IMG/VR virus record: IMGVR_UViG_3300025646_000024 | Span: 1-64,000 of that record | DNA: 64,000 nt | Source of the DNA: a virus | Strand: one strand, 5' to 3' | In this document: positions 1 through 64,000 of the stretch, piece after piece | Numbering within the stretch: position 1 is the first letter of the stretch | How the letters are laid out: every line of letters starts with the position of its first letter | The notes under the pieces: model-generated | What the model saw: only the letters and a program-made list of their open reading frames with translations | Database searches by the model: none | What the model was told of the DNA's origin: nothing | Position numbers and translations under genes: made by a program

Positions 1-102
1 TTTGGTCGTACTCAATTAGATGTGAGTGGTTTTGATGTTGAAGAGATGACCGATGAAGACAAAGAAGAATGGAAGGACTTCTGGGAGAATGACGATGACT
101 GA
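1..102 (+). CDS. 3' end of an unidentified gene
   Basis: An open frame enters from the left edge and ends at TGA 100-102, giving 33 visible C-terminal residues that are strongly acidic (ending WENDDD). The start lies outside the window. The stop overlaps the ATG of the next gene (ATGACTGA), the spacing used by most genes here, which supports it being real. I cannot assign a function from this fragment. Confidence 0.6.
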   Translation, partial: FGRTQLDVSGFDVEEMTDEDKEEWKDFWENDDD

Positions 103-298
103 ACGAGCACAAGAACTACGAGAGATTATCCGTCAGGCACTCTACCGAACTCCTATGACCGAAGAGTGTGAAGTTCCTATTACCGCTTCTGCTTTGAGGT
201 ATGTTGCTGACCGACTCTATACTGACTGGGGAGAACTTCAACACCCAGCATCAGTCATTCATGATATTGCTAATGAATTGGAGGATGATGAACTATGA
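95..298 (+). CDS. Small hypothetical protein (67 aa)
   Basis: The ATG at 95 is chosen over an upstream in-frame ATG at 53 because it overlaps the previous stop, as is usual in this operon. The product is a helical, charged 67-residue protein starting MTERAQELREI and ending in an acidic tail. Its stop overlaps the next ATG at 295. No domain is recognised. It belongs to the early cluster of small accessory proteins. Confidence 0.65.
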   Translation: MTERAQELREIIRQALYRTPMTEECEVPITASALRYVADRLYTDWGELQHPASVIHDIANELEDDEL

Positions 299-588
299 CT
301 GATTATTATGATTTTTTTGTTCCAGAGAACAAGTTTATTGTTCCTGTGACTGTTCTTCTTTCTAATGCTGACCAAGTAAAACTACGAAAGTTCATCAACC
401 TCCATTATCTTGGTGATGAGGATGCTAATGAGTTTGTAGATGGAACTTACAAAGCAAAGTATCCAGAGAAAGAAACCACAGAGTTTCAGAATGCAGTATG
501 GAAAACTAATGTTGGTTATACAGTAAATCTTGCTGTAGAGTTTGATGAGAAAGGTGTCCCTACATTTGAGGTTGTGAAAAATGAATAA
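295..588 (+). CDS. Hypothetical protein (97 aa)
   Basis: Starts with an ATGA overlap on the previous gene. It is a soluble-looking, aromatic and acidic protein with mixed alpha/beta character (for example MTDYYDFFVPENKF, then VGYTVNLAVEFDEKG near the C-terminus). There is no signal peptide or membrane segment. I recognise no family. The dense overlap with both neighbours indicates co-translation in one early operon. Confidence 0.7.
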   Translation: MTDYYDFFVPENKFIVPVTVLLSNADQVKLRKFINLHYLGDEDANEFVDGTYKAKYPEKETTEFQNAVWKTNVGYTVNLAVEFDEKGVPTFEVVKNE

Positions 589-688
589 TCAAGAAGAAAT
601 AGGATGGGCATTACCAGTAGGATTTGTCATCATTAATATTATTGCTATTATTCTTGCTTTAACAGGAAATCTACCAGACGGAGTTTGA
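581..688 (+). CDS. Small single-pass membrane protein (35 aa)
   Basis: A 35-codon gene overlapping the end of the previous CDS by 8 nt and touching the next one. Residues 11-28 form one hydrophobic segment rich in Ile, Val and Leu between a polar N-terminus (MNNQEEIGW) and a short polar tail. This fits a small inner-membrane phage protein. Function unknown; the tight overlaps and clean membrane segment are the only evidence that it is expressed. Confidence 0.5.
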   Translation: MNNQEEIGWALPVGFVIINIIAIILALTGNLPDGV

Positions 689-885
689 TTGTGGTTGAGA
701 AAATTAAGTTTGTTAGTGTAACACGCACTATTTGTCCTAAAACAGGAATTCATTATTTGGATGCCATCGGGGAGGATGGTTTCCATTATATGGCACAAAT
801 GGTTCATAATATCAATAGTGATGAACCCTGGTTATTGTACAAGAAAGTGTGGTATAAAGACCCTCAACACCCCTACGATATTTGA
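685..885 (+). CDS. Hypothetical protein (about 66 aa)
   Basis: No ATG is available at the front. Either TTG at 685, overlapping the previous TGA, or GTG at 691 would start it. The product is a compact beta-rich protein (EKIKFVSVTRTICPKTGIHYLDAIGE) with a single Cys and a C-terminal aromatic stretch. No family recognised. It continues the early operon. Confidence 0.5.
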   Translation: MIVVEKIKFVSVTRTICPKTGIHYLDAIGEDGFHYMAQMVHNINSDEPWLLYKKVWYKDPQHPYDI

Positions 886-897
886 TGGAGAAACCAA

Positions 898-1125
898 ATG
901 AAATTTAATAATGAAGCACTGATTGCTCTGTGTATTATGTCTGGATTTACTCTTATCCTTGCTACCATATTTTCTGGGCTTTCTACTGAAGCACAAAAAC
1001 AAAGTTTGTATCAGAAAACCTACGACAAATCTATGGAATGTCGTATTACTTTCAAAGGTAGAAGTCCAACAGAAGTAAATTCTTATTGTGGTGAAATTCC
1101 TAAACTTGAGGATTTTTTGAAGTAG
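898..1125 (+). CDS. Membrane-anchored small protein (75 aa)
   Basis: A short polar N-terminus (MKFNNEA) is followed by a hydrophobic segment at about residues 8-27 (LIALCIMSGFTLILATIF), which could be an uncleaved signal anchor. A polar domain with two Cys (C49 and C64) that could form a disulphide in the periplasm follows. It is the last gene before the first homing-endonuclease element, and its stop lies immediately upstream of a late promoter. Function unknown. Confidence 0.65.
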   Translation: MKFNNEALIALCIMSGFTLILATIFSGLSTEAQKQSLYQKTYDKSMECRITFKGRSPTEVNSYCGEIPKLEDFLK

Positions 1126-1133
1126 TATAAATA
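1126..1133 (+). promoter_or_regulatory. T4-type late promoter TATAAATA
   Basis: Exact match to the T4 late -10 consensus TATAAATA, starting one base after the stop of the preceding gene. It lies upstream of the left arm of the structured element, so RNA from this site would contain both arms and the terminator hairpin. Confidence 0.6.
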
Positions 1134-1143
1134 CTAATGTCTG

Positions 1144-1223
1144 TTGGTACTGCAATTCTCTACAGACAAGATTAGGTGCTCTTTTGGGCACCTTTTCTAT
1201 TATAAATAATAATGCAGTACCAA
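1144..1223 (+). promoter_or_regulatory. Structured leader of homing endonuclease: inverted repeat enclosing a terminator and a late promoter
   Basis: The perfect 11-bp arms TTGGTACTGCA (1144-1154) and TGCAGTACCAA (1213-1223) enclose a terminator-like hairpin, AGGTGC...GCACCT (1174-1193, followed by TTTTCT), and an exact late promoter TATAAATA (1201-1208). The right arm ends 10 nt before the ATG at 1234. Transcripts entering from upstream could fold the right arm away from ribosomes, whereas RNA started at the internal late promoter lacks the left arm. A second copy of this architecture precedes the GIY-YIG gene at 8353. Confidence 0.7.
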
Positions 1224-1233
1224 TAGAATATAA

Positions 1234-1944
1234 ATGAACTATCTAAAGATATATTGTAACCTTATAAGGAAAGCAGAGAACAGAACTCCTCCTGAAGGTT
1301 ATACAGAAAAACACCATACATTTCCAGTAAGTATCTTTGGAAAAAATAATAGAATTGTAGTGCTTACGGCAAGAGAACATTATGTTGCACACGCACTATT
1401 GGAAAAAATTTGTATTCAAAGATATGGATTGCATCATTATAGAACTAAAAAAATGAATAACGCACATATAATGATAAAATCTAGTGGTTATTGTAACTCT
1501 TATCTATACGAAACTGCTAAAATTAGAAGAAGTGAAAATATGAGGAGAAATCTTCATAGATTAGGTACGAGGCATACAGAAGAAACCAAAAAAATATTAA
1601 GTGAAAAACATAAAGGCAAAACTCATTCAAAAGAAAGTAATGAAAGTAGAAGCAAAAAACTGACAGGAAAAAATAATCATAACTATGGAAAAAGGTGGTG
1701 GAACGATGGAAATGGAAATGAAGTTTTCTCTATTGATTGCCCCCAAAACTGGATTCCTGGTCGCAATGAAGAGGCAAAGAAAATAAGCACAGAAACAAAT
1801 ATAGGTAGAAAATGGTGGAATGATGGCAATGGTAATACTAAATTTTGTAGAGAGTGTCCTGGGAACGGATGGGTCCCTGGAGTGAGTGAAGAAAGAAGAA
1901 AAAATATAAGTAAATCAATGAAAAATTTATCTAAAAAAACTTGA
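1234..1944 (+). CDS. HNH-type homing endonuclease
   Basis: The 236-residue protein opens with an HNH-like motif, YTEKHHTFPVSIFG (about residues 23-36), followed by the H-Y-V-A-H segment typical of cyanophage free-standing HNH enzymes. A NUMOD3-like DNA-binding helix region follows (GTRHTEETKKILSEKHKG, near 110-128). The C-terminal third contains two copies of a GKRWWNDGNGN...C.....W.PG module (about residues 148-175 and 188-218). Such enzymes cut cognate DNA lacking the gene and promote its spread. The high lysine content and low GC of the gene, and its own late promoter, fit a mobile insertion into the early operon. Confidence 0.85.
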   Translation: MNYLKIYCNLIRKAENRTPPEGYTEKHHTFPVSIFGKNNRIVVLTAREHYVAHALLEKICIQRYGLHHYRTKKMNNAHIMIKSSGYCNSYLYETAKIRRSENMRRNLHRLGTRHTEETKKILSEKHKGKTHSKESNESRSKKLTGKNNHNYGKRWWNDGNGNEVFSIDCPQNWIPGRNEEAKKISTETNIGRKWWNDGNGNTKFCRECPGNGWVPGVSEERRKNISKSMKNLSKKT

Positions 1945-1990
1945 ATGGAAATAATATGTTGCTCCACTTTGTAAACTGTCACACTAGCAC

Positions 1991-2019
1991 TTGCGGGTTT
2001 CTTCCTAATCCGTTATGAT
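1991..2019 (+). promoter_or_regulatory. Host-type sigma-70 promoter, TTGCGG-N17-TATGAT
   Basis: The -35 TTGCGG (1991-1996) and -10 TATGAT (2014-2019) are separated by exactly 17 bp. It restarts early transcription downstream of the homing endonuclease gene, ahead of the ATG at 2042. Confidence 0.6.
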
Positions 2020-2041
2020 ACTCCTATCTACAAGAAACATT

Positions 2042-2242
2042 ATGCGTTTGACCGCACACGAACTCGCAGTTATTATTGATACACTCAACCATTCTCTAAT
2101 GGTATCAAACTGGAATGGATATTATACTGCCCAATCAAGGGAAAATGTAAGGAATACGATTGCTGTGATTATGAATGAAATGAGTGTAGAGATTATCACA
2201 GACAAACCAAACTTCACTATTGATGCTGACGCAGGTATTTAA
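2042..2242 (+). CDS. Conserved small phage protein (66 aa)
   Basis: The start is ATG 2042 rather than 2015, because 2015 overlaps the -10 box of the promoter just upstream. The protein begins MRLTAHELAVIIDTLNHSL and is helical. I believe similar small proteins, with the pattern LTAxELAxIIDTLxHSL, are common in T4-like cyanophages, but no function is attached to them. It is the first gene of a long run of overlapping small genes up to 9 kb. Confidence 0.7.
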   Translation: MRLTAHELAVIIDTLNHSLMVSNWNGYYTAQSRENVRNTIAVIMNEMSVEIITDKPNFTIDADAGI

Positions 2243-2243
2243 A

Positions 2244-2459
2244 ATGACTGACATAAAACTCTGTAAGGATTGTAAGCACTACAAGAAAGATTGGTATGCT
2301 CGTATCACTGGATATGGAGACACATTTGATATTTGCGTCAATCCTCATTTGATTGCTGTAAATCCTGTGAGTGGAAAGACCAAAGGTGATTTTTGTGATA
2401 CAATGAGAAAGTATCACGGATGTGGTATGGAAGGTAAGTATTGGGAGGCACGAAAATGA
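2244..2459 (+). CDS. Small cysteine-rich putative zinc-binding protein (71 aa)
   Basis: Starting at ATG 2244, one base after the previous stop, the protein reads MTDIKLCKDCKHYKKDW and carries a CxxC pair (about residues 7-10). Further cysteines lie near 32, 52 and 61. The arrangement suggests a small zinc ribbon, although the ligands are not proven. The CxDCKHY opening is one I associate with many phage and bacterial short proteins of unknown function. The next gene overlaps its stop (ATGA). Confidence 0.7.
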   Translation: MTDIKLCKDCKHYKKDWYARITGYGDTFDICVNPHLIAVNPVSGKTKGDFCDTMRKYHGCGMEGKYWEARK

Positions 2460-2554
2460 GCAAATCTGAAACATTCCTCATTATCTCACAGATTTATTGT
2501 GTAGGTGATCTTATTGTTGAAGGTAAAAAAACATTTTTATATGGTGTGGGATGA
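2456..2554 (+). CDS. Very small hypothetical protein (32 aa)
   Basis: A 32-codon frame that begins inside the stop of the preceding gene and ends inside the start of the following one (ATGA on both sides). The middle is hydrophobic (FLIISQIYCVGDLIV) and might insert in the membrane. Overlap geometry is the main support. Confidence 0.45.
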   Translation: MSKSETFLIISQIYCVGDLIVEGKKTFLYGVG

Positions 2555-2736
2555 AAGAACTTGAAATAGGTTCTAAATGGAAACATAAGACCTCAAATGA
2601 TGTTTATGTTGTGAAAGAACAGTATTCTCATAGAGTAGTGTTAGAGCACGAACTTACTGGTGAAACTGTAAAACTAACTGTGGGACATTTTAACCCTCAA
2701 GGTTTTGATGAGTATGAGTATTATGAAACTAACTAA
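2551..2736 (+). CDS. Small beta-rich protein (61 aa)
   Basis: The sequence MKELEIGSKWKHKTSNDVY followed by VVKEQYSHRVVLEHELTG suggests an SH3-like small beta barrel, as in many short phage proteins that begin with G-x-x-W-x-x-K. It ends with an acidic Tyr-rich tail (EYEYYETN). No specific function is assigned. The start overlaps the previous stop. Confidence 0.65.
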   Translation: MKELEIGSKWKHKTSNDVYVVKEQYSHRVVLEHELTGETVKLTVGHFNPQGFDEYEYYETN

Positions 2737-2824
2737 ACTAATCTTTGATTATAAGTGGTATTATTTGAGGACACTTGAAGAACTGGCACAGGGAGACCCC
2801 ACAAGGTCTCCTATTGCCTTATAA
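2723..2824 (+). CDS. Doubtful 33-aa frame overlapping a hairpin and promoter
   Basis: A short frame, MKLTKLIFDYKWYYLRTLEE..., overlaps the previous gene by 14 nt and ends within the TATAAT at 2820. The 3' half coincides with the hairpin at 2792-2811, so it may be non-coding. Kept only because overlapping micro-genes are the rule here. Confidence 0.25.
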   Translation: MKLTKLIFDYKWYYLRTLEELAQGDPTRSPIAL

Positions 2825-2825
2825 T
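2792..2825 (+). promoter_or_regulatory. Hairpin followed by a consensus -10 TATAAT
   Basis: The perfect 7-bp stem GGAGACC/GGTCTCC (2792-2798 with 2805-2811) is followed 9 nt later by TATAAT (2820-2825). No -35 hexamer is evident at the 17-bp position. This hairpin-then--10 layout recurs at 18.6, 22.8, 23.1, 23.8 and 25.4 kb. It probably separates two transcription units. Confidence 0.5.
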
Positions 2826-2852
2826 ACTCTCGTACACACAAAGGAACATTTT

Positions 2853-2999
2853 ATGGACGATTGGATGCTTGAGTTACGAACTGTTGAGTTAGAGAAGGAT
2901 GTTATATGTGAGACAACTTATCGTAAAATTATTTCCCACGACAACTTTGATTACGATGAACACCTCGTTGATGACAAAATTAGGATGAATTATTTCTGA
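2853..2999 (+). CDS. Small acidic protein (48 aa)
   Basis: ATG 2853 is preceded by AAGGAAC, a plausible ribosome-binding site, and lies downstream of the TATAAT at 2820. The earlier in-frame ATG would sit before that promoter. The product, MDDWMLELRTVELEKDV..., is acidic and mostly helical with no recognised domain. Its TGA overlaps the ATG of the membrane protein that follows. Confidence 0.6.
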   Translation: MDDWMLELRTVELEKDVICETTYRKIISHDNFDYDEHLVDDKIRMNYF

Positions 3000-3199
3000 T
3001 GACTAAAACACAGGTGTTTCAAATTTCTTGGTTTATCATGAAATATGGATTTTTAATTTATGTTTCTTGTCTTTTACTGAACTTGGGTGTCATTATTCCA
3101 TCAATTCTTATTTGGGGTTTTGTTTTTGTTGATTTGGGGTATGAATTTTTAAGAATGGTTGAGTATTATCAACCAACAAACCGTGAGAAAGTAAAATGA
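2999..3199 (+). CDS. Two-pass membrane protein (66 aa)
   Basis: Two hydrophobic segments, at about residues 13-32 (MKYGFLIYVSCLLLNLGVII) and 34-48, are separated by only a short Pro-Ser turn, and a polar, basic C-terminus follows. This fits a small hairpin-like inner-membrane protein. No family recognised. The gene starts inside the stop of the previous gene. Confidence 0.65.
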   Translation: MTKTQVFQISWFIMKYGFLIYVSCLLLNLGVIIPSILIWGFVFVDLGYEFLRMVEYYQPTNREKVK

Positions 3200-3221
3200 C
3201 TGAATACCTGAAACTACGCTA

Positions 3222-3416
3222 ATGCCATTCTTTCCTGATTGCTATGACGAATGGGGTCTTTATAAGATTACCTACGATGGAGACCACAAGATGTATGAAA
3301 TGCTATTTGAGGGCACGGAAGAAGAGTGCCGTGAGTATGCTTATGAGAACTACACAGATAAGGAGCAAGGTGAAATGTGCCTGATGGATTATGAAGCAAG
3401 GGAATGGGATGTATGA
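3222..3416 (+). CDS. Small acidic protein (64 aa)
   Basis: An acidic protein rich in Glu, Asp and Tyr, MPFFPDCYDEWGLYKITYDG..., with the segment EEECREYAYENYT suggestive of a helix. Its predicted charge is strongly negative. Acidic early proteins of this kind sometimes act as inhibitors by mimicking nucleic acid, but nothing here shows that. It overlaps the following gene at ATGA. Confidence 0.6.
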   Translation: MPFFPDCYDEWGLYKITYDGDHKMYEMLFEGTEEECREYAYENYTDKEQGEMCLMDYEAREWDV

Positions 3417-3613
3417 CTAAAGACGAACTCAAGAATTTTGATCCATCAACCGTACAATACTACCAAGTAGCATACAAATGTAACTTTGCCACAGATCCAC
3501 AAGAGTATCGCACACAAAATCATGGTACAATGAGTATGGCACTTGCTTCTGCTCACTTGCTTCATGCACGAGGACAGTTCACTATTATCTCTGTAACACC
3601 AATCTACAAATGA
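3413..3613 (+). CDS. Small hypothetical protein (66 aa)
   Basis: The start at ATG 3413 overlaps the previous TGA and is preferred to an in-frame ATG at 3404. The sequence MTKDELKNFDPSTVQYYQVAYKCNFATD contains a stretch typical of short beta proteins. The C-terminal part, SMALASAHLLHARGQFTIISVTPIY, looks like a helix followed by a strand. The family is not known to me. Confidence 0.6.
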   Translation: MTKDELKNFDPSTVQYYQVAYKCNFATDPQEYRTQNHGTMSMALASAHLLHARGQFTIISVTPIYK

Positions 3614-3792
3614 CTGAACGCAACTTTAAAAAAGAACTTTCTCACTCCGTCTATTATGATATGGAGAATGGGAATGATAGTGAAACAATTGATTATGATT
3701 GTCTGATTGCTATTATTACTGAATTGTGTGATAGAATAGAACAGTTGGAGAAGGACAACGAACTTCTGAAATCTTATGCTTGGGAACAATGA
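3610..3792 (+). CDS. Small acidic coiled-coil-like protein (60 aa)
   Basis: Starts inside the preceding stop. The N-terminal half is polar (MTERNFKKELSHSVYYDMENG). The C-terminal 25 residues, LCDRIEQLEKDNELLKSY, show leucine spacing of a short coiled coil, so it may dimerise. Function unknown. Confidence 0.6.
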   Translation: MTERNFKKELSHSVYYDMENGNDSETIDYDCLIAIITELCDRIEQLEKDNELLKSYAWEQ

Positions 3793-4493
3793 CTGAGCAC
3801 AATTTACCAGATAAAGATGATGCTCCGTGGTTGGATACAACCTATGATGGTTTTATGACCCATGGGGAAATGTTAGAAGTTGCTGCTCAACGAGAAGCAG
3901 AAAACAAAGCACTTGAAGCATTAGACAAACTCCATGAGGAAAATGGTGAAGGTATGAAACAACTTGCCGAACACGAAAGGATCAAAGTCATTCAAACTGC
4001 TTGTGGTGCCATTGACAAATATTCTGATGCACTTAAAGCACTTGCTGAAACTGAAAAGGTAGAGTTGCGAGCAGAATTGGAAGCAAAGAAGAAAGAAAAC
4101 TTTCAGCTGGTTGCTGATGCTTGTATGGTAGAATATGAACAGAAGTATCAGCGTGATGTATTCCCAGTGGATGAATACTGGGTGTATATGATTTCTGAAT
4201 ACTTTGGCACAGGTGAAGGTCAAACTACCTGTATTATGATGACACAGGCAACACCATATGGTGATGACTTCACAGAAGAAAATCGCTATGTGCCTATCAA
4301 CTCTAAGCAGTATCGTGCTGTAAGGGAGTTTCACAAACAGTTTGGCACTTGGTATCTCCATGGTCTGAAGTTCCTCAGTAAAGAAGATTTCTTTGCTGAA
4401 TGTTCATATTACATCCCACCTGTGATGATGAAACTCTCTAATAAGAGTTGCTTCAAAGATTTCTACACCCGTGTTCATTACAATTTCTCATGA
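3789..4493 (+). CDS. Hypothetical protein with long helical N-terminal half (234 aa)
   Basis: The start at ATG 3789 overlaps the stop of the previous gene. Residues 1-110 are Glu/Lys/Ala-rich and probably a long helix or coiled coil (KALEALDKLHEENGEG, ALKALAETEKVELRAELEAKKK). Residues 120-234 are globular and aromatic-rich with several Cys (EYWVYMISEYFGTGEG, FAECSYYIPPVMMKL). I do not recognise the family. It is the largest unassigned protein of this early operon and overlaps its neighbours at both ends. Confidence 0.7.
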   Translation: MTEHNLPDKDDAPWLDTTYDGFMTHGEMLEVAAQREAENKALEALDKLHEENGEGMKQLAEHERIKVIQTACGAIDKYSDALKALAETEKVELRAELEAKKKENFQLVADACMVEYEQKYQRDVFPVDEYWVYMISEYFGTGEGQTTCIMMTQATPYGDDFTEENRYVPINSKQYRAVREFHKQFGTWYLHGLKFLSKEDFFAECSYYIPPVMMKLSNKSCFKDFYTRVHYNFS

Positions 4494-4759
4494 CAAAAAT
4501 CAAATTCAGCGGTCACTCCAAAACAGAACGTGAAGTCGAATTCACTCAAGCAGATAAACATCGTCTGTTTGAACTGATGAAAGAAGAATTCATCGATCAC
4601 ATCACATACTCCAGGTTCAGTAACATCTATCATCCCACAAAAACTGAAAAACAAATCATGGAATTATGTAAAGATTTCGACGTTGATGTAGCATATGATA
4701 AAGATCGTGTAGCATTTTTTACTGAAGTAATTAACAACATGGAGAATACTTATGGATAA
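4490..4759 (+). CDS. Hypothetical protein (89 aa)
   Basis: ATG 4490 overlaps the previous TGA, so the 14 residues that could be added upstream are unlikely to be translated. The product starts MTKIKFSGHSKTEREVEF and is otherwise helical with a Tyr/Phe-rich centre (DHITYSRFSNIYHPTK). No recognised motif. It ends inside the next gene. Confidence 0.6.
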   Translation: MTKIKFSGHSKTEREVEFTQADKHRLFELMKEEFIDHITYSRFSNIYHPTKTEKQIMELCKDFDVDVAYDKDRVAFFTEVINNMENTYG

Positions 4760-4955
4760 AGAACTTTACAACCCTGATGAGTTTCTGCTTGACAACATCA
4801 AATCATTTCACTACGAGGTGATGGATGAAGGTGAGCATGTATGGATGGCATTCTATTTTGAGAATGGTAACACTGGGCACTTGAATATCTTCCGAAACTG
4901 TGGTAAGATTAACACACGCTATGAGGAATGGGTAAATGACGTACAAACTAAATGA
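4752..4955 (+). CDS. Small hypothetical protein (67 aa)
   Basis: Overlaps the preceding gene by 8 nt. MDKELYNPDEFLLDNIKSFHYEV is followed by alternating hydrophobic and polar residues suggesting beta strands (HVWMAFYFENGNTGHLNIFRN). No known family. Confidence 0.55.
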   Translation: MDKELYNPDEFLLDNIKSFHYEVMDEGEHVWMAFYFENGNTGHLNIFRNCGKINTRYEEWVNDVQTK

Positions 4956-5232
4956 GGAAGCAACAGCATTTTCATATACTCGTGAAGAACTCTTTGAGTG
5001 TATCACTAGAATCGTAGCACATCCACATAAGACCATCACAGAACACGACCAATCCCGTGCTCTTGCCATCATGGTAGTGTTTGACGACTATTTCACCAAT
5101 TATACTCAAAGTGATAATAATGGTGGGCATTGTGTTTATGAATGTGATGCTATGGACTTTATTGATTTTGTGAGGTTTAAACTTGGTATCAGTGATTATG
5201 ATGCTGTTGATGTTGATGAGGTTTTGAAATGA
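4936..5232 (+). CDS. Hypothetical acidic protein (98 aa)
   Basis: Overlaps the preceding gene by 20 nt, more than the usual 4, but the ATG at 4936 is the only good start. The protein is helical in its first half (TREELFECITRIVAHPHKTI), then Tyr- and Asp-rich, ending with an acidic tail (DAVDVDEVLK). A single pair of close cysteines or histidines (HCVYEC) might bind metal. Function unknown. Confidence 0.6.
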   Translation: MTYKLNEEATAFSYTREELFECITRIVAHPHKTITEHDQSRALAIMVVFDDYFTNYTQSDNNGGHCVYECDAMDFIDFVRFKLGISDYDAVDVDEVLK

Positions 5233-5459
5233 AACCAACTGAAGCTGGATTTGATGGAGAAAAGGGTGTGAACCTTAATATGTCACATCTACCCGATGGA
5301 GGAATATATAAACTGCGACGTGGCTCTACTCCTCCATGGACATTCAAGGCTAATTTTAAAAATCAGTTAATGTGGCAAGAAATAATACCACCTAGACTTT
5401 TATATTGTAACTCAGATAACCAGTGGTTTGAACTAGATTTTATTCCTATAGAAACATGA
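5229..5459 (+). CDS. Hypothetical protein (76 aa)
   Basis: Starts inside the previous stop. The sequence contains Gly/Pro turns with aromatic residues (HLPDGGIYKLRRGSTPPW) and ends LLYCNSDNQWFELDFIPIET, consistent with a small all-beta protein. No match recognised. The following gene overlaps its TGA. Confidence 0.55.
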   Translation: MKPTEAGFDGEKGVNLNMSHLPDGGIYKLRRGSTPPWTFKANFKNQLMWQEIIPPRLLYCNSDNQWFELDFIPIET

Positions 5460-5809
5460 TTCCTCTCATAAACAAGTGGATAATCGGATTTAAACCGATT
5501 AAGTATACTCCTTTCTGGTATTGGTATCGTCTATTATGTCATCAGGGGTATCGTCTTGATGACAGACATTTGTATGCAGACTTCTGGTATGAATTGAACT
5601 ATGGTTGGTGGACTATGGAGTATGATGCTTTCATCAATGGCCCAGGTACAGAAGAAGCTATGATGGGTATAAGTTCTCCTGATGACCTTCCAGAGACCAT
5701 CTACTTGACAGAAGAAGCTTTTGACTCTATGATGGAGAAGATCAATAATCCAGATCCACCCACACCATTTCTACGACAACTATTATCTCGACCTGCACCC
5801 TGGAATTAA
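5456..5809 (+). CDS. Protein with C-terminal DUF1778/TacA-antitoxin-like segment (117 aa)
   Basis: The first 65 residues are aromatic-rich (YTPFWYWYRLLCHQG). The last 35 read IYLTEEAFDSMMEKINNPDP then TPFLRQLLSRPAPWN, which closely resembles the C-terminal, toxin-binding arm of DUF1778 (TacA-type) antitoxins (pattern L-T-x-x-x-F-x-x-L...NPPxPxxxLRxLLxRPAPW). The ribbon-helix-helix DNA-binding half normally at the N-terminus is absent, and no acetyltransferase toxin is adjacent. A free neutralising arm that blocks a host toxin is one reading. Chance similarity cannot be excluded. Confidence 0.55.
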   Translation: MIPLINKWIIGFKPIKYTPFWYWYRLLCHQGYRLDDRHLYADFWYELNYGWWTMEYDAFINGPGTEEAMMGISSPDDLPETIYLTEEAFDSMMEKINNPDPPTPFLRQLLSRPAPWN

Positions 5810-5813
5810 AATT

Positions 5814-6062
5814 ATGAAACTTACAAAAACACACTTTTGCCTTCCTGAATTTTATACAGCAGATGATGAATCTCCCAACTATAAAGAAGAGTATTTGAAA
5901 AATTGTGAAGAACATGTAATTGCAGTAGCAAAATCTTGTTATTTGATTTCAGATACTACGATTGGCAGTGATTTACTTGATGAATTTGAACACATTTCTG
6001 AACTGAAAAGTATCATTCACGACCTAGGTAAGTACATTGGTAAGAGGTTCTATGAAAGTTAA
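5814..6062 (+). CDS. Small acidic hypothetical protein (82 aa)
   Basis: Four bases after the previous stop. MKLTKTHFCLPEFYTADDESP begins an acidic, mostly helical protein ending HDLGKYIGKRFYES. No known domain. It overlaps the next gene by 11 nt. Confidence 0.55.
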   Translation: MKLTKTHFCLPEFYTADDESPNYKEEYLKNCEEHVIAVAKSCYLISDTTIGSDLLDEFEHISELKSIIHDLGKYIGKRFYES

Positions 6063-6237
6063 AACCCGTGTTATTTTAGAACAAGCAATTGAGGAAGGCG
6101 TGAATCGTGGTTGGCGTCTTGCTCACAAATATACAGAAAATCCTGAAGAACATGTAATCATTGACCGTATCAATGATGCAGTAATGGCTCAAATCTACGA
6201 ATACTTTTCTTTTGAAGATGAACTACACATTTCCTGA
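6052..6237 (+). CDS. Small helical protein (61 aa)
   Basis: ATG 6052 is preferred to a start at 6037, which would overlap the upstream gene more. The sequence VKTRVILEQAIEEGVNRGWRLAHK is strongly helical, with a polar end. I associate the pattern with short conserved phage proteins (IEEGxxRGxRRAHKHxDxP) found next to RNA-repair genes, without known function. It overlaps the start of the RNA ligase gene by 20 nt, so the two are probably coupled. Confidence 0.65.
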   Translation: MKVKTRVILEQAIEEGVNRGWRLAHKYTENPEEHVIIDRINDAVMAQIYEYFSFEDELHIS

Positions 6238-7381
6238 AATTACTCACCTTGATAATGTGATCCCTCACATTGAGGATCGTCCTGAGTTCAAAGTGATGGA
6301 CAAAGGTTGGTACACTGTTATCAACTACATGGTTGCATTTGGGGATACATTCTCACTCATTCGTGAACGTTCTCATTACAATATGTGGGTGCGTCGTGAA
6401 TGTCGTGGTCTTATCTTTGATAATGCAACTGGCCAACTTATTTCTCGGCCATATCACAAGTTCTTCAATGTAGGTGAACGAGAAGAAACTCAGATTGACA
6501 AACTAAATCTGAGTGCTTCACATATAGTTCTGGAGAAGTTGGATGGTTCGATGATTCGCCCCATTCCAACTCCAGAAGGATTCCGTCTTGGCACAAAGGC
6601 AGGTATCACTGATGTCGCAATGAATGCAGAAGTATTCATTGGAGATAAACCACAATACAATACTTTCATTCTTGCAATGATTGAAGGTGGTATGACTCCT
6701 ATTTTTGAGTGGGTTTCAAGAAAAAATCGTATTGTAGTTGATTATCCAAAGGACCAGCTGATTCTCACTGGCATTCGCAATCTTGTAAAGGGTAACTATC
6801 TACCATACTTTAACATGGTAGAACTTGCAGTACATTATGATATTCCTTATGTGAAAGCATTTTCTGGAAGTGTACCTATTGATGAAGATTTAATCAATGC
6901 AATACGTGCATGGGATGATGGTGAGGGTGTAGTGATTCGCTTTGATAATGGTCATATGGTCAAAGTCAAAGCTGATGAATATATTCTTCGACATCGCTCT
7001 AAAGAACAAATCAACTCAGAAAAGAATATCATTCAGGTTATTCTGAATGATACAGTGGATGATATGATTCCACTGCTCACAGAAGATGATGCAACTCGTC
7101 TACGAAAGTTCCAGTCTGAGTTCTGGAGTGCAGTTGATGAAGTGGCACAAGACCTTACCAGCATCTTTGAAGGTGGTGATAAGATGTATCCAGACAAGAA
7201 GGAGTTTGCCGTTGAGTTTGTAAACCGAATGCTTCTGCCCATTCATCGCCCATTCATGTTTGGCATGAAGCAGGGTAAAGAATGTAAACAACTCTTGATT
7301 GATTCAATCGAAAAGTCTCTCACTTCTCAAACCAAACTAAACGATTCACGCTGGATGTTCGGAGGTATTTCATGGAACTGA
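6218..7381 (+). CDS. rnlA: RNA ligase 1 (T4 RnlA family)
   Basis: The 387-residue protein is similar in size to T4 Rnl1 (374 aa). The nucleotidyltransferase motif I is clear: EKLDGSM, with the lysine in KLDG (about residue 105) as the AMP-accepting residue. ECRGLIFD upstream, EGVVIRF (motif IV) and KVKADEYI (motif V) follow in the right order. The family joins 5'-phosphate and 3'-hydroxyl RNA ends; in T4 it repairs tRNA cut by host anticodon nuclease. The next gene encodes a kinase of the type that prepares such ends and overlaps it by 10 nt. ATG 6218 is chosen over TTG 6212. Confidence 0.93.
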   Translation: MNYTFPEITHLDNVIPHIEDRPEFKVMDKGWYTVINYMVAFGDTFSLIRERSHYNMWVRRECRGLIFDNATGQLISRPYHKFFNVGEREETQIDKLNLSASHIVLEKLDGSMIRPIPTPEGFRLGTKAGITDVAMNAEVFIGDKPQYNTFILAMIEGGMTPIFEWVSRKNRIVVDYPKDQLILTGIRNLVKGNYLPYFNMVELAVHYDIPYVKAFSGSVPIDEDLINAIRAWDDGEGVVIRFDNGHMVKVKADEYILRHRSKEQINSEKNIIQVILNDTVDDMIPLLTEDDATRLRKFQSEFWSAVDEVAQDLTSIFEGGDKMYPDKKEFAVEFVNRMLLPIHRPFMFGMKQGKECKQLLIDSIEKSLTSQTKLNDSRWMFGGISWN

Positions 7382-7872
7382 TTATGATGTGTGGCATTCC
7401 TTGTGCTGGCAAATCGAGCTACATTCGCAGGGGAACTGAAAACACTGATGTGTTTGATGAATATGTAATCCTATCTACAGATGATTACATTGAAGAGTAT
7501 GCCAAAGCAAATGGCAAGACTTACAATGAAGTCTTTGATGATGTCATTGGTGAAGCTACCACACGCATGTATCAAGACCTTGAGCTTGCAATCCAGCGAG
7601 GCAAATCTATTATCTGGGATCAGACTAATGTATCAAAGAAGTCTCGTATGAAGAAACTAAAGAAGATTCCTGATACTTATACTAAGACTGCAGTAGTTCT
7701 TCCTATTACTCTAGAGGAAGCTATTATTCGCAATTCTCAACGAGCAAACAAGTTTATTGCACGTTCTGTATTATCTCGTATGTATCATCAATTTGAAATT
7801 CCAACTGAAGATGAAGGTTTTGATGTTATCATGACTCATGATGGATCGCATCTTAAACTGCAGGTAGCCTGA
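7372..7872 (+). CDS. P-loop polynucleotide kinase-like protein
   Basis: The 166-residue protein has Walker A GIPCAGKSS (about residues 8-16), an STDDYIEEY substrate segment, and the DQTN signature (near residue 84) of the T4 PNK/PseT kinase domain and its AAA_33 relatives. It matches the size of the PNK kinase domain alone, without the C-terminal phosphatase domain found in T4 PseT. Directly downstream of RNA ligase 1, it most likely phosphorylates 5'-OH RNA ends during tRNA repair. The phosphatase partner appears as a separate gene at 9115. It abuts the deaminase gene. Confidence 0.88.
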   Translation: MELIMMCGIPCAGKSSYIRRGTENTDVFDEYVILSTDDYIEEYAKANGKTYNEVFDDVIGEATTRMYQDLELAIQRGKSIIWDQTNVSKKSRMKKLKKIPDTYTKTAVVLPITLEEAIIRNSQRANKFIARSVLSRMYHQFEIPTEDEGFDVIMTHDGSHLKLQVA

Positions 7873-8252
7873 TGATTTCTGACTCGGTGTTTGACCAGGC
7901 TATTGCAACTGCAAAGTCTTCTCCATCTAAAAAGCAAGTTGGTGCTCTTCTATTGAGGAGAAATAAAATTATTACAACTGCAGTTAATCTTGAAACTAAG
8001 TCTCATCCACTCCAAGCTAAGTTTGCTGAACGAGTAGGACTTTGGCAAAAAATATATTTACATAGTGAGATTCATGCATTAATTAAATGTAAAGAACCCG
8101 TAGATACTATTGTCGTTGCAAGAGTAAATCCTCAAAATAAATTACGAAATGCAAAACCATGTCCTATATGTTCACTTGCTATCGAAGAATCGGGCATTAA
8201 CCACATATATTATTCAACTGATGATGGATTTATGTACAAATACAAAGCATAA
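7872..8252 (+). CDS. Zinc-dependent nucleotide/cytidine deaminase-family protein
   Basis: The 126-residue protein carries the two signatures of the cytidine/deoxycytidylate deaminase fold: H-S-E in LHSEIHALIK (about residue 57, zinc ligand and catalytic Glu) and PCPIC (about residues 97-101, two Cys ligands), with GALLL and ARVN strands in place. It is shorter than T4 dCMP deaminase (Cd, 193 aa), so the substrate (dCMP, free base or RNA) is uncertain. The start overlaps the kinase stop by one base. Its stop codon begins the second homing-endonuclease element. Confidence 0.8.
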   Translation: MISDSVFDQAIATAKSSPSKKQVGALLLRRNKIITTAVNLETKSHPLQAKFAERVGLWQKIYLHSEIHALIKCKEPVDTIVVARVNPQNKLRNAKPCPICSLAIEESGINHIYYSTDDGFMYKYKA

Positions 8253-8253
8253 A

Positions 8254-8340
8254 TATAAATGCCTGAGTTGGGTGCAATCTTCGCAGGTAAAGAAGGAGCT
8301 TTATGCTCCTTCTTCTAGTATAAATATTACTGCACCCAAC
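8254..8340 (+). promoter_or_regulatory. Structured leader of GIY-YIG endonuclease: inverted repeat, terminator hairpin and late promoter
   Basis: Components in order: TATAAATG (8254-8261), left arm GTTGGGTGCA (8267-8276), a perfect 10-bp hairpin AAGAAGGAGC/GCTCCTTCTT (8290-8314), an exact late promoter TATAAATA (8319-8326), and right arm TGCACCCAAC (8331-8340). The ATG follows 12 nt later. The layout and spacing copy the element at 1126-1223 (4 nt between late promoter and right arm in both), while the arm sequences differ but remain perfectly complementary. Confidence 0.7.
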
Positions 8341-8352
8341 TTAAGAGCAGTT

Positions 8353-9042
8353 ATGTATTCTCCAAGAATATACACATATAAAATTACCTTTGAAGAGGTT
8401 CCGTACTACTATTATGGAATGCATGAAGAAAAGGTATATGATGAACCATATTGGGGTTCCCCAGTAACAAATAAATGGTGCTGGAATTTTTATACGCCAA
8501 AGAAACAAATATTGGAAGTATTTTCTACTAGAGAAGATGCATATAAAGTAGAAATGCGATTAATCAAATCAGTTTTAAATGTTGATAAATGGTGCCTCAA
8601 TATGAATTGTGGAGGGATTATTTCTCGTGAAATTTATGTTAAAACTGGTACAATGACTTATGAACTTGGGATAGGAATACATGCACAATCACCAAAGGAG
8701 CGCAAAGAGGTAGCAAAACTTGGAGGTAAAATGTCTAAATCTTTGGGAGTAGGTGTGCATGGCAGAACAGATAGTCAGATGACTTTAGATGCAAAAAAAT
8801 CTGTAGAAACTCATCGAAAAAACAATACAGGATGTTTTGATTCAAACCATTCGTTGCAAAGAAAAGGAGGAATCATTCAAGGAAAAAAGAATGTTTCAAA
8901 TGGACATTTGCAACAATTATCAAAATTAAAATATATTTGTTTAGAAACTGGATTTATATCAAGTGCCAGAGGATTATCTGTATATCAAAAAAATAGAGGA
9001 ATTTGTACTACCAAAAGAAAGCTATTAGATATGCCAATATAA
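8353..9042 (+). CDS. GIY-YIG-type homing endonuclease
   Basis: The start at ATG 8353 follows the late promoter at 8319. The longer frame reaching back into the deaminase gene would run through the terminator and is rejected. The 229-residue protein contains IYTYKITFEE then YYYYGMHEE...YWGSP, a divergent GIY-YIG core, and FSTREDAYKVEMRLIK, matching the family's second helix with the catalytic Glu. Gly/Lys-rich repeats follow (LGIGIHAQSPKERK, LGVGVHGRTDSQM) like NUMOD DNA-binding modules. The AT-rich, Lys-rich gene interrupts the RNA-repair cluster. A new sigma-70 promoter lies right behind it. Confidence 0.75.
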   Translation: MYSPRIYTYKITFEEVPYYYYGMHEEKVYDEPYWGSPVTNKWCWNFYTPKKQILEVFSTREDAYKVEMRLIKSVLNVDKWCLNMNCGGIISREIYVKTGTMTYELGIGIHAQSPKERKEVAKLGGKMSKSLGVGVHGRTDSQMTLDAKKSVETHRKNNTGCFDSNHSLQRKGGIIQGKKNVSNGHLQQLSKLKYICLETGFISSARGLSVYQKNRGICTTKRKLLDMPI

Positions 9043-9060
9043 TATCTGTCTATTGAATAC

Positions 9061-9089
9061 TTGACACGCCCATGAATATATGCTATGAT
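9061..9089 (+). promoter_or_regulatory. Consensus sigma-70 promoter, TTGACA-N17-TATGAT
   Basis: TTGACA (9061-9066) and TATGAT (9084-9089) are spaced by exactly 17 bp. RNA would start near 9096, ruling out the in-frame ATGs at 9085 and 9088 as starts of the next gene. Confidence 0.8.
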
Positions 9090-9114
9090 GCTATTTGATA
9101 TCAACTCACAAATC

Positions 9115-9588
9115 ATGGATTCCTCTACGAATACTCATAAACTTAAGTGCATCATTTTCGACCTTGATGGCACTCTATGCGATGTGACACATCGTAGACA
9201 ATTTGTTGCAACTAAGCCTCGTAACTGGGATGCATGGAACAAAGGAATCATCAATGATAACCCTGTAGAACAAGTTCTTGCAATGTTCAATGCATTGAAG
9301 TATTTGTATCCTATATTTTTCGTGAGTGGCCGCTCTGATGATTACCGTGATGTAACTGTAGAATGGCTTGAGAAACATGGTATCACACCATATGATCATA
9401 ATGGCTTGTATATGAGAAAGTATCAAGATCATCGTGATGATGCTATCGTCAAAGCAGAGATTGCTGATGAGATCGAGAAACAGTATCAAATCTTTGCAGT
9501 CTTTGATGATCGGAAGCGGGTATTGACAATGTGGCAGCAGCGTGGTATATTTACTTTTGATGTCTCCCAAGGTAAAGGTGATTTCTGA
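9115..9588 (+). CDS. HAD-family phosphatase, PNK 3'-phosphatase-like
   Basis: The 157-residue protein shows HAD motif I IIFDLDGTLCD (about residues 14-24), motif II VSGR (about 72-75) and motif IV FDDRKRV (about 132-138). This is the set seen in the C-terminal phosphatase domain of T4 PseT, with the same ending WQQRG-type segment. It probably removes 2',3'-cyclic or 3' phosphates from RNA ends, as the partner of the kinase at 7372. ATG 9115 is used because earlier ATGs overlap the promoter. In T4 the kinase and phosphatase are fused; here they are separate and divided by a homing endonuclease. Confidence 0.85.
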   Translation: MDSSTNTHKLKCIIFDLDGTLCDVTHRRQFVATKPRNWDAWNKGIINDNPVEQVLAMFNALKYLYPIFFVSGRSDDYRDVTVEWLEKHGITPYDHNGLYMRKYQDHRDDAIVKAEIADEIEKQYQIFAVFDDRKRVLTMWQQRGIFTFDVSQGKGDF

Positions 9589-9953
9589 TGGGACTATTTG
9601 ACCGAGTTCGTTGTTCATATCCAATCAACGAACACTTCAATAATAACATGCTCCAAACTAAAGGACTATCAAATTCTTTAGCTGAATACTGGATTAGTCC
9701 TGCAGGAGAGTTATTTGAGATTGATGATTATGAAGCTGCAGATTTTGTGGAAGTTGATGATGAAGACCTGCGACCATGGGAGAAATTTCAGTGGGTTCCT
9801 AATGGAAATCATGGTAAAGTCAAGCCAGTATATATCACTGATTGCATAGAGGTCTATCCAGAGCAGAATCCAAATGCAAAATGGGAATGCTGGCCACGAT
9901 GCAGTATATGCTTTAAATTAGGTAAGATTACACACGTTGAAATACTTAGATGA
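9588..9953 (+). CDS. Conserved phage hypothetical protein (121 aa)
   Basis: Starts on the last base of the previous stop. MGLFDRVRCSYPI opens a protein with the pattern GLFDxxxCxYPL, which I associate with conserved phage proteins of unknown function; two Cys pairs are spaced along it (including CWPRCSIC near residue 106). It may bind zinc. It overlaps the following gene by 4 nt. Confidence 0.65.
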   Translation: MGLFDRVRCSYPINEHFNNNMLQTKGLSNSLAEYWISPAGELFEIDDYEAADFVEVDDEDLRPWEKFQWVPNGNHGKVKPVYITDCIEVYPEQNPNAKWECWPRCSICFKLGKITHVEILR

Positions 9954-10225
9954 GTGAATTTCCATACGAGGGGTTTCCATACAGGCTAGAATACACTGAT
10001 GGAAAGGATGAAAAAATTTGTTGGTTTATGTGCGAAGAGCATCTTCAAAAATATATTGATAGATACAAACCAACAAATGCAAGTATTCAAACAATCAAAC
10101 AAAACCAGAAGAAACAACAACTTTTCTCTGATCTAGACACATTCTTTACACCAGATGAAACACCTGTGGCACCTGTGGGCACTCGCACTCGGAGAAAAAG
10201 CTCACAAAAAAGATCAAGTAGCTGA
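9950..10225 (+). CDS. Hypothetical protein with basic tail (91 aa)
   Basis: Begins at an ATGA overlap. The first 45 residues are aromatic and contain two Cys (KICWFMCEEH). The C-terminal 25 residues are rich in Arg, Lys and Ser (RTRRKSSQKRSSS), a possible nucleic-acid contact. No recognised family. The next gene starts 71 nt before its end in another frame. Confidence 0.55.
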   Translation: MSEFPYEGFPYRLEYTDGKDEKICWFMCEEHLQKYIDRYKPTNASIQTIKQNQKKQQLFSDLDTFFTPDETPVAPVGTRTRRKSSQKRSSS

Positions 10226-10475
10226 TAAGGTTGCCATTGTGCGTACCCTTATTTTCACTACATATCTTATACCAAACTGCTTTATTGTTGCTGGTGTTAT
10301 TCGACACTGGAATGATAGAGAAATTAACGTTGAGGTTGAAATCTATGAAAATTCAAACTATGCAGAAAAGCTTTACTCAGAAAGACGGGACTATCTGGGA
10401 ATGGACGGAGACACCCGAATTGAGGGAGTATATTCGTCAGGCACAATCAAGAACCGCACTGGAGAATTTGAATGA
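10155..10475 (+). CDS. Small membrane protein (up to 106 aa)
   Basis: MKHLWHLWALALGEKAHKK leads into a membrane segment, LIFTTYLIPNCFIVAGVI (about residues 32-49), then RHWND. I associate the WHLWALALGEKA...TLIF pattern with small proteins of T4-like cyanophages. Its stop overlaps the ATG at 10472, supporting this frame to the end, although the last 35 residues also coincide with a second plausible gene in another frame. Function unknown. Confidence 0.6.
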   Translation: MKHLWHLWALALGEKAHKKDQVADKVAIVRTLIFTTYLIPNCFIVAGVIRHWNDREINVEVEIYENSNYAEKLYSERRDYLGMDGDTRIEGVYSSGTIKNRTGEFE

Positions 10476-10497
10476 AGGACCAAAACGAGCATCCTGA
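10345..10497 (+). CDS. Small hypothetical protein overlapping two genes (50 aa)
   Basis: An alternative frame from ATG 10345 gives MKIQTMQKSFTQKDGTIWEW then TETPELREYIRQAQ, which looks like a genuine short cyanophage protein (pattern DGT-x-x-x-WxETPEL). It overlaps the upstream membrane-protein gene almost entirely and the next gene by 26 nt. Which of the two frames is translated here, or whether both are, cannot be decided from sequence alone. Confidence 0.45.
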   Translation: MKIQTMQKSFTQKDGTIWEWTETPELREYIRQAQSRTALENLNEGPKRAS

Positions 10498-10708
10498 AAT
10501 TGCAGAGGTTGATTGGATTGATGACACATTCCGTGTTGAAGAATCTCGCTGGAAAACTTGGAAGAGTTTTCATAAGAATGGGGACTCACTTATTACTTCT
10601 CTCACAAGGGAATCTTGCATCTCTGCAACCAGATTCATCCTCAAAGGTAGACAAGAAGGTTTTTCAGAAAGTAAACTTTACGAAGGGGTGGTAGGTGGAA
10701 AACTCTAA
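10472..10708 (+). CDS. Small hypothetical protein (78 aa)
   Basis: ATG 10472 overlaps a TGA. The central portion RWKTWKSFHKNGDSLITSLTRESCISATRF resembles a short conserved cyanophage family (W-K-x-Y/F-x-K-x-G-x-S-L-x-T-S-L-T) of unknown function. The protein is mixed in charge and has no membrane segment. Confidence 0.6.
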   Translation: MKDQNEHPEIAEVDWIDDTFRVEESRWKTWKSFHKNGDSLITSLTRESCISATRFILKGRQEGFSESKLYEGVVGGKL

Positions 10709-10862
10709 CGATGTTCCAGTCCACGTACTGGACCCAACGACTCCCTGGTACGAGTTTCTGTCCTATACTGAATGCTGTTGGAGCCTGAAGCCGCCAGGCC
10801 ACCCATCACTCACACGATTCATGCGGTATCATGATTATCTCAAAGAGGTTGGTCTCAAATGA
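10695..10862 (+). CDS. Small protein with GTG start (55 aa)
   Basis: The frame starts at GTG 10695, preceded by GAAGGGGTGGTAG, which can act as ribosome-binding site. It ends at TGA 10860-10862, overlapping the next ATG. The product, MENSNDVPVHVLDPTTPWYE then FLSYTECCWSLKPPGHPSLT, is Pro/Trp-rich with a CC pair. No family is recognised, but both-sided overlap and protein-like composition support it. Confidence 0.5.
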   Translation: MENSNDVPVHVLDPTTPWYEFLSYTECCWSLKPPGHPSLTRFMRYHDYLKEVGLK

Positions 10863-11050
10863 ATGAATTCACAATTACTTCAGGCACAGCAAACAAATAC
10901 ACAGACGCAGAACTTGATGCAATGTGTCTGTATTCAGAGAATCTGGAATTGAAACGACAGCTCCAGATTCTTGAAGAACAAAATCTAAAACTCAAGAATG
11001 AACTTCTTGAACTCTCTGCACAAATGGAAGGTATGATTTATGAAGACTGA
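10859..11050 (+). CDS. Small coiled-coil protein (63 aa)
   Basis: The second half (ENLELKRQLQILEEQNLKLK) has regular leucine spacing of a dimeric coiled coil. The first 20 residues are polar (MNEFTITSGTANKYTDAELD). It begins at an ATGA overlap and itself overlaps the next gene by 11 nt. Function unknown. Confidence 0.65.
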   Translation: MNEFTITSGTANKYTDAELDAMCLYSENLELKRQLQILEEQNLKLKNELLELSAQMEGMIYED

Positions 11051-11450
11051 TCGCAATGGTTTTATTGACCCTGCTGCTATTCTGATTGTTGGTGGCATCG
11101 CTGTTATTGGTGCTGTCCTATTCATCGGTGGTCCTATCTACGGGGTGTGGCAGCAATCTCTTGCTGGTAAAGCAGAACTGCAAAAGGCAGAATATACTCG
11201 TCAGGTAGCAGTGCTTGAAGCACAAGCAAAGATGGATTCTGCACAGAAACTAGCTGAAGCAGAGATTATTCGTGCTGGTGGTGTTGCAAAAGCAAACCAG
11301 ATTATTGGTGATTCGCTGAAAGATAATCGTGAGTATCTTCAGTATCTGTATATCACTGGCATTGAAGAAGGCTCACAGAAAGGTAATGTAACCATCTACG
11401 TACCAACAGAAGGCGGAATGCCAGTTCCAACACTTCAAATGAATAAGTGA
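11040..11450 (+). CDS. Membrane-anchored protein with band-7/SPFH-like C-terminal helix (136 aa)
   Basis: Residues 11-36 form a membrane segment (AAILIVGGIAVIGAVLFIGG). The rest is an Ala/Glu/Lys-rich helix, QKLAEAEIIRAGGVAKANQI, ending in a short beta region (NVTIYVPTEGGMPVP). This resembles the C-terminal helix of prohibitin/SPFH proteins. I recall similar short proteins in many T4-like cyanophages, with unproven role. It is followed directly by a strong terminator, so it closes the early operon. Confidence 0.7.
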   Translation: MKTDRNGFIDPAAILIVGGIAVIGAVLFIGGPIYGVWQQSLAGKAELQKAEYTRQVAVLEAQAKMDSAQKLAEAEIIRAGGVAKANQIIGDSLKDNREYLQYLYITGIEEGSQKGNVTIYVPTEGGMPVPTLQMNK

Positions 11451-11455
11451 TTCTG

Positions 11456-11486
11456 TGGGGGCTACAAGCCCCCTTTTTTATAAATA
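11456..11486 (+). promoter_or_regulatory. Terminator fused to an exact late promoter
   Basis: The hairpin GGGGGCT/AGCCCCC is followed by T6 (to about 11479), and the T-run runs straight into TATAAATA (11479-11486). This ends early transcription and starts late transcription of the next two genes, marking them as a late island. Confidence 0.75.
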
Positions 11487-11508
11487 CTTAAAAATAATCA
11501 GCTGATCA

Positions 11509-12150
11509 ATGTACGAAATAATCAGAGAAAAAGACGAAGTAGAAATTGGCTCTAAGACTGGTGGGTTAGTTCCAAAGAAAAAAAGAAGTCCAGCTAATCA
11601 ATATAAGTATGAAAAAGAAAGAAGAGAAAATTTAAAGAAGAAACCAGGAATGACTGGTGATAGTCCATTGATTCAAGCACTTCGTAGAAGAGCACAAGTC
11701 ACTGGAAACTATGCAGAAAGCAAATCGTATTCTCAGTTCCTTGAAGAAGCATTTAAGAGAACAGGTAAAACAATAGGTTTCAAGGTATTTCATCATGGAT
11801 CTGATGCAGACTCAGTTAAAAGCATAAAGAAAGGTGGACCCAAACCATCACCAAAGGGAAGTGAAGGTCCAGGGCATTATGTTACTCCAGATAAAAAGAA
11901 AGCAGACAAATATGCAGAGTTTACTTCTAAACAGAGAAAGAAAAAGCCAGCAACAGTATCATACAGAGTACCAAGCAAAAGAGTAGCTAAAACAGATACT
12001 ATTCCAAAGGGACTGACATCACAGCAAAGAACAACAAAGGAAAAGCCAGTCATTCAAAATACTAGAACTGGTCATGTTGCCATGGATGCAGATTATGCAA
12101 ATTCAAAAATGATACGTAATCCATCACCAACTATTCGTAAAAGAAAGTAA
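11509..12150 (+). CDS. Putative capsid-targeted ADP-ribosyltransferase-like protein
   Basis: The 213-residue basic protein contains SYSQFLEEA at residues 73-81, matching the T4 capsid-targeting sequence (MKTYQEFIAEA in internal proteins), with a gp21-type cleavage context L-E-E|A. Next comes FHHGSDADSVKSIKKGG (94-110) and GHYVTPDKKKADKYAEF (122-138), the H-G-[ST] and G-x-Y-x-T...A-x-x-YA pattern of small ADP-ribosyltransferase/PARP-like folds. A catalytic Glu is not obvious (E178 is a candidate). An exact late promoter sits directly upstream, as expected for a virion protein. The role, an enzyme packaged in the head and injected like T4 Alt, is inferred. Confidence 0.55.
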   Translation: MYEIIREKDEVEIGSKTGGLVPKKKRSPANQYKYEKERRENLKKKPGMTGDSPLIQALRRRAQVTGNYAESKSYSQFLEEAFKRTGKTIGFKVFHHGSDADSVKSIKKGGPKPSPKGSEGPGHYVTPDKKKADKYAEFTSKQRKKKPATVSYRVPSKRVAKTDTIPKGLTSQQRTTKEKPVIQNTRTGHVAMDADYANSKMIRNPSPTIRKRK

Positions 12151-13938
12151 ATGGCTTTAGAAAAATGGGATTTAGGCAAAGAGCTTATGCAATGTCTTGC
12201 ATTTGCTCATTTTGCTGTATATAAGTATTCTAAAAGGACAGAAGATGAACATGAACAATTATTCTATGATTTGTTTGATCCAGATATAGCTATTGATACA
12301 AAACCATATAAAAAGCATCTGGGCGAAAACTTTCAATTCACTAGAGTGTTTGAAAACTGGCCAACCACACTCACACCTGCGACTGGAGAAAAGAGTGTCG
12401 ATATTGGAGTCAAAATAGTTTATGATGTAGCTAAAAATTTTTATCATAGAAATTTAATATCTAAAAACTTTCAGTTGTATCAATTTGTAGATCAGACAGA
12501 TCCATTCATGAAATTGATTAAAACTGAGTGTTTATCTAAAATAATAAAGGCAGCTAAATTGCCAATTAAAGAAGATGTATTGTCGAGTGCAGATATTTAC
12601 ATTGTGAAGATAGCAGAAAAAAACAAAATTGAAACTGAATTCACAAATGAAATACTGAGAAAATCTGATTTATATTTAATCAATAACTTTGATAAGTATA
12701 ATGAAATACTAGAAGCACATTGGACCAAACATTCTTTATTTGGAGTGTCGTTAAAACTTCCATCTACCAATGGGACAAAAAATATAAAAATAGTTGGAAA
12801 GAAAGATAATAAAATTGGAAAGAAAATGCTTAAGCATGTTGATCCATATAGTAAATTTATTGCTATGCTTTCTGATCCAAATGCAAACATTAACAAACTG
12901 ATAACTGAAACAGTAATATTTGATCACAATGGTATGGATATCAATAGAGTGGGGCAATGGAAATTTCCAGTAACTTTTAGATATAAAGAGTTGGGATTAT
13001 ATGAAAATGATGTGAAGTTTAATTTACTGGCATGGCCAAAAGCACAAAAAGATGGAGGGGGCACTGCAGGATTCAACGGACAATTTTTTGATACTCCTGG
13101 ATATAGTTCTCAGTGGGTGGGTGGAACTGGAGTCAAACCACTTGAGAATTTTCTGTTTAAATATCCAGAATTTAATAGAATTAATAATGAATTAATATCT
13201 ATTCGTAAAAAGGCATTAAATTATGCTCTATCTGGCAGTGTAAACAAATCAGTTAATTTAACCCAACAAATCAATACTGATATACAAGTAAATAAACCAA
13301 TTGGATCTGGCAAAACACCAGTCTATAGAAAATTAAAGAAGACCGATCCCAAGACTTCATATACTAAAGATGGCATGTATTCTAGAATGACTTATTTGAA
13401 GGGTCAGCAAGGGAAATATGATTACGGTGCCAATCCAACAAAAGATACTAAAAATTATAAAATGAAAATTAATAACTTGCAGACTTTATATTCCAGAGCA
13501 AAGCGAGATATATCAAAACCAGTATTTGTAGCTGGATCTGAGAGACAAAGTAGTTTAATTAAATTTATATCAGAATACGAATCTGCTACTGGGAGATCAA
13601 ATATATTAAATATCTATAGAACTGCAGTTGTAAATTTAATTTTAAAAAAAGAGCTACAGCATGGATTGAATAGAGATGATTCTGAAATTAAAACTCATTT
13701 TGAGAATGCTCAAATATCATATTTTTTAACTCGTGGTGGCCCAAATTTACATCTATACTTAAAGCAAAGAATATTCTTAACTGTATTTGGGGTTATTACA
13801 AAAAAATCATATAAAGTGTTCTTGAATAATATGACTGGAACTACACAAATGATTAGTGCAATTAAAGCACAAGTTATGAAAAGTATGATGAAAAATATAA
13901 AAGAGTTTGATACGGTACCACACTTCTACATGTCTTGA
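12151..13938 (+). CDS. Large unidentified protein co-transcribed with the ART-like gene (595 aa)
   Basis: Begins on the base after the previous stop, so it shares the late promoter at 11479. The protein is Lys- and aromatic-rich. Residues about 145-220 contain SSADIYIVKIAEKN and, about 60 residues later, LFGVSLKLPSTNGTKNIKIVG. The order (x-D-I-Y-I ... G-V-S-L-K) resembles the core of PD-(D/E)XK nucleases that have an SLK variant of motif III, but this is weak. No capsid-targeting motif is present. No other domain is recognised. Its stop codon overlaps the -35 box of the next promoter. Confidence 0.6.
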   Translation: MALEKWDLGKELMQCLAFAHFAVYKYSKRTEDEHEQLFYDLFDPDIAIDTKPYKKHLGENFQFTRVFENWPTTLTPATGEKSVDIGVKIVYDVAKNFYHRNLISKNFQLYQFVDQTDPFMKLIKTECLSKIIKAAKLPIKEDVLSSADIYIVKIAEKNKIETEFTNEILRKSDLYLINNFDKYNEILEAHWTKHSLFGVSLKLPSTNGTKNIKIVGKKDNKIGKKMLKHVDPYSKFIAMLSDPNANINKLITETVIFDHNGMDINRVGQWKFPVTFRYKELGLYENDVKFNLLAWPKAQKDGGGTAGFNGQFFDTPGYSSQWVGGTGVKPLENFLFKYPEFNRINNELISIRKKALNYALSGSVNKSVNLTQQINTDIQVNKPIGSGKTPVYRKLKKTDPKTSYTKDGMYSRMTYLKGQQGKYDYGANPTKDTKNYKMKINNLQTLYSRAKRDISKPVFVAGSERQSSLIKFISEYESATGRSNILNIYRTAVVNLILKKELQHGLNRDDSEIKTHFENAQISYFLTRGGPNLHLYLKQRIFLTVFGVITKKSYKVFLNNMTGTTQMISAIKAQVMKSMMKNIKEFDTVPHFYMS

Positions 13939-13963
13939 CATGGCTGGGGCTTCATGGTAGGAT
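13935..13963 (+). promoter_or_regulatory. Sigma-70 promoter, TTGACA-N17-TAGGAT, at a small inverted repeat
   Basis: TTGACA (13935-13940) overlaps the previous stop codon and lies within the palindrome CATGTC-TT-GACATG (13929-13942). The -10 TAGGAT (13958-13963) is exactly 17 bp away. It drives the helicase gene and so returns to early-type expression after the late island. Confidence 0.7.
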
Positions 13964-13984
13964 GGATCCATTCGTTCATCACCC

Positions 13985-15226
13985 ATGAAGCTCCGTCCTC
14001 ACCAAGCCCGAAGCCTCACCAAGATGGAGCTGGTTAAGCTTGGCCAGATCTATGTCCCCACTGGTGGTGGCAAGACTCTGATTATGATTCGTGATCTCAT
14101 GCGTAGATTATCAGAATCAGACAAACCATTCACTGCACTGATTGTTGCTCCTCGCATCCTGCTTGCGAATCAGTTATGTGCAGAGTTCACACAAGATATT
14201 AAAAATGCTGTAGTTGCTCACATTCACTCAGGTGAGACCAAGCATTTCTCTACAACTAATCCTGATCATCTTACCATGTTTCACAACATGGTTAAATCTA
14301 CCAATGAACACCAACTACTTTTTACTACTTATCATTCTCTTCATCGTGTTGTTGACAGTGGAATACACATTGATACAGTCTACTTTGATGAGGCTCACAA
14401 TGCCTGTAAGCGAGACTTCTTTGTTTCTACTGCAATGATGTCTCAACATGCAGAGTCTGCATACTATTTCACTGCCACACCTAAACTGTCACAGAATCCA
14501 AAAGGTCGTGGCATGAATAACTCTATTGTGTTTGGACAGGTGATTGAGAATGTACCTGCACCCGAACTGATTGAGAATGGTAGCATCATTCCTCCAATGG
14601 TTCAAATTCATGAAGTAGATGGTGAGCGTGAGAAAGAAAATGCAGCAAAACATGATGCTAAAACTCTGTTATCTATTCTTGATGGCCTAGATGATACTAA
14701 AGCTCAAAAAGTGCTAGTTGCTGCACCTAGTACCAAAGTGTTGTGTCAAATGCTATTTCGTACTGATGTGATGCATCAGTTCAAACAACGTGGCTATGAT
14801 ATTCTGCACATTACATCAAAGGAAGGTGCATATGTCAATGACAAGAAAGTGAATCGTGAAGTATTCTTTGACACCATGACTCAGTGGGGTCAGGATAGGA
14901 CAAAGAAGTTTGTGTTATTTCATTATTCTATTCTGAGTGAAGGTATCAACTGCCCAGGGCTCACCCACTCTGTGCTCCTGCGAAATCTCAACGTGATTGA
15001 AATGTGTCAAACTATTGGCCGAGTTATTCGTGTTGATAGAGAAGATGCTGCAGATATGGCCAATGGTGTTCTCACTCCTGGTGATTATCTGTCCTATCGG
15101 AAATCATATGGGTTCGTGACTGTACCAGTCCACAAGAACTATGGCAAGAACACCCAGCAGCGGCTGCAGAGCGTGGTAGACTTTGTGTTCAGGCAGGGCA
15201 TCCCTCCTGAGTACTATGTTGACTGA
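13985..15226 (+). CDS. uvsW: SF2 DNA/RNA helicase, UvsW-like
   Basis: The 413-residue protein has the superfamily 2 motifs in order: Walker A YVPTGGGKT (about residues 23-31), Ia IVAPRILLANQ, DEAH box YFDEAHN (about 133-139), motif III FTATPKLS, and motif VI QTIGRVIRVDRED (about 345-357). It is shorter than T4 UvsW (503 aa), which also has an N-terminal extension. UvsW unwinds branched DNA and R-loops and governs the change from origin-dependent to recombination-dependent replication. It has its own promoter and is monocistronic, ending before a hairpin at 15236. Confidence 0.85.
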   Translation: MKLRPHQARSLTKMELVKLGQIYVPTGGGKTLIMIRDLMRRLSESDKPFTALIVAPRILLANQLCAEFTQDIKNAVVAHIHSGETKHFSTTNPDHLTMFHNMVKSTNEHQLLFTTYHSLHRVVDSGIHIDTVYFDEAHNACKRDFFVSTAMMSQHAESAYYFTATPKLSQNPKGRGMNNSIVFGQVIENVPAPELIENGSIIPPMVQIHEVDGEREKENAAKHDAKTLLSILDGLDDTKAQKVLVAAPSTKVLCQMLFRTDVMHQFKQRGYDILHITSKEGAYVNDKKVNREVFFDTMTQWGQDRTKKFVLFHYSILSEGINCPGLTHSVLLRNLNVIEMCQTIGRVIRVDREDAADMANGVLTPGDYLSYRKSYGFVTVPVHKNYGKNTQQRLQSVVDFVFRQGIPPEYYVD

Positions 15227-15235
15227 GCCAGTTCA

Positions 15236-15282
15236 CGGGCTGTCACATATCACTTGACAGCCCAGCCAATCTGACCTATTGT
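15236..15282 (+). promoter_or_regulatory. Hairpin with embedded -35, promoter TTGACA-N17-TATTGT
   Basis: A perfect 9-bp stem GGGCTGTCA/TGACAGCCC contains TTGACA (15254-15259) in its right arm. The -10 TATTGT (15277-15282) follows after 17 bp. The hairpin closes the helicase unit and the promoter opens the next, using the same bases. Confidence 0.65.
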
Positions 15283-15332
15283 GTCTTTGTTGACACGGAG
15301 GTTTCTTGACCTACACACGACGACGCAAACGC

Positions 15333-15569
15333 ATGAACAATCACAACTATACCTGGGCTGAAGCTCTAGGTGCTATTGCAGGACTTATCATTGTAGCAGT
15401 ATTTGCATTCTCCTTGACTGCACTGTTCATGATTCCTGTAGCATGGATGATTCACTGGATTCTAGTGAATTTGTTCAGCTACACTGTACTCACTCTCTGG
15501 CAAGTCTGGGGTATCATTCTTGGTGTTCGACTTGTATTCTCTGGTCTTGTAACTGTAAACAAAAACTGA
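15333..15569 (+). CDS. Small membrane protein (78 aa)
   Basis: The start at ATG 15333 is preferred to the upstream TTG. Two long hydrophobic segments are visible, at about residues 10-37 (LGAIAGLIIVAVFAFSLTAL) and 40-70 (a stretch rich in Trp, Leu, Val and Ile). It ends in a short polar tail. A two- or three-pass inner-membrane protein of unknown role. Confidence 0.65.
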   Translation: MNNHNYTWAEALGAIAGLIIVAVFAFSLTALFMIPVAWMIHWILVNLFSYTVLTLWQVWGIILGVRLVFSGLVTVNKN

Positions 15570-15571
15570 TC

Positions 15572-15805
15572 ATGAATGAAGGTAACATCACAGTCACTCT
15601 GACTGAATCCCAGCACGAACTGCTGAATGAGATTTTATGCCATTCAATGGATGCATTTCAACTTGTATCTCCATATGATGATGGTATGTGGGATCTGCCA
15701 CTTGACAATCCTATCATTCAACGCTATACTATGGTTGAGAACCTTCGGGAACTCTTCTATGAACTTTGGTCTGATCGTTTCACCCCAACTGAGGAAGTTC
15801 TTTGA
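15572..15805 (+). CDS. Small acidic protein (77 aa)
   Basis: ATG 15572 lies 2 nt after the previous stop. It starts MNEGNITVTLTESQHELLNE, then is mostly helical, ending LWSDRFTPTEEVL. The opening beta strand followed by helices resembles small DNA-binding or regulatory proteins, but no family is assignable. The stop overlaps the next ATG by one base. Confidence 0.6.
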   Translation: MNEGNITVTLTESQHELLNEILCHSMDAFQLVSPYDDGMWDLPLDNPIIQRYTMVENLRELFYELWSDRFTPTEEVL

Positions 15806-15978
15806 TGCTACCATTTCTTCTTGCCACTGTGGTTCAGTATGATTTCCTATCGACTCCTGTTCCTGAAAGTATTGCAAAGCAATGTGCCAGTGATGTTGGT
15901 ATTCCTTGGGCTAGTGATAATTTTAGTGATACTGAATGGCAAGAGTTTAAGCGTTGTATCATTCATAGGGTAAAGTAA
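15805..15978 (+). CDS. Small putative exported protein (57 aa)
   Basis: Starts on the last base of the previous stop (TGATG). The first 12 residues are hydrophobic (MLPFLLATVVQY), a possible short signal, and two cysteines follow (C27, C51) that could pair outside the cytoplasm. The C-terminus, TEWQEFKRCIIHRVK, is helical. It is one of several short secreted-looking proteins in this cluster. Function unknown. Confidence 0.5.
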   Translation: MLPFLLATVVQYDFLSTPVPESIAKQCASDVGIPWASDNFSDTEWQEFKRCIIHRVK

Positions 15979-15979
15979 C

Positions 15980-16306
15980 ATGGCACAACTCTGGAGAGCA
16001 ACAATCCGAACTCAATCCAATGTTTTACAGAATGTTGAGATTGAAACACCAGGCATTGTACGGCAAGATGCTATTGCACAAGTTAAATCAACCTATGGTG
16101 CAAAGGAGGTTATTACCTGCAATCCTATCAGTTCATCTTCATCATCTAGTTCTGGATCCAGTTATTCATCTGGTTCATCTGATGGTAGTTGGTTCTGGAT
16201 ATTGCTTTTCGGTGCAATGATGGCAGTCTATGTATTTCGTTATGTAATTTTAGTTGCATTGATTATCTTTGCAATCTATTTTATCTACAAATGGCTTAAC
16301 AAATGA
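15980..16306 (+). CDS. Membrane protein with serine-rich linker (108 aa)
   Basis: The N-terminal 48 residues form a small alpha/beta domain (LWRATIRTQSNVLQNVEIET ... VKSTYGAKEVITC). A Ser/Gly-rich linker (ISSSSSSSSGSSYSSGSS) follows, then a long hydrophobic region, about residues 71-104, able to cross the membrane twice. A small domain tethered to the membrane by a flexible linker is thus likely. Its stop overlaps the next ATG. Confidence 0.7.
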   Translation: MAQLWRATIRTQSNVLQNVEIETPGIVRQDAIAQVKSTYGAKEVITCNPISSSSSSSSGSSYSSGSSDGSWFWILLFGAMMAVYVFRYVILVALIIFAIYFIYKWLNK

Positions 16307-16935
16307 AAAGTATTCGCTTCATTGGTGATGTTCATGGTAAATGGAAACAATACAAGAAGATCATCAGTGAATGTGATACTTCTATTCAGGTGGGTGATTT
16401 TGGAGTGGGCTTTATTAGTAAAATCACTGAGGCAGTTCACTCCAATCCACCATATGATTCCATGAAAAAAGGTGATCATCGCTTTATTCGTGGAAATCAT
16501 GATAATCCAAATGTATGTAAGAAGCATCCATTCTGGATACCAGATGGTACAATAATTCATGATAAGATCTTCTGTGTTGGTGGTGCAAAGTCTATTGACA
16601 AATCATACCGAACAGAAGGTTATGATTGGTGGGCTGATGAAGAGCTAGCATACTCAAAATTATTAAAGATGTATGATGAGTATGAAAAACTCAAGCCATC
16701 AGTGATCGTAGCACATGAAATGCCAGAAAGCCTGACATACATAGTCTGTGCAAAGTGTAATATGACAAAACTTAACGATGTGTCTGTCACTCGTTTGTTT
16801 TTTGATAATATATTAGAGTTACACAAACCAGACCTCTTTATTCATGGGCATTGGCATGTCAATCACCATACCATGCACAATGGTGTTGAGTATATTGGTC
16901 TGGATGAATTAAATTACGTGGACCTGGAATTATGA
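16303..16935 (+). CDS. Calcineurin-like metallophosphoesterase
   Basis: The 210-residue protein carries the full metallophosphoesterase series: FIGDVHGKW (about residues 6-14), QVGDFGVG (about 29-36), RGNHDNP (about 64-70), VIVAHEMPE (about 132-140) and IHGHWHVNHH (about 180-189). These residues bind two metal ions and hydrolyse phosphoesters. The substrate cannot be read from sequence; members act on phosphoproteins, Ap4A, cyclic nucleotides or DNA. The gene overlaps both neighbours and is therefore part of the early operon starting at 15254. Confidence 0.88.
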   Translation: MKSIRFIGDVHGKWKQYKKIISECDTSIQVGDFGVGFISKITEAVHSNPPYDSMKKGDHRFIRGNHDNPNVCKKHPFWIPDGTIIHDKIFCVGGAKSIDKSYRTEGYDWWADEELAYSKLLKMYDEYEKLKPSVIVAHEMPESLTYIVCAKCNMTKLNDVSVTRLFFDNILELHKPDLFIHGHWHVNHHTMHNGVEYIGLDELNYVDLEL

Positions 16936-17087
16936 ACGATGAAGACTGGACTAACCTTAGCAACATGCACAAGGAGTTGACAAAAAACCATTTAGCAGCC
17001 TATGATACAGCATATCTTGAGAAGTACGCTGAGCTTCTTGCGAAATCACTTGAAGGGAAAGGAGACCCACATCATGACGGAGACTGA
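16932..17087 (+). CDS. Small acidic protein (51 aa)
   Basis: Overlaps the preceding stop (ATGA) and the following start by 14 nt. The sequence MNDEDWTNLSNMHKELTKNH and the following YDTAYLEKYAELLAKSLEGKG are helical and acidic, with a His/Asp tail (HHDGD). Not recognised. Confidence 0.55.
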   Translation: MNDEDWTNLSNMHKELTKNHLAAYDTAYLEKYAELLAKSLEGKGDPHHDGD

Positions 17088-17295
17088 TTATTCAATTTAT
17101 CTCTCACATACAAATGCTATGGAGAGAATGGATAAGTTCAATCAGCGTGCAGTGAAGGCTAAGACCTACAAAACAATGCACAAGAACTTTAGAATTGCTG
17201 ATGCTCTTTATGCAGAGTATCGTGAACTGATCGAAGAAGATCAAACCTATGTTACACTTTGTCTAGATCACCTTGAGGGTATTATCAATGATTGA
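17074..17295 (+). CDS. Small helical protein (73 aa)
   Basis: ATG 17074, following the GGAGACCC sequence at about 17060 (a good ribosome-binding site), gives MTETDYSIYLSHTNAMERMD and an all-helical product rich in Arg, Lys and Glu. No known family. It overlaps the next gene by 8 nt. Confidence 0.6.
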   Translation: MTETDYSIYLSHTNAMERMDKFNQRAVKAKTYKTMHKNFRIADALYAEYRELIEEDQTYVTLCLDHLEGIIND

Positions 17296-17473
17296 AACCA
17301 CTACATTCCCAGTTGAAGTTAATGCTATTGCAGCTGTTGCTGGACTAGCTGGAGCACTTGTTGTGATTCTTTACGCATTCACACGGAACCATCAGTATGA
17401 AATGCGGAAACGTATGCGGAGCATCAGGAAGGCTAATGAGTCAGAGGTTGACATGCCCCCGCAAATCGGTTAA
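17288..17473 (+). CDS. Small single-pass membrane protein (61 aa)
   Basis: ATG 17288. Residues 10-32 form one hydrophobic segment (VNAIAAVAGLAGALVVILYA), followed by a strongly basic stretch (RNHQYEMRKRMRSIRKANES) that would stay in the cytoplasm. The last 26 nt of the gene overlap the next promoter. Function unknown. Confidence 0.6.
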   Translation: MIETTTFPVEVNAIAAVAGLAGALVVILYAFTRNHQYEMRKRMRSIRKANESEVDMPPQIG

Positions 17474-17490
17474 TCTACTGGGGTAGTCAA
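17448..17490 (+). promoter_or_regulatory. Promoter TTGACA-N17-TAATCT within an inverted repeat
   Basis: TTGACA (17448-17453) and TAATCT (17471-17476) have 17-bp spacing. TTGAC...CCCC (from 17448) is mirrored by GGGG..GTCAA (17480-17490), so the promoter is bracketed by complementary arms that could form an operator or hairpin. Confidence 0.65.
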
Positions 17491-17502
17491 GGGAACCAAC
17501 CC

Positions 17503-17754
17503 ATGAACGACATCATCACACTCACGCCAGTCAAGCCCAGAACTCGTGAGGTGTATCATTACACCACCAGCCGCTGGGATTGGCAAGATGGTAATGTAAA
17601 CCAGATGTGGATTGAGCAAGTGGATGAAGACCAATACGTTGCCATCGCCCACAATCCAGCAAAAGGTGCTAGTATGGTGATGTCGAACCCCAGAGGCTAT
17701 CATGATACGCTACAATGGGTTCGACAGTTCTGTGGTTCCTTCTGCATTCTCTGA
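17503..17754 (+). CDS. Hypothetical protein (83 aa)
   Basis: First gene after the promoter at 17448. It starts MNDIITLTPVKPRTREVYHY and includes aromatic beta-like stretches (WDWQDGNVNQMWIEQVDED). There are two Cys in the last nine residues (CGSFCIL). No recognised family. Confidence 0.6.
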   Translation: MNDIITLTPVKPRTREVYHYTTSRWDWQDGNVNQMWIEQVDEDQYVAIAHNPAKGASMVMSNPRGYHDTLQWVRQFCGSFCIL

Positions 17755-17756
17755 TC

Positions 17757-17918
17757 ATGAAAAACTACAAAGTTGTTGTAAAAACCTATGATGGTCTGTG
17801 TACTATCTGGTATGAAAAGTCTAAAGCAAAGTCTGCAACAGATTTGATTTGCCGTCGTGTGCATGAACAACTCTGTGGACTTAACATCAAGCAAATTGAA
17901 GTTTCTCTCTCGGTATGA
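17757..17918 (+). CDS. Small hypothetical protein (53 aa)
   Basis: ATG 17757, two bases after the preceding stop. The beta-alpha-beta-like sequence MKNYKVVVKTYDGLCTIWYE then ATDLICRRVHEQ is compact and basic. No family. Its stop overlaps the next start (ATGA). Confidence 0.55.
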   Translation: MKNYKVVVKTYDGLCTIWYEKSKAKSATDLICRRVHEQLCGLNIKQIEVSLSV

Positions 17919-18091
17919 AACCCTATCCACTTGGTATTGATAATCCGTACAGGATTATGCAAGAAATTGGTTCTACTAAATGGTCTATTTACAGACTAGA
18001 ACCATTCCAAAAAGTAGCAACATTCAAGTCACAATTCGATGCCTATGATGCTCGCAGGGCTCTACTCAAAGTAGAAGGTTACAATGCATGA
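17915..18091 (+). CDS. Small hypothetical protein (58 aa)
   Basis: Starts in an ATGA overlap and ends in another one with the following gene. It reads MKPYPLGIDNPYRIMQEIGS, with later KWSIYRLEPFQKVATFKSQ and DAYDARRALLKVEGYNA. This looks like a small folded alpha/beta domain. No assignment. Confidence 0.55.
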   Translation: MKPYPLGIDNPYRIMQEIGSTKWSIYRLEPFQKVATFKSQFDAYDARRALLKVEGYNA

Positions 18092-18225
18092 CTGCTAAGT
18101 ATATCATTACAGGCATGATTGGCGTTATTCTAATCATTGCCTGGAATGTGTTTCTAATTCATAGAGATACAGAAATGTTCAAGTCCTATTACTATCCAAA
18201 TTACCAACAAAATGAACTTCACTGA
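18088..18225 (+). CDS. Small membrane protein (45 aa)
   Basis: A 45-residue product with a clear hydrophobic segment at residues 5-24 (YIITGMIGVILIIAWNVFLI) and a Tyr-rich polar tail. Overlaps the preceding stop and, by 14 nt, the next gene. Unknown role. Confidence 0.5.
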   Translation: MTAKYIITGMIGVILIIAWNVFLIHRDTEMFKSYYYPNYQQNELH

Positions 18226-18481
18226 TCTAAACTTTCAACCACATCCACATTACAAAGATGGTGTGCAAGCTAAGTACTTTTTCTCTAATGGGTATGGTGT
18301 ATCTGTAGTCAGGTTTCCTGGTTCCTATGGTTTCCAAAATGATCTGTATGAAGTAGCCATCCTGAAAGGTACAGAAGATAAATATGATCTAGTTTATGAT
18401 ACACCAATCACTGATGATGTATTAGGTCATCGTGATGAACAAGACATTAACAACATTCTAGAGGAAGTAGCAGCACTATGA
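18212..18481 (+). CDS. Hypothetical protein (89 aa)
   Basis: The sequence FTDLNFQPHPHYKDGVQAKY and then FFSNGYGVSVVRFPGSYGF shows the turn-and-strand pattern of a small beta domain I recall from conserved phage proteins of unknown function (SNGYGVSVVRxxxSYG...YEVAVL). The end is acidic and helical. It overlaps the next 33-aa gene at ATGA. Confidence 0.65.
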   Translation: MNFTDLNFQPHPHYKDGVQAKYFFSNGYGVSVVRFPGSYGFQNDLYEVAILKGTEDKYDLVYDTPITDDVLGHRDEQDINNILEEVAAL

Positions 18482-18579
18482 GTAACAAACCTTACAACAA
18501 GCAACCAAAGCCCAAAACTGTAAAGATCTTCGGTACCTATCATACCTATATTAAGCCAGTTAAGTCACTGGCACAATAA
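18478..18579 (+). CDS. Very small basic protein (33 aa)
   Basis: Starts within the previous stop and ends just before a hairpin. The product, MSNKPYNKQPKPKTVKIFGT..., is basic and Pro/Lys-rich. Support rests on the ATGA overlap and on being the last gene before the hairpin at 18590. Confidence 0.45.
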   Translation: MSNKPYNKQPKPKTVKIFGTYHTYIKPVKSLAQ

Positions 18580-18589
18580 CCATACACCA

Positions 18590-18611
18590 GGGGCTGCAAA
18601 GCCCCTATACT
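18590..18611 (+). promoter_or_regulatory. GC hairpin abutting a -10 TATACT
   Basis: GGGGC/GCCCC (18590-18594 with 18601-18605) is immediately followed by TATACT (18606-18611). GTTCC begins 13 nt after the start of the -10. No -35 hexamer is visible. The element separates the cluster ending at 18579 from the gene at 18640. Confidence 0.5.
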
Positions 18612-18639
18612 AGTTTCAGTTCCATCGCAACCACCTCCA

Positions 18640-19089
18640 ATGGGTACTCGCTCCAGAATCGGCATCGAACTCAAGAACCGCTCTGTGGTTTCTGTGTATT
18701 GTCATTATGATGGCTACCCTGAGCACAATGGTAAGATTCTCCAGAATCTGTATACTACCAGAGAGCAAGTCATCAATCTAATTGATGGTGGCAGTATGTC
18801 ATCTTTGCATACGTCACATGTATGGGAAACCAAAGCCATGCGGAATGAATCAAATGAAATCATCACTGATTCCGCAGGTAATTGGATGTATGAACCCACC
18901 AGACCTGAACAACCACTGTATCATACAGAGCGAGGTGAAGAACTAAATGTAGAACACACCAGCAAAAAGGAATTCCTGTCTGGTAATTCTGGAGAAGAGT
19001 ATGCTTATCTCTTCACCCTAGATAATCAATGGAAATGCTATAAGATTGGCTGGGGTGATACCAACACTCAAGAGATTCCTCTATCATGA
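18640..19089 (+). CDS. Conserved phage protein, GTRSRIG family (149 aa)
   Basis: The N-terminus MGTRSRIGIELKNRSVVSVY followed by CHYDGYPEHNGKIL is the signature of a family that is widespread in phages, including T4-like ones, with no established biochemical role. The 149-residue length is usual. It is soluble, with no membrane segment, ending FTLDNQWKCYKIGWG. It is preceded by the hairpin promoter at 18590 and overlaps a small basic gene at its end. Confidence 0.8.
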   Translation: MGTRSRIGIELKNRSVVSVYCHYDGYPEHNGKILQNLYTTREQVINLIDGGSMSSLHTSHVWETKAMRNESNEIITDSAGNWMYEPTRPEQPLYHTERGEELNVEHTSKKEFLSGNSGEEYAYLFTLDNQWKCYKIGWGDTNTQEIPLS

Positions 19090-19232
19090 ACATTCCAAAC
19101 TGGCAACACCATTCTAATAAACCAAAAACCACTAAAGGACAATCAAAAGCCAAACTCAAAGCACGTAGACAATCACTGAACCACCTCAAAGCCAAGTATT
19201 TACAACAGAAAAACACCACTTTCTCACATTAA
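19086..19232 (+). CDS. Small basic protein (48 aa)
   Basis: ATGA overlap with the preceding stop. The product is extremely basic (KTTKGQSKAKLKARRQSLNH) and probably binds nucleic acid or is disordered. No family recognised. Confidence 0.5.
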   Translation: MNIPNWQHHSNKPKTTKGQSKAKLKARRQSLNHLKAKYLQQKNTTFSH

Positions 19233-19245
19233 AATTATACTCTAT

Positions 19246-19253
19246 ACTAAATA
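19246..19253 (+). promoter_or_regulatory. Late-promoter-like ACTAAATA
   Basis: ACTAAATAC is a two-base variant of the late consensus TATAAATA and matches the form found before gp20 (61952-61959). It lies just upstream of the capsid-targeted gene that starts at 19258 or 19282. Confidence 0.45.
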
Positions 19254-19281
19254 CATCATGTTCCATCGTTTCTTTCAAAAA

Positions 19282-19620
19282 ATGCGTACTTTCAGACAAT
19301 TCCTAGAAGAAGCAAAGAAGAAGAAGCCACTATATTCCGAAAAGCAAATCATGAAAGCCCTAAACAAACAAGGTGGAATTGGTGGTAAAGCAGTAGAAAA
19401 GTATAATCAACAGAATCCAGATAGAGGACCAAGAGAGTATAAACTAGGTGAAGATATTCAACAGAGACAACAACAACTTAATACAACACAGAGAGAAAGA
19501 CTACAAGCAGAAAGAGAAAGAGTAGCAAAGTATAAAGCAAAGAGACAAGCAGATGTAGAGAGAGAAGATGAACAAGATGAAATTATTAAACGAATAGAAA
19601 TCATTAACAAAAATAAGTAG
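19282..19620 (+). CDS. Small charged protein with N-terminal capsid-targeting motif
   Basis: From ATG 19282 the protein starts MRTFRQFLEEAKKKK, almost identical in plan to the T4 internal-protein targeting peptide MKTYQEFIAEA, and includes the gp21 cleavage context L-E-E|A. The remaining 100 residues are Lys/Arg/Gln/Glu-rich and helical (RQQQLNTTQRERLQAERERV), like a DNA-associated internal head protein. An ATG at 19258 would add eight residues. A late-type promoter precedes it even though its neighbours are early genes. Packaging with DNA and injection are inferred by analogy to T4 IPI-III. Confidence 0.65.
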   Translation: MRTFRQFLEEAKKKKPLYSEKQIMKALNKQGGIGGKAVEKYNQQNPDRGPREYKLGEDIQQRQQQLNTTQRERLQAERERVAKYKAKRQADVEREDEQDEIIKRIEIINKNK

Positions 19621-19628
19621 AGTATAGT

Positions 19629-19682
19629 ATTAGTTTTCCACAGGTAGAGTATAAATTGTGGAAAAACCTGTGGAAAACTAAT
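19629..19682. repeat. 16-bp inverted repeat with three TTTTCCACA DnaA boxes
   Basis: The arms ATTAGTTTTCCACAGG (19629-19644) and CCTGTGGAAAACTAAT (19667-19682) are perfectly complementary. TTTTCCACA occurs at 19634-19642 (+), 19657-19665 (-) and 19669-19677 (-), so a third box sits in the loop. I recall TTTTCCACA as the DnaA-box form described for the Synechococcus oriC region. Three exact copies in 44 bp are unlikely to be chance. Confidence 0.65.
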
Positions 19683-19752
19683 AGATTAAAAATATGTTAA
19701 AAAATATGTATGAGAGAGATAGAATTATTAAGTATATGTGATAGAAAGAAAG

Positions 19753-19909
19753 GATTATTAACCTTATACTGTATGCCTCCGAGAATTATTAACTGTATAC
19801 TGTATGCCTCCGAGTGTGTCAAGTAAATTATTAACCTTATACTGTATGCCTCCGAGTGTGTCAAGTAAATTATTAACCTTATACTGTATGCCTCCGAGTG
19901 TGTCAGAGA
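19753..19909. repeat. 42-bp tandem repeats (iteron-like)
   Basis: A truncated first copy (19753-19783) is followed by three full 42-bp copies (19784-19825, 19826-19867, 19868-19909). Each contains TTATTAAC, TATACTGTATGCC and CTCCGAGTGTGTCA. Copies differ at only a few bases (CTG versus CCT at positions 11-13, and the end of the last copy). There are no unique spacers, so this is not a CRISPR array. It resembles plasmid or phage origin iterons or a clustered protein-binding region. Confidence 0.85.
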
Positions 19910-20075
19910 AAGTATCTGAAATGTTCGGAGGTGTAGCAGTCTTGGCCCGCAGTATATCACATCACGCCGAATTTGTCAAGCCCCCCAGCCCAAAAAACCC
20001 ATAAGGACTCCAAATCATTCCGAGGCCACCAATAAGTATTACTAATATAAGCATTCCAAATCCCTCCGAGTCCAT

Positions 20076-20131
20076 TCATTAGCATTACTAATCACAGACC
20101 CCTTGACATACCACCCAGGATCAGGTATATT
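20076..20131 (+). promoter_or_regulatory. Operator-like palindrome and promoter TTGACA-N17-TATATT
   Basis: TCATTAGCATTACTAATCA (20076-20094) is an imperfect copy of the repeated operator. TTGACA (20103-20108) and TATATT (20126-20131) follow with 17-bp spacing. The predicted RNA start is near 20138. Confidence 0.65.
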
Positions 20132-20158
20132 ACATATGTCACTGAGACACCCCAACCC

Positions 20159-20353
20159 ATGAACTACCCAGACGTGGTACAATTCTTCAGCCCATCCATG
20201 AAACAAGATGAGATGATTGAAGTATTAACAGAAGAACTTTATAGTAATAACTACAAACTAATGGAAATGATTATTGAGGAATATGTAACCTCTATGGATA
20301 GTGAACAGTTGACTCATTTAGAATGTTTTATCAATAACAACCTGACTGATTAG
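20159..20353 (+). CDS. Small acidic helical protein (64 aa)
   Basis: First gene after the candidate origin, driven by the promoter at 20103. The sequence QDEMIEVLTEELYSNNYKLM then EEYVTSMDSEQLTHLECFI is helical and acidic, with a layout like that of the protein at 21327 (MxxMVYDTLIDNLSSYSDEEL). I recall similar short acidic proteins in cyanophages without known function. The palindromic operator of the next unit overlaps its stop. Confidence 0.6.
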   Translation: MNYPDVVQFFSPSMKQDEMIEVLTEELYSNNYKLMEMIIEEYVTSMDSEQLTHLECFINNNLTD

Positions 20354-20424
20354 TAACACTTATGGCTCAGGGGGTTGACTCCAGCCCCAATTCAGGCCAT
20401 ACTTGAATCGTTCACCACCTGAAC
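20347..20424 (+). promoter_or_regulatory. Operator, hairpin/-35, -10 and 5' hairpin module (copy 1)
   Basis: A degenerate palindrome TGATTAGTAACACTTATGG (20347-20365) overlaps the stop. After 9 nt comes TTGACT (20375-20380), lying in a GGGGTTG/CAGCCCC hairpin (20371-20388), then 17 bp, then CATACT (20398-20403). The predicted RNA starts at GTTCA (20410), which can pair with TGAAC (20420-20424). The ATG is 2 nt further. Confidence 0.65.
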
Positions 20425-20426
20425 CC

Positions 20427-20702
20427 ATGAAACTCACCACCGAGCAAACTCAAGACCTGCTGACTGCACATTGCTATCGAGTTATTGATAACATGGATGC
20501 AGATGATTTGTTTAGCTATGCTATGCAACTCATGATGCAATCTTTTGACAAGAATCCTGGCCAAGGTGATACAGATGTTGAAGGATTGATTTCTGACATC
20601 TGGATTGCAGAAGATGAGGATGATGATAGTGCTCAAGAGTTTATTGCTGGTGTTCTAGGTAATGAACTCGCAGAGGAGATTGTAAAGACTACTCAATTCT
20701 AA
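20427..20702 (+). CDS. Acidic protein A of duplicated cassette (91 aa)
   Basis: The start is ATG 20427. An upstream TTG would begin inside the -10 region. The product MKLTTEQTQDLLTAHCYRVI ... IAEDEDDDSAQEF is acidic and helical and about two-thirds identical by eye to the protein at 21590, including the motif EDEDDDS. It is the first gene of a three-gene cassette that is repeated as a unit. Role unknown. The acidic Asp/Glu cluster could mimic nucleic acid or bind metal. Confidence 0.75.
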   Translation: MKLTTEQTQDLLTAHCYRVIDNMDADDLFSYAMQLMMQSFDKNPGQGDTDVEGLISDIWIAEDEDDDSAQEFIAGVLGNELAEEIVKTTQF

Positions 20703-20711
20703 TTATTAACA

Positions 20712-20840
20712 ATGGAAACTAGCTTCGATTTCCCTGAACTAGAGACTGAATGGCAGGATGACATGTTAATTCCTGCAGATGATGACTATGAAAGTGAACA
20801 ACACTTTCAGCAGTTTATTAACTCCAACACTGATTATTGA
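20712..20840 (+). CDS. Small acidic protein B of duplicated cassette (42 aa)
   Basis: The sequence contains WQDDMLIPADDD and ends QQFINSNTDY. The paralogue at 21866 shares WQDDMLIPADDD and SQFINSNTDY almost exactly, which strongly supports that this short frame is a real gene. It is strongly acidic. No known family. Confidence 0.7.
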   Translation: METSFDFPELETEWQDDMLIPADDDYESEQHFQQFINSNTDY

Positions 20841-20845
20841 TTATT

Positions 20846-20986
20846 ATGTCTAAAGCACTTCTGGTTTCAATGCTTCGCAAAGGTCAAACTGGCAATGAGA
20901 TTCTCACGATTCTTAACATGCTCGCCAGTGAAGATGAAGACATTAGTAATACTAATGAACCAACTCTAGATGAGATTGAGTTCTGA
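20846..20986 (+). CDS. Small protein C of duplicated cassette (46 aa)
   Basis: MSKALLVSMLRKGQTGNEIL and TILNMLASEDED... match the paralogue at 22006 (MSTEVLISMLRKGKNGEQIL, TILDMITGEDD), including the ending DEIEF/EEIEF. Conservation between the copies confirms coding. Its ISNTNE codons contain another TTAGTAnTACTAA palindrome (20941-20957), and its stop begins the operator at 20984. Confidence 0.7.
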   Translation: MSKALLVSMLRKGQTGNEILTILNMLASEDEDISNTNEPTLDEIEF

Positions 20987-21060
20987 TTAGTATTACTAAT
21001 CATTCAGGGGGTTGACAAGACCCTGAAAATCGGTTAAGTTACCTTTGTTCACTTCTGAAC
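20984..21060 (+). promoter_or_regulatory. Operator, hairpin/-35, -10 and 5' hairpin module (copy 2)
   Basis: A perfect palindrome TGATTAGTATTACTAATCA (20984-21002) starts at the stop TGA. 9 nt later TTGACA (21012-21017) lies in the loop of TTCAGGG/CCCTGAA. TAAGTT (21035-21040) follows after 17 bp. The predicted RNA begins GTTCACTTCTGAAC (21047-21060), a terminal hairpin. Confidence 0.7.
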
Positions 21061-21067
21061 CACTCCA

Positions 21068-21250
21068 ATGGCTCTGATTCTCGACACCAGCAATCAGTAC
21101 AACTCTGTTGCAAACCATGACTACAAAATGACATGGTGTGCATCTTGGGTTGACCATTATAATTTCCTTGCAGGTATTAGCTTTAATACTGAAGCTGAAA
21201 CTGCAATGTATAAAGAAGAGATGATGGAATATCTCTGCTATGATGTCTGA
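21068..21250 (+). CDS. Small hypothetical protein (60 aa)
   Basis: MALILDTSNQYNSVANHDYK then MTWCASWVDHYNFLAGISFN looks like a small alpha/beta protein with several aromatic residues. It ends MMEYLCYDV. Single-gene unit between two copies of the operator-promoter module. Not recognised. Confidence 0.6.
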   Translation: MALILDTSNQYNSVANHDYKMTWCASWVDHYNFLAGISFNTEAETAMYKEEMMEYLCYDV

Positions 21251-21324
21251 TTAGTATTACTAATCAATCGGGGGGTTGACACCTCAACCCCCACCTGCTA
21301 CATTATCAATGTTCACTACTGAAC
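21248..21324 (+). promoter_or_regulatory. Operator, hairpin/-35, -10 and 5' hairpin module (copy 3)
   Basis: The same perfect 19-bp palindrome (21248-21266) starts at the stop. TTGACA (21276-21281) lies across the right end of the 5' arm and the loop of a perfect 9-bp hairpin GGGGGTTGA/TCAACCCCC (21271-21292). TACATT (21299-21304) follows 17 bp later. RNA would start GTTCACTACTGAAC (21311-21324). Confidence 0.72.
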
Positions 21325-21326
21325 CC

Positions 21327-21512
21327 ATGACCAACACTTTTGACCGTGATTCGCTGATTGAAACCTATGTTCAGCAGCTTATTGATGGTATGGACATGAA
21401 GACTATGGAGCGTATGGTTTATGATACCTTGATTGACAATCTTTCTTCCTATTCTGATGAAGAACTGATTACAGAGGTTGAAGAATACAATCCCGAACTG
21501 TTGGAGGATTGA
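21327..21512 (+). CDS. Small acidic protein (61 aa)
   Basis: ATG 21327, directly after the 5' hairpin. MTNTFDRDSLIETYVQQLID ... MERMVYDTLIDNLSSYSDEE then LITEVEEYNPELLED matches a pattern I associate with a very common short cyanophage protein (YSxEELxxEVxEYYPELL) of unknown function. Acidic and helical. Single-gene unit. Confidence 0.7.
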   Translation: MTNTFDRDSLIETYVQQLIDGMDMKTMERMVYDTLIDNLSSYSDEELITEVEEYNPELLED

Positions 21513-21577
21513 TCAGCATTACTAATCAATCGGGGGGTTGACAGGGATCAATCCCCATGCCATACTTACATCGTTCA
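21510..21577 (+). promoter_or_regulatory. Operator, hairpin/-35, -10 module (copy 4)
   Basis: TGATCAGCATTACTAATCA (21510-21528) starts at the stop TGA. 9 nt on is TTGACA (21538-21543) in a GGGGTTGA/TCAA-T-CCCC hairpin. CATACT (21561-21566) follows after 17 bp. GTTCA starts at 21573. Its partner TGAAC (21591-21595) overlaps the start codon here. Confidence 0.68.
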
Positions 21578-21589
21578 CCACACAAGGCC

Positions 21590-21862
21590 ATGAACCTCAC
21601 TTCTGAACAGGTCAAAGATCTCTGTCAGGCACATTGTTATCGTGTCATTGAACAAATGAACCACGATGATTTAATTAGCTATGCTGTACAGATGATGTAC
21701 ATGTCATTTGAAAAGAATCCTGGTGATGGTGACATTGATGTTGAAATGTTGGTTTCTGACATCTATGTTGCTGAAGATGAAGATGATGATTCTGTGTATG
21801 AATTTGTTTCTGGCACAGTAGGTGAAGAGATTGCTGAACAAGTTATTAACTATCAATTCTGA
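21590..21862 (+). CDS. Acidic protein A' (second cassette copy, 90 aa)
   Basis: Paralogue of the gene at 20427. They share LTxEQ, AHCYRVI, the DL(F/I)SYA segment, SF(D/E)KNPG.GD, SDI, AEDEDDDS and the final QF. ATG 21590 is preferred to an in-frame ATG at 21557 because the latter lies before the predicted RNA start. Divergence is spread over the whole length, suggesting an old duplication with both copies kept functional. Confidence 0.75.
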   Translation: MNLTSEQVKDLCQAHCYRVIEQMNHDDLISYAVQMMYMSFEKNPGDGDIDVEMLVSDIYVAEDEDDDSVYEFVSGTVGEEIAEQVINYQF

Positions 21863-21865
21863 ATC

Positions 21866-22000
21866 ATGGACACTTATGATTTCGCTGAACTTGAGGCTGA
21901 AGTATTTGACTGGCAGGATGATATGTTGATTCCTGCCGATGATGATGCTGAAGCTGACAAACATTTCAGCCAGTTTATTAACTCCAACACTGATTATTGA
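21866..22000 (+). CDS. Small acidic protein B' (second cassette copy, 44 aa)
   Basis: Copy of the gene at 20712. The core WQDDMLIPADDD and the end FINSNTDY are identical. The N-terminal part differs (MDTYDFAELEAEVFD). Three bases separate it from protein A', and five bases follow before protein C', the same spacing as in the first cassette. Confidence 0.7.
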   Translation: MDTYDFAELEAEVFDWQDDMLIPADDDAEADKHFSQFINSNTDY

Positions 22001-22005
22001 TTATT

Positions 22006-22134
22006 ATGTCTACAGAAGTTCTGATTTCGATGCTTCGCAAGGGAAAGAATGGTGAGCAAATTCTCACTATTCTCGACATGATTACTGGTGAGGATGATAC
22101 TGCAGAGCCCACATCTGAAGAGATTGAGTTCTGA
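22006..22134 (+). CDS. Small protein C' (second cassette copy, 42 aa)
   Basis: Copy of the gene at 20846 with the same opening plan and the same ending EIEF, but lacking four residues of the linker, so the palindrome that lies inside the first copy's coding sequence is absent here. The stop again starts a perfect operator. Confidence 0.7.
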   Translation: MSTEVLISMLRKGKNGEQILTILDMITGEDDTAEPTSEEIEF

Positions 22135-22188
22135 TTAGTATTACTAATCATTCAAGGGGTTGACAAACTCAGCCCCATCCTGTAAATT
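22132..22188 (+). promoter_or_regulatory. Operator, hairpin/-35, -10 module (copy 5)
   Basis: A perfect palindrome (22132-22150) starts at the stop, then 9 nt, then TTGACA (22160-22165) within a GGGGTTGA/TCAGCCCC hairpin (22156-22176). 17 bp further is TAAATT (22183-22188). The leader GTACACCTGCTGAAC at 22196 is a weakened version of the GTTCA...TGAAC stem. Confidence 0.68.
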
Positions 22189-22215
22189 ATTAACCGTACA
22201 CCTGCTGAACACATC

Positions 22216-22479
22216 ATGGCAACTGCAATCGCTCCTGTACATCGTCAGTTTACTAAAGAGCAATCTAGTGCTATTCATTCTATTACTATCCCTGGTGATA
22301 GTAATGATGTTTTTATTAACTATCATAGCAATGCAGATAAAGTTTACAACTTCACTGCATCAGATAGTTACATTGAATTCCTAAGTGATCTTCTCACTAA
22401 TGATGAGATCCTGAAGAATGTTAGCATTGGTTCTACTATTGCTGATGGGCGACGGACTGAAGAACTGAAGTCTGTCTGA
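22216..22479 (+). CDS. KTSC-like small protein (87 aa)
   Basis: The segment SSAIHSITIPGDSNDVFINY then NADKVYNFTASDSYIEFLSD resembles the KTSC domain (SSAI-x-x-I-x-Y ... V-x-x-x-Y ... Y-x-F ... F). KTSC domains are short beta domains found alone or fused to other proteins, with no firmly known function. It is a single-gene unit closed by the strong terminator at 22490. Confidence 0.55.
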   Translation: MATAIAPVHRQFTKEQSSAIHSITIPGDSNDVFINYHSNADKVYNFTASDSYIEFLSDLLTNDEILKNVSIGSTIADGRRTEELKSV

Positions 22480-22489
22480 TAGAATCTAT

Positions 22490-22512
22490 GGGGGGTGAGA
22501 TTCCCCCCTTTT
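22490..22512 (+). terminator. Intrinsic terminator
   Basis: G6 (22490-22495), a 7-nt loop and C6 (22503-22508) are followed by TTTT. Lies 10 nt after the KTSC-like gene. Confidence 0.75.
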
Positions 22513-22531
22513 CATTACATTATTACAGATT

Positions 22532-22615
22532 GTGACAGCTGAACTCATTGCAGCCCTGATCATGCTTAAACTGTTGAACACAGCCCATCGCAAACTCTCA
22601 CAATGGATCCGATGA
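22532..22615 (+). CDS. Micro-protein with membrane segment (27 aa)
   Basis: A GTG-initiated frame, VTAELIAALIMLKLLNTAHR plus KLSQWIR, has a hydrophobic centre and basic end. Its TGA overlaps an ATG at 22612 (ATGA), the coupling used throughout this genome. That suggests the next protein starts at 22612. Confidence 0.4.
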   Translation: MTAELIAALIMLKLLNTAHRKLSQWIR

Positions 22616-22794
22616 TTTCTGTTCAGCCTATCAGCAAAAAGGCCAAAAACAGGTTCGCTAATCTAATGGAATCTTGCGAGCATTGTATTGTTGAACAACA
22701 CAAAGGAGATAAAGTCTTTCTGCGTAGTCTAAATGGCAGAAACTTCTTCTGGGTTAATGTACACCACGATCAGGATTGGCTGTTGGAGATGTAA
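22612..22794 (+). CDS. Small hypothetical protein (60 aa)
   Basis: MISVQPISKKAKNRFANLME then SCEHCIVEQHKGDKVFLRSL matches the pattern of a short conserved cyanophage protein (QPISKKAKNRFAN-M ... FLxSxNGxxFFW) of unknown function. ATG 22612 overlaps the preceding micro-gene's stop. An in-frame ATG at 22603 would add three residues. Confidence 0.65.
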   Translation: MISVQPISKKAKNRFANLMESCEHCIVEQHKGDKVFLRSLNGRNFFWVNVHHDQDWLLEM

Positions 22795-22814
22795 TTATTT
22801 CGGATTGTGAACAT

Positions 22815-22848
22815 GGGGGCATCCAAGCCCCCAGCCATGCTGTAGGAT
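22815..22848 (+). promoter_or_regulatory. GC hairpin followed by -10 TAGGAT
   Basis: The GGGGGC/GCCCCC hairpin (22815-22832) is followed 10 nt later by TAGGAT (22843-22848), preceded by TGC-TG. The upstream sequence TTATTTCGGATTGTGAACA is repeated before the hairpin at 23811, so both belong to one promoter class lacking TTGACA. Confidence 0.5.
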
Positions 22849-22873
22849 TGATGAGTCAACCGCAAACGACACC

Positions 22874-23038
22874 GTGACCAGCCAAAACCCCTACGTTCAG
22901 CAGCTGCAAGCCCAGGGCAAGGAGCCCAGCAAGGCTGCTGCCCCTAAGCGGACCTTCCCTTGCACCATCGGTGCTCGGACCTTCCACACCGAGGAGCAGT
23001 ATCAGGAAGCCCTGCACGAGTTTCTGAACGGGTACTGA
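22874..23038 (+). CDS. Small GC-rich protein with GTG start (54 aa)
   Basis: GTG 22874 overlaps the stop of a tiny upstream frame starting at ATG 22851 (MSQPQTTP). The product VTSQNPYVQQLQAQGKEPSK then RTFPCTIGARTFHTEEQYQE has a short basic, beta-type core and a helical end. GC content and codon use (GCC, CTG, CAG) differ from the AT-rich genes to the left. No recognised family. Confidence 0.55.
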   Translation: MTSQNPYVQQLQAQGKEPSKAAAPKRTFPCTIGARTFHTEEQYQEALHEFLNGY

Positions 23039-23091
23039 TAAGCAACGCTAATCAGTCGGGGGCTCCACGAGCCCCCACCAGCTGCTAGACT
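23036..23091 (+). promoter_or_regulatory. Operator variant, hairpin and -10 TAGACT (copy 6)
   Basis: TGATAAGCAACGCTAATCA (23036-23054) again starts at a stop TGA. The perfect hairpin GGGGGCTC/GAGCCCCC (23058-23076) occupies the place of the -35, but TTGACA is missing. TAGACT is at 23086-23091 and GTTCAC at 23099. Confidence 0.58.
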
Positions 23092-23113
23092 TTTCTCAGT
23101 TCACACCCAAGCC

Positions 23114-23782
23114 ATGAACTTCGCCCTCACCGCCATCAGCAGCAACGCTAAGACTGGCCCGATCCCCACCAGCACTAGCAGCCGTGAGACCTGCCCCAGC
23201 ACCTGCCCCTTTTACGACAAAGGGTGCTACGCTAAGTCTGGCCCCCAGAACATTCACTGGAAAAAGGTTACTGAAGGTGAGCGTGGTGTAAACTTTCAAG
23301 AGTTTACAACTGCAATCCGTAAGCTTCAGCGAGGCCAACTCTGGCGGCACAATGTATCTGGTGATCTGCCACACATTCTGGGTGACATTAACGCACCTAT
23401 GGTGGAAGCTCTCGCTGATGCAAACCGTGGCCGCAAAGGTTACACCTACACCCACCACATTCTGAATGATCATAACCTAAAGGTCATTCAGGAAGCTAAC
23501 AGCAAAGGCTTCACGATTAACGCTTCCACTGAAGACGTAGAGGTGGCTGATGCAGTGATGACAGAGCACGGTATTCCTGCTGTTGCTGTTGTCAAGTCTG
23601 ACAAAACAGATAGATTCTACAAAACAGAATCAGGTCGCAAAGTTGTCACCTGCCCCGCTACAATTCATGAGAATGTAACTTGTGCAACCTGTAAGCTTTG
23701 TGCAAAGTCTGACCGAGACTTTATCATTGCATTCCCTGCACATGGCAATGCAAAGAAAACAGTGAACGAGATTGTCGCCTAA
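23114..23782 (+). CDS. DUF7227-like cysteine-rich protein (222 aa)
   Basis: The opening SNAKTGPIPTSTSSRETCPS then TCPFYDKGCYAKSGP, the middle QLWRHNVSGDLP and TYTHH, and the C-terminal VTCATCKLCAKSDRDFIIAF PAHG correspond to a phage/plasmid family I know as DUF7227, with four or more conserved Cys that may hold a metal or Fe-S centre. The fold is probably a TIM-barrel-like domain, but function is not established. The first 150 nt are GC-rich while the rest is AT-rich, suggesting a mosaic gene. Confidence 0.7.
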   Translation: MNFALTAISSNAKTGPIPTSTSSRETCPSTCPFYDKGCYAKSGPQNIHWKKVTEGERGVNFQEFTTAIRKLQRGQLWRHNVSGDLPHILGDINAPMVEALADANRGRKGYTYTHHILNDHNLKVIQEANSKGFTINASTEDVEVADAVMTEHGIPAVAVVKSDKTDRFYKTESGRKVVTCPATIHENVTCATCKLCAKSDRDFIIAFPAHGNAKKTVNEIVA

Positions 23783-23810
23783 AGTATAATTATTTCGGAT
23801 TGTGAACAAT

Positions 23811-23852
23811 CGGGTCTGGGGCATCGCCAGCCCCCACCCGATGCTGTAGAAT
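23811..23852 (+). promoter_or_regulatory. Compound GC hairpin and -10 TAGAAT
   Basis: CGGGT..GGGGC pairs with GCCCC.ACCCG (23811-23840). TAGAAT (23847-23852) follows in the context ATGCTGTAGAAT, nearly identical to ATGCTGTAGGAT at 22837-22848. Confidence 0.5.
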
Positions 23853-23896
23853 ACGATCAAGCGAGGCAAGGGACCTCGCACAACCCACCCGAGACA

Positions 23897-24211
23897 ATGA
23901 CCAGCTCTGACCGTCTGACCCGTACCAGCATCCCCACCGTGGTGGCTGTTGCCATTGCCAAGGTCACTCTGCTGAAACCCCACGTTATCGGCAGGCACCG
24001 TGCACAGTGGCTGTTCGATCTGGCCACCAGTGAGACTGCTCTCAAGGAGGAGCGCAAGCTGGGCCGTAAGGCACTGCAGATCGCTGCCGATGCTGCTGGC
24101 CGCAGCGTGATCACCCTGGCTGATGGTCGCACCATCGGCAACCGAGTCTACAGCAAGGCCAGCAACCGCAGGCTAGTTCGCTGGAGCCAGGATCGCCCTA
24201 GCGCAGTCTGA
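23897..24211 (+). CDS. GC-rich hypothetical protein (104 aa)
   Basis: MTSSDRLTRTSIPTVVAVAI then a basic, Ala/Arg-rich helical protein (TALKEERKLGRKALQIAADA) ending RRLVRWSQDRPSAV. The high Arg and Ala content and GC-rich codons are like those of the small genes to 26.2 kb and unlike the flanks. A nucleic-acid-binding role is possible from its charge but not shown. Confidence 0.55.
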   Translation: MTSSDRLTRTSIPTVVAVAIAKVTLLKPHVIGRHRAQWLFDLATSETALKEERKLGRKALQIAADAAGRSVITLADGRTIGNRVYSKASNRRLVRWSQDRPSAV

Positions 24212-24225
24212 CAAGTGGCACAAGG

Positions 24226-24250
24226 GGGCTTGACAGCAAGCCCTTTTTTT
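24226..24250 (+). terminator. Intrinsic terminator containing TTGACA
   Basis: The GGGCTTG/CAAGCCC hairpin (24226-24243) with loop ACAG is followed by T7. TTGACA (24230-24235) lies within it, but no matching -10 is evident 17 bp downstream. The stretch 24251-24457 shows no convincing gene. Confidence 0.75.
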
Positions 24251-24457
24251 GTCTTTTTTTATTAACTATTTTATGGCAGGGGGCGTGGCGACCATTTCAT
24301 CATCAGGCTTACCCCAGCCCTCTCTCGGTTGTGAAACTATCCTAGCACGGCACCAGCCCACTAGGACAGCTCCAAACCAGTTCAGCCACTGGCACAAGAC
24401 CCCTAGACTCTGGCCAGGATCTGTGCGATTCTATAAAGGTCAAACAAAGGCAACCCC

Positions 24458-24607
24458 ATGAATCCCTTTCTCACTGATTCACAAGTGGAAGAACTGAATA
24501 CAATGGGTTACATTGAATTGACTGAAGAATTATTAAGCGTTATATTTAATACTACCAATGTAGTTTGGGAGAATGATATTCTGGTAGACAAGAATTATTA
24601 TCAATAA
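24458..24607 (+). CDS. Small acidic protein (49 aa)
   Basis: ATG 24458 starts MNPFLTDSQVEELNTMGYIE, followed by LTEELLSVIFNTTNVVWEND; acidic and helical. It is AT-rich and contrasts with the GC-rich genes on both sides. Presumably expressed from a promoter in the 246-bp gap upstream. Not recognised. Confidence 0.5.
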   Translation: MNPFLTDSQVEELNTMGYIELTEELLSVIFNTTNVVWENDILVDKNYYQ

Positions 24608-24642
24608 TACAAAATTATTAACCGTAATAGGTAATACTTAAC

Positions 24643-24755
24643 CATACATTCCCCCATACACATAGGGGCACAATGTATGATTAAAGCACACACCTAGGCC
24701 AGTCCAGAGACTGGCCACCAGCTGGCCCAGACCCCACCAGCCCACCTGCTATACT
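24643..24755 (+). promoter_or_regulatory. Two hairpins and a -10 TATACT
   Basis: CATACATT/AATGTATG (24643-24650 with 24672-24679) encloses CCCC/GGGG. GGCCAGTC/GACTGGCC (24697-24716) is a perfect 8-bp hairpin. TATACT (24750-24755) in CCTGCTATACT precedes GTTCAG at 24763 and the ATG at 24778. Confidence 0.5.
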
Positions 24756-24777
24756 GATCTCAGTTCAGCCAAAGGCC

Positions 24778-24987
24778 ATGATCGCCAACCACGCCACCGC
24801 ACAAGACTTCGCCAACTGGGAAGCCAAGGCCAAGGCCATGACCATGGCTGAGCTGCTATGGTCGGCACAGGATGCTCGCAAGGCCGAACAGGCGATGCGA
24901 GGCTGGAACCCCATCGCTGAGGGTCGCTACAGCGATGAGGCAAGCACCTATGGCGATGAGATCCGCCGCCGCAGGGCCAGAGCCTGA
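24778..24987 (+). CDS. Conserved small phage protein (69 aa)
   Basis: The sequence MTMAELLWSAQDARKAEQAM then RGWNPIAEGRYSDEASTYGD EIRRRR matches a pattern I recall as common in T4-like cyanophages (L-x-Y/W-S-x-x-D-A-x-K-A...GWNPx-x-EG-Y-x-DEASTY). The function is unknown. GC-rich. It lies in its own unit behind the TATACT at 24750. Confidence 0.7.
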   Translation: MIANHATAQDFANWEAKAKAMTMAELLWSAQDARKAEQAMRGWNPIAEGRYSDEASTYGDEIRRRRARA

Positions 24988-25144
24988 GCTGGCCCAGGGC
25001 CACCTGGCCCACTGGCACACTCCAAACCCCAGTGGGCCAGCTCCAAACCCGTCACAGTGTGACAATCCAAAAAGCTGCACAAGCCCCTGTTGCCAGCTGC
25101 CGCTTGGGCCTGCTAGTGTTGATCACGTACACCGCACTACAGCG

Positions 25145-25348
25145 ATGCAACCCACCGTCACCCTGACCCTGACCGCTTGGGAGGCCGAGCAGCTGCGCCG
25201 CATGGCCTTCGACTCCAGTTCCTACTGGTTCGGCATCCTGCAGGAGGCATTCAACGACCCTGCCAACACCAGGGATCGGGAAGCCATTGAGCGCCTGTGG
25301 CGTCAAAGCGGGGCCATGGCCCAGCGCCTGGGTGAGCTGATCGGCTGA
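25145..25348 (+). CDS. GC-rich hypothetical protein (67 aa)
   Basis: ATG 25145 gives MQPTVTLTLTAWEAEQLRRM then AFDSSSYWFGILQEAFNDPA. A beta strand followed by helices with Leu/Arg resembles a ribbon-helix-helix-like layout, though not convincingly. Upstream (24988-25144) there is a perfect palindrome GTCACAGTGTGAC (25051-25063) and a TAGTGT in CCTGCTAGTGT near 25110. Confidence 0.55.
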   Translation: MQPTVTLTLTAWEAEQLRRMAFDSSSYWFGILQEAFNDPANTRDREAIERLWRQSGAMAQRLGELIG

Positions 25349-25356
25349 TCAACCAC

Positions 25357-25390
25357 GGGGCCACCATCTGGCCCCACCATGATGTACACT
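25357..25390 (+). promoter_or_regulatory. GC hairpin and -10 TACACT
   Basis: A perfect GGGGCCA/TGGCCCC hairpin (25357-25375) is followed 9 nt later by TACACT (25385-25390) in the extended context GATGTACACT. Same layout as at 22815 and 23058. Confidence 0.5.
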
Positions 25391-25435
25391 TAATCTCAAG
25401 CGGGCCGACAGGAGCCCGCACACCCCCCAGAGACA

Positions 25436-25729
25436 ATGGCAAACGACATCGCCACCCTCGCCCTCGCCTACAAGCAGGCCACTGATGCCCTGAAGCTCGC
25501 CGAGCAGGCCAAAGCCGATGCCAGCCTGGCCTTGGTGGAAGCCATGCAGGCTGCCGAACAGGAGCGGGTTGAAACCCCTGCAGGCAAGGTCAGCCTGTGC
25601 CAGGGTCGCCGCACCGTTAAGGTCACTTGCAAAGCTTTGCAGGCCGAGATCAAGCTCCTACAGGAGCGGGCCGTCAGGACAGGCCGAGCCGTTGAAGCGG
25701 TGGGCAAACCCTACGTCATGATCCGCTGA
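25436..25729 (+). CDS. Alanine-rich hypothetical protein (97 aa)
   Basis: The first 50 residues are a continuous Ala/Lys/Glu helix (LALAYKQATDALKLAEQAKA). Then comes a short basic beta part (AGKVSLCQGRRTVKVTC) and another helix. It could be a coiled-coil oligomer. GC-rich codon use. No known family. Confidence 0.55.
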   Translation: MANDIATLALAYKQATDALKLAEQAKADASLALVEAMQAAEQERVETPAGKVSLCQGRRTVKVTCKALQAEIKLLQERAVRTGRAVEAVGKPYVMIR

Positions 25730-25737
25730 TCAACCAT

Positions 25738-25776
25738 GGGGCAAGCTTGACGGCTTGCCCCTTTCTGCCCCATAAT
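25738..25776 (+). promoter_or_regulatory. Terminator hairpin whose loop is the -35 TTGACG; -10 CATAAT
   Basis: GGGGCAAGC (25738-25746) and GCTTGCCCC (25753-25761) form a perfect 9-bp stem with the six-base loop exactly TTGACG. TTTCT follows, and CATAAT (25771-25776) is 18 bp from the loop. One element can therefore serve as 3' end of one gene and promoter of the next. Confidence 0.65.
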
Positions 25777-25802
25777 GGGGAAGTCCAAACGACACCCGAC
25801 CC

Positions 25803-25988
25803 ATGGCCACGATCAACCCCATCGAAGCCGACTTCATCACCCATTGCATCGAGGTGTGGTGTAACGAGCTGCCGCAGATCGCTGGGCGTCCCGTGATGTT
25901 CACCACACAGGGCGAGCAGCCTGAGCAGGTGCTGCTGACTCATGATCAGATCGAAGCTCTGTACCTGCGGCTGCAGGCCCTGAAGTGA
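25803..25988 (+). CDS. GC-rich small protein (61 aa)
   Basis: MATINPIEADFITHCIEVWC then HDQIEALYLRLQALK at the end. Helical, with the ends suited to pairing. I recognise no family. Single-gene unit behind the promoter at 25747. Confidence 0.55.
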   Translation: MATINPIEADFITHCIEVWCNELPQIAGRPVMFTTQGEQPEQVLLTHDQIEALYLRLQALK

Positions 25989-26047
25989 GCCCTACGGGGA
26001 GCCTACGGGCTCCCCTTCCTATCCACAACCACAACCACACACCGAGC

Positions 26048-26236
26048 ATGTTTGAGACCCTCAGAGAGGCCACCATGGCCCGTGCAAACGATGCTGGCTG
26101 CATCCCATACCAAGACGCCCTAACCGAGGCCATCAGCCACGGTGCAGGCCAGGAGTTTATTGCCCTGTATGGGTCAGCCATCGCCTGGCCTATGGGTGTG
26201 GATGCTGGCGAGTGGCTGGCCTGGCTCGGTTACTGA
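26048..26236 (+). CDS. GC-rich small protein (62 aa)
   Basis: ATG 26048 starts MFETLREATMARANDAGCIP, then YQDALTEAISHGAGQEFIAL and WPMGVDAGEWLAWLGY. Helical, ending in an aromatic segment. Last of the GC-rich small genes. A hairpin without T-tract follows. Function unknown. Confidence 0.55.
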   Translation: MFETLREATMARANDAGCIPYQDALTEAISHGAGQEFIALYGSAIAWPMGVDAGEWLAWLGY

Positions 26237-26243
26237 ATGTAAC

Positions 26244-26300
26244 GGGGGAGCCAGTCTCCCCCATTGATCAGCGATACTGATCGATCAGCAGTGCTGATCA
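26244..26300 (+). promoter_or_regulatory. Hairpin and two adjacent operator palindromes
   Basis: The GGGGGAG/CTCCCCC hairpin (26244-26262) is followed by GATCAGCGATACTGATC (26266-26282) and, directly adjoining, GATCAGCAGTGCTGATC (26283-26299). Both are related to the GATTAGTAnTACTAATC operator. A possible -10 TATAAA lies near 26315. Confidence 0.55.
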
Positions 26301-26408
26301 GTGGGCAGAGGCAGTATAAACGGCCCTTATGGGTCGCCGCCCCCCGTACCCGTGGAAAATTCTAAATACTCAAGCTATAAACCTTTACCAGCGACTTCGA
26401 TATATTCA

Positions 26409-26864
26409 ATGATTAAAAATAAAAAAATTTTGCCCACAAAATTTGACGGCTACTATGTTTCTGAAGACGGAAAAATTTTTACTGAGTGGCATTTAGTAAA
26501 TAATAATGGAAGATTTGGTTCAATCAGAGGAGAGCTGCGAGAAGTAAAATCTCATCCAAGAGGAGGATGTAATCCAAATGACAGATATTTAGCTGTAAAT
26601 ATTTCATTAAAAAATGACCAAGGAAAAACTATTAAGCAAATCAAATATTACTCACATAGACTCATAGCAGAGACTTTTATAGAAAACCCACAAAATTTGA
26701 AAGAAGTAGACCATATTGATGGAAACAAACAAAATAACTCAACAACAAATCTGAGGTGGGTAGATAGAAAAGAAAACCTAAAATGGATGATAGGAAATAC
26801 TTTTGGAAAAAATTTTCGACAAAAAAAATCCGAGAACCTTGTAGATTCTCGGAGAAAAAAATAA
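26409..26864 (+). CDS. NUMOD4/HNH homing endonuclease
   Basis: The 151-residue protein has an N-terminal NUMOD4-like part (FDGYYVSEDGKIFTEWHLV) and an HNH core: YSHRLIAETFIENPQNLKEV, then DHIDGNKQNNSTTNLRWVDR, with H (in HRLIAE), DH and N of the ββα-metal motif present. It is short and AT-rich, sharply distinct from the GC-rich genes to its left. ATG 26409 is the first Met after a late-like TCTAAATAC (near 26361). An extension to 26301 would cross the operator region. Its last codons contain a terminator for the opposite strand. Confidence 0.85.
   Translation: MIKNKKILPTKFDGYYVSEDGKIFTEWHLVNNNGRFGSIRGELREVKSHPRGGCNPNDRYLAVNISLKNDQGKTIKQIKYYSHRLIAETFIENPQNLKEVDHIDGNKQNNSTTNLRWVDRKENLKWMIGNTFGKNFRQKKSENLVDSRRKK
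26829..26853 (-). terminator. Minus-strand terminator inside the HNH gene
   Basis: TCCGAGAA/TTCTCGGA (26829-26836 with 26846-26853) is a perfect 8-bp hairpin. On the minus strand it is followed by a run of eight T (complement of the A-run before 26829), so it ends transcription of the kinase gene at 26876-27514. Those bases also encode the HNH C-terminus. Confidence 0.7.
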
Positions 26865-26875
26865 TTTATTTGAGA

Positions 26876-27514
26876 TTAGTCTTTACCTCTCTTTGGATTT
26901 TCAACTCCTAGTCTTGCTCTTGCAGAATTACGATTCAATCTGAATCTCTTAGTCAGGTCTTTACCTGTCTTAACTGCTTCTTTTCCTTCTTTAGACTTTC
27001 TAAATTGCTTTTCTTGTGATGCCATGCTTTTCATCACAAATCTTGGAACTGGCTGATCTCTTTTTGCATTTCTTGCAAATGATCTCCTTTGTGATGTTCT
27101 AGGTGATACTGTAGTAATAGATCTAAAATCAGCATCTTTCTTTAGACTATCATCAGTGCTCTTTTTAAACTTTGGATTAACATTAGTGTTATCCTGAATT
27201 CTTGGCTTAGATTTATCTGCGTTTCTTAGTCGATTCATTGTAAGTTTGTGGACTTCAGGAAACTTAGATTGATTAGATCTATTACCATGAATTGTTTCTC
27301 GTGCATCATCATATCCAGTTGCAGTTCCACCAGTCTTCTTGGCTAGCCCTTTTGCCATTGTTGATTTACCAGAGCCAGGCATTCCAGCCATTTTAATATC
27401 TAATGGTGCACTAGATTTGCCACTCTTTGCACCTGGCTTTGGTGTTCTACCTTGCTTTGATGCAACTTGTGATCTTCTAGAAGATTCTAAAAGAAATTCA
27501 GAATATGTCTTCAT
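26876..27514 (-). CDS. Capsid-targeted P-loop kinase (PNK/zeta-like)
   Basis: The only minus-strand gene found. The 212-residue protein begins MKTYSEFLLESSRR, very close to the T4 internal-protein targeting peptide MKTYQEFIAEA, with L-L-E|S as a possible gp21 cleavage site. A P-loop kinase follows: Walker A GMPGSGKST (44-52), YDDAR (68-72) and DNTNVNPKF (108-116), the DxTN signature of polynucleotide-kinase-like enzymes, then a long basic tail. The minus-strand upstream region contains ATAAATAT, a late-promoter variant. The combination suggests a kinase packaged in the head and delivered into the host. The substrate is unknown. Confidence 0.7.
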   Translation of the reverse strand: MKTYSEFLLESSRRSQVASKQGRTPKPGAKSGKSSAPLDIKMAGMPGSGKSTMAKGLAKKTGGTATGYDDARETIHGNRSNQSKFPEVHKLTMNRLRNADKSKPRIQDNTNVNPKFKKSTDDSLKKDADFRSITTVSPRTSQRRSFARNAKRDQPVPRFVMKSMASQEKQFRKSKEGKEAVKTGKDLTKRFRLNRNSARARLGVENPKRGKD

Positions 27515-27572
27515 ATAATTGAATTTTTTAAATATTTATTTCGGCTATATACTGTAGTTTTAAATACAATAC

Positions 27573-27755
27573 ATGTCAACATTTTCTTCATTTACTACTG
27601 AGGTACAGTATGATGATGCATCTGGAGAATACTTCATTACATTCCCAGATGAGCTTATAGATGAGATGCAATGGCAAGAGGGTGATACTTTAGAATTTGA
27701 ATACTTTGATCACCATGATACTCCTGGTATTCGCATACATAAAGTAGGAGACTGA
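27573..27755 (+). CDS. AbrB/MazE-like small protein (60 aa)
   Basis: The sequence EVQYDDASGEYFITFPDELI and then WQEGDTLEFEYFDH with the end IRIHKVGD follows the SpoVT/AbrB swapped-hairpin pattern (Y-x-I-x-x-P-x-x-x-x-x-x-x-x-x-GD-x-L-x-x). I believe similar proteins sit at the head of late operons in T4-like cyanophages. A DNA-binding or antitoxin-like role is suggested by the fold only. A late-type TTTAAATAC (27559-27566) lies just upstream. Confidence 0.6.
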   Translation: MSTFSSFTTEVQYDDASGEYFITFPDELIDEMQWQEGDTLEFEYFDHHDTPGIRIHKVGD

Positions 27756-27765
27756 CCCTAATAAT

Positions 27766-30700
27766 ATGTCTAATTGTAGTCCAAAGAAAGACCCTGTAGA
27801 TAAGAAGCTTACTTTTACATATACAGAGTGCCCTGCACCAGAAGAAGGATCACCAGCTCAGATTACTATAGAGTTTCCATATATTGAAAAGTACTGGTAC
27901 GAAGTTAGGCCGCCTGATGCAGCAAACAAGACCATCCAAAATGGAAGCAAGCAACAAAAGCTTCGTCGATCTGTAATTCAAGTACCTGCTGTTGATGCAG
28001 AGAATGCAGATGGAGATAATGTAAACTTTGTTGATCAGGTATTTTATCAACCAGAATATGAGATTGTTGGTTCTGGTGATGACATTAAAAGTAAGCCAGT
28101 ATATGAAAGATTCTGTAAGGCAGATAAAGTATACGACGAGCAATACTTCTACCATATCTTTGAATGGCCATTAACACATACTCTTCCTGCACGACCTGTG
28201 GGAGGTATTACTGTAACTACTCCACCACCTCCTCCACCAGGATCTGAGGGTGGAGAAGAGAGTTGTCCAGTTTATGCAGTATCCAGTACCAGCGTCGGTG
28301 GTACATTTACACTCAATAGAGTAGACAGTCAAGTAATTGGCCTACCTGAGGGAAGCGTTGCTTACCATGGAGGTACACTCGATAATAAGATATTCTTTTA
28401 CTATGAGAATACCACCAATAAAGATATGATTGCTGTTGGTGATGTCATTAATGGCTGGACAGTTGATAAAGTAGTTAACTATAACTCTGAGCACTTTGAC
28501 GAGAAATCTTTAAGAACCACAGAGTCCGTTAGAAGAAGAGTCTCTAAGTTTTCTGAGAAGAACAAGACTCCTGGGTTTATCTTTATCAACAAAAACGACG
28601 GTGCAGAAGATAGAATTATCAACGTCGGGGACTTAGTGACTGGCTATGGTATTCAGAAGGACACTTATGTAGATAGTATTCAAGGACTTAAGATCTTTCT
28701 TACTAGACCTTTAAAGTACAAAAACAAGAGAAGAGTTAGAAACGTCAGGTTTACTAACACTGGTCTTGCTAATAACATCTCAAACCAGATTCTTTGCTAT
28801 GCAGAAATTAGTGGTGGCAGTGCTGCATTCATTAAAGACCAGTACTATTCAAAAGATACCCCCTCAACTCCCCAGTATACAAGTACGATTTACCATGTTT
28901 TTGACGACAAAAAGAACAAAAACATACAACTGACCACAACCAAGGAAATAAAGGTTCAAACTATCAATAGAAACGACGAAGGTGGGTCAAATGATAGTGA
29001 TAACAGAAAGCACTACTTAGTGACTTTCTTGGATGAAACTACAATTAGCAATAAAAGTGATGTGCAAATTTCTATTACTGATGATAGGACTGCATCAGGA
29101 GTAGAACAATCTTTTGTATTTGCTTCTAAAATTGAAGTTGTAGACAGTAAAAGTTTCAAAGTATGGTTCAAGAGAAATGATAACAAGGTTAACACTTATG
29201 TTCGTGGATGGAATGTAACCAGAGTTCCAGGTGGAGCAGTCATTCCTGAAAATAGAATTCAAGTGATTGCTGGTAGAGGCATCATAGACAGGTCTGCAGT
29301 CTGTGGTGTTTATGTCAGTAATGATAAAAAGTTCTATACTTATACTCCTTTATTCTATTCTAGAGATGGATTCTGCGAATCTACTTACCTAGAAGATGAC
29401 CTAGGTAAATTTGCACTTGGTAGTGTTATTCTAAACGATAAAAGTTATTACTTACAACAACAGTTTTTATGTGTTGGACCTGCAAATGACACTGCATACC
29501 AAATCAATAACATTTTTTGGACCTATTTTAACAGGCCATCCGAGATTAATGAACTAAAAACTTGGATAAGTCGCTTAGCTTCTTCTGATTTTCTTACTAT
29601 TCAAAAGGAAATTATAGATTCTGAGAAGTTAAAACTCGGACAAAGAACTATTTTAGCAGTTAAAGACTCCGAATGTGACAGCACTATCAATCCAGACTAC
29701 TCAAAAGTCTATTATCCACACAGTGAATTCAATACTTTTAATGAATATATTGCTCCTGTTCAAAATGATAGTGTATTTGACCCATGTATTGACGTAAAAA
29801 CACCTAAAACTTACAGTAAAGAAGAGTTAGACTCTATAATTACGACAAATCTTGGTGGTAGTTTTCACTTTTCTAGTATCAATTTACCTGAGGAGATGTA
29901 TAAACAGGTGATTTCTAATGAAAATTCACTTCAAAATACCCTACTGAGAGCAATTACTGCTATTGGTAGTTCTGTTCCAAAGCAAACTACCATCCCAAAT
30001 CTACCTCCACTCATTGAAGGAGAGGATAAATCCAGTCAAGTGTTTAGAACTGAGGCTGCATATCGCATTCCACCAAGATTTAAGTCACTTGAATACATTA
30101 TTGAAGACTTTAGTTTCGTCAGTGATTCAAGTCTCTTCCCAGATTCAGATGAAAACAACACTGAAATACAAATTAAGTCTATTCCTAAGTGGACTGGAAG
30201 TGTTTCTCCAGCAAGTGGGGATGGTTGGCAAGCAAATGTCAATACTGATGGAGAAGGTTTCATTAACACAGTAACTATTTCTGCAGTTCCATTCCCTGCT
30301 CCACCACTAGGTGGAAGTACTACTGCATGGGCTGCTGGGCCAGCTCCTACTACATTCTGGCATGGGGATGATACTAACTACCAAGTTACATTTAAAAAGA
30401 TCTTAAACTTTAGAGTTAACGAAGTTAGTAAGAACCTTTCTAATGCAGTCAAGAACAAAGGTAATCCATTTATGGATGAACCTCCATATGCAAAGCTAGT
30501 TCAAGATCTAAAACCAACTGATACTACAATCAAAGTAGACAGTACTAGCCAATTTATCTCTGCAGGATATTTAATTATTCCAAAATATATCGTCAAAAAA
30601 GAAGTAAATCCAGAAACTAGGAATGAAACCCCATATCATTATTACCTAGGTGAAGAAATTATCTATTACAGAGATAAAACAGAAACAGAGTTTCTGCAAT

Positions 30701-31020
30701 GTACACGAGAGATGTTTGATACAACATCTTCATTTGAAAAAATTGCAAATTCAGGAGATATTGAATCTGATGTAACCTATATAATTAAGACTCTTGGATC
30801 TGTCAATTGGAAAGATTATGGTGCTCCAGATGATTATGGAGTCGGAACTATATTTACTGCTACATCTGATGGCTCTGGTGAAGTTGAAAGTGGAGAAGTA
30901 TACTTGTTTGAGAGTACTATGACTCCATTTGAAAATAGTAATTATGCATACTATAGTTATGAAAAGAATAATTACTTGTCTCAATTCTGGCCAATCTCAA
31001 TTCAGAATAAAAACGTATGA
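27766..31020 (+). CDS. Large virion structural protein (1,084 aa)
   Basis: The protein opens with a Cys/Pro-containing region and a poly-proline linker (TTPPPPPPGS, about residues 151-160). The middle is beta-rich, with a short helical segment near 575-620 (AYQINNIFWTYFNRPSEINE) resembling DUF4214. Near 960-990 is a GEEIIYYRDKTETEFLQCTR module shared with the giant baseplate proteins, and near 1000-1045 a YIIKTLGS...GTIFTATSDG module. Its position directly before the PAAR tip and gp25 suggests a baseplate or tail-spike component. It overlaps the PAAR gene by 4 nt. Exact T4 counterpart not recognised. Confidence 0.75.
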   Translation: MSNCSPKKDPVDKKLTFTYTECPAPEEGSPAQITIEFPYIEKYWYEVRPPDAANKTIQNGSKQQKLRRSVIQVPAVDAENADGDNVNFVDQVFYQPEYEIVGSGDDIKSKPVYERFCKADKVYDEQYFYHIFEWPLTHTLPARPVGGITVTTPPPPPPGSEGGEESCPVYAVSSTSVGGTFTLNRVDSQVIGLPEGSVAYHGGTLDNKIFFYYENTTNKDMIAVGDVINGWTVDKVVNYNSEHFDEKSLRTTESVRRRVSKFSEKNKTPGFIFINKNDGAEDRIINVGDLVTGYGIQKDTYVDSIQGLKIFLTRPLKYKNKRRVRNVRFTNTGLANNISNQILCYAEISGGSAAFIKDQYYSKDTPSTPQYTSTIYHVFDDKKNKNIQLTTTKEIKVQTINRNDEGGSNDSDNRKHYLVTFLDETTISNKSDVQISITDDRTASGVEQSFVFASKIEVVDSKSFKVWFKRNDNKVNTYVRGWNVTRVPGGAVIPENRIQVIAGRGIIDRSAVCGVYVSNDKKFYTYTPLFYSRDGFCESTYLEDDLGKFALGSVILNDKSYYLQQQFLCVGPANDTAYQINNIFWTYFNRPSEINELKTWISRLASSDFLTIQKEIIDSEKLKLGQRTILAVKDSECDSTINPDYSKVYYPHSEFNTFNEYIAPVQNDSVFDPCIDVKTPKTYSKEELDSIITTNLGGSFHFSSINLPEEMYKQVISNENSLQNTLLRAITAIGSSVPKQTTIPNLPPLIEGEDKSSQVFRTEAAYRIPPRFKSLEYIIEDFSFVSDSSLFPDSDENNTEIQIKSIPKWTGSVSPASGDGWQANVNTDGEGFINTVTISAVPFPAPPLGGSTTAWAAGPAPTTFWHGDDTNYQVTFKKILNFRVNEVSKNLSNAVKNKGNPFMDEPPYAKLVQDLKPTDTTIKVDSTSQFISAGYLIIPKYIVKKEVNPETRNETPYHYYLGEEIIYYRDKTETEFLQCTREMFDTTSSFEKIANSGDIESDVTYIIKTLGSVNWKDYGAPDDYGVGTIFTATSDGSGEVESGEVYLFESTMTPFENSNYAYYSYEKNNYLSQFWPISIQNKNV

Positions 31021-31340
31021 CAAGACCCATCGCAGCATTAGGAAATCCAGATTCTATTTCATTTAGACCCTGTTGTGTCTATCCACCAAATATCGTCACT
31101 CCCATTGTGGCAACGGTATTTGCCAATGGACGCCCTAGAGCCAAGGCAGGAGACGTTCTAACCCCAGCTCCAGGCTTTCCAGTCTGTCCAAATACTACAT
31201 GCACCCCCATAGCTAGGACTATCATTGCCCCCAGCAAGGTCTTTGTAAATGGTCGGCCATCCGCACACGTAGGGGACTTGACAAATCCAGTTTCCCCACG
31301 TACAATACTACCTGTACCCACCAACATTTTCGTGAACTAA
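31017..31340 (+). CDS. PAAR-domain spike tip protein
   Basis: The 107-residue protein consists of PAAR-type repeats: FANGRPRAKAGDVLTP and FVNGRPSAHVGDLTNP, each preceded by Cys/Pro turns (CCVYPPN, CPNTTC). PAAR proteins form the conical tip of the central spike in contractile tails (T4 gp5.4) and bind a metal ion. The size is typical for a tip without extensions. It starts inside the stop of the structural gene and is followed after one base by a small basic gene. Confidence 0.88.
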   Translation: MTRPIAALGNPDSISFRPCCVYPPNIVTPIVATVFANGRPRAKAGDVLTPAPGFPVCPNTTCTPIARTIIAPSKVFVNGRPSAHVGDLTNPVSPRTILPVPTNIFVN

Positions 31341-31341
31341 C

Positions 31342-31485
31342 ATGGCAAAAGCACCTAGTTTTAACAAGTCTGGCTATACTCCAGCTAAGCCCAAAATGAC
31401 TCGTCAAGGTCAGTCAAAAAATACCCGACTTTCTGCATCCAGTCGAAATGGACGCAAAAAAGCCTATCGAGGGCAAGGTCGATAA
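31342..31485 (+). CDS. Small basic protein (47 aa)
   Basis: The frame MAKAPSFNKSGYTPAKPKMT ... SASSRNGRKKAYRGQGR is highly basic, with no hydrophobic core, and starts one base after the PAAR stop. Position next to the spike tip and before a strong terminator suggests a virion or assembly protein. I believe similar short proteins exist at this place in other cyanophages. No function known. Confidence 0.6.
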   Translation: MAKAPSFNKSGYTPAKPKMTRQGQSKNTRLSASSRNGRKKAYRGQGR

Positions 31486-31490
31486 TAGTA

Positions 31491-31516
31491 AAAAGGGGTC
31501 GAAAGACCCCTTTTTT
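31491..31516 (+). terminator. Strong intrinsic terminator
   Basis: AAAAGGGGTC-GAAA-GACCCCTTTTTT: a perfect stem closed by a stable GAAA loop with a T6 tract, ending the 27.5-31.5 kb late unit. Confidence 0.9.
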
Positions 31517-31520
31517 GTCC

Positions 31521-31528
31521 CTAAATAC
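31521..31528 (+). promoter_or_regulatory. Late-promoter-like CTAAATAC
   Basis: CTAAATAC directly behind the terminator; a variant of TATAAATA, 60 bp before the ATG at 31589. Confidence 0.4.
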
Positions 31529-31588
31529 TACCGAAGGGATAGCAACCCCTTTAAAAGTTCTGTTAGACCCATTTTTTGGAGAAAACAG

Positions 31589-31744
31589 ATGGCAATTCAC
31601 CCAAATCCCGACAGGGATGTTACATATATGAAGCAAACGTGGGGAACTACAAAATTAGTTACAGATTATGCTTCGTTACCAACAAAAAGAAAAAAGGTTT
31701 ACCAAGTAGACTATTGTGAATACTTTAAAGATACATCTAAATAG
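31589..31744 (+). CDS. Small virion-region protein (51 aa)
   Basis: ATG 31589 is preceded by TTGGAGAAAAC (good ribosome-binding site). A longer frame from 31448 would cross the terminator and is rejected. MAIHPNPDRDVTYMKQTWGT then KLVTDYASLPTKRKKVYQVD is a compact basic protein. Located between the spike tip and gp25. Unknown function. Confidence 0.6.
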   Translation: MAIHPNPDRDVTYMKQTWGTTKLVTDYASLPTKRKKVYQVDYCEYFKDTSK

Positions 31745-31769
31745 TTTATAATTACAACATTTTATTTAA

Positions 31770-32186
31770 ATGTCAACTGTTTCACAAGAGTTAGGCAAAA
31801 TTTCTAGGTCATTTAAGGACATTAGTTTAAATTTTGGACTAAATCCTGTGACTAAAGACATTGTAGTGCTAAAGAATGAAGAGGCAATTAAACAGTCGGT
31901 AAAAAATTTAGTATTAACTAGGTTAGGAGAAAGACTGTTTAATCCTCTTATTGGAACTGATACTACAAGTTACTTATTTGAGCTAACTGCTACATTCTCA
32001 GCAAATTCACTGATTGAAGAAATTGAAAGTGTTTTGCTTACATATGAACCTAGAATAACACTTAATAATATTACAGTTAATGTGGATGACGATACAAATG
32101 AATTTGAAGTTATAATAGATTATTTTATTGTTGGATTACCTCCCATAGTACAAACCGTAGATTTTATCCTCGTAAGAGAAAGTTAA
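31770..32186 (+). CDS. 25: Baseplate wedge protein gp25
   Basis: The 138-residue protein, close to T4 gp25 (132 aa), shows the GPW/gp25 family pattern: FKDISLNFGLNPVTKDIVVL at the start, AIKQSVKNLVLTRLGERLFNP with the conserved E-R-x-F-x-P motif, and beta strands ITLNNITVNV. gp25 joins gp6 and sheath in initiating sheath assembly at the baseplate. A TCTAAATAG late-like signal lies about 25 bp upstream, and gp6 follows after 3 bp. Confidence 0.93.
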   Translation: MSTVSQELGKISRSFKDISLNFGLNPVTKDIVVLKNEEAIKQSVKNLVLTRLGERLFNPLIGTDTTSYLFELTATFSANSLIEEIESVLLTYEPRITLNNITVNVDDDTNEFEVIIDYFIVGLPPIVQTVDFILVRES

Positions 32187-32189
32187 TAA

Positions 32190-34358
32190 ATGGAACTACC
32201 TACTATCTCTGCTTTAGAATTCGATCAAATCAGAGAATCCATTAAAAATTTTATCAAAAGTAAGACTGATTTCCAGGATTACGATTTTGAAGGATCCAAC
32301 TTATCCATGTTGGTGGATGTTTTGGCATATAACAGCATGTATTCGTCATATAACATCAATATGGCGGCAAATGAGCTTAATCTGGATACTGCAGTGCTTC
32401 GTGATAATGTAGTTTCACATGCAAAAAGATTAGGATATACTCCAAATTCATATACTTCGGCAAAAGTCAATTATAACATTACAGTAAACAACGTTGGCAA
32501 TTACCAATCAGTAAATATTAGTGCCGGACCACTATTTTCTACAACTCAAAATAATAAAGTATATACATTTTTACTTAGAAGTGCGCTGAATGTAAATACT
32601 CAAGGAAGTTCTTCAGTAACATTTCAAAATATAGAGCTAGTTGAGGGCTCCGAATTTAGTATTAGATACACTGTAGATGATGCCAACGAAAACCAACGTT
32701 TTTTTGTCCCAAATAACTTTGTAGATGCAGATTCCATCAAGGTTTTCATAATTTCAGACCCATCAACTAACTTAGAAGTTGAATATGAAAGAAAACTTGG
32801 TATTGTAGGTGTAATTGCATCAGATAGAGTATTTTTTGTCGAAGAAGTTCAAGATCAAAAATATGAAATTATTTTTGGAGACGATATAATTGGTAGAAAA
32901 CTACAAAATGGAGAAATTGTAATCATACGATATATTGTGTCAAATGGATCAGATGCTAATCAAATTGCGACCTCTCAATTAAAGTTTATTGGTACTGTAA
33001 CTGGAGATTCATCTAATATTTCAGCAACTAATATTTCTACCACTGCACTAAGTACAAAAACTGATGGTGGATCAGAGTTTGAATCAATTAAATCAATAAA
33101 ATATAGAGCCCCTAGATACTACGCTGCCCAGCAACGAGCAGTAGTGAATAGTGACTATGAAAGCATTCTACAAAATATTTATTCAAATGCAGATTTAATT
33201 AGAGTTATTGGAGGAGAAACTAAATCGCCTCCAGAATTTGGTAAAGTTTTTATTTCAATTAAGCCAAAAATTGGTTCTACAATTTCAATCGTAGAAAAAA
33301 CTAAAATTGTTAATGAATTAAAAAGATATGCAGTTGGTTCTATAACTACAGTTATAGAAGATGCTATTCCATTCTTTATTGATTTATACATTGATGTCAT
33401 TTATGAACAAAGTAAAACAAATAAAGATAAATTAACTCTCATTAATTTAACTAGACAAATTATATCAAATTATAATTTAGACGATGAATTTAAAAACTTT
33501 AATGGTATATTTTCGTCATCTAAATTAATTTGTCTTATTAGAGATATTGAACCTGCAGTAAAATTTGTTATTGTGAAATCAATATTTAGAAGAACAGTTC
33601 AATTATTTGAAAACGTACATTATAGATATAAAGTTAATTTTTATACTAAATTAAAGAACAACATTGATAGTAAGTACACTTTAATTAGTGATCCGTTTTG
33701 CATTAAAGGTTATAATGTTCCATTGGTTTTGGTAGCATTTTCAAATAATTTTTCTGGTTGTGAAAAAAATGGAATTGTCTATTTAATGACTGAAAATGAA
33801 AGAGTTATAGCAATTGCAGGATCTATAAATTATGACACTGGTGTTGTGCAATTTGATTTAACTGCATGTCAAACCACACCAATAAATATCTATGTTATTC
33901 CAGACAATCCAGATGTAACCACTGGAGCAGACACTTATCCAGTGGTCACTCCAATTAATGTGGAATATATTGATATAGGATCTTCTACTGGATCTCAAAC
34001 CACAGTTCAACCGTTGCCAACTACAACCTCTCTAGTTCCACCAACACCAGCACCATCTGGAGATCCATTAGGATCTTCTCCAACAAATAATATCCCAGGA
34101 ACTACAGTAACAAACCCAGATGGTAGTGTTACCACAGTGGATGATGATGGAACTGCAATAACAACAAATCCAGATGGAAGCCAAACTATAGAGCAACCAA
34201 CAGATCCAGTAGATCCTTGCATTGCACTATATGATAAAATTGAAGCTCAAGGCTACATGGATAATGATACCAAGCAAAAGCTTGCAGAATATGGATGCCC
34301 ACCACCAGATCCAACTATTGAAGACTTTACTCCAGTTACCCCAGATATCTGCTCATGA
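32190..34358 (+). CDS. 6: Baseplate wedge protein gp6
   Basis: 722 residues (T4 gp6: 660). The N-terminus LEFDQIRESIKNFIKSKTDF then DYDFEGSNLSMLVDVLAYNS and NMAANELNLDTAVLRDNVVS is the diagnostic gp6/J-like baseplate motif. The C-terminal 125 residues, from about 596, are a Thr/Pro/Asp-rich low-complexity tail (TNPDGSVTTVDDDGTAI) not present in T4. gp6 forms the dimeric ring of wedges around the hub. It overlaps the next gene by 4 nt. Confidence 0.92.
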   Translation: MELPTISALEFDQIRESIKNFIKSKTDFQDYDFEGSNLSMLVDVLAYNSMYSSYNINMAANELNLDTAVLRDNVVSHAKRLGYTPNSYTSAKVNYNITVNNVGNYQSVNISAGPLFSTTQNNKVYTFLLRSALNVNTQGSSSVTFQNIELVEGSEFSIRYTVDDANENQRFFVPNNFVDADSIKVFIISDPSTNLEVEYERKLGIVGVIASDRVFFVEEVQDQKYEIIFGDDIIGRKLQNGEIVIIRYIVSNGSDANQIATSQLKFIGTVTGDSSNISATNISTTALSTKTDGGSEFESIKSIKYRAPRYYAAQQRAVVNSDYESILQNIYSNADLIRVIGGETKSPPEFGKVFISIKPKIGSTISIVEKTKIVNELKRYAVGSITTVIEDAIPFFIDLYIDVIYEQSKTNKDKLTLINLTRQIISNYNLDDEFKNFNGIFSSSKLICLIRDIEPAVKFVIVKSIFRRTVQLFENVHYRYKVNFYTKLKNNIDSKYTLISDPFCIKGYNVPLVLVAFSNNFSGCEKNGIVYLMTENERVIAIAGSINYDTGVVQFDLTACQTTPINIYVIPDNPDVTTGADTYPVVTPINVEYIDIGSSTGSQTTVQPLPTTTSLVPPTPAPSGDPLGSSPTNNIPGTTVTNPDGSVTTVDDDGTAITTNPDGSQTIEQPTDPVDPCIALYDKIEAQGYMDNDTKQKLAEYGCPPPDPTIEDFTPVTPDICS

Positions 34359-37300
34359 ACAGTCTAAAAGAAAAAATTGTAAATATTTCTTCCCTGATTG
34401 AAAAGCAGTTACCAAACTTTGTTGCTGAGGATAATCCAAAATTCATTTCATTTTTAAATTCATATTATGAATCTCAGGAAACCAAGTATAATTCGTTAGA
34501 TTTAGTTACCAACTTAATTAATTATTATAATATTGGAAGTTATACTCCAGCTAGTTTAACACAATATACAAATTTACAATCTCATTTAACAGATAGTTCT
34601 GATAGTATTACTGTAATATCCACTAAAGGATTTCCAGACAAAAATGGGTATCTTTCAATTGATGGAGAAATAATTTTTTATAAAGAGAAAACCGCAACTC
34701 AGTTTATTAACTGTGTTCGTGGAACTTCTGCGTTTGTGTTTGAAAGTGTTCCATATAATCAAGTAGTATATAAACAAGGTTCTGGCGCTGTTTCTCATGC
34801 TAGTGGATCTCAAGTAGTTAATATTGCATATTATTTTACTCAGGAATTTTTAAAGAGAATAAAATCTGAAATTTCTCCAAATCTACCAGAAGTACTAGTA
34901 CAAGATCTAAATTTAATCACATTTTTAAAAAATATAAAATCTTTTTATTCCGCTAAAGGAAGTGAAGAGTCTCATAAAGTTTTATTCCGAATTTTATTTA
35001 ACGATAAAAAGGTAAAGATACGTCTCACACCTAGAGGTTCTGGTGCTGCCATTGATATTTTAAATTATACAGGAAAAATTGATATATTTAATTTAGTATC
35101 TGGTGGTAGTGATTACTACTACGAATTAGTCAATGGAAATTTAGTTTCTGAACCGTTGATTGAAATTGTCGGTTCTGGCACTGGCAAAAAGTTACCAGGG
35201 GAATTATCTGTACCACCTTCAGCTCAAATGAAAGTGACTCAGATGAATTCATCTGGTGCCATTACTCAAATCTCAGTTTTAAATGAAGGTGAAAATTACA
35301 TTGGTCCAATTAGTGCAAGAATAAGACCAAGAACATTTACGCAAGATCAACAAATTTATAATGTAGATTCAAATGGAGTTACTACTGGAACTGCAAAAGT
35401 AGATACTTGGGATTCTGGTGCAAATGAACTAATTTTGTATGATGTGGTCGGATATTTTAAAATTGATGATAAAATTATTGGAGAGGGTGGAGAAAATCCA
35501 AGAGCATTTATTTCAAAAGCATATGCAGTAACAGATATAAACAAAGAAGGAAATCCTGCAATTGAAATTATTTCTGAAGATCCTACTATAGAATATCCAA
35601 AAAATTATGTATTTAGACCATCATCTGCATCATTTTATGAAAGAATAGCTATACGTTGTGAGTTATTGGCAGACCATAGTTCAATGCGAAGTTTAGATAA
35701 TGTAAATTTAATCGAATTAGTACAAGCTAAAGATACTATCAATAATATTTCTGGAACATCATTCATAGTATCTGAAATTTCAAAGATAAGTGATTCATTA
35801 TATGAGTTTGAATTGCAAAAATCATTGAACTATAAAGATTTATATCTCCCGTCATCAACAAAAGTTACTTCTACTGTCAGTAACATTACATCTTCATCAA
35901 ATTCTACTATTTCAGTCGAATCAACTTTTAATTTTCCAAAAACTAATGGAAAATTGTTTGTAAATAATGCAATTATAAACTATCAAAGTAAAAATGATAC
36001 TCAATTTTTAAACTGCACATTAGTAGGAAATGGGAATGTCAGTGTAGTATCTGGCAATAATATTCATTTATATGGTAGAAATTGCTTAACCTCTGGAGAA
36101 CTTACATATTTCATTAAAGGTTATATTAATGGAGATAGAAGTTCTACTCCTGTTTTATTAAGATTGTATGCTCTTCCATCCACCCCAATTATTGAAGATG
36201 GTGGAAAATTATACTCAAATGACATATATGAGTTGGAAGTTCCATCTTTAAAATTTAATAAAACTATATTAAAGTCTAGTCAATATAGTAGTGGAAAAAT
36301 AGATAGTGTAATTATAGAAAATGCAGGAACTAACTACAAGGTAAATGATAAATTAATTATAAACAACGTGGGAAATATTGGTAGTGGATTTTCTGCTCAA
36401 ATTTCTAGTATTGTTGGAAAGCAACTAGTATCAGTTAATTTTGCTGAAATTAATGAGCAAAATTGCATAGTATTTACAACTAGTGAAAATCATGGTTTGG
36501 TAGTTGGGGATAAGGTAAAATTTAATACTAGTTTGGGAAATCAAACAGTTTTCAATGTAGTATCAACTACTAAATTTGCTGTTGAAAATTCAACTAATTT
36601 GACAACATTATCGCTGGTAAACGTATTTTATATTACTAACTCGCCTACCGCATTGGGTCCTATTAACTCAATCAATATTTCAAATTATGGAAAAAATTAT
36701 TCTAAACTACCAGAAGTAGTTGGAGTAAATTCTCAATTTGGCACTGGAGCATTTATTCAGTTAAATTCTTCTGAAGTAGGAAAACTTACGAAGTTTACAT
36801 ATGATTCAGTTGGCGATGAATTGATTGGGAACAAAAATACTAAATATCAAGTAAAAATTCCAACTAGTGCTAAAATTATTAATAATTTTGAATTAGCCTC
36901 TATTGAGGTTTTAATTGGTGGTAATAATTATAATTCTTTATTAGATAAAATAACTGTAAATGGTGTAGTAGATTTAAACTATGAGTTTGAGATAATAGCT
37001 GATTCTGGAATTATTAGGGAAGTCAATATTTTAAAAAGTAAGTATAACTTAAATTCATTTCCTACAATTGGTGTTCAAAGCCAGTTTGGATCTGGGGCAA
37101 CTTTTAATTCAAAATTAAAAAGAAAACAGCTAAAGCAAGGTGATATTTTAACATTTGGAACTCCCACATCTAATGTTAAAGCCGAAGTGGTACAGTTCGA
37201 TTCTCAGTCATCTACACTAGAGTATTATGTGATATCTGGAACTATCTCAAATGGAGATGCAATTTATGATTCACTTGGGATGATATATGGAAATATTCAA

Positions 37301-40300
37301 AGTATTAGCAATGCTTCAGTTTATTGCAAAAGATCTCCTTACATTAAATACACACCAAAGTTTTTAGATAATCTTGGATTTGTTAGTGATTCAAGTCAAA
37401 GAATTATTAATAGTGACTACATTCAAGATTGGTCATATACAATATCATCTACCAGAAATACATCAGAGTGGAAAAATCAAGTACTTGATAATACTCATGT
37501 ATCTGGCTGTAGAGTATTTGGAAAGCACAGAATTGAAAACAAAAAGGAATTTTTTGAGGCAAAAGAGGAAGTATTTAATAGTTCAGTTATTTTTAAATCT
37601 TCTCTAAGTAATTTAGTTAATTTAAATTTAAATTTATCTAAATCAACTTTATATAAAATTGCAATAGCTGATGTATCTACATTTTCAGTTTCTGATATTG
37701 TGTATGGCAGTTTTAGCAGATCATATGGAATTATTACTGCAATAAATGATAATTACATTACAATTAATACAGTCAGTGATACTGAATTTGAACTTGAAGA
37801 GTACATATTTAAAGTATCAGTAGAATTTATTCTTGAAAATGATAATATTACTAACTATGGCATCTCTTTCTGGAATGGTATTTTTCAACAGCCAGTTAAT
37901 TCATATTATTTGACAGAATCTGACTATATTCCTGCATTCCCAGTATCATCCACTGACGATATAGTATTGCAAGAACTTGAAACACCATTTCAAGTTTTAG
38001 ATACTACGTTAATAGGAAATCAAATAATTTTAACCAAAAATTCAATACCAGTAGTACCATCAGCTAAAGAGCAACTTATAATTTCAATTCATGGCGTAGT
38101 TCAATCACCATCAGCTTATACACTTTCCCAAAATATTTTAAATTTTAATTCAATTACGATAAAACCAGAGGATAATCTAATTGTACTATATCATCCAAAA
38201 TTAAAATCACTTACATTCACTGGTTCTGGAACTAATTACACGATAAATTATACTCCCGCATCTACATGCAATTTAGTTGTATTTGCTAATGGAGTTTATC
38301 AGACTCATTTATCTCCACTATCTAATTATTCGTTAACTGGTAATCAAATAGTATTTGCTAGTTCAATTATAAATCCTTCCATAAATCTGGTAGGATGGTA
38401 CATTGATGAAACAGTAACCTGCTCTATTGTAGATATAGGAGACATCAATAATAGAAAAATTATTGATTTAAAACCAGTAGATCTTCAAAAATTAACTGAG
38501 TATTTAGAAACCAATTCAGTTAAGTCGCCATCATCTTCATATGAAATAACTAAAGATTTACTTGAAGGTACAGTATACACAGATAATATTGGTAATGTAT
38601 ATGGATTTGATACAAAATTTATGTATTCAAGTCCAGAATACTCAAAGAGTTATGTTGAAGTACTAGATCCAATTATATTTGATGGAAGTTCATACACATT
38701 TCCATTAAAGTACATGGATGGAAATTCATATGCGCTAATTAATGGAAAAACTAATTTAATTGTAAATATAGATGGAAATATTTTAGATCCAAAAAAATAT
38801 ACCATTACTGGTTCAAATATAGTATTTCAAAATTTATATACTTCTGCAAATAAATGCACGATAATTGATTTCTTTAGCAATTATATCGCAAATACAACTT
38901 CTTCATCTAGGGGAATAATTTTAGATGACTTAAATGTAGTTCAAGATGGAAGCAGAAAAACTTTTAATTTATCTGATAGAGGTGTTCCTCAATATGTTAA
39001 AAATACAGCAGATATATTTACCGTAAAAAATCAAGTATTATTAATTCCTACCACACAATCACAAACAGTATCTGCAAATAAAATTACATTGCAAGAAGCA
39101 CCAACTGCATCTGATATTACTCAATTATTTTATTTTAATAGACAATTAAGTCCAGCAAACACAAAGAATGTAATTTTAGATGCGTGGGAATGTTTTGATG
39201 GAGTTGATAAAACTTGGCCATTGACACGAAATGGAATTTTATTTACACCAGTAAGTGTCAATAATTTACTGGTTTGTAGAAATGGCGTGTTTCAAATTCC
39301 AGGAGTAGATTATACTATTTCTGGCACATACATAACTTTTGATGAAGCACCAGAAATTACTGAAGATATTGTACTTATCTATTCATATAATAACATCAAT
39401 CAAAATAGTTATATCACTAGCTTTAGTGCAATCGCTGAAGTATCTACTGTAAACTTAGGATTGACTCCACCAAATGTATATGATTTGTTAGTTTCTAGAA
39501 ATGGAATTATTCAAAATCCAACAGAAGATTTTACAGTATCTGGTTCTACATTAACATTTACTTCTCCAGTTCAGGTATCAGAAAGTGTCTTTATAGTATA
39601 TGCTCATGCTTCTGAAGAAATTGGTATTTCTAGTGTTACTAATTCTACCATAGTTTTAGCCACTGCAATCACTTCTGGGCAGGAAGATGGTCTTGTACTT
39701 TATGTTAATGGAACTCCAAAATTTAACAATAAAGATTATACCATTTCCAATGGAAATACAGTGACTCTTCTCGATGGAGTTACAGTAGATCCTGGCACAG
39801 TACCATTTGCCATCAAATATGTTACTTCATTCATTGTAGATGATCTTGGAGATTGCCAAAATGGAATCAAGCAAAAATTCAGACTATTCTACAATCAACA
39901 AAACTTAATCGCTTCGGATGTAGCAAGCAATGCAGATATCTTAGTTTCAAAAAATGGAACTATTCTATCTCCTGGAGTTCAATACACAATAAACTCTGAG
40001 AGAGGCATGATAGTATTTTCTACACCTCTAATCTCTACAGATGTAGTGTTTATGGTTAGAATGTACAATAATAAACTAATAACTTTATCTGGAAGTGGTT
40101 CGCAGTACACTCTAAGTGAAGCTGTAACAACACCAGAAAGAGAACAGTTAATTATATTTGGGTCTAAACAATGGTGTAGCGAAGAAGCTAATGACTTTGC
40201 ATTCCAGAACTCAACTACTGTAACTTTTAATGGTATTACTGCAGGTGCAAATCTGTTTGCTATAAAATTTGATGTCTCATTTAAAGTGTTAGATCAAATT

Positions 40301-41821
40301 AATACTCCATTTAATGGAGTAAATACTAAGTTTAATTTGTTTGCTACTCAAGAGAATTTCCTACCACAAGGAACTATTGAAAATAATCAATACCCGAGTG
40401 AAACTAGTTTGATTGTAATCAAGGATGGTAAATTGCTTGATCCTGGAGTAGATTACACACTACAAGGAGACATTAAGAGTCAAATTCAATTTGCGACAGC
40501 TCCTAGTTCATCCAGTGAAATTTCAGTTAGATCAGTCGGTTCTTTCCTAAAATTAAAAACTATTAATTCTGCTACTGGAGCTTCATTTAATATTCAAAAA
40601 GTTGATAATACAGATTATTATGCAAATAAAGATATTGGTAGACCTAGAAAACTTGAAAATCAGATTTTAGTTTTTAGAAACGGAAATATTCAAAGTCCAC
40701 TATATGACTATTACATTGATAATAATAAATTAATTTTTACTTCAAGTATTTCATCAAGCAAATTAGTTATACTAGATTTTAGAGGAGTTTCTTCCGATGT
40801 AAGTGTTGATTCTGTCAATTACCAAGTTTCGGTTGGAGATAAAATATTACTAGATGGAGATCCTGACTTAAAAGTAGTTTCTTCTGTGCTGTCTCCCACT
40901 GCAATGACCGTAACTTCATATATTGAGGTTGGCAAAAAGTATGTTATTACTACAGCAGGAACTAATTTTACAACATTTGGAGCTTCAAATAATAATATAG
41001 GTACTATATTTACTGCTACTGCTTCTGGAACTTCTAATGGGATCGCAAATACAGTAAATACTAAACGAGCATCTGGGCTTGCAGTTACTAGCACCACTTC
41101 AAATGGAAAAGTTACTAATTTTTCTATTACAAACGGTGGAAATAATTACAAAGATCCTGTTGTAATCAGAACTAAAGGAACTGGATTTAATGCCAAAGGA
41201 ACTGCAACTGTAGATATTACTTTAGGAAACAAAGTAGTTGAACCAGTTAAAATTGAATCTCAAGGATATAATCAATATTCTACTCCTATAGTAGTACCTA
41301 CTTTATATTCATATCTCTATAGACAAGTTCCATTTAGTAATTCTACAATCAAAGTAGCTACAAAATTACACACTGCAATAAATTCAACTGATGAAATTAT
41401 AACTATATCAAATTCAAGTCGATTTGAATTTAGTGATATTCAGGTTGTTGTAACCTCATCTACTGGATCTGGAGCTACATTTAGGCCATTTGTTAATAAA
41501 GGAAAAATTACTAAAATAGAGTTATTGAGTGGTGGTAGTAATTACAATGAAATAGATATATCCGTTGATGTCATCAATGGTGGTGGGTCTGGTTGTGTAA
41601 TTGAACCCGTGTTAAATTCTAGTGGAACTATAACGTCAATAAATCTAAGGAATTCTGGAGAAGGATATGATAACTATAGAGTAATTATAGATTCTGAAAT
41701 AGTAGAATATACTACAATTGATACTACTCAGGCACAACCACGTTTACTAGGATGCACTAGAGCACTAAATGCAACTTCACATAATCAAAATACTTTGGTT
41801 TATTTTGATAGCTTTATTTAA
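34355..41821 (+). CDS. Giant baseplate wedge protein in the gp7 position (2,488 aa)
   Basis: Lies between gp6 and gp8, where T4 has gp7 (1,032 aa), but is more than twice as long. The first 230 residues (MNSLKEKIVNISSLIEKQLP ... FVAEDNPKFISFLNSYYES) form the conserved end. About residues 1,240-2,140 hold at least nine repeats of L-x-V-x-x-N-G-x-x-Q-x-P-x-x-D-Y-T-I-S-G-x-x-I-x-F. G-G-x-N-Y repeats and three EIIxY...C-R-G modules occur elsewhere. The protein is beta-rich and may extend as a fibre or wedge scaffold. gp7 homology is inferred from position, not from clear sequence match. Confidence 0.7.
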   Translation: MNSLKEKIVNISSLIEKQLPNFVAEDNPKFISFLNSYYESQETKYNSLDLVTNLINYYNIGSYTPASLTQYTNLQSHLTDSSDSITVISTKGFPDKNGYLSIDGEIIFYKEKTATQFINCVRGTSAFVFESVPYNQVVYKQGSGAVSHASGSQVVNIAYYFTQEFLKRIKSEISPNLPEVLVQDLNLITFLKNIKSFYSAKGSEESHKVLFRILFNDKKVKIRLTPRGSGAAIDILNYTGKIDIFNLVSGGSDYYYELVNGNLVSEPLIEIVGSGTGKKLPGELSVPPSAQMKVTQMNSSGAITQISVLNEGENYIGPISARIRPRTFTQDQQIYNVDSNGVTTGTAKVDTWDSGANELILYDVVGYFKIDDKIIGEGGENPRAFISKAYAVTDINKEGNPAIEIISEDPTIEYPKNYVFRPSSASFYERIAIRCELLADHSSMRSLDNVNLIELVQAKDTINNISGTSFIVSEISKISDSLYEFELQKSLNYKDLYLPSSTKVTSTVSNITSSSNSTISVESTFNFPKTNGKLFVNNAIINYQSKNDTQFLNCTLVGNGNVSVVSGNNIHLYGRNCLTSGELTYFIKGYINGDRSSTPVLLRLYALPSTPIIEDGGKLYSNDIYELEVPSLKFNKTILKSSQYSSGKIDSVIIENAGTNYKVNDKLIINNVGNIGSGFSAQISSIVGKQLVSVNFAEINEQNCIVFTTSENHGLVVGDKVKFNTSLGNQTVFNVVSTTKFAVENSTNLTTLSLVNVFYITNSPTALGPINSINISNYGKNYSKLPEVVGVNSQFGTGAFIQLNSSEVGKLTKFTYDSVGDELIGNKNTKYQVKIPTSAKIINNFELASIEVLIGGNNYNSLLDKITVNGVVDLNYEFEIIADSGIIREVNILKSKYNLNSFPTIGVQSQFGSGATFNSKLKRKQLKQGDILTFGTPTSNVKAEVVQFDSQSSTLEYYVISGTISNGDAIYDSLGMIYGNIQSISNASVYCKRSPYIKYTPKFLDNLGFVSDSSQRIINSDYIQDWSYTISSTRNTSEWKNQVLDNTHVSGCRVFGKHRIENKKEFFEAKEEVFNSSVIFKSSLSNLVNLNLNLSKSTLYKIAIADVSTFSVSDIVYGSFSRSYGIITAINDNYITINTVSDTEFELEEYIFKVSVEFILENDNITNYGISFWNGIFQQPVNSYYLTESDYIPAFPVSSTDDIVLQELETPFQVLDTTLIGNQIILTKNSIPVVPSAKEQLIISIHGVVQSPSAYTLSQNILNFNSITIKPEDNLIVLYHPKLKSLTFTGSGTNYTINYTPASTCNLVVFANGVYQTHLSPLSNYSLTGNQIVFASSIINPSINLVGWYIDETVTCSIVDIGDINNRKIIDLKPVDLQKLTEYLETNSVKSPSSSYEITKDLLEGTVYTDNIGNVYGFDTKFMYSSPEYSKSYVEVLDPIIFDGSSYTFPLKYMDGNSYALINGKTNLIVNIDGNILDPKKYTITGSNIVFQNLYTSANKCTIIDFFSNYIANTTSSSRGIILDDLNVVQDGSRKTFNLSDRGVPQYVKNTADIFTVKNQVLLIPTTQSQTVSANKITLQEAPTASDITQLFYFNRQLSPANTKNVILDAWECFDGVDKTWPLTRNGILFTPVSVNNLLVCRNGVFQIPGVDYTISGTYITFDEAPEITEDIVLIYSYNNINQNSYITSFSAIAEVSTVNLGLTPPNVYDLLVSRNGIIQNPTEDFTVSGSTLTFTSPVQVSESVFIVYAHASEEIGISSVTNSTIVLATAITSGQEDGLVLYVNGTPKFNNKDYTISNGNTVTLLDGVTVDPGTVPFAIKYVTSFIVDDLGDCQNGIKQKFRLFYNQQNLIASDVASNADILVSKNGTILSPGVQYTINSERGMIVFSTPLISTDVVFMVRMYNNKLITLSGSGSQYTLSEAVTTPEREQLIIFGSKQWCSEEANDFAFQNSTTVTFNGITAGANLFAIKFDVSFKVLDQINTPFNGVNTKFNLFATQENFLPQGTIENNQYPSETSLIVIKDGKLLDPGVDYTLQGDIKSQIQFATAPSSSSEISVRSVGSFLKLKTINSATGASFNIQKVDNTDYYANKDIGRPRKLENQILVFRNGNIQSPLYDYYIDNNKLIFTSSISSSKLVILDFRGVSSDVSVDSVNYQVSVGDKILLDGDPDLKVVSSVLSPTAMTVTSYIEVGKKYVITTAGTNFTTFGASNNNIGTIFTATASGTSNGIANTVNTKRASGLAVTSTTSNGKVTNFSITNGGNNYKDPVVIRTKGTGFNAKGTATVDITLGNKVVEPVKIESQGYNQYSTPIVVPTLYSYLYRQVPFSNSTIKVATKLHTAINSTDEIITISNSSRFEFSDIQVVVTSSTGSGATFRPFVNKGKITKIELLSGGSNYNEIDISVDVINGGGSGCVIEPVLNSSGTITSINLRNSGEGYDNYRVIIDSEIVEYTTIDTTQAQPRLLGCTRALNATSHNQNTLVYFDSFI

Positions 41822-41830
41822 ATAAATAAT
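41821..41830 (+). promoter_or_regulatory. Late-promoter-like AATAAATA
   Basis: AATAAATAAT immediately after the stop of the giant wedge gene and about 35 bp before gp8; one base from the T4 late consensus. Confidence 0.45.
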
Positions 41831-41862
41831 CATACAAAAGACTAACTACAAGGATAAAACTA

Positions 41863-43464
41863 ATGCCTTCTTTAGTAACTGATAATTTTAGAGTGTTTGC
41901 AGCACAGCAGTTCATAGAATCACTTGCAGAGCCTTTTACTGGGCAAGCTCAAGATGCAGATTCATCTGCTAGTGCTCAAGCATATAGAAGTAAAATATAT
42001 CTGTTTATTGGAAGATCCTATAACTGGAATGATCCAAACGGCGCAATTAAGGAAAAATATGCCCTATTGCCATCTGTTAGCGATCAAACACCACCAAATC
42101 CAATTGACAATTTAGATGAATTGAACGAAATTTATGATGATATGATTGCAATTAAACGAATTCAGCCAGGTGATGTAGCTGAAGTAATTCGTAAAAGAAC
42201 TTGGCAATCTGGAATTGTCTATGATATGTACAGGCATGACTATGGCCCATCAAATCCAGCAAAGGCATCATTGCAGGCAAAATTATATGATTCCAATTTT
42301 TATGTGATGACTGATGATTTTCGTGTTTATAAGTGCATTTATAATGGTCAAACTCCAGCAGGCGGGGCATATCCAAACGGAAAACCTTCAACAGTAAAAC
42401 CTACTGCAACTACTCCTACTATTGACACTACTAGTGATGGATATAGATGGAAGTACATGTATACTATTTCTATAACTGACTATATTAAATTTGTTTCTAC
42501 AGATTTTATACCAGTTAGAATAGAATCTACTGTTGCAAATGCTGCAATTCCTGGTTCAATAGATCAGGTACTTATTCAAAATGCGGGATCTGGATTAACA
42601 ATAAATGGTAGTACCACATCTGGTACTGTACACACTAGTATTGACGGAAATGGAACTGGCGGAGTTGTTTCTATTACAATTGCTGGAGGAGTAGTTACTG
42701 GAGCATCGGTAGTTGCTGTTGGTACTGGATATACATTTGGATATATTGATTTATCTAAATGCTATACTCAAAGTAATTTAAGTGGTTCTGTTGTGGGACT
42801 AGGGTTAAATTCAAGCAGTGCTAAAATTCTTCCAATTATTTCACCTCCTGGAGGACACGGCAAAAATGCCATCTATGAATTAGGTGGGTATAGAGTAATG
42901 ATCAATAAAACTATTGAATTTTTGGATGGCAGTGGCGACATTCCAGTTAATATGGAATTTAGACGATTTGGTATTATTGAAGATCCTCAAATCAGTAGTT
43001 TAGATTTTGTTGAAACTACTGGAACAGTGTGTAAGGCAGTCAAATTTTTAGATACTACACCAGAAACAACTACATTTCAAAATGGTCAAATTATAACTCA
43101 AACTAGAACAGTTAATGAAGTTACATATGAAGCAAAAGGAAGGGTAATTCATTGGGATTCAATTAATAAAGTTTTAAGGTATTATCAAAATGAATATATT
43201 TCAGAAACTCAATCGTCAACAAGTAAAAATAAATTAGTACCATTTAATGGAAATTCTCCCATTACTAGTGCTACTGGATCTGCTACTCCAGATTCTTCAT
43301 TTACTGGATCTATTGCAGGGCTACCCGCAATTCAATTTTTGAATGGATACTTTACTTCCGAAATAACCCCATACAGTGGCAATATTCTATATGTTGAAAA
43401 TAGAAAGCCTGTATTTAGATCAAATGATCAGATTGAAGATGTAAAATTAGTGATCGAGTTTTAA
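41863..43464 (+). CDS. 8: Baseplate wedge protein gp8
   Basis: 533 residues against 334 in T4. The N-terminal region KIYLFIGRSYNWNDPNGAIK corresponds to T4 gp8 TIFITFGRSEPW, VIRKRTWQSGIVYDMY to VIPRRDW...YPDPY, and the end NILYVENRKPVFRSNDQIED to T4 MIYMENRPPIIMAMDQTEE. The extra length is an inserted Gly-rich domain (about residues 225-310; QNAGSGLTINGS, VAVGTGYTFGYI) of the kind found in the gp7-like protein and gp14. gp8 is a wedge dimer binding gp6, gp7 and gp10. Confidence 0.9.
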   Translation: MPSLVTDNFRVFAAQQFIESLAEPFTGQAQDADSSASAQAYRSKIYLFIGRSYNWNDPNGAIKEKYALLPSVSDQTPPNPIDNLDELNEIYDDMIAIKRIQPGDVAEVIRKRTWQSGIVYDMYRHDYGPSNPAKASLQAKLYDSNFYVMTDDFRVYKCIYNGQTPAGGAYPNGKPSTVKPTATTPTIDTTSDGYRWKYMYTISITDYIKFVSTDFIPVRIESTVANAAIPGSIDQVLIQNAGSGLTINGSTTSGTVHTSIDGNGTGGVVSITIAGGVVTGASVVAVGTGYTFGYIDLSKCYTQSNLSGSVVGLGLNSSSAKILPIISPPGGHGKNAIYELGGYRVMINKTIEFLDGSGDIPVNMEFRRFGIIEDPQISSLDFVETTGTVCKAVKFLDTTPETTTFQNGQIITQTRTVNEVTYEAKGRVIHWDSINKVLRYYQNEYISETQSSTSKNKLVPFNGNSPITSATGSATPDSSFTGSIAGLPAIQFLNGYFTSEITPYSGNILYVENRKPVFRSNDQIEDVKLVIEF

Positions 43465-43473
43465 AATAAATAA
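43464..43473 (+). promoter_or_regulatory. Late-promoter-like AATAAATA
   Basis: AATAAATAA at the stop of gp8, about 40 bp before the next start. Confidence 0.4.
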
Positions 43474-43506
43474 TAAGAAGCACAAAAAAACTTGAAGGTT
43501 AAATAG

Positions 43507-46500
43507 ATGCAAAATACAGATCTTAGTTTGCAACCATACTTTGATGATTTTACTGAAGATAAAAAATTTTATAAGGTATTATTCAAGCCAAACTATCCTG
43601 TACAGGCTAGAGAGTTAACCACTCTGCAGTCTATGCTACAATACCAAATTGAAAAATTTGGACAGCATGTATTTAAAGAAGGTTCGGTAGTTATTCCTGG
43701 TCAAACAGGATACAATACTCAATATCATGCAGTATTAGTTCAACCAACTGTAAACTCTATTAGTTTTGAAACTATTAGAGAAAATTTAGTTGAAAGGACT
43801 GTTAGGGGACTAACAAGTAATGTAGTTGCAACTGTAGTTAATAGTATTAGTGCCGAAGAATCTGAAAAATCTGTAGCTACATTATATGTAAAGTATACTT
43901 CATCTGGCAATATTGTCAACGGAGTTCAGTTTACTAAATTTACTAGTGGAGAAACTTTAGTCGATGAATTTAATAATCCAGTAGCAGTGACAGCATCTCA
44001 AAACGCTACTGATTATGTTGGAAGTGCCGCATACATTACTGAAGGAATATTTTTTATCAGGGGATTTTTTGTAACTGTACCTGCACAAACTATTATACTA
44101 GATCAATATTCAAATTACCCATCTTATAAAATTGGGTTATCTGTACAAGAGTCTATAGTAACTGCAGAAACAGATTCTACTCTATATGATAATGCTGTCG
44201 GATCTTCTAACTACACTGCTCCTGGCGCAGACAGACTAAAAATTGATGCAGTATTAACAAAACAAGATACTAATTTTGGAACAGACTCGGCATTTATTGA
44301 ACTACTTAGACTAGATGAAGGAAAATTAGTCGAGCAAGTCGATGCTTCAGTTTATGATGAACTGGAGAAAAATTTAGCCAGAAGAACTTATGATGAGTCT
44401 GGAAACTATACTATTAACAATATTAATCTTAGAATTCGTGAAACATATGACGACGGAAGAAATAATGGAGTTTACAAATTGAATGATGCTCTTCCAGATG
44501 GAAGAAAAGTATTAAATAGAAATCCAACTTCAGAAGATGGTAGTGCAATTAATGGTTTAGATTATTATACTATTGAATTGGATCCACTAAAAGCTTATGT
44601 AAAAGGATATGAAATTAATAATACCAGTAAAAAATATTTAACAGTAGAAAAACCTAGATCATCATTAGCTTTAAATAACCAAGGCATTTCTTCAATTTTT
44701 GGTAATTATTTTACATTGAAAGTGAATACTATTATTGGTGGAGTAATTCCAACAGGAACTACAATTCAGCTACTAAGTTCAGGAACTCAAGTCGGTCAAT
44801 GTAGATCATTAGCATTAATCTCTGGTGGAAGATTATTTGTATGTGATGTTACGATGTTTTCTGTCATCACTACAAATGAAGCAACACCAAATTTAGTGGT
44901 AGGAGATTTTATTTTTGGTTCAAATGGCAGTCAAGGAGTAGTTCATGGAGTAAATGGTAATATTATTACTGTAAGGCAAACTACTGGAGATTTTTCTAGT
45001 GGCGTATCATTTTCTAATAGTAATAATTCTAGTACATATATTATAAACACTGCAGTAAATAATAAGATTGAAAATATAACTTCAATTTCTACATCTGGTG
45101 GTGCTACTGCAGAATTAGAGTTAGAAAAAGTTTCAATTTCTGGTTCCTCATTTGCAGTAACAAGCAATATTTTAACAGGAACTTCTACTCAATTTTCAAG
45201 AGATTTGAAAGCTGGCATGAAGCTTGAAATTGGCACTAATATTGCTACACTTCAATCTATTACTGGAGAATCTGCAACTTTATCTACTGGAAGTATTGCA
45301 GATGGAAATTATTATTCTATTAAAAAATTAGTACCAAAATTAAAAACATTTGGCACTAATTTCTTTTCTAAATTTCCAAATACAGTTAAATCTACATCAG
45401 ATTTGACATATTATAAAACTATAAACGAAACTAAAGTAGTAACTTCTGGTTCAGGTGGAGTAGGAAATATCACAATTTCAACTACTGCGGATTATTCAAT
45501 TTCAACTGGAGATATTAGTGTATCTAATTCTTCTGGATTTGTGTCATATACAGTAAGTCCTTCATCTCAGTCCAATAGTGTAATTTTGGTAGTAAGTGAT
45601 GCATCAATTGGATCTTCAGTATTAGTTACATATAAAGTACGAGTAAACAACCCAACATTAAAAGGCAAAACTTCTAATAAATTTACTAGTTTACTTGTAG
45701 ATAAACAAAAAAATAATACAAATACTAAATATGGAACTAGAATTTCCGATAAAGAAATTTCATTAAAATTTTCTGATGTATATAGAATTCATGCAATTCA
45801 TGAGGCTATATCATCATCGGATGCAAATACTAGTTTATTTGACAGTGTAGTAGTAAATAGTTCCAATCAAATTCAAGTTGGTGATGTATTATATCATGAA
45901 TTAATTAGTGCAAGAGTCATTTCTATTAGTGGAAATACTTTATACATTAAGTACTTATCTTCCAATAAATTTCCAGTAATATTTACTCAGCCAATAGAAA
46001 TTACAGTTGCAGGAAATTCTAATGTACAAGGAAAATTTGTTACTTCTGTAACAAATGGAAATTATAGAGATATTACAAATAACTTTAATTTAGTAAAAAA
46101 TGATTCATCAGAATTTTATAATATCTCTAAATTAGTTAGAAATGATGGAAGACCAGTTCCAACCAACAAATTTATTGTAATATTTGATTATTATATTCAT
46201 TCCAATACATCAAATGATTTCTATACCGCAAATTCATACAATTTTAGTGAAGAGCCTTTTGCAACAGTTCCTACAACATACAACGGAATTGCATATACAG
46301 ATATTGTAGATTTTAGATATGAAACTGCTGCATCCTCAACTTCTGGGACATCTGGAACTCTATCGTCTCCTTTTGTTGAAACCAATTCTGCATTTGACTT
46401 ATTTAATGCTACTTCACTAGCAAATAGACCTGTTAATGTATTTACCTACCCAGGAGAAATTATTAGTGCAGATTATAGTTACTACTTAGGAAGAATTGAC

Positions 46501-49500
46501 AAAATTTTCCTAGATGAAAATAACAATTTATTGGCTCTAAAAGGATCCGAATCAAATTCTCCACAAGAACCTCAGGAAATTCAAAATTCACTATTACTAG
46601 CTACAGTTACGATTCCTCCATACATGAAGGATGTTTCAACAGCTAGTGTAAAAATTAGTGACTTTAAACGTTATACAATGAAGGATATTTCATCAATTGA
46701 TAAGCGTTTAGAGACTGTAGAAAATTTAACCTCACTAAATCTACTAGAAGTTGGAACTAACAGCTTATTAATACTAGATGAATTTGGAAACAATAGATTC
46801 AAAACGGGCTTTATTGCAGATAATTTTAAAAGTACTGACTTTGCAGATTTAAATAATGTTACATATACTGCGTCTATTGATACTGAAAATGCAATACTGA
46901 GACCATATCCATATGCAACAAAGATTGGAGTAAATTATGATGATGTTTCAACTACAGTGAAAAAAGGATCTATAGTAACATTACCATATACAGAAGTTGA
47001 ATACATCAAACAACAGTATGCAAGTAGAGTAGAAAATTTACAACCATTTGAAGTTATTTCATGGAATGGAGAAATTACACTTGAACCAAATAAAGATGTG
47101 TGGTTTGACACTGTTAGAACTGAGACTAATACTCAACAAATAGATTTAACCACTCCTTTTAGAGCACTATTTGATCGCACAACTGCACTAGCAGATCAAT
47201 GGAATGATTGGAATAGAAATATTGTTCCTAGACTTCAAGTTGCAGGAGGAACATTAAATGTTAGTAATACTGGTAGTGTAGACAATACATTTACAACATT
47301 TACTCAAGATATTGAAGTTGGAGACAGCATTAATAGTATTGAAGTAAACAGGTTTGTTCGTTCTAGACTAGTTTATTTAAGTGCTAATAAATTAAAAGCC
47401 AATACTGTAATTCATTTCTTTGTTGATGAAGTTCTACATGATGAAATGATTTTCCCTCTGGATATCATTGACATGACCGAAAGGACTGGAACTTTTGTAA
47501 TTGGAGAAAAGGTATTTTTATCTAATACTGATACAGTAACCACTCCTCCAGAATCAACTACTATAGAAACTACTGTAATTAGTTCATCTCTGGGAGATTA
47601 TACTTCATCTAGTACATATCTATCAATACAGCCACCAACTACATCTGATGGAACTCAGTTAAATCCAACAATTTTAAATTCTACATTTTATGTTATTGGA
47701 GAAACTTCTGGTGCAATTGGAAAAGTAACCTTATTAAATTCGGCCAGAGTTAAAACAGATGCAGCTGGTAGCTTAGAAACATTTTTAGTAATTCCTCCAG
47801 ATACTTTTGAGACTGGCAATTTATCCTTTAAAGTTTGTGATCAAATTACTGGAACTTCAATTTATGGTATTTCTGATACTAATGCAGTAGCTACATATGA
47901 TACTTTAGGAACTACTGTGAATTTGACCAGTAACATTATGTCTCTAGATTTGCCAGAAATTTCTTCTGGTCCAATTAGAGGAACTACAGTAAGATTTATT
48001 CCATTCCCACCACCACCACCACCAGCTGGACGAGATCCAATAGCTCAATCATTCTATGTAGATTCCCAGGGTGGAGTGTTCTTATCTTCAATTGATTTAT
48101 ATTTCCAGTCAAAAGATCCAACAATTCCAGTTTCTATTGAAATTAGAACAATGGAGAACGGAACACTTACTGATACTGTAGTTCCAAACTCAGTTGCAGT
48201 AGTTCAGGCTTCTGATGTAAAAATTTCTTCCGATGCTTCTCTTGCGACTAAATTTACATTCCCATCTGTAGTATATCTAAATCAAGACACATATTACGCA
48301 TTTGTGGCAAGAAGTGATTCAAAATTATATAAAATTTGGGTTTCTAGACTCAATGATTCTGATGTAACCACTGCTTATGCTATTGATAAACAACCATATT
48401 CTGGGTCACTATTTAAATCTCAGAACATGTCCACTTGGACTCCAGATGATTTTGAAGATGTTAAATTTACAATTAATCGAGCAAAATTTGCTACTAACTC
48501 AACATACACTTGTGTATTAAATAACGATCCAATTGCAGATGCAGCACTAATTCAAAGTCCATTGCAAATGACTTTGAATTCATCTGAAATTAGAGTTTTT
48601 CAGCCAAATCATTGTATGAATACTACACAAAATTATGTTAAAATTTCTGGTGTTACTTCAGATGCTCCTGCAACTATACTAAGCAATCCAATTACAATAA
48701 CGTATATTGGAAATGTTACTGTAGGAAATGCAGCATCAACTACATGGCAGACAATTAATGGGGCACCTGTCAGTGCATCTAATCCTGGTTATGTAATGAT
48801 TGATAACGAAATTATTACATACGCTTCTATATCAGGAAATACTTTAGGTATTGTTGAAAGAGGTGTTGCAGGAACTACTGCAACTGGACATAGCGGAAAT
48901 GCCCCAGTAATGTGTTACAATTTAAATGGAATTCCACTAATAGAAATTAATAAAGTGCACAAAATAACAGAAGTTATTGATTTTGATAATTACAAAATTT
49001 CAACTATTAGTAAAGCATCTTCAGATTTAAGAAGTGGAGGAGATACTGCAAAAGCTTCTAAGAATATTCAGTATGAAGAATTATATCCAGATTTAAATAA
49101 TCTAGTTCTTCCATCTACAGATATGTCTATAACATTTACTAGTGTAAGTGGAAGTTCTCTATATGGTGCTGCCAATTCATTTACACAACTAAACGAAGAG
49201 TCTGTTGAAAATAGACAATATTCTAGAATGAACTCATCTAGATTAATTGCATCCGCCCCAAATACTGCTGTATACTATCCAGGGTATCCATATACTTTAA
49301 AATTAAATGTAAAAATGTCTTCTAATTTAGATAATGTTAGCCCTGTACTAGAATTATACGGATCTGCCATTAATACGGTGTCTAATAGGTTAAGTAAAAA
49401 ACTTATAGATAATAGTGTTGATATTTCAGCAGAATTAACACCTTCATCTGGTTTCTATTCATCATACATAACTAAAAAAGTTACATTAGAAGGAGTATCT

Positions 49501-49809
49501 ACATCAATTAAAGTATTCTTGGATGCAGTTAGAACTCAAGGTTTAAATGGAAATTACTCTGATATTAAAGTATTTGTTAGAACTGTTGGTGATGGAAATC
49601 TAGGATCATTTAATGAAACTGGTTATGTAGAGGTTCCAGCAGTATCATATCCAAAATCTTCAAATTCTAATGATTACAAAGCTTTTGAGTTTGAGTTGAA
49701 AAATTTACCTGAATTTAAACAATATGCAGTAAAAATTTGTATGATTAGTGAAGATCAAACAAATAACATTAAAATTAGAAACTTTAGAGCTATTTCTCTA
49801 GCAGTATAA
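43507..49809 (+). CDS. DUF4815-type giant virion protein (2,100 aa)
   Basis: The N-terminus LQPYFDDFTEDKKFYKVLFK then YPVQARELTTLQSMLQYQIE is the DUF4815 signature seen in long structural proteins of T4-like cyanophages. About residue 1,498 a proline run (FPPPPPPAGRDPIAQSFYVD) precedes VFLSSIDLYFQSKDPTIPVS, a well-conserved segment. Near residue 1,750 an EIITY...ERGVAGTTATGH module occurs, shared with the other giant proteins. It occupies the place of T4 gp9-gp12 genes, so a short- or long-fibre connector role at the baseplate rim is likely but unproven. Confidence 0.75.
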   Translation: MQNTDLSLQPYFDDFTEDKKFYKVLFKPNYPVQARELTTLQSMLQYQIEKFGQHVFKEGSVVIPGQTGYNTQYHAVLVQPTVNSISFETIRENLVERTVRGLTSNVVATVVNSISAEESEKSVATLYVKYTSSGNIVNGVQFTKFTSGETLVDEFNNPVAVTASQNATDYVGSAAYITEGIFFIRGFFVTVPAQTIILDQYSNYPSYKIGLSVQESIVTAETDSTLYDNAVGSSNYTAPGADRLKIDAVLTKQDTNFGTDSAFIELLRLDEGKLVEQVDASVYDELEKNLARRTYDESGNYTINNINLRIRETYDDGRNNGVYKLNDALPDGRKVLNRNPTSEDGSAINGLDYYTIELDPLKAYVKGYEINNTSKKYLTVEKPRSSLALNNQGISSIFGNYFTLKVNTIIGGVIPTGTTIQLLSSGTQVGQCRSLALISGGRLFVCDVTMFSVITTNEATPNLVVGDFIFGSNGSQGVVHGVNGNIITVRQTTGDFSSGVSFSNSNNSSTYIINTAVNNKIENITSISTSGGATAELELEKVSISGSSFAVTSNILTGTSTQFSRDLKAGMKLEIGTNIATLQSITGESATLSTGSIADGNYYSIKKLVPKLKTFGTNFFSKFPNTVKSTSDLTYYKTINETKVVTSGSGGVGNITISTTADYSISTGDISVSNSSGFVSYTVSPSSQSNSVILVVSDASIGSSVLVTYKVRVNNPTLKGKTSNKFTSLLVDKQKNNTNTKYGTRISDKEISLKFSDVYRIHAIHEAISSSDANTSLFDSVVVNSSNQIQVGDVLYHELISARVISISGNTLYIKYLSSNKFPVIFTQPIEITVAGNSNVQGKFVTSVTNGNYRDITNNFNLVKNDSSEFYNISKLVRNDGRPVPTNKFIVIFDYYIHSNTSNDFYTANSYNFSEEPFATVPTTYNGIAYTDIVDFRYETAASSTSGTSGTLSSPFVETNSAFDLFNATSLANRPVNVFTYPGEIISADYSYYLGRIDKIFLDENNNLLALKGSESNSPQEPQEIQNSLLLATVTIPPYMKDVSTASVKISDFKRYTMKDISSIDKRLETVENLTSLNLLEVGTNSLLILDEFGNNRFKTGFIADNFKSTDFADLNNVTYTASIDTENAILRPYPYATKIGVNYDDVSTTVKKGSIVTLPYTEVEYIKQQYASRVENLQPFEVISWNGEITLEPNKDVWFDTVRTETNTQQIDLTTPFRALFDRTTALADQWNDWNRNIVPRLQVAGGTLNVSNTGSVDNTFTTFTQDIEVGDSINSIEVNRFVRSRLVYLSANKLKANTVIHFFVDEVLHDEMIFPLDIIDMTERTGTFVIGEKVFLSNTDTVTTPPESTTIETTVISSSLGDYTSSSTYLSIQPPTTSDGTQLNPTILNSTFYVIGETSGAIGKVTLLNSARVKTDAAGSLETFLVIPPDTFETGNLSFKVCDQITGTSIYGISDTNAVATYDTLGTTVNLTSNIMSLDLPEISSGPIRGTTVRFIPFPPPPPPAGRDPIAQSFYVDSQGGVFLSSIDLYFQSKDPTIPVSIEIRTMENGTLTDTVVPNSVAVVQASDVKISSDASLATKFTFPSVVYLNQDTYYAFVARSDSKLYKIWVSRLNDSDVTTAYAIDKQPYSGSLFKSQNMSTWTPDDFEDVKFTINRAKFATNSTYTCVLNNDPIADAALIQSPLQMTLNSSEIRVFQPNHCMNTTQNYVKISGVTSDAPATILSNPITITYIGNVTVGNAASTTWQTINGAPVSASNPGYVMIDNEIITYASISGNTLGIVERGVAGTTATGHSGNAPVMCYNLNGIPLIEINKVHKITEVIDFDNYKISTISKASSDLRSGGDTAKASKNIQYEELYPDLNNLVLPSTDMSITFTSVSGSSLYGAANSFTQLNEESVENRQYSRMNSSRLIASAPNTAVYYPGYPYTLKLNVKMSSNLDNVSPVLELYGSAINTVSNRLSKKLIDNSVDISAELTPSSGFYSSYITKKVTLEGVSTSIKVFLDAVRTQGLNGNYSDIKVFVRTVGDGNLGSFNETGYVEVPAVSYPKSSNSNDYKAFEFELKNLPEFKQYAVKICMISEDQTNNIKIRNFRAISLAV

Positions 49810-49813
49810 AATT

Positions 49814-50047
49814 ATGAAAAAAGTAATGGTAGATGGACACCCAGGATTATACAGAGACCTTGAAAGTGGTGCCATAGTAAATGATAACTTATATGAATAT
49901 GAATCCTACATGAAAAGTTATCAGAATAGAAAAGATAAGTTTGATAAAATTAATCAAATTGAAAATGATCTCAGTACATTAAAATCTGAGATGTCTGAAA
50001 TTAAAAATTTGCTATTAGAATTACATGAACGAACTTCCCCTAACTAA
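49814..50047 (+). CDS. Small coiled-coil virion-region protein (77 aa)
   Basis: MKKVMVDGHPGLYRDLESGA ... KINQIENDLSTLKSEMSEIK: an N-terminal beta part with the G-x-Y-R-D motif followed by a coiled coil. Conserved short proteins of this kind follow the DUF4815 protein in cyanophages as far as I recall. It probably accompanies tail or fibre assembly. It overlaps the NblA-like gene by 23 nt in another frame. Confidence 0.65.
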   Translation: MKKVMVDGHPGLYRDLESGAIVNDNLYEYESYMKSYQNRKDKFDKINQIENDLSTLKSEMSEIKNLLLELHERTSPN

Positions 50048-50183
50048 ACAGTTTACTCTTCAAAAAATTTATAATGATATAGACACTTTGAATGAAGAGG
50101 AAGCTAAAAAAATAGCAAAGGAATTTGCTAGACTATACCATATGCAACAACATGTTGTGATGAATTTATTAATTAGAAAATAA
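50025..50183 (+). CDS. NblA-like small helical protein (52 aa)
   Basis: MNELPLTKQFTLQKIYNDID then TLNEEEAKKIAKEFARLYHM is two amphipathic helices joined by a short turn. Size and pattern follow NblA, the phycobilisome degradation adaptor (L-x-L-x-x-Q-F-x-L ... M-S-x-E-x-A-x-x-x-L-x-x-L-Y-x-Q-M ... L-L). NblA dimers tether Clp protease to phycobilisomes. NblA has been reported in cyanophages such as Ma-LMM01. The placement among tail genes is odd, so a small tail-assembly helix hairpin is an alternative. Expressed, presumably, from late transcripts. Confidence 0.5.
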   Translation: MNELPLTKQFTLQKIYNDIDTLNEEEAKKIAKEFARLYHMQQHVVMNLLIRK

Positions 50184-50191
50184 TATAAATA
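50184..50191 (+). promoter_or_regulatory. Exact late promoter TATAAATA
   Basis: Immediately after the stop of the NblA-like gene; drives the fibre-region genes from 50215. Confidence 0.7.
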
Positions 50192-50214
50192 TTAGAGAAA
50201 CCTCTATATTAATA

Positions 50215-50550
50215 ATGGCAGCTGTAAAGAACTTGTATGTTGATCAAGGATCTGATTTTAATGCTGAAATAACATTATATGATTATTTTAATCAACCTTG
50301 GAATTTAGCTTCTTATACAAGTGTAAATGCAAAGATAAAAAAATCTTATTACAGTACAAATTCTGTAAATTTTACAGCAACTTTTGTAAGTGATCGAACA
50401 AGTGGATCTATATTATTGACTTTATCTTCTTCTCAAACATCTTCTTTAGAACAAGGAAGATACCTGTATGATGTAGTAATTACTCATTTGGATGGCACAA
50501 AAACCAGAGTAATAGAGGGAATTGTTACTATTAATCCTGGAGTAACATGA
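50215..50550 (+). CDS. Ig/BppU-like beta-domain protein (111 aa)
   Basis: Sequence pattern VDQGSDFNAEITLYDYFNQP then LASYTSVNAKIKKSYY and GSILLTLSSSQTSSLEQGRY LYDVVIT is that of a small Ig-like beta sandwich used in phage baseplate upper proteins (BppU N-terminal domain). Usual role: adaptor attaching fibres or receptor-binding proteins. It overlaps the next small gene at ATGA. Behind a late promoter. Confidence 0.65.
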   Translation: MAAVKNLYVDQGSDFNAEITLYDYFNQPWNLASYTSVNAKIKKSYYSTNSVNFTATFVSDRTSGSILLTLSSSQTSSLEQGRYLYDVVITHLDGTKTRVIEGIVTINPGVT

Positions 50551-50753
50551 AAACAAATGTAAGAGTCTCAAATCAACCTCAAGTAATAACTGTTGCAACA
50601 AACTTTGCAGCTAAAATTTCATCTGCAGTTGATGTTGACATGACAAATGCATCAACAGGGGCTCTATTACAATATGATGATACAACCAAAACTTGGTATG
50701 CAAGAACTATTATAGAAGAAAGTGGTTTAATTATAAATTGCGGAAACTACTAA
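50547..50753 (+). CDS. Small fibre-region protein (68 aa)
   Basis: MKTNVRVSNQPQVITVATNF then AKISSAVDVDMTNASTGALL and LQYDDTTKTWYARTIIEES: a beta-rich domain resembling the DNA-tail adaptor or fibre linking domains with the common L-x-Y-D-x-x-x-x-x-W motif of phage fibre heads. Directly upstream of a large fibre-like gene. The T-x-W motif suggests a trimeric fibre segment. Confidence 0.6.
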   Translation: MKTNVRVSNQPQVITVATNFAAKISSAVDVDMTNASTGALLQYDDTTKTWYARTIIEESGLIINCGNY

Positions 50754-50771
50754 CTATTAGGAAGTAAAAAA

Positions 50772-52523
50772 ATGGCAACAATTATTAAAATTAAAAGATC
50801 TTCTGGAACTAGTCAACCAAACCTTGGTCAAGGTGAATTAGGTTATTCCTGGGGTGCTGGAACTTACACAGACGCACAAAATGCCACAGTATCATCTTAT
50901 GGTAAGATGTACTTGGGTACTGGTACTGAAACTAGTGGAATTGCGGCAAACATAGAAGTTATTGGTGGTAAGTATTTCACCGATATGCTTGACCATGGAC
51001 ATGGTATATTAACAGCAAACTCAGCAGTTATTGTTGATTCTGCGAGTAAAATTAATGTTTGGAATGTAGATAATTTAAGCCTAGATGCAAATACAATTTC
51101 ATCTACTGATACAGATGGAGACATTGTAATTGACCCAAATGGTACTGGGGAAATTGTTGTTCCAGATGATACATATTTAACTTTTGGTACAAGTAAGGAT
51201 ACTAAAATTAAATATGACGAAGCTACTGACGATAGACTAGAAGTAACTGGTGCTGATTGGAATTTTGCATCTGGTGTTGCAATCAGTGTTAGTGATAGTA
51301 CTGCATCCACAGATACAACTTCTGGAGCTTTTGTTGTATCTGGTGGAGTTGGTATTGGAGGAAATCTAAATGTAGGTGGTTCCTTAAATTCTGGATCTTT
51401 AACTGTAATTGATTTTACAGCTTCTGGAGATTTAACAGTTCAAGGTGGAGATATTAATGTAATTGCAACCGCAACAAATATTAATATTAAAGATAATACT
51501 CCTAGTGCTCTTGCAATTAAAGAAGGTACTAATGAATATATTAAAATTGACACTACAGATGGTTTTGAATTAATTACATTAGGAACTTCAAATGTTGTTA
51601 TTTCTAATGATTTGTCAGTTAATGGTGGAGATCTTACAACAAATCAAACTACATTTAATCTATTAAATGCAACTGCTACTACAGTAAATGCATTTGGTGC
51701 TGCAACCACTATTAACATTGGTACTTCTGCAACTACTACAGACTTTGGTGATTTAAAAATTAATGGATCTACTATTTTTGGAGATGAAAATGGTCAAACT
51801 ATTACCCTTGATCCTTATCCTGCTGGTGGAGACGCTGGTGGTGATGTCGTTGTCAGGGGTAACTTTAAGGTAACTGGTACTACAACTACGGTAAATTCTA
51901 CCGTAATGACAGTAAATGATCCAATCTTTACCTTAGGTGATGCTATCAGTGAAAAGGTACTAAAAAATTCTGCATCTAATGGTGCAACTACACTAACACT
52001 TGATAATACAACAGGTTTAAACACTGGCGATATTATCACTGGAGATGCAAATATTCCTGCAAATACTACAATTACAGTAGATAATGCAACACAAGTAACA
52101 TTAAGTGCTGCATTGACAGGTGGGATTGCAGCTGGAACTACTCTGACCTTCACTCAAGGTGCAGATGATAACATGGATCGTGGTATTGAATACAGATACT
52201 ACAACGGAAGCCTTAAGACTGGATTCTTTGGTTATGATGAATCTGGAATCTCTGAGGATGTAACCACATATTATTTCACATATATTCCAGATGCAACAAA
52301 TAGTGGAAACGTATTTACTGGAACAAGAGGTAGTGCATACTTCAAGACTGTAAAGCTTGATGATGGTGTTCTAAATGGTGTTGCATTCTTTGATCAGTAT
52401 AAGAGACTAACTAGAACAGTAGCAGCAGGAACTTCTGATGCAACTACTTCTAATCAAATTTTAACTGTAGATGGATCTGGAGTTCCTGTTTGGACTACAA
52501 CTCTTGACGGTGGAACCTACTGA
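50772..52523 (+). CDS. Tail fibre-like protein (583 aa)
   Basis: N-terminal KIKRSSGTSQPNLGQGELGY is the attachment-domain pattern of cyanophage tail fibres (IxxKRSxxxxxxPxxLxxGELAY). The shaft contains VSGGVGIGGNLNVGGSL, ATTINIGTSATTTDFGDL and TVNSTVMTVNDPIFTLGD. The C-terminal 60 residues are a separate domain (GVAFFDQYKRLTRT ... LTVDGSGVPVWTT). There is no intramolecular-chaperone-like end. Likely one of several receptor-binding or whisker fibres. Preceded by TAGGAAGTAAAA (ribosome-binding site). Confidence 0.78.
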   Translation: MATIIKIKRSSGTSQPNLGQGELGYSWGAGTYTDAQNATVSSYGKMYLGTGTETSGIAANIEVIGGKYFTDMLDHGHGILTANSAVIVDSASKINVWNVDNLSLDANTISSTDTDGDIVIDPNGTGEIVVPDDTYLTFGTSKDTKIKYDEATDDRLEVTGADWNFASGVAISVSDSTASTDTTSGAFVVSGGVGIGGNLNVGGSLNSGSLTVIDFTASGDLTVQGGDINVIATATNINIKDNTPSALAIKEGTNEYIKIDTTDGFELITLGTSNVVISNDLSVNGGDLTTNQTTFNLLNATATTVNAFGAATTINIGTSATTTDFGDLKINGSTIFGDENGQTITLDPYPAGGDAGGDVVVRGNFKVTGTTTTVNSTVMTVNDPIFTLGDAISEKVLKNSASNGATTLTLDNTTGLNTGDIITGDANIPANTTITVDNATQVTLSAALTGGIAAGTTLTFTQGADDNMDRGIEYRYYNGSLKTGFFGYDESGISEDVTTYYFTYIPDATNSGNVFTGTRGSAYFKTVKLDDGVLNGVAFFDQYKRLTRTVAAGTSDATTSNQILTVDGSGVPVWTTTLDGGTY

Positions 52524-52529
52524 TAAATA
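52522..52529 (+). promoter_or_regulatory. Late-promoter-like GATAAATA
   Basis: GATAAATA overlapping the stop of the fibre gene; one base from consensus; precedes the neck-gene series. Confidence 0.5.
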
Positions 52530-52549
52530 ATTAAAACCATGAGGTAATT

Positions 52550-52765
52550 ATGAATCCAGATGAAGTAAACAATTTGTTGTCAGTCATGCAAAAGAAAATA
52601 AATGATCTGACATCTCAAAATATTATGCTTGAAGCTAAGGTAATTTACCTTAATAATATTGTAACTTCACTGCAAAAACAAGTTCCTGTGTCTGATGGAG
52701 GATCTTTCGGTGAATCTTCTGACACAGAAACTAAAGAACCAGTAAAATCTAGAAGGTCAGCATAA
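52550..52765 (+). CDS. Small coiled-coil protein (71 aa)
   Basis: MNPDEVNNLLSVMQKKINDL then MLEAKVIYLNNIVTSLQKQV is a coiled coil of about 45 residues with an acidic, disordered tail. Its stop abuts gp13. Possibly a chaperone or small virion component; no T4 counterpart recognised. Confidence 0.65.
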   Translation: MNPDEVNNLLSVMQKKINDLTSQNIMLEAKVIYLNNIVTSLQKQVPVSDGGSFGESSDTETKEPVKSRRSA

Positions 52766-53586
52766 TGGCAAAACCAAGTAGCAGAGTACAATTAAAAGAA
52801 TATTGTCTTCGTAAACTTGGTAAGCCAGTGATTGAAATTAACGTGGACGATGATCAGATTGAAGATCTAATTGATGATACCATTCAACTCTTCAATGAAA
52901 GAGCATATAATGGTATGGAGAGAACGTATTTAAAATATAAACTTAGTCAAGAAGATATTGATAACGGGAAGAAAAGAAACTTCACTACAACTACTACAGA
53001 TACCAACGAATCTGATAATTCTAGAACTTTAAATTTTGAAGAAGGTAGAGGATATTTAACAATACCAGATCACGTTATTGGTGTGCAAGGTATTTTTAAA
53101 GTATCAAATGCTTTTGTCAATAATATGTTTGGTTTTAGATACCAGTTTTTCTTGAATGATTTTTATAACTTTTATTCTTATGATATCATGAATTATTACA
53201 TGGTATTAACTTATCTTGAAACTCTGGATTTTATGTTAGAGGGTAATAAAGATATTAGATATAATAAAGTTCAAAATAGATTGTACATTGATTTAGATTG
53301 GGGTATGCAATCTAAAGATGATTTTATAGTTATTGATTGTTATAGAGCTTTAAATCCAAATGAATTTACAAAATTATATGATGAAATTTGGGTTAAGAAA
53401 TATTTGACTGCATTAATCAAAAAACAATGGGGGCAAAATTTAGGTAAATTTGAAGGAATTCAAATGCCAGGTGGAGTTACATTTAATGGCAGACAATTTT
53501 ATGATGATGCAGTACAAGAAATAGATAAATTAGAAGAAACTTTAATGACAACTTATTCTTTGCCACCACTTGATATGGTAGGATAA
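52765..53586 (+). CDS. 13: Neck protein gp13
   Basis: 273 residues against 309 in T4 gp13. The opening SSRVQLKEYCLRKLGKPVIE then INVDDDQIEDLIDDTIQLFN is the conserved gp13 N-terminus. The later DIMNYYMVLTYLETLDFM and KKYLTALIKKQWGQNLGKFE with the end PGGVTFNGRQFYDDAVQEID are also characteristic. gp13 with gp14 forms the head-completion ring between portal and tail. It starts on the last base of the previous stop and overlaps gp14 by one base. Confidence 0.93.
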   Translation: MAKPSSRVQLKEYCLRKLGKPVIEINVDDDQIEDLIDDTIQLFNERAYNGMERTYLKYKLSQEDIDNGKKRNFTTTTTDTNESDNSRTLNFEEGRGYLTIPDHVIGVQGIFKVSNAFVNNMFGFRYQFFLNDFYNFYSYDIMNYYMVLTYLETLDFMLEGNKDIRYNKVQNRLYIDLDWGMQSKDDFIVIDCYRALNPNEFTKLYDEIWVKKYLTALIKKQWGQNLGKFEGIQMPGGVTFNGRQFYDDAVQEIDKLEETLMTTYSLPPLDMVG

Positions 53587-54683
53587 TGAAAAACGTTTAC
53601 TTTTCACATGGAACTTCATCTGAACAGAGACTCTATGAAGATTTAATCATAGAGTCTCTGAAAATATATGGATTTGATGTTTATTATCTTCCAAGAGAAA
53701 TTTCTCAAGATGATAGATTATTTGGAGAAGATCCACTTGCATTGTTTGATGAAAACTACATGATCGAGATGTATGTGTCAAACTATGAGGGTTTCACTGG
53801 AGAAGGAACCCTGTTAACTAGGTTTGGTGTACGAATTGCAGAAGAAGCTACGTTTATTATATCAAAAAGACGTTGGGAAGATTTAATATCATCTTCTAAT
53901 AATTTAATTTCTAGTAAAAGACCTAATGAAGGAGACGTAATTTATTTCCCACTAACAAATCAATTATTTCAAATTAAATTTGTAGAACATAATAAACCAT
54001 TCAGGCAATTAGGACAGATTGCAACTTATCAACTAGTTTGCGAAGTAATGGAAGATTCCAGTGAAAGATTTGAAACTGGAATTGATGAGATTGATAATAT
54101 TAGAAGAGATGAAGGATATTCTATTACGTTTAATTTAACAGAAGGTATAAAACAAATCAATGTTCTTACAAGTGGAACTGGATATACTGCGTCTGGAACT
54201 ACTATTACAATAGGATCTATATATGGTGCATCTGGAGCAACAGCTGCAGCAACAGTCTCCTCGGGAACAATTACTGGAGTAAAAGTTATTGAACCTGGAA
54301 CTGGATATACAACTGTTCCATCAGTTACTATTAATGGTGCTGGAACTGGAGCTACTGCACAAGCAGTGTTAGCTCTCAAAGGAAATTATAAAGTTGGTGA
54401 AATAGTAATTGGTTCTAAAAGTAATGCAAGAGGAAAAGTTATTCGATATGATATTTCAAACAAGGAATTAGAACTTATAGATATAGTAGGAACATTTGTG
54501 GATAATGAACTTCTTGTTGGACAAACAAGTAATGCTCAATGGATCACAAATTCATTTAGTTCTATAGAAAATCAAAATGATGATTTCAATGAAAACAAAT
54601 GGTTTGAAGATCAAGGTAACACACTTGTTGATTGGTCCGAAAGAAATCCATTCGGTGAATATACAAATATGGGAGACTTCTAA
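53586..54683 (+). CDS. 14: Neck protein gp14 with inserted Gly-rich domain
   Basis: 365 residues, about 110 more than T4 gp14 (256). The N-terminal half MKNVYFSHGTSSEQRLYEDL ... FGEDPLALFDENYMIEMYVS and the end EDQGNTLVDWSERNPFGEYT are gp14 sequence. Residues about 185-265 (INVLTSGTGYTASGTTITIG; VIEPGTGYTTVPSVTINGAG) are two Gly-rich beta repeats followed by a KGNYKVGEIVIGS segment, apparently an insertion. It shares these repeats with gp8 and the gp7-like protein. The insert may decorate the neck surface. Confidence 0.92.
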   Translation: MKNVYFSHGTSSEQRLYEDLIIESLKIYGFDVYYLPREISQDDRLFGEDPLALFDENYMIEMYVSNYEGFTGEGTLLTRFGVRIAEEATFIISKRRWEDLISSSNNLISSKRPNEGDVIYFPLTNQLFQIKFVEHNKPFRQLGQIATYQLVCEVMEDSSERFETGIDEIDNIRRDEGYSITFNLTEGIKQINVLTSGTGYTASGTTITIGSIYGASGATAAATVSSGTITGVKVIEPGTGYTTVPSVTINGAGTGATAQAVLALKGNYKVGEIVIGSKSNARGKVIRYDISNKELELIDIVGTFVDNELLVGQTSNAQWITNSFSSIENQNDDFNENKWFEDQGNTLVDWSERNPFGEYTNMGDF

Positions 54684-55480
54684 TGTTAGGCACACATTTT
54701 TATAACGAATCTATTCGCAAAACAATTATTGGTTTTGGAACATTATTTAATAACATTGAATTACAACGAAAAGATAAACTTGGTTCTGTTCAACAAACTA
54801 TTAAAGTTCCATTGGCATATGGTCCAATTGAAAAATTTCTTGCAAGGGTTGAAGCTGAACCAGATTTAGATAAGAGACGACCAACTCAAATTCAATTACC
54901 TAGAATTTCATTTGAAATGAAAGGAATTTCATATGATCCATCTAGGAAACTTGGACCAACTCAGGTTTGCAGGACTCCAAAAGACGGAGAAACTGACATA
55001 ACATATTCTCATTATATGCCAGTTCCATATAATTTAGATTTTGAAGTTGCAATTATTAGTAAGAATAATGATGATGCAGTTCAAATTTTAGAACAGATTC
55101 TACCTTTCTTTCAACCATTTTTTTCAGTCACAATTAATATGGTAAGTGAAACAGATGAGAAAAAAGATATTCCAATCTTATTAAATAATGTTTCTATTCA
55201 AGATGATTATGAAGGAGATTTCAAAGTAAGAAGAACAATTATATATACTTTAACTTTTACAGCAAAATCATATATCTACGGTCCAATTACGACTTCAGAT
55301 GTAATTAAGAAAGTTAATGTTGATATTGGAACTGCAATTAATGCAAATCGTTATATTACCTATAGTGCAACGCCAAAAGCACTTGAAGATTTAAATAATG
55401 ATGGACAGATTAATGCAGATGATGATCTACTAGTTGAACCAGAAGATAATTTTGGATTTAATGAAATTTGGACAGAATAA
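54683..55480 (+). CDS. 15: Tail completion/sheath terminator gp15
   Basis: 265 residues, near T4 gp15 (272). MLGTHFYNESIRKTIIGFGT then LFNNIELQRKDKLGSVQQTI and PLAYGPIEKFLARVEAEPDL plus GPTQVCRTP are diagnostic. gp15 forms the hexameric cap at the end of the contracted or extended sheath and binds the neck. The C-terminus contains an acidic NNDGQINADDDLLVEPED segment. Overlaps gp14 by one base. Confidence 0.93.
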   Translation: MLGTHFYNESIRKTIIGFGTLFNNIELQRKDKLGSVQQTIKVPLAYGPIEKFLARVEAEPDLDKRRPTQIQLPRISFEMKGISYDPSRKLGPTQVCRTPKDGETDITYSHYMPVPYNLDFEVAIISKNNDDAVQILEQILPFFQPFFSVTINMVSETDEKKDIPILLNNVSIQDDYEGDFKVRRTIIYTLTFTAKSYIYGPITTSDVIKKVNVDIGTAINANRYITYSATPKALEDLNNDGQINADDDLLVEPEDNFGFNEIWTE

Positions 55481-55482
55481 TT

Positions 55483-55896
55483 ATGTCATCATACGATAAC
55501 TTAGATGATGTATTCAATATAGTTCCACAAGATTCCGAAAAGGAATTAACTACTGTGGAAGTAGATTCAGATCTAGATCATATTGAAGCAGACTATCAGT
55601 ATAGTAGAAATCAACTATACAAATTAATTCAGAAAGGTCAGCAAGCTATAGATGGTATTATAGATGTAGCCTCAAGTAGTGATCACCCAAGGGCTTATGA
55701 AGTAGCATTTCAAGGGATGAAACATGTCTCTGATATGACTGACAAACTTATTGATCTACAAAAGAAAATGAAAACAATTGAAGGGGATGTTCCACAGAAG
55801 GGACCATCTACTATTAACAATACTATGTTTGTTGGATCTACTGCAGAACTTCAAAAGTTTCTAAAACAATCAAAAATAAATAATATAGAAGAATAG
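55483..55896 (+). CDS. 16: Small terminase subunit gp16
   Basis: The start ATG 55483 is preferred to TTG 55468, which would add five residues over gp15. The 137-residue protein has a coiled-coil/helical core (SDLDHIEADYQYSRNQLYKL then IQKGQQAIDGIIDVASSSDH) and the end QKGPSTINNTMFVGSTAELQ, both characteristic of the T4-type small terminase. It recognises DNA and regulates gp17. A DUF5661-type gene and another gene lie between it and gp17, unlike in T4. Confidence 0.9.
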   Translation: MSSYDNLDDVFNIVPQDSEKELTTVEVDSDLDHIEADYQYSRNQLYKLIQKGQQAIDGIIDVASSSDHPRAYEVAFQGMKHVSDMTDKLIDLQKKMKTIEGDVPQKGPSTINNTMFVGSTAELQKFLKQSKINNIEE

Positions 55897-55906
55897 GAGT
55901 ATTTTA

Positions 55907-56458
55907 ATGTCTGTACTTAAAGTCGTGCAAAATATTGCTGCAGTAGCTTGCACTGGTGGTAATGCTGTTCAATCTGCAGCCGTCATTGTTAAAAGTGGAA
56001 TTTATCGTTTCACTGCTGATACAAGTGACGCAATCCATGTTGCTTGGGGTGGCAATCCAACTGCAGTAGATGGAAATGACTTTCATATTCCAAAAGAGAA
56101 TTCTGAGATTGTGAAGTGTGCAACTCCCAAAAAAGTAAGAATTACTTCAATCACTAAAGGAGCAACAAATACTGTAATGAATATTCCACTTGATACTGGT
56201 ACTCCTGGACATCCTTTTGCAGTTGGTGATTATGTAACTCTCACTGGATCTTCCGTTGCTGCATATAATACTGGAATTGCACACTTAGCAGTTACAGCAG
56301 TTACCGATACTTCAATTACAGTTGCACTAGATTCATCTGAATATGCTGCATTCACTGGAACTGCAACTCTTTCTAATTCAATCAAGTTTTCTGTAAAGCC
56401 TGATGGAAATGGTGCTGCTACAGGACACATCACTGAAGTACAGATTGTAGGTGGATAA
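55907..56458 (+). CDS. Beta-rich virion protein (183 aa)
   Basis: All-beta composition with Gly, Thr and Val: SGIYRFTADTSDAIHVAWGG then FAVGDYVTLTGSSVAAYNT and TVTDTSITVALDSSEYAAFT (approximate). Looks like a jelly-roll or Ig-like head-decoration or fibre protein. It lies between the terminase subunits, a place where T4-like cyanophages often carry extra virion genes. Ends on the first base of the next gene's ATG region (TAATG). Confidence 0.6.
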   Translation: MSVLKVVQNIAAVACTGGNAVQSAAVIVKSGIYRFTADTSDAIHVAWGGNPTAVDGNDFHIPKENSEIVKCATPKKVRITSITKGATNTVMNIPLDTGTPGHPFAVGDYVTLTGSSVAAYNTGIAHLAVTAVTDTSITVALDSSEYAAFTGTATLSNSIKFSVKPDGNGAATGHITEVQIVGG

Positions 56459-57513
56459 TGGCACAAAAAAGAGTTCCTACTGAAAAAGAGATTGCCAAAA
56501 AACATGGCGTATCTGTAGATTATGTTACACGACAAGCTGAGATAGGCTCTACAGTAGAAAGAGAGCATGTCACCAAGCATGACGAAGCCTACAATATTGC
56601 ACTTCAGCATATAGCAGAATTTCCAGATTACTACAAGCATTTACTCAAAATGGAAAAGAAACTCAAGGGAGAATGGAAAAATGGAAAAAAAGCCGTTAAA
56701 GAAGAAAAAGAAGAGACTCGTTATTGCCATCTTTGCGAAAAGCCAGAAAAAAAATCTGAATGTTCTTATGGACCTAGTGCATGGGAAATGAACACTAGTC
56801 TTTTGAACATGCAAGAAGATCATAAAGAAATTGCATCTGGAAAGATGAAAGATCATGAAGGTTACATGGCAAAACTTGAATTGGATCAAATGGAAAGATC
56901 TATTGCCATGCTTCGCAAAGTTATTCGCAAATCAAATCAACAACTTCCAGCTTGGGTGCAATCTAAAATTACCAGAGCTGCTGATTTTGTAGATACTGCT
57001 GCAGAATATCTTTCATCTGATGAAAAATTAAGTGAACAAAAATCATTTTCACAGTTTGTGAGAGAGGCTAGTTTTGAAATTGATCCCGAACATAATAGAT
57101 TCAAAAAACAAAAAAAGATTAGAGATCTTGCAGTTAGAACCAACAATCGTGGAGAAAGGACAGCTGCAGAAAGAAAAATAACAGGACCAGCTTATCAAAA
57201 ACCAAAACCACAAAAAACTGTGTATATTCAACGAAGCGGTCAATTAAATACTGAGGGGGCTGCATGGCAACGTAAAGAAGGTAAAAATCCCACAGGAGGA
57301 CTAAATGCTGCAGGTAGAGCTTCTGCTAAAAAACAAGGAATGAATTTGAAACCTCCAGTTACTAAACCACCTTCAGAATTAAATCCAGATTCAGAAGCAG
57401 CTAAAAGAAGAAATTCATTCTGTGCAAGAATGGGAGGAAATCCTGGACCAATGAAAGACGAAAAAGGTAGACCAACAAGAAAAGCATTAGCTTTGCGTAA
57501 ATGGAATTGTTAA
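56458..57513 (+). CDS. DUF5661/DUF6321 protein with internal capsid-targeting motif (351 aa)
   Basis: Residues 8-65 (EKEIAKKHGVSVDYVTRQAE ... EHVTKHDEAYNIALQHIAEFP) match DUF5661. Residues 89-102 hold CHLC...C, a possible zinc site. Residues 163-185 read LPAWVQSKITRAADFVDTAA, and 196-204 are SFSQFVREA, a capsid-targeting/gp21-cleavage-like motif. Residues 266-351 (EGAAWQRKEGKNPTGGLNAA ... FCARMGGNPGPMKDEKGRPT) match DUF6321. Cutting at V-R-E|A would separate two halves. The position between gp16 and gp17 and the motif suggest a packaged internal protein. Function unknown. Confidence 0.7.
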   Translation: MAQKRVPTEKEIAKKHGVSVDYVTRQAEIGSTVEREHVTKHDEAYNIALQHIAEFPDYYKHLLKMEKKLKGEWKNGKKAVKEEKEETRYCHLCEKPEKKSECSYGPSAWEMNTSLLNMQEDHKEIASGKMKDHEGYMAKLELDQMERSIAMLRKVIRKSNQQLPAWVQSKITRAADFVDTAAEYLSSDEKLSEQKSFSQFVREASFEIDPEHNRFKKQKKIRDLAVRTNNRGERTAAERKITGPAYQKPKPQKTVYIQRSGQLNTEGAAWQRKEGKNPTGGLNAAGRASAKKQGMNLKPPVTKPPSELNPDSEAAKRRNSFCARMGGNPGPMKDEKGRPTRKALALRKWNC

Positions 57514-57528
57514 TTTAAATTAAACATT

Positions 57529-59205
57529 ATGAGTGAAAGATCTAGTTATAAAGGTAATCCTAATTTAAAACCTTCTAACGTACAAATACAATTTACTTCT
57601 GAGCAATTAGAAGAGTATTTAAAGTGTCAAGAAGATCCAATTTATTTTGCGAAAAAATATATTAAAATTGTTTCTCTTGATGAAGGTCTAGTGCCTTTTA
57701 AGATGTGGGACTTCCAGGAAAAGTTGATTGATAATTTTCACAAGCATAGATTCAATATTGCAAAGCTTCCTAGGCAAACTGGTAAGTCAACAACTGTTGT
57801 CTCTTACCTACTTCATTATGCTCTTTTTAATCCCAACGTAAAAATAGCGATTCTTGCAAACAAAGCGGAGACCTCAAGGGAACTTCTATCCAGATTGCAG
57901 TTATCATACGAAAACCTACCTAAATGGCTACAGCAGGGAGTGGGTTCTTGGAACCGTGGCTCGCTTGAACTAGAAAACGGATCGAAGATTATTGCAGCAT
58001 CTACTTCCTCATCTGCAGTCCGAGGTAACTCTTTTAACATCATCTTCCTTGACGAGTTTGCGTTCATTCCAAACCATATTGCAGAACAGTTCTTCAGTTC
58101 TGTATACCCAACTATTTCGTCTGGTAAGACAACCAAAGTTATTATCATTTCCACTCCAAATGGAATGAACATGTTCTACAAGTTCTGGCATGATGCAGAA
58201 CGAGGAAAGAACAGTTATACCCCACTTGAAGTTAACTGGTGGGATGTTCCAGGTAGAGACCAAAAGTGGAAAGAAGAAACTATTGCAAACACTTCTCAGA
58301 GGCAGTTTGAGCAGGAGTTTGAATGCACATTCTTAGGATCTGTTGATACTCTCATCAATCCAAATAAATTACGTTCAATGGTTTATGAGGACCCACTAAA
58401 ACGAAGTGGGGGACTAGATATCTATGAAGAGGTTATTGAAGGCCATGATTATGTAATGACTGTTGATGTTGCACGAGGAGTTGGAAATGATTACTCTGCA
58501 TTTGCTGTTGTAGATGTTACTACAATTCCATATAAATTAGTAGCAAAATATAAAAATAACGAAATTAAACCAATTCTGTTCCCTAATATTATTGATACAG
58601 TAGGACGTAATTATAATAACGCCAACGTATTAGTAGAAGTTAATGATATTGGTGGACAGGTAGCTGACATTCTTCAGTTTGATTTAGAGTATGACAACTT
58701 GCTCATGTGTGCAATGAAAGGTCGTGCAGGTCAGATTGTAGGCACTGGATTTTCAAATAAAGCACAGCTAGGTGTAAAAATGACCAAAGCTGTGAAAAAA
58801 TATGGTTGTGCTAATTTAAAAGCATTGATTGAAGATGATAAGTTATTAGTTCCAGACTATGATATTATTAGTGAATTGACAACGTTTATCCAAAAAAGTG
58901 ATACCTTCAATGCAGAAGAAGGTTGCAATGATGACCTTGCGATGTGCCTTGTAATTTTCTCTTGGTTATCCACTCAACCTTACTTTAGGGAGCTTACTTC
59001 AAATGACGTTAGGAAAAGAATTTTTGAAGATCAAAGAGAGGCTATCGAGCAGGATATGGCTCCATTTGGTTTTATATTGGATGGCTTGACTGATGATGAG
59101 ACTACATTTGTAGATACTAAAGGAGACTATTGGGTGTCTGCAACAGATAGCAAATGGAATGTTGATGAATATGGTGACATGGCGTACATGTGGGAGTATA
59201 AGTGA
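57529..59205 (+). CDS. 17: Large terminase subunit gp17
   Basis: 558 residues (T4 gp17: 610). ATPase: Walker A LPRQTGKST (about residues 80-88) and Walker B IIFLDEFAF with D175-E176, followed by the coupling motif STPNG. Nuclease: DVARGVGNDYSAF with D313 first, then VEVNDIG and NDDLAMCLV as the later metal-binding residues. The protein translocates and cuts concatemeric DNA at the portal. The order gp17-gp18-gp19-gp20 downstream is as in T4. Confidence 0.96.
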   Translation: MSERSSYKGNPNLKPSNVQIQFTSEQLEEYLKCQEDPIYFAKKYIKIVSLDEGLVPFKMWDFQEKLIDNFHKHRFNIAKLPRQTGKSTTVVSYLLHYALFNPNVKIAILANKAETSRELLSRLQLSYENLPKWLQQGVGSWNRGSLELENGSKIIAASTSSSAVRGNSFNIIFLDEFAFIPNHIAEQFFSSVYPTISSGKTTKVIIISTPNGMNMFYKFWHDAERGKNSYTPLEVNWWDVPGRDQKWKEETIANTSQRQFEQEFECTFLGSVDTLINPNKLRSMVYEDPLKRSGGLDIYEEVIEGHDYVMTVDVARGVGNDYSAFAVVDVTTIPYKLVAKYKNNEIKPILFPNIIDTVGRNYNNANVLVEVNDIGGQVADILQFDLEYDNLLMCAMKGRAGQIVGTGFSNKAQLGVKMTKAVKKYGCANLKALIEDDKLLVPDYDIISELTTFIQKSDTFNAEEGCNDDLAMCLVIFSWLSTQPYFRELTSNDVRKRIFEDQREAIEQDMAPFGFILDGLTDDETTFVDTKGDYWVSATDSKWNVDEYGDMAYMWEYK

Positions 59206-59219
59206 CCTCAAAATATAAA

Positions 59220-59227
59220 GATAAATA
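59220..59227 (+). promoter_or_regulatory. Late-promoter-like GATAAATA
   Basis: GATAAATAAATAG about 40 bp before gp18; one base from consensus. Confidence 0.5.
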
Positions 59228-59266
59228 AATAGTTTTGAGAAAAAAAATCTCATAGAGGTAATAAAC

Positions 59267-61282
59267 ATGGCGTTTGCTTCACCTGGAGTATCTATCAAGG
59301 AAGTTGACTTAACTCCTACAATTAATGTATCTGACCAAAATATTGGAGCAGTTGTAATTGCTGCCGAAACTGGTCCTGTAGATACTGTAACTTTTGTTAC
59401 TAGTGAAAAGGAATTAGTAGACACATTTGGTAAACCAAATGATAATAACTACGAGTCTTGGTTTGCTGCATCAACTATCATTCAGTACGGTGGTATTGCA
59501 GCTGTAGTTAGACCAACAAGTTCAAACATTGTACTAAACTCTTCATCTGATGCTGGATTAGCTAGCTTCATCATCAAGAGCAAGTTTGATTTTGATAACT
59601 ACAGTGGAACCGCATTCAAATTTGCTGGCAGAAGTGCAGGTTCACTATTCAATTCAATTAAAGTAGTTGCAGTTGATCATGGTGCAGATCAAGTAATCAC
59701 TTATACTGGAGCAGATCCTTCAGTAGTTGCTGGAGATGCAATTAGAATTCTAAATGGCGGAACTCTACTTGGCACTGGATGGATCTATAAAGTAGACCCC
59801 ACTGCAAATACACTCCACATTATTCTAAATGATAGTACTAAGAGAATTCCATCCACTGGAACTGCTACATATAGCATCACAGATAATGCTGGAACTCCTG
59901 TAGTTCTAGTTGCAGCTGGAGAAATTGGATCAGTAAATAATACTTACTACGATACTCTTGAGTATGCATCTGGATTAAAGTGGAGAGATGTAGCACCTCA
60001 GCCAGGAACATCTGCGTCAGTAGCCGCTAAAGGCGGCAAGTTTGATGAAATGCACATCCTTGTTATTGATGAAGATGGTAATATTTCTGGCACTCCAAAT
60101 ACAATTCTAGAAAAATATCTATTTGTTTCAAAAGCAAAGGATGCAAGCACTCTAGATGGATCACTAGTGTATTTCTATAGCGCAATCGCAGAAAGATCCA
60201 AGTACATCTTCCCAGGATATTCAACTGAATTAGATTTTATTAGCACTTCAAAAATTACACTAGAAGGAGTAACTAATACATCTATTGGAGAAACAAATAG
60301 TGCAAATAAGGTCTTTTCTCCAATTTTAAACGCAGGCTCTTCAGTTCTAGGTTTCAGTCTAACAGGTGGTACTGACTATGACTTTACTAATGATGCTTCT
60401 GACATCGCAGCAGCAGTAACTAATGGATATGAGCTTCTCAGAGATTCTGAAACATTCAATGACGTAGATTTTCTAATCCCAGGTAGCATCAACCTTGATA
60501 GAGCAGCTAAGCTAATTGACATCGCAGAATCAAGAAGAGATTGTGTAGCAGTAATTTCTCCAAGAAGATCTGATGTAATTAACAGCTCAACCAGTGATGT
60601 TAAAACTGAAAACATTGTAGATTTCTTCAGTGGAATTGCAAGTAGCTCATTTGCAATGTTCGACTCTGGATATAAGTACATCTATGATAAGTTTAATGAC
60701 ACATATCGCTACGTACCTTGTGCTGCTGACGTTGCAGGTCTTTGCATTAATACTACTATTAATTCAGAAACTTGGTTCTCACCAGCAGGTTATAACAGAG
60801 GCAATCTAAGAAACGCAACCAAACTTGCATATTCACCAAAACAATCAGAAAGAGACAGACTCTATACAAATAGAATCAACCCAATTGTTTCCTTCCCAGG
60901 TCAAGGCATTGTTCTCTTTGGAGATAAGACTGCACTATCTTCTCCTAGTGCTTTCAATAGAATTAATGTTCGCAGACTGTTTATTGAAATTGAAAAGAAC
61001 ATTGCAAGATTCTCTAAATTCCAGCTATTTGAAATTAATGATGAAGTAACCAGAAGTTCATTCAAAGCTGCAGTAGAGCCTTACCTCAGAGGGGTTCAAG
61101 GTAGAAGAGGAATTTATGATTTCCTTGTTGTATGTGACGAAACTAATAATACTTCTGATGTCATTGATAGAAATGAATTTAATGCTGAGATTTATGTTAA
61201 ACCTGCGAGAAGCATTAACTTTATTACCATTACCTTTACTGCTACAAGAACTGGTATTTCCTTTGGCGAACTAACTCAGTAA
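59267..61282 (+). CDS. 18: Tail sheath protein gp18
   Basis: 671 residues (T4 gp18: 659). MAFASPGVSIKEVDLTPTIN then GAVVIAAETGPVDTVTFVTS is the sheath N-terminal pattern. The C-terminal region KLAYSPKQSERDRLYTNRIN, VLFGDKTALSSPSAFNRINV and RRLFIEIEKNIARFSKFQL is the conserved core domain of contractile sheaths. It polymerises around the gp19 tube and contracts during infection. Good ribosome-binding site AGAGGTAATA upstream. Confidence 0.96.
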   Translation: MAFASPGVSIKEVDLTPTINVSDQNIGAVVIAAETGPVDTVTFVTSEKELVDTFGKPNDNNYESWFAASTIIQYGGIAAVVRPTSSNIVLNSSSDAGLASFIIKSKFDFDNYSGTAFKFAGRSAGSLFNSIKVVAVDHGADQVITYTGADPSVVAGDAIRILNGGTLLGTGWIYKVDPTANTLHIILNDSTKRIPSTGTATYSITDNAGTPVVLVAAGEIGSVNNTYYDTLEYASGLKWRDVAPQPGTSASVAAKGGKFDEMHILVIDEDGNISGTPNTILEKYLFVSKAKDASTLDGSLVYFYSAIAERSKYIFPGYSTELDFISTSKITLEGVTNTSIGETNSANKVFSPILNAGSSVLGFSLTGGTDYDFTNDASDIAAAVTNGYELLRDSETFNDVDFLIPGSINLDRAAKLIDIAESRRDCVAVISPRRSDVINSSTSDVKTENIVDFFSGIASSSFAMFDSGYKYIYDKFNDTYRYVPCAADVAGLCINTTINSETWFSPAGYNRGNLRNATKLAYSPKQSERDRLYTNRINPIVSFPGQGIVLFGDKTALSSPSAFNRINVRRLFIEIEKNIARFSKFQLFEINDEVTRSSFKAAVEPYLRGVQGRRGIYDFLVVCDETNNTSDVIDRNEFNAEIYVKPARSINFITITFTATRTGISFGELTQ

Positions 61283-61314
61283 TTAATTTTTTGTAAACCA
61301 TCTAGGAGAACACA

Positions 61315-61950
61315 ATGGCTAAGAGTATCTCAGATTTCAAATCATATTTAAAAAAAGGTGGGGCAAGACCTAACCTATTCCTCGTTAGATTAAATTTTCC
61401 ATCACAACTTAACCAAGTTTTAGATATTGAATCCCGTGGTGGATCTTCAGCTGGAAATTTAACTACTCAAGCTGAATTTTTAGTAAAAACAGCTCAAATT
61501 CCAGCATCAAACATTGGAACTATTGAAGTTCCATATCGTGGAAGAATGCTTAAAGTTGCTGGAGATAGAACTTTTGAACCATGGTCAGTAACAGTTGTAA
61601 ATGATGGCAATTTTGAAATTCGTAAAGCATTTGAAACTTGGTCAAGAGGAATTAATGCACTAACTGAAAACGTATCTCAGTTAGGTTATGGTGCAGATGG
61701 TGGAGCATCTTATTGTGTAGACATGACTGTATTCCAACTCAGCAGAGATGGACAAGCTCCAAGTAGAACACCAGACAGCAATAATTCTGGAACAGATGGA
61801 ATGGAAACCATTCGTGCATATAAGTTTTATGACGCATGGCCTTCAGCAATTTCTTCAATTGATCTTTCTTTTGAAGCAAATGACCAAATTGAAGAGTTTA
61901 CTGTAGAATTTCAGTACAACTTCTTTGAAGTTACCAAGGATAAAGTTTGA
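61315..61950 (+). CDS. 19: Tail tube protein gp19
   Basis: 211 residues, somewhat longer than T4 gp19 (163). Segments SISDFKSYLKKGGARPNLFL then VRLNFPSQLNQ and IPASNIGTIEVPYRGRMLKV with TFEPWSVTVVNDGNFEIRKA are the tube-protein signature. The insertion with SRDGQAPSRTPDSNNSGTDG lies near the C-terminal third. Forms the hexameric ring stack of the inner tube. The ribosome-binding site AGGAGAAC is strong. Confidence 0.95.
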   Translation: MAKSISDFKSYLKKGGARPNLFLVRLNFPSQLNQVLDIESRGGSSAGNLTTQAEFLVKTAQIPASNIGTIEVPYRGRMLKVAGDRTFEPWSVTVVNDGNFEIRKAFETWSRGINALTENVSQLGYGADGGASYCVDMTVFQLSRDGQAPSRTPDSNNSGTDGMETIRAYKFYDAWPSAISSIDLSFEANDQIEEFTVEFQYNFFEVTKDKV

Positions 61951-61951
61951 T

Positions 61952-61959
61952 ACTAAATA
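61952..61959 (+). promoter_or_regulatory. Late-promoter-like ACTAAATA
   Basis: ACTAAATAC immediately after the gp19 stop, about 27 bp before gp20; the same variant as at 19246. Confidence 0.45.
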
Positions 61960-61985
61960 CTATATAAAGAGTTTTTAGGATTATT

Positions 61986-63683
61986 ATGACTCAATTATTT
62001 GGTTTCTCAATTGAAGACAGAAAAAAGAAACCAGCAAAGGCGTTTTCACCAGCGCCTCCTAATGATGATGATGGCACCTCAGTAGTAGCTGCAGGTGCCT
62101 ATTTTGGTCAATACCTAGACTTAGACGGTGTTGGTCAGCACAACAACGAATTTGAGCTGGTTAGAAAGTATAGAGAAATTGCATTACACCCAGAAATTGA
62201 TAGTGCTATTGATGATATCATTAACGAAGCAATCAGCAGTGATTTAGATTATGCTCCAGTAGCAGTAGAACTATCCACATTAGAAGCTAGTGATAAAATT
62301 AAAAAATCAATCAAAGAAGAATTTGGTAATATTTTAAGACTACTAAGTTTTGATAAAAAGTGCCACAATATCTTTCGTCGCTGGTATATTGACGGAAGGT
62401 TATATTACCATAAAATCATTGACTTTGATAAACCAAAAGAAGGAATCAAAGAATTAAGATATATTGATTCCCTCAAAATTAAAAGAGTACGAGAAATTAA
62501 AAGGCAAAAAAATGTAGATTCTCTAACCACCATGGAAGGTCAGAAGTATGACTATGGTGAGTTTATTGAGTATTACATTTATTTCCCAAGAGGCTACAAA
62601 GGTTCAGACGCCAACGGAATTAAAATTTCAAATGATGCAGTTACTTATGTAACATCTGGATTGTTTGACCACAACAGAAATATGGTTCTTAGTTATCTGT
62701 ACAAGGCAATTAAGGCTGTAAATCAACTTAGAATGATTGAAGATTCACTAGTAATTTACAGATTATCTCGTGCTCCAGAGCGTAGAATTTTTTATATCGA
62801 CGTAGGCAATTTACCTAAAGTAAAAGCAGAGCAGTATCTACGAGAAGTGATGGGTAGGTATAGAAATAAACTCGTATATGATTCTGCTACTGGAGAAATT
62901 CGTGATGATCGCAAGCATCTAAGTATGCTTGAAGATTTTTGGCTACCAAGACGAGAGGGTGGTCGTGGCACAGAAATCACTACTCTTCCAGGTGGACAAA
63001 ACCTTGGAGAACTTGAAGATGTCAAGTATTTCCAGAAGAAACTCTACAAGTCACTAAATATTCCTCTCTCAAGACTAGAGCAAGAAAGCTCATTTACCAT
63101 TGGTAGAACTAACGAAATCACTAGAGATGAACTTAAGTTTGCTAAATTTGTTGGTAGACTCCGTAAGCGTTTTAGTGAACTATTCCATGATCTTCTCAGA
63201 ACTCAGTTAATTCTAAAGGGAATTATTACTGCAGATGATTGGGAAGAAATGAAAGAATTTATTCAGTATGATTATATTTTTGATAATCATTTTACTGAAC
63301 TAAAAAATTCTGAGATGATGAATGATCGTCTCAATATTGTCAATCAAGTTGAGCCATATCTTGGCAAATATTTTTCAGTTGAATATGTTCGTAGACAAAT
63401 TCTTAAGCAGACTGATGATGAAATTGAAGAAATTGATATGCAAATTGAGAATGAAAAACAACTTGGAATTATTCAAGATCCGAATGCAATGATGATGGAT
63501 CAGCAAGGTATGCTTCCACCTGGCCAAGATCAAGCCATGCAAGGTGATATGGCTGCATCTGGTGAAGCTGGACCTGCTGGAGGTGGCATGTCTGGTGGTT
63601 CTGGTGGAGCTAACGGAACTGGGTTGGATGCGGAGTTTAAAAAATTTGTTTCTCCGTCAGATTACGGAAAGGGCAAATTTTAA
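61986..63683 (+). CDS. 20: Portal vertex protein gp20
   Basis: 565 residues (T4 gp20: 524). EFELVRKYREIALHPEIDSA then IDDIINEAISSD and RAPERRIFYIDVGNLPKVKA plus TTLPGGQNLGELEDVKYFQK are the diagnostic conserved blocks of this widely used marker. The end is Gly/Ala-rich (GMSGGSGGANGTGL). Forms the dodecameric portal at the head vertex, binding gp17 during packaging and gp13/gp14 later. Confidence 0.96.
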   Translation: MTQLFGFSIEDRKKKPAKAFSPAPPNDDDGTSVVAAGAYFGQYLDLDGVGQHNNEFELVRKYREIALHPEIDSAIDDIINEAISSDLDYAPVAVELSTLEASDKIKKSIKEEFGNILRLLSFDKKCHNIFRRWYIDGRLYYHKIIDFDKPKEGIKELRYIDSLKIKRVREIKRQKNVDSLTTMEGQKYDYGEFIEYYIYFPRGYKGSDANGIKISNDAVTYVTSGLFDHNRNMVLSYLYKAIKAVNQLRMIEDSLVIYRLSRAPERRIFYIDVGNLPKVKAEQYLREVMGRYRNKLVYDSATGEIRDDRKHLSMLEDFWLPRREGGRGTEITTLPGGQNLGELEDVKYFQKKLYKSLNIPLSRLEQESSFTIGRTNEITRDELKFAKFVGRLRKRFSELFHDLLRTQLILKGIITADDWEEMKEFIQYDYIFDNHFTELKNSEMMNDRLNIVNQVEPYLGKYFSVEYVRRQILKQTDDEIEEIDMQIENEKQLGIIQDPNAMMMDQQGMLPPGQDQAMQGDMAASGEAGPAGGGMSGGSGGANGTGLDAEFKKFVSPSDYGKGKF

Positions 63684-63689
63684 TAAATA
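63682..63689 (+). promoter_or_regulatory. Late-promoter-like AATAAATA
   Basis: AATAAATAG overlapping the gp20 stop, about 35 bp before the gp67-like gene. Confidence 0.45.
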
Positions 63690-63723
63690 GTTATTGTAAT
63701 TTTTATACATTATTGAGGTTTTT

Positions 63724-63969
63724 ATGTCTTTGTCACAAGAAATTGTTGATAGCATTATTGCTAGAAACAATGTAAATGCAAATGAAAAAATTTATGATGC
63801 ACTATATGGAATAGCTTCCGATAAAATTGGAATGCGAAGAGTTGAACTTGCTCAGAATATGTTTGCATCAGGTAATTATGAAGATGAAGATGATTACTAT
63901 GAAGAGGGTGAAGAAGTAGTCGAATATGAAGATGAAGATCAAGAACCAGAAGACGAGTACGAACAATGA
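63724..63969 (+). CDS. 67: Prohead core protein gp67-like
   Basis: 81 residues, as T4 gp67 (80). The first 50 residues are helical (EIVDSIIARNNVNANEKIYD then KIGMRRVELAQNMFASG). The rest is a nearly continuous acidic tail (EDEDDYYEEGEEVVEYEDED). This layout and the place after gp20 are those of gp67, a scaffold component degraded by gp21 during head maturation. Overlaps the next gene at ATGA. Confidence 0.8.
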   Translation: MSLSQEIVDSIIARNNVNANEKIYDALYGIASDKIGMRRVELAQNMFASGNYEDEDDYYEEGEEVVEYEDEDQEPEDEYEQ

Positions 63970-64000
63970 AACTAATCACAGAAACTATCGAAAATATTAG
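63966..64000 (+). CDS. 21: Start of prohead protease gp21 (partial)
   Basis: ATG 63966 overlaps the gp67 stop. The visible codons give MKLITETIENI before the window ends. The MKLITE opening is one I recall for cyanophage gp21, and the position after gp67 agrees. gp21 would be the serine protease that removes the capsid-targeting peptides described elsewhere in the window. Only 11 complete codons are visible, so the call rests mainly on gene order. Confidence 0.6.
   Translation, partial: MKLITETIENI

Follow-up and report, generated by a model that had tools for sequence, protein, structure and literature searches.

Four proteins encoded in a 64,000-nucleotide stretch of phage DNA (the window) contain the short motif [ST][FY]xxF[LV]xE[AS], which raises the question of whether the phage uses it to load proteins into its head. 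The internal proteins IPI, IPII and IPIII of phage T4 start with MKTYQEFIAEA, and the consensus for cutting by the prohead protease gp21 is after (L/I)-x-E. The capsid-targeting sequence (CTS) of T4 is N-terminal and about ten residues long, with positions 4 and 7 described as key for targeting (PMC9026906) and positions 8 and 10 as key for processing (PMC9026906, PMC3012670). We consider it likely that this motif serves as a T4-type signal for capsid targeting and cleavage, by which cargo is docked, cut by gp21 and ejected with the DNA. This reading is based on the tag statistics, the genes for gp21, gp22 and gp23, the exchange of modules at the cut and the presence of the tag core on virion-detected enzymes, and we infer packaging of the ART-like, kinase and small basic products of this phage (Table 1).

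Table 1 Positions of the tagged genes, their motifs and promoter-like sites, and the head genes
Feature	Position	Strand	Details
ART-like protein (11509)	11509..12150	+	213 aa, net charge +29; 72-aa N-terminal extension, capsid-targeting motif, ART domain
Motif SYSQFLEEA	11725..11751	+	residues 73-81; from sequence
TATAAATA	11479..11486	+	T4 late-promoter consensus, 30 bases 5' of ART gene; putative, sequence match
Small basic protein (19282)	19282..19620	+	112 aa from ATG 19282 or 120 aa from ATG 19258
Motif MRTFRQFLEEA	19282..19314	+	TFRQFLEEA at 19288; predicted cut after residue 10
Kinase (26876)	26876..27514	-	P-loop, PNK-like; 212 aa, net charge +32
Motif MKTYSEFLLES	27482..27514	-	TYSEFLLES at 27508; predicted cut after residue 10
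AATAAATA	27533..27540	-	late-promoter-like, 26 bases 5' of kinase gene; putative, sequence match
DUF5661/DUF6321 protein (56458)	56458..57513	+	351 aa; DUF5661 (residues 10-68), middle region, motif, DUF6321 (residues 275-349); both DUFs above Pfam cut-off
Motif SFSQFVREA (internal)	57043..57069	+	residues 196-204; predicted cut after residue 203
gp21 prohead protease gene	63966..64619 of record	+	Peptidase_S77; 63966..64000 inside the window
gp22 scaffold gene	64661-65800 of record		beyond the window
gp23 capsid protein gene	65871-67262 of record		beyond the window

The sequence-only reading of this DNA had reported the T4-like motif in four proteins, and sequence inspection confirmed all four sites. 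Among the 102 non-overlapping ORFs of at least 60 aa in the 80,263-base record the pattern has exactly four matches, far above chance: residue shuffles gave a mean of 0.019 (n = 1,000) and column-permuted patterns a mean of 0.013 (n = 300), each with a maximum of 1. All four motifs contain [FY]-x-x-F, so that CTS positions 4 and 7 are aromatic; the predicted gp21 cut site reads L-x-E in three and V-x-E in the 56458 protein, which we counted as agreeing with the (L/I)-x-E consensus. The motif is N-terminal in the kinase and the 19282 protein, as in T4, and internal in the 11509 and 56458 proteins, for which relatives or separate genes elsewhere begin with the tag. The pattern is short and degenerate and two of its four copies are internal, as would be expected of a chance or compositional likeness unconnected to the head. 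Such a likeness is nevertheless highly improbable, given that it is opposed by the shuffle and permutation controls, the placement of the tag at protein starts on unrelated bodies, its association with virion proteins and a homology break exactly at the site in the kinase.

The motif had also been described as attached to unrelated bodies. This holds for the ART-like protein by fold and for the PNK-like kinase and the DUF5661 and DUF6321 domains by Pfam scores above the cut-off; Pfam scores for the ART-like protein are all under the cut-off (for ART-PolyVal, PF18760, 16.5 bits against a curated 31.2), and the 19282 product has no Pfam family and no informative relatives, an identical one being the sole relative found. 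The structure model of the 11509 product (pLDDT 81, pTM 0.70) has an ART fold. Foldseek against the PDB returned PARP, cholix, exotoxin A and tankyrase (best E 9e-3, none below 0.001), the VIA structure rows gave KptA/Tpt1 with Z up to 8.8 over 83–89 residues, and four BFVD matches fell below 0.001, one of them an ART-PolyVal-like protein. Of 13 aligned rows, 12 conserve a histidine, which in 10 lies within H-G-[ST]. The ART-like assignment is thus supported at the level of a predicted structure. For the kinase, Pfam AAA_33 (E 1.7e-9, 38.5 bits against a cut-off of 27) identifies a P-loop kinase domain, and PHROG 505 is matched at E 4.8e-11; it is PNK-like in sequence, with 5'-OH polynucleotides as a candidate substrate. 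By sequence its body has no relative among solved structures at E 0.01, and a structure model was discarded as too poor (mean pLDDT 57.8). Neither the ART nor the kinase has a tblastn match at E 1e-5 in a phage collection of 50,697 records. For the proteins of the window, PADLOC and NCBIfam gave weak, indecisive matches only. The ORF adjoining the ART gene (12151–13938) was considered as a relative of the virion protein SSCSM1_90 and rejected, the similarity not being significant; its relatives occur in five loci only.

In the kinase, modules have been exchanged at the predicted cut. Homology to its relatives L010 and L011 starts exactly at the predicted gp21 cut; the kinase and L010 are 93% identical, and before the cut the former has MKTYSEFLLE and the latter an unrelated module of ~189 aa ending in EVIVE. 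Sister phages have this 'EGYA..MSEEW..IVE' module ahead of the same kinase. We built an HMM from 16 segments that resemble the end of the L010-type module, one of which is on the L010 contig. Among 1,183 proteins or ORFs of S-CREM2, S-SCSM1, S-CREM1 and this phage it had one match, SSCSM1_89 (E 1.4e-9), which is flagged as a virion protein. Simple regexes for the module showed no significant difference between virion and other proteins of two proteomes (3/100 versus 3/401, P = 0.10; 2/100 versus 2/401, P = 0.18). The HMM is more specific than the regexes, yet yields a single match.

Related proteins also bear on the internal motifs. In the ART relatives L005, L007 and L008 the protein opens with the motif, and in L006 it starts two residues ahead of it; in this phage, L003 and L004, ~72 residues precede the motif. 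The internal tags of 11509 and 56458 would have arisen by fusion of another protein ahead of the tag, and cutting would yield the body found in the tag-first relatives; in 11509 a cut after residue 80 is predicted to release residues 81–213. Alternatively, the internal copies could be disused scars of gene fusion, with the N-terminal copies alone being functional. This would fit the N-terminal position of the T4 CTS (PMC9026906), the abrupt end of the tagged L009 protein shortly past the motif and the lack of a motif in L020, a relative of 56458. However, the motif is retained in the 11509 relatives L003, L004 and L009 and, worded differently at the same junction, in the 56458 relatives L014, L018 and L019, and in T4 a 65-residue propeptide is removed from gp23 and gp22 is cleaved at several places (PMC9026906). 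Hence, we regard disused scars as improbable.

The phage encodes a gp21-type protease (Peptidase_S77, E 1.6e-34) and a gp22-type core (T4_CASP, E 1.4e-71), and its gp22 itself begins with EFDEFLEE. Three of the four tagged genes had been said to lie outside the virion gene block and to carry late-type promoters. Promoter-like sites do precede the ART and kinase genes; upstream of 19282 there is only a CTAAATA-type site, resembling that preceding gp20, and 56458, which sits within the virion gene block, has no late promoter within 100 bases upstream. Such sites do not discriminate. In the loci of tagged genes, TATAAATA occurs at most 80 bases upstream of 6/84 tagged genes and 67/565 other ORFs, and [TCA]ATAAATA upstream of 19/84 and 117/565, without enrichment in either case. 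We therefore dropped late promoters as an argument, given that tagged genes have them no more often than the other ORFs of their loci.

DUF6321 proteins from the same locus as 56458 were detected in virions of S-CREM2 and S-SCSM1. Because of this and of its position in the virion gene block, the 56458 product may serve in the head core or as a structural protein instead of as an effector. In 39 of 80 DUF6321 contigs (~12 kb or longer, forms sorted by hand), gp23 was found on 0/23 contigs with the short untagged form versus 5/16 with other forms (P = 0.008). Only two of the five gp23-bearing contigs (L057 and L085) are tagged, so a link to T4-type heads is supported for the longer DUF6321 forms more than for the tag. 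The strict DNA pattern for the tag had three matches in the 39 DUF6321 records versus none for the control.

The tag extends well beyond this phage. The strict DNA pattern matched at least 120 stretches in IMG/VR versus 0 for a column-permuted control, and four in a 257-Gb bacterial and archaeal collection. At 80 inspected loci we found 88 tagged genes, with the tag at protein starts and on many unrelated bodies, including ART, NMNAT, GNAT, SAM-lyase, glucosaminidase, kinase and others. The bodies are basic, with a median charge per residue of +0.088 (n = 73) versus -0.012 in other ORFs (n = 584), and 3/61 non-redundant tagged proteins match PHROG 2667 'internal head protein'. NMNAT begins with the tag core in all ten cyanophages examined; its homologs in HTVC008M and PA5oct do not have the core at their start. 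In 49 T4-like and related records, seven of them picked as the phage's own record or as holding relatives of the four genes, the strict pattern had 13 matches versus 0 for the backward pattern. This N-terminal pattern is sporadic, being present in 4 of 42 records selected by gp21 alone and absent from a 192-kb record. Among 30 longer contigs, drawn from 80 of the at least 120 strict-tag loci, gp23 is on 12 and gp21 on 13, and six of the seven contigs above 100 kb have both. The pattern search thus bears out the proposal that the tag is attached to many unrelated domains among aquatic T4-like phages.

Tagged enzymes occur among the proteins that mass spectrometry has detected in virions of cultured cyanophages. 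In S-CREM2 and S-SCSM1 together, 6/100 virion-detected versus 2/401 other CDS have a tag core that starts at residues 2–6 (P = 0.0011), using a regex that was loosened after a first look at some N-termini. With this loosened pattern the motif is not as common in other proteins as in virion-detected ones, in line with the sequence-only reading. Reversed and permuted controls matched 0/100 virion CDS, and a further, third pattern in which other residues stood in for the final E matched 7/100 virion and 18/401 other CDS (P = 0.21). S-SCSM1 alone gave no significant difference (1/48 versus 1/234), and its tagged SSCSM1_30 has no virion flag. S-CREM1, whose record is without virion flags, was left out of the count and its N-termini were used as sequence only. 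'CRISPR-Cas9 nuclease' for S-CREM2 ORF12 is its authors' label; we found no Pfam family in it.

A tag for the prohead core could also serve cargo that acts inside the head, in core scaffolding, DNA condensation or size control, with no injected effector. The virion location and detection of DUF6321 proteins, the tag-like start of gp22, the basic bodies expected of DNA-binding core proteins and the reported influence of T4 IPIII on head assembly (PMC9026906) all agree with this. Against it, ART, NMNAT, GNAT, SAM lyase and kinase have no evident role in the head, T4 IPI inhibits a host restriction enzyme, and host-made IPIII without a CTS is described as restoring infection (PMC9391042). We consider purely internal roles unlikely.

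Under the preferred reading, of cargo loaded and ejected, the genes would be expressed late and the short motif would dock each protein into the prohead core formed by gp22. The protease gp21 would cleave after [L/I/V]-x-E, and the freed, mostly basic body would remain with the packaged DNA and be ejected along with it. The ART could modify host macromolecules at once, and the 19282 product would be a small basic protein akin to the T4 internal proteins. The kinase may phosphorylate nucleic-acid ends, for example in RNA repair against anticodon nucleases, a role of phage PNKs. The modular effector arsenal proposed from sequence is thus supported in part: the tag is modular, its cut site fits gp21, and its core is over-represented among proteins detected in two cyanophage virion proteomes, with the reservation that 56458 may be structural. 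More tentatively, and short of what we would call probable, aquatic T4-like phages might share a general head-loading code, in which interchangeable cleavable modules (CTS, 'EGYA..MSEEW..IVE') are placed on nearly any enzyme, many injected effectors, among them ARTs, kinases, NMNAT, SAM lyase and acetyltransferases, are carried and exchanged as one large kit, and the tag alone predicts virion cargo.

These results suggest that this uncultured T4-like phage and its aquatic relatives have a standard means of packing finished proteins alongside their DNA. With such a tag, injected cargo could be predicted for phage genomes from metagenomes, the ART and kinase families unmatched in the searched phage collection among it; the tag would also add candidate early counter-defence or take-over proteins, like T4 IPI and IPIII as described in PMC9391042. 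Enzymes in cyanophage virions have so far been unexplained or suspected to be carry-over, and a marker tag makes the question testable. SAM hydrolase, APH-like kinase and cytidylyltransferase/NMNAT were detected in virion preparations of S-CREM2 and S-SCSM1 (PMC10665884, PMC9602691), and the S-CREM2 authors noted that enzymes in virions might be carry-over and called for verification (PMC10665884). The tag marks enzymes of these kinds; the available text of both papers mentions no targeting sequence and leaves carry-over open.

That diverse internal proteins of T-even phages carry CTS tags is already known. In the accessible text of the open-access literature, the capsid-targeting papers concern T4, SPN3US and P1, and we found neither a CTS on cyanophage enzymes nor its spread over enzymes of aquatic T4-like phages. 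The likeness to the CTS of IPI, IPII and IPIII, as far as these are described there, lies in a motif of about ten residues with the same key positions on diverse basic bodies. Here, in contrast, cyanophages and other environmental T4-like phages have it on enzymes (ART, kinase, NMNAT, GNAT, SAM lyase and wall hydrolases), sometimes internally after fusion, and in one case another module takes its place. T4 Alt, a head-packaged ADP-ribosyltransferase, resembles the 11509 product in that an N-terminal stretch with a predicted gp21 cut precedes the ART-like domain. T4 ModA, ModB and their family are described with an R-S-E active site (PMC5512222), whereas 11509 has a conserved H, and its predicted fold most closely resembles PARP, diphtheria-type and KptA domains. 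Related in concept are also the polyvalent proteins and head-packaged phage ARTs of Iyer, Aravind and co-workers, for whose effector domains, ART and GNAT among others, packaging into phage heads was predicted (PMC5512222, PMC9503650). In the available text of these papers packaging is inferred from head-protein fusion or gene neighbourhood and no short tag is described, whereas here small separate proteins share a predicted cleavable tag.

The IMG/VR record of this phage comprises 80,263 bases, of which the window covers 64 kb. The phage has a late gene block of T4 type: within the window it comprises the gp15 tail sheath stabiliser and a stretch that matches annotated cyanophage terminase, sheath, tube and portal genes; the genes for the protease gp21, the scaffold gp22 and the capsid protein gp23 lie across or past the window end. 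The sequence-only reading had placed a T4-type capsid-targeting sequence (CTS, the tag) in four proteins, and each motif is where it was said to be: SYSQFLEEA in the ART-like protein (11509), MRTFRQFLEEA (19282), MKTYSEFLLES in a kinase and SFSQFVREA (56458). The strict form [ST][FY]xxF[LV]xE[AS] occurs four times in 102 non-overlapping ORFs (1000 shuffles: mean 0.019, maximum 1). By net charge per residue the kinase ranks 1st among these ORFs, the ART-like protein 2nd, 19258/19282 (alternative starts) 7th and 56458 12th. The phage's gp22 scaffold itself begins MSNVLDTEFDEFLEEG, which contains the tag core.

At the DNA level, the strict pattern MKT[FY]x[QE]F[ILM]xEA matches at least 120 stretches in IMG/VR, of which 80 loci were examined, and a control with identical codon classes in a different order gave 0 matches there. 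A 257-Gb bacterial and archaeal collection held four matches: one looks like a T4-like phage contig judging from its neighbour genes (L335), one lies inside a long ORF (L334), and two are in ORFs of 43 and 40 aa (L333 and L336). Among the matches listed, the 80 viral loci carry 88 tagged genes with bodies unrelated to each other. Pfam recognises 14 families among 61 non-redundant complete tagged genes (CTP_transf_like 3, DUF5661 3, GNAT (Acetyltransf_7) 2, glucosaminidase 2, and single cases of SAM lyase, DPBB, PARP, DUF6321, DUF6267 and others); PHROGs adds 'internal head protein' for three of the 61. The tagged bodies are basic, with a median charge per residue of +0.088 (n = 73) versus -0.012 in the remaining ORFs at these loci (n = 584). 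Thirty longer tagged contigs were examined, with gp23 in 12 and gp21 in 13; both occur together in 6 of the 7 among them that exceed 100 kb.

The tag core also occurs in two cyanophage virion proteomes, which comprise 52 S-CREM2 proteins with coordinates (Table 3 of PMC10665884) and 48 S-SCSM1 CDS flagged in the record (45 by the count in PMC9602691). Across all 501 annotated CDS, a core of the form [FYL]xx[FY][LIVMF]xE with its first position at residues 2-6 was found in 6/100 virion versus 2/401 other CDS (p = 0.0011), with 5/52 versus 1/167 in S-CREM2 (p = 0.003) and 1/48 versus 1/234 in S-SCSM1 (p = 0.31), all p-values being exploratory because the pattern was widened after initial inspection. 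Reversed and permuted patterns (residues 2-25) matched 0/100 virion CDS, and a control with the final E swapped for other residues matched 7/100 virion versus 18/401 other CDS (p = 0.21). The virion matches are a SAM lyase (MKDFDSFLEE), kinase (MKRFDAFLTE), cytidylyltransferase (MKNFSSFLTE), ORF13 (MKDLHSFLTE) and ORF136 (MQTFSMFFSE) of S-CREM2 and the NMNAT (MKSFLQFLKE) of S-SCSM1; the non-virion matches are SSCSM1_30 (MKTFKQFMSES) and S-CREM2 gp175. All four author-named non-structural S-CREM2 virion proteins, two endolysins aside, bear the core, and S-CREM2 ORF12 has RFASFMAE at residue 18. The NMNAT core is present in 10/10 cyanophages examined (S-CREM2, S-SCSM1, S-CREM1 and seven from 9 of 40 listed homologue rows), and the NMNAT homologues in the pelagiphage HTVC008M and in the jumbo phage PA5oct have N-termini without it. 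The S-CRM01 kinase, which PMC10665884 cites as reported from virions, begins MISFDQFLSE, and the S-H34 kinase shows no more than a degenerate MRLSQFNENA. A gene of ~104-117 aa near cyanophage terminase genes likewise bears the tag at its start, MK[ST][FY]xQF[LM]SE, followed by [IV]xG/SGDFNG; its S-SCSM1 copy is without virion flag.

Coordinates of tagged genes and associated features
Feature	Location	Strand	Remark
Kinase	window 26876-27514	minus	
Protein directly downstream of ART gene	window 12151-13938		595 aa; no family found in Pfam, PHROGs, NCBIfam or PADLOC
gp22 scaffold	record 64661-65800 (L002)		
EGYA-type module	L010:3449-4624; also L174, L193, L208, L215, L219, L233, L238, L247, L248, L251, L265, L268, L269		no Pfam match in proteins scanned
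Tagged gene downstream of kinase, sister phage (G004)	L181:3720-4355		neither Pfam nor PHROG family found
Second tagged gene downstream of kinase, sister phage (G004)	L181:4358-4963		neither Pfam nor PHROG family found
Second-kind tagged ART-like protein (G007)	L175:3884-4294		136 aa
Tagged protein with FGRFNPP nucleotidyltransferase motif (G007)	L174:3139-4332		397 aa
S-CREM2 ORF12, virion protein	L184:7704-10313	minus	labelled CRISPR-Cas9 nuclease by authors; no Pfam family found at E 0.01
MK[ST][FY]xQF[LM]SE gene	L176-L180; S-CREM1 137282-137611; SSCSM1_30		PHROG 1742 for L180

In the kinase, the tag is exchanged for another module at the predicted gp21 cut. The relative in L010 (identical in L011) shares 93% identity with the window kinase, and homology starts at the cut: the window junction is MKTYSEFLLE|SSRRSQV, and L010 has a ~189-aa module ending SILGEVIVE|SSRRSQV. 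The DNA agrees only from the last codon upstream of the cut onward, and both alternative upstream parts keep hydrophobic-x-E at the junction. An HMM of 16 segments like the end of the L010 module, run against 1183 proteins and ORFs of three cultured cyanophages and the window's phage, gave a single match, SSCSM1_89 (E 1.4e-9), which the S-SCSM1 record marks as a virion protein; plain regexes for the module gave no significant virion link in two cyanophage proteomes. AAA_33 and PNK profiles match the window kinase, which may act in the repair of RNA or DNA ends. In the L011 contig, two further tagged genes (MKTYSEFLVE.., MKTFAQFLEE..) lie directly 3' of the kinase. A ~45-residue module, approximately DLYDVILxHLLDEGYAxTxExAExIMxNMSEEWRxxIVE, recurs internally or C-terminally in numerous proteins encoded close to tagged genes. 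In several of these it overlaps PHROG 3708 and 22522 (unknown function), and in L010/L011 it occupies the CTS place ahead of the kinase.

In the 56458 protein, DUF5661 is followed by a middle region, then by the motif and finally by DUF6321. Its relatives have KSFSEFMNE (L014), KTFDDFLTE (L018) or MRSFGQYIKE (L019) at the equivalent junction, L020 is without the motif, and the matching S-CREM1 neighbourhood holds a separate gene, MKTYNDFITE|VAAWQRKEG, with a DUF6321-type C-terminal end, RAWNC. The family is linked to the virion: DUF6321 proteins of this locus were detected in virions of S-SCSM1 (SSCSM1_29, E 3e-22) and S-CREM2 (ORF137, E 3.5e-10). Contigs with short untagged DUF6321 proteins carry gp23 in 0/23 cases versus 5/16 for other forms (p = 0.008), the tag being visible in only two of those five. 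Given its position in the structural block, the gene may encode a head component and not an effector.

Relatives of the ART-like protein occur at seven loci on viral contigs. Those in L005 and L007 begin MKSYKEFVSEAFKR, that in L008 begins MKTYKQFLEEAQRR, and that in L006 has its start codon two residues upstream of TYNQFLEEAFKR; the window, L003 and L004 proteins carry ~72 extra residues N-terminal to the motif, and L009 keeps extension and motif, its reading ending shortly past the latter. Since some relatives begin at or near the motif and others carry these residues, the internal motif looks like an N-terminal tag with an extension fused in front. In the structure model (pLDDT 81, pTM 0.70) the motif falls within a helix at the N-terminus, spanning model residues 2-13, and an ART-like domain follows. 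Foldseek against PDB returned PARPs, cholix, exotoxin A and tankyrases (best E 9e-3, none <0.001), and VIA rows gave KptA/Tpt1 first (Z up to 8.8), then diphtheria-type and tankyrase domains. Of 13 aligned tagged proteins, 12 share a conserved histidine, which takes the form H-G-[ST] in 10 (row L203 is doubtful); this suggests ARTs of H type rather than R-S-E type. In L003, L004 and L009, a relative of the 595-aa neighbour sits beside that of the ART-like protein. A closely related phage (L174/L175, G007), whose gp21 shares 98% identity with that of the window's phage, encodes another kind of tagged ART-like protein and also the tagged protein with the FGRFNPP motif.

The tagged proteins of the window's phage would most likely be synthesised late in infection, dock through the motif in the gp22 core, be cleaved by gp21 after [L/I/V]xE and be ejected together with the DNA; late promoters, invoked in the sequence-only reading, are a weak argument for it. 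CTS on diverse internal proteins and ARTs packaged in myovirus heads are already published, and a literature search yielded, in the passages covered, no statement of CTS on cyanophage virion enzymes and no report of a CTS exchanged for another module at the cut. In T4 IPIII, targeting depends on CTS positions 4 and 7, and processing on positions 8 and 10 (PMC9026906), and T-even internal proteins have little in common except the CTS (PMC3012670). T4 internal proteins are described as basic (PMC9026906), and the charge ranks of the four tagged window proteins agree. T4 ModA and ModB are given as R-S-E type ARTs (PMC5512222), whereas nearly all the aligned tagged proteins here have the conserved histidine.

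What the first reader, a model, noticed from the sequence alone, without database searches (positions are those of the whole stretch)
11509..12150. Putative injected ADP-ribosyltransferase under a late promoter
After the targeting motif come HHGS...GHYVT...ADKYA, matching the H-[G]-[S/T] and Y segments of small PARP/ART-like folds. T4 packages the ART Alt in its head and injects it to modify RNA polymerase; no Alt homologue is otherwise seen here. This would be an unrelated, much smaller enzyme filling the same role in a cyanophage. The catalytic Glu is not identified.
Basis: partly seen in the sequence, partly recalled or inferred. Interest (0 to 1): 0.75.

Follow-up and report, generated by a model that had tools for sequence, protein, structure and literature searches.

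The report
Head-packaged ADP-ribosyltransferase-like protein of a cyanophage
A virus of cyanobacteria carries a small ADP-ribosyltransferase-like protein with an address tag that should load it into the virus head and deliver it into the host with the DNA, much as phage T4 does with a quite different enzyme, although the usual catalytic glutamate is missing and activity is unproven.

Summary
The ORF at 11509-12150 is real, and its ADP-ribosyltransferase (ART) reading holds at the level of fold. A conserved uncultured-cyanophage family (16 sequences, window included) has an AlphaFold domain (residues 91-200, pLDDT mostly 82-93) whose listed structural matches are essentially all ART-fold proteins (Tpt1/KptA, PARP, ExoA, diphtheria-type). 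His96 and Tyr124 are kept by all 14 aligned members.

In front of the domain lies a T4-type capsid targeting sequence (CTS) ending in a (L/I/V)xE|A prohead-protease site. All 16 keep the four positions published as CTS determinants. The same genome encodes the protease. Short members simply begin with the CTS (MKTYTQFIAEA; T4 IPIII: MKTYQEFIAEA). Ackermannviridae phages carry homologues (PHROG 4700; Pfam ART-PolyVal above cut-off); one, LIMEstone1 ORF173, was reported in virions by mass spectrometry, on one peptide.

So: probably a head-packaged, injected ART-fold effector. No Glu is invariant in the ART domain; the catalytic-Glu column appears to hold invariant His189, so it is not a canonical H-Y-E enzyme. 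Activity, target and delivery are untested. A close relative (L007) has lost the ART domain, so it is dispensable. Head-packaged ARTs are a known idea; this is a new variant. The window phage also carries a CTS-tagged kinase-like protein.

The parts
11457..11478 (+). terminator-like hairpin (GGGGGCTACAAGCCCCC + T run) ending the preceding transcription unit
   Evidence: consensus scan; sequence
11479..11486 (+). T4-type late-promoter-like element TATAAATA
   Evidence: ATAAATA or CTAAATA also upstream of the other family members except L027 (window)
11509..12150 (+). ORF, 213 aa: CTS-tagged ART-fold protein
   Evidence: family
11509..11721 (+). N-terminal extension (residues 1-71), found here only in the window, L001, L002 and L007; its first ~47 residues recur with another C-terminus in Synechococcus phage S-SRM01; low-confidence structure
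11722..11751 (+). capsid targeting sequence KSYSQFLEEA (residues 72-81); predicted prohead-protease cut between E80 and A81
   Evidence: CTS rules in PMC9026906; T4 ipII/ipIII sequences
11776..12117 (+). ART-fold domain (about residues 90-203)
11794..11802 (+). motif 1, H96-G97-S98 (NAD-binding His of the ART fold)
11878..11886 (+). motif 2, Y124-V-T126
12064..12087 (+). motif 3 region, R186-T-G-H189-V-A-M-D193; H189 is where the catalytic Glu of other ARTs appears to map
   Evidence: mapping by alignment end points, with catalytic residue numbers recalled
12151..13938 (+). next ORF, 595 aa, unknown; a large ORF follows the ART gene in several relatives, with a helicase ORF after it in most of these

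Best explanation
The gene makes a late, virion-packaged effector of a T4-like cyanophage. It is transcribed from a T4-type late promoter. Its CTS draws it into the prohead core; the phage's prohead protease then cuts after E80, removing the N-terminal propeptide and leaving a basic (pI about 10.5) mature protein of about 133 residues that is an ART-fold domain. It is ejected with the DNA and binds NAD+ through the H96/Y124 pocket, early in infection, to ADP-ribosylate a host (or host-defence) molecule. Because the catalytic Glu is absent, transfer would be mono-ADP-ribosylation with an acceptor that carries its own negative charge (acidic side chain or phosphate). Shown by computation: fold, CTS, conservation, presence of the protease gene, virion homologue in another phage family. 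Inferred: cleavage, ejection, NAD+ use, catalysis, target.
For: Fold: model with pLDDT 82-93 over most of residues 91-200; VIA Z 8.5 to Tpt1 over 85 residues (rmsd 2.8), 7.8 to tankyrase over 109, about 7.5 to ExoA, with all 50 listed rows being ART-fold proteins by their titles and my knowledge of them; viral library best hit a Salmonella-phage protein named ART-PolyVal-like, E 8.3e-5. Homology: PHROG 4700; Ackermannviridae members score above the ART-PolyVal cut-off (47.2, 41.5 and 37.9 against 31.2 bits); cyanophage and Ackermannviridae profiles align over CTS plus first ART half with Prob 97, E 9e-11. Packaging: published CTS determinants (positions 4, 7, 8, 10) fit 16 of 16; T4 ipII/ipIII CTS differs from that of L028 by 2 of 11 residues; Peptidase_S77 gene at 64017-64466 of the same record; homologue LIMEstone1 ORF173 found in virions by mass spectrometry. 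Function: conserved H/Y, dN/dS 0.13 in one pair. Glu-less activity is possible in principle: a review states that some PARPs without the catalytic Glu stay active and that a charged acceptor may take over its role (PMC10789625, passages).
Against: No invariant Glu in the ART domain among 14 members, and the profile match to the Glu-bearing homologues stops after the first half of the domain. Foldseek gave no PDB hit below E 1e-3 (best 0.027), and Z of 7-8.5 is modest by the tool's own note. The window protein itself is below both Pfam cut-offs. The virion evidence is one peptide (11.84% coverage) in one distant homologue. Ackermannviridae homologues are acidic (pI about 5), not basic. The ART domain is absent in the close relative L007.
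Confidence: 0.58

Rival explanations
1. Pseudo-enzyme: an ART-fold protein without catalytic activity, packaged as a basic internal head protein that binds DNA, NAD+, ADP-ribose or a host target (in the way T4 IPI, an internal protein, inhibits a restriction enzyme).
For: No invariant Glu; pI 10.5-10.9 for all 16 predicted mature forms, like T4 internal proteins (8.9-9.5, whole proteins); T4 IPI as a restriction inhibitor (PMC9026906, table passage).
Against: H96, Y124, R143, H189 and D193 are invariant in 14 of 14, more than a mere basic filler needs; the Ackermannviridae homologues have an invariant Glu at the expected place (E139).
Confidence: 0.25
2. Injected enzyme whose acceptor is a phosphate (RNA or DNA ends, or a nucleotide second messenger) rather than protein, chemically nearer to Tpt1/KptA.
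For: Best structural Z is to the NAD lobe of Tpt1; [quoted passage not shown] invariant R143 stands four residues before P147, as R stands before P in E. coli KptA RHGSP.
Against: Three of the four tetrad residues lie in an RNA lobe for which no counterpart shows here; a Gly stands where the fourth, Arg121, would fall by my reading; profile comparison with E. coli KptA is not significant (Prob 0.9).
Confidence: 0.15
3. A toxin of a toxin-antitoxin or lysis-timing pair with the large downstream ORF, made late and acting in the infected cell without packaging.
For: A large ORF follows the ART gene directly in the window and in 6 of the 12 ART loci listed (L001, L003, L004, L006, L022, L026; L002 is cut off after the gene and cannot be judged); ART folds are common in toxin pairs (rows).
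Against: The large ORF persists beside the ART-less gene in L007, while L021, L023, L024, L027 and L028 have the ART gene without it next door; the CTS is then unexplained.
Confidence: 0.04

Closest known systems
PHROG 4700 / LIMEstone1 ORF173 (Ackermannviridae, 'unknown structural protein')
   Same: N-terminal CTS-like MKTF..., first half of the ART domain (HGS, GxGFYLT, YA), late promoter annotated in LIMEstone1
   Different: Acidic; C-terminal half does not align; has invariant E139 in the RE(V/I)V strand
Phage T4 Alt
   Same: ART packaged in the head, processed at the N-terminus by gp21, ejected, not essential (PMC9026906, passages)
   Different: Alt belongs to the R-S-E clade (PMC9503650, section 27); Alt is much larger (recalled); no PF03496 match here
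Phage T4 internal proteins IPI-IPIII
   Same: CTS: MKTYQEFIAEA in ipII/ipIII against MKTYTQFIAEA in L028; small and basic
   Different: T4 internal proteins are not known as enzymes (recalled); the mature part here is an ART fold
Pfam DUF3990 (PF13151) and ART-PolyVal (PF18760)
   Same: HGS...GxGxYxT core
   Different: Window protein is below both cut-offs and matched only in the first half of the domain
Tpt1/KptA NAD lobe
   Same: Closest solved fold by Z (8.5); HG(S/T) motif
   Different: No RNA lobe counterpart seen; sequence profile match not significant
Cyanophage A4 pre-ejectosome, PDB 9k3a chain B (residues 1420-1600)
   Same: ART-like stretch in a protein of the pre-ejectosome of a cyanophage (Z 8.0 to the Ackermannviridae model)
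   Different: Part of a very large protein, not a CTS-tagged small one; paper not found in the library

Membership tests
ADP-ribosyltransferase fold superfamily | ART fold | tested here: met
   All 50 VIA rows are ART-fold proteins, Z 7.4-8.5; Foldseek E-values weak (best 0.027)
ADP-ribosyltransferase fold superfamily | motif-1 His and motif-2 Tyr | tested here: met
   H96 and Y124 invariant in 14 of 14
H-Y-[EDQ] clade of ARTs | third-motif Glu/Asp/Gln | tested here: not met
   No invariant Glu or Gln in the ART domain; end points of the VIA alignments put the Glu of six enzymes (numbers recalled) at 189-190, His-Val here. The invariant D193 lies 3-4 residues away, so a shifted Asp cannot be wholly excluded
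Pfam ART-PolyVal (PF18760) | curated cut-off 31.2 bits | tested here: not met
   16.5 bits, 16.8; Ackermannviridae homologues 37.9-47.2 bits, met
Pfam DUF3990 (PF13151) | curated cut-off 32.2 bits | tested here: not met
   15.5 bits; other members shown 21.2 and 21.5 bits
T4-type CTS-bearing head protein | CTS positions 4, 7, 8, 10 and a prohead-protease site | tested here: met
   16 of 16: Y/F4, F7, L/I/V8, E10; in the window, L001 and L002 the CTS is internal, not N-terminal
T4-type CTS-bearing head protein | matching prohead protease in the same phage | tested here: met
   Peptidase_S77 E 5e-36 at 64017-64466
T4-type CTS-bearing head protein | presence in virions in cleaved form | not testable with these tools
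   Only by analogy: LIMEstone1 ORF173, one peptide
T4 Alt (Alt/VIP2 family) | R-S-E type ART domain | tested here: not met
   H/Y type motifs; no PF03496 match in the record
Tpt1/KptA | Arg-His-Arg-Arg tetrad and RNA lobe | tested here: inconclusive
   Profile comparison not significant; structural match covers the NAD lobe only

The most novel reading that the evidence does not exclude
T4-like cyanophages use the capsid targeting sequence as a general address label for a set of injected enzymes: a Glu-less (H-Y-H) ART, a P-loop kinase-like protein (window 26876-27514, minus strand; next to the ART gene in L027) and a GNAT acetyltransferase (L022). Scanning for the CTS would then list their injected effectors directly, and the ART would represent an unrecognised head-packaged ART class with a non-Glu third residue.
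Probability: 0.35. Interest if true: 0.78.

Novelty: new variant of a known kind. Interest (0 to 1): 0.62.

Why it matters
Head-packaged ARTs have been proposed to be widespread in contractile-tailed phages (PMC9503650, abstract and section 27), but this small CTS-plus-ART form carries no function name in the tools used (PHROG 4700 is 'unknown function'). If right, it says what a family of 'unknown structural proteins' in Ackermannviridae does, suggests that cyanophages attack their hosts enzymatically at the moment of injection, and gives a simple sequence label (CTS plus late promoter) for finding further injected effectors. The split between a Glu-bearing version and a Glu-less version with the same tag and the same NAD-binding half is a natural experiment on ART chemistry.

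Tried and rejected
Membership in DUF3990 or ART-PolyVal by curated cut-off: not met. NCBIfam: nothing. PDB by sequence: only one chance-level row. Tpt1/KptA homology by profile: not significant. DUF3990 example from a Planococcus plasmid: E 2e-4 but Prob only 45, first half only. T4 Alt-type ART in the same record: none (perhaps a fragment, so weak). Relatives in 84,980 species genomes: 8 pattern matches, none a relative by tblastn. Cultured cyanophages: P0001 matched only the N-terminal extension in S-SRM01; two further family members searched (L004, L028) gave mostly enterobacterial records and no cyanophage among the rows shown. TATAAATA as a window-wide signal: not enriched. No sigma-70-type site and no Rfam family around the gene. 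Toxin-antitoxin pairing with the downstream ORF: not supported by context.

An early reading that the Glu of EKPVV (residue 178) might be catalytic was dropped: it is D, K, Q or A in six members (L006, L023, L024, L026, L027, L028).

The mapping of the catalytic-Glu column to residue 189-190 comes from counting back from the end points of VIA rows without seeing the alignments; residue numbers of the catalytic His and Glu in those enzymes are recalled. As a check, the same count gives H96 for the catalytic His in six enzymes, and E139 for tankyrase on the Ackermannviridae model; on the latter model the count for diphtheria-type rows falls two residues off.

Literature searches made. None of these listings showed the cyanophage family or CTS-tagged ARTs in cyanophages; the library lacks most subscription journals.

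Full report
What is there. Window 11509-12150 (+) encodes 213 residues. A terminator-like hairpin at 11457-11473 is followed directly by TATAAATA at 11479-11486. The phage is a T4-like cyanophage: the terminase-to-portal stretch (57529-63680) is nearest to Synechococcus myoviruses at about 69% nucleotide identity, and the window lies in an 80,263-base virus record.

Family. IMG/VR scans gave 7 loci with the window protein and 15 with an alignment of its C-terminal part, partly the same contigs. I aligned 16 sequences (15 loci plus the window); L007 was left out of that set because its ART part is missing, and L017, L018 and L020 because they repeat contigs of L002, L003 and L005. Thirteen of the 16 are short proteins of 139-145 residues that begin with the CTS; the window, L001 and L002 carry an extra 70-residue N-terminal extension. 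The first ~47 residues of that extension recur in Synechococcus phage S-SRM01 with a different C-terminus. A scan of 84,980 species genomes found no relative. For the 14-row alignment I left out two near-duplicates (L002, L005); 50 of 142 columns are invariant, among them H96, G97, S98, Y124, T126, R143, H189 and D193 in window numbering.

Targeting. The T4 review PMC9026906 (passages seen) reports that the first 10 residues of IPIII suffice for packaging, that residues 4 and 7 matter most for targeting and 8 and 10 for processing. In the 16 sequences position 4 is Y or F, 7 is F, 8 is L, I or V, 10 is E, and 11 is A, without exception. T4 ipII and ipIII begin MKTYQEFIAEA; L028 begins MKTYTQFIAEA. 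L006 also touches PHROG 2667 'internal head protein' over residues 1-51, weakly (E 0.0073). A prohead-protease gene (Peptidase_S77, E 5e-36) lies just past the window at 64017-64466. Predicted mature forms are basic, pI 10.5-10.9.

Virion evidence by homology. tblastn with L004 found 217 phage records at E up to 10, nearly all enterobacterial; those examined are Ackermannviridae. Their proteins start MKTF..., match PHROG 4700 (E 3e-86 for LIMEstone1 ORF173) and exceed the ART-PolyVal cut-off in the three tested. LIMEstone1 ORF173 is annotated 'confirmed structural protein' with a putative late promoter; [quoted passage not shown] The cyanophage and Ackermannviridae profiles align from residue 1 through the third ART strand (Prob 97, E 9e-11) and not beyond.

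Fold. The model of the window protein has mean pLDDT 74 (extension poor, residues 91-200 mostly 82-93) and pTM 0.53. Foldseek against the PDB gives weak E-values (best 0.027), with a list that is ART-fold almost throughout (one row, IcmR-IcmQ, I did not classify). VIA gives Z 8.5 (Tpt1, 85 residues, rmsd 2.8), 7.8 (tankyrase-2, 109 residues), 7.5 (ExoA, 109), 7.4 (diphtheria toxin, 107), with all 50 rows ART-fold. The Ackermannviridae model (pLDDT 79, pTM 0.75) gives Z 8.8 and 8.4 to ART toxins and 8.0 to a stretch of a cyanophage A4 pre-ejectosome protein. By the tool's own note Z below 8 alone may mean little; the case rests on the uniformity of the list together with the sequence profile evidence.

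The missing Glu. No Glu in the ART domain is invariant. Counting back from the end points of the VIA rows, the catalytic His of ExoA, cholix, diphtheria toxin, PARP3, tankyrase-1 and -2 falls on H96 each time, and their catalytic Glu on 189 or 190 (residue numbers recalled, internal gaps not seen). Residue 189 is an invariant His. The Ackermannviridae branch keeps an invariant Glu, E139, at the place given by the tankyrase rows. Absence of the Glu does not exclude activity: PMC10789625 (passages) says that a charged acceptor may take over its role, which could explain active PARPs without it. It makes an inactive NAD-binding or purely protein-binding protein a serious rival.

Loss in a relative. 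L007 keeps promoter, extension and CTS, but its ORF is 92 residues; the ART motifs are gone and the 3' end still aligns with the end of the window gene. The exact break points are uncertain because the pairwise alignment placed a short 9-base match inside the gap. So the ART domain is dispensable, as Alt is in T4.

Context. In the window, L001, L003, L004, L006, L022, L026 and the ART-less L007 a large ORF (587-694 aa) follows, and in most of these a helicase ORF comes next (the window's is a DNA helicase by Pfam and PHROG). The large ORFs are partly related to one another and match no Pfam or PHROG family convincingly in those tested; the window's has no match in cultured phages. L021, L023, L024, L027 and L028 lack it beside the ART gene; L002 is cut off there.

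Other CTS-tagged proteins. The window has a P-loop kinase-like protein with CTS at 26876-27514 (-) (Pfam AAA_33 1.7e-9; PHROG polynucleotide kinase 4.8e-11), with no match in cultured phages; 2 of 8 related records searched carry it, and in L027 its homologue lies directly upstream of the ART gene. L022 has a CTS-tagged GNAT acetyltransferase (Pfam 1e-8).

Comparison with what is known. PMC9503650 (abstract, section 27, passages) already argues that ARTs are often packaged into virions of contractile-tailed phages, from gene context and from MuF or portal fusions. The present family differs in being a stand-alone small domain behind a T4-type CTS and in lacking the Glu. Hence 'new variant of a known kind'. 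Other papers were seen only as passages: PMC5694885, PMC7697877, PMC10892097, PMC11721090, PMC7824862, PMC6333775, PMC9026906 again.

My estimates: ART fold 0.93; packaged in the head 0.85; injected 0.75; active on NAD+ 0.55; acts on RNA polymerase 0.15.

Noticed in passing
window 26876-27514 (-): P-loop kinase-like protein beginning with a CTS (MKTYSEFLLES); 71% identical homologue in L027 lies directly upstream of the ART gene, 93% identical one in the record of L007.
   Followed up: partly
L022:4549-4932: CTS-tagged GNAT acetyltransferase (MKTFSQFIAEA..., Pfam Acetyltransf_7 1e-8).
   Followed up: partly
window 19282-19620 (+): 112-aa Lys/Glu-rich protein starting with a CTS (MRTFRQFLEEA); no Pfam or PHROG match.
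   Followed up: no
window 56458-57513 (+): 351-aa protein with an internal CTS-like motif near residue 195, between DUF5661 and DUF6321 domains.
   Followed up: no
window 12151-13938 (+): Large unknown ORF after the ART gene; fast-diverging family followed by a helicase gene in several relatives, no match in cultured phages.
   Followed up: partly
L009:4995-5675 (S-SRM01): The N-terminal extension of the window protein occurs there in front of a different C-terminal part: a mobile module of unknown role.
   Followed up: partly
L010:4495-4953 and counterparts in L011-L016: The gene after the ART homologue in Ackermannviridae encodes a second structural protein (PHROG 3852) starting MPTSKLFESE in LIMEstone1, perhaps another targeting peptide.
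   Followed up: no
L054:706-3393: 895-aa phage protein with what looks by eye like two ART cores (YHGT and GAGFYLT) in its C-terminal third, polyvalent-protein style.
   Followed up: no
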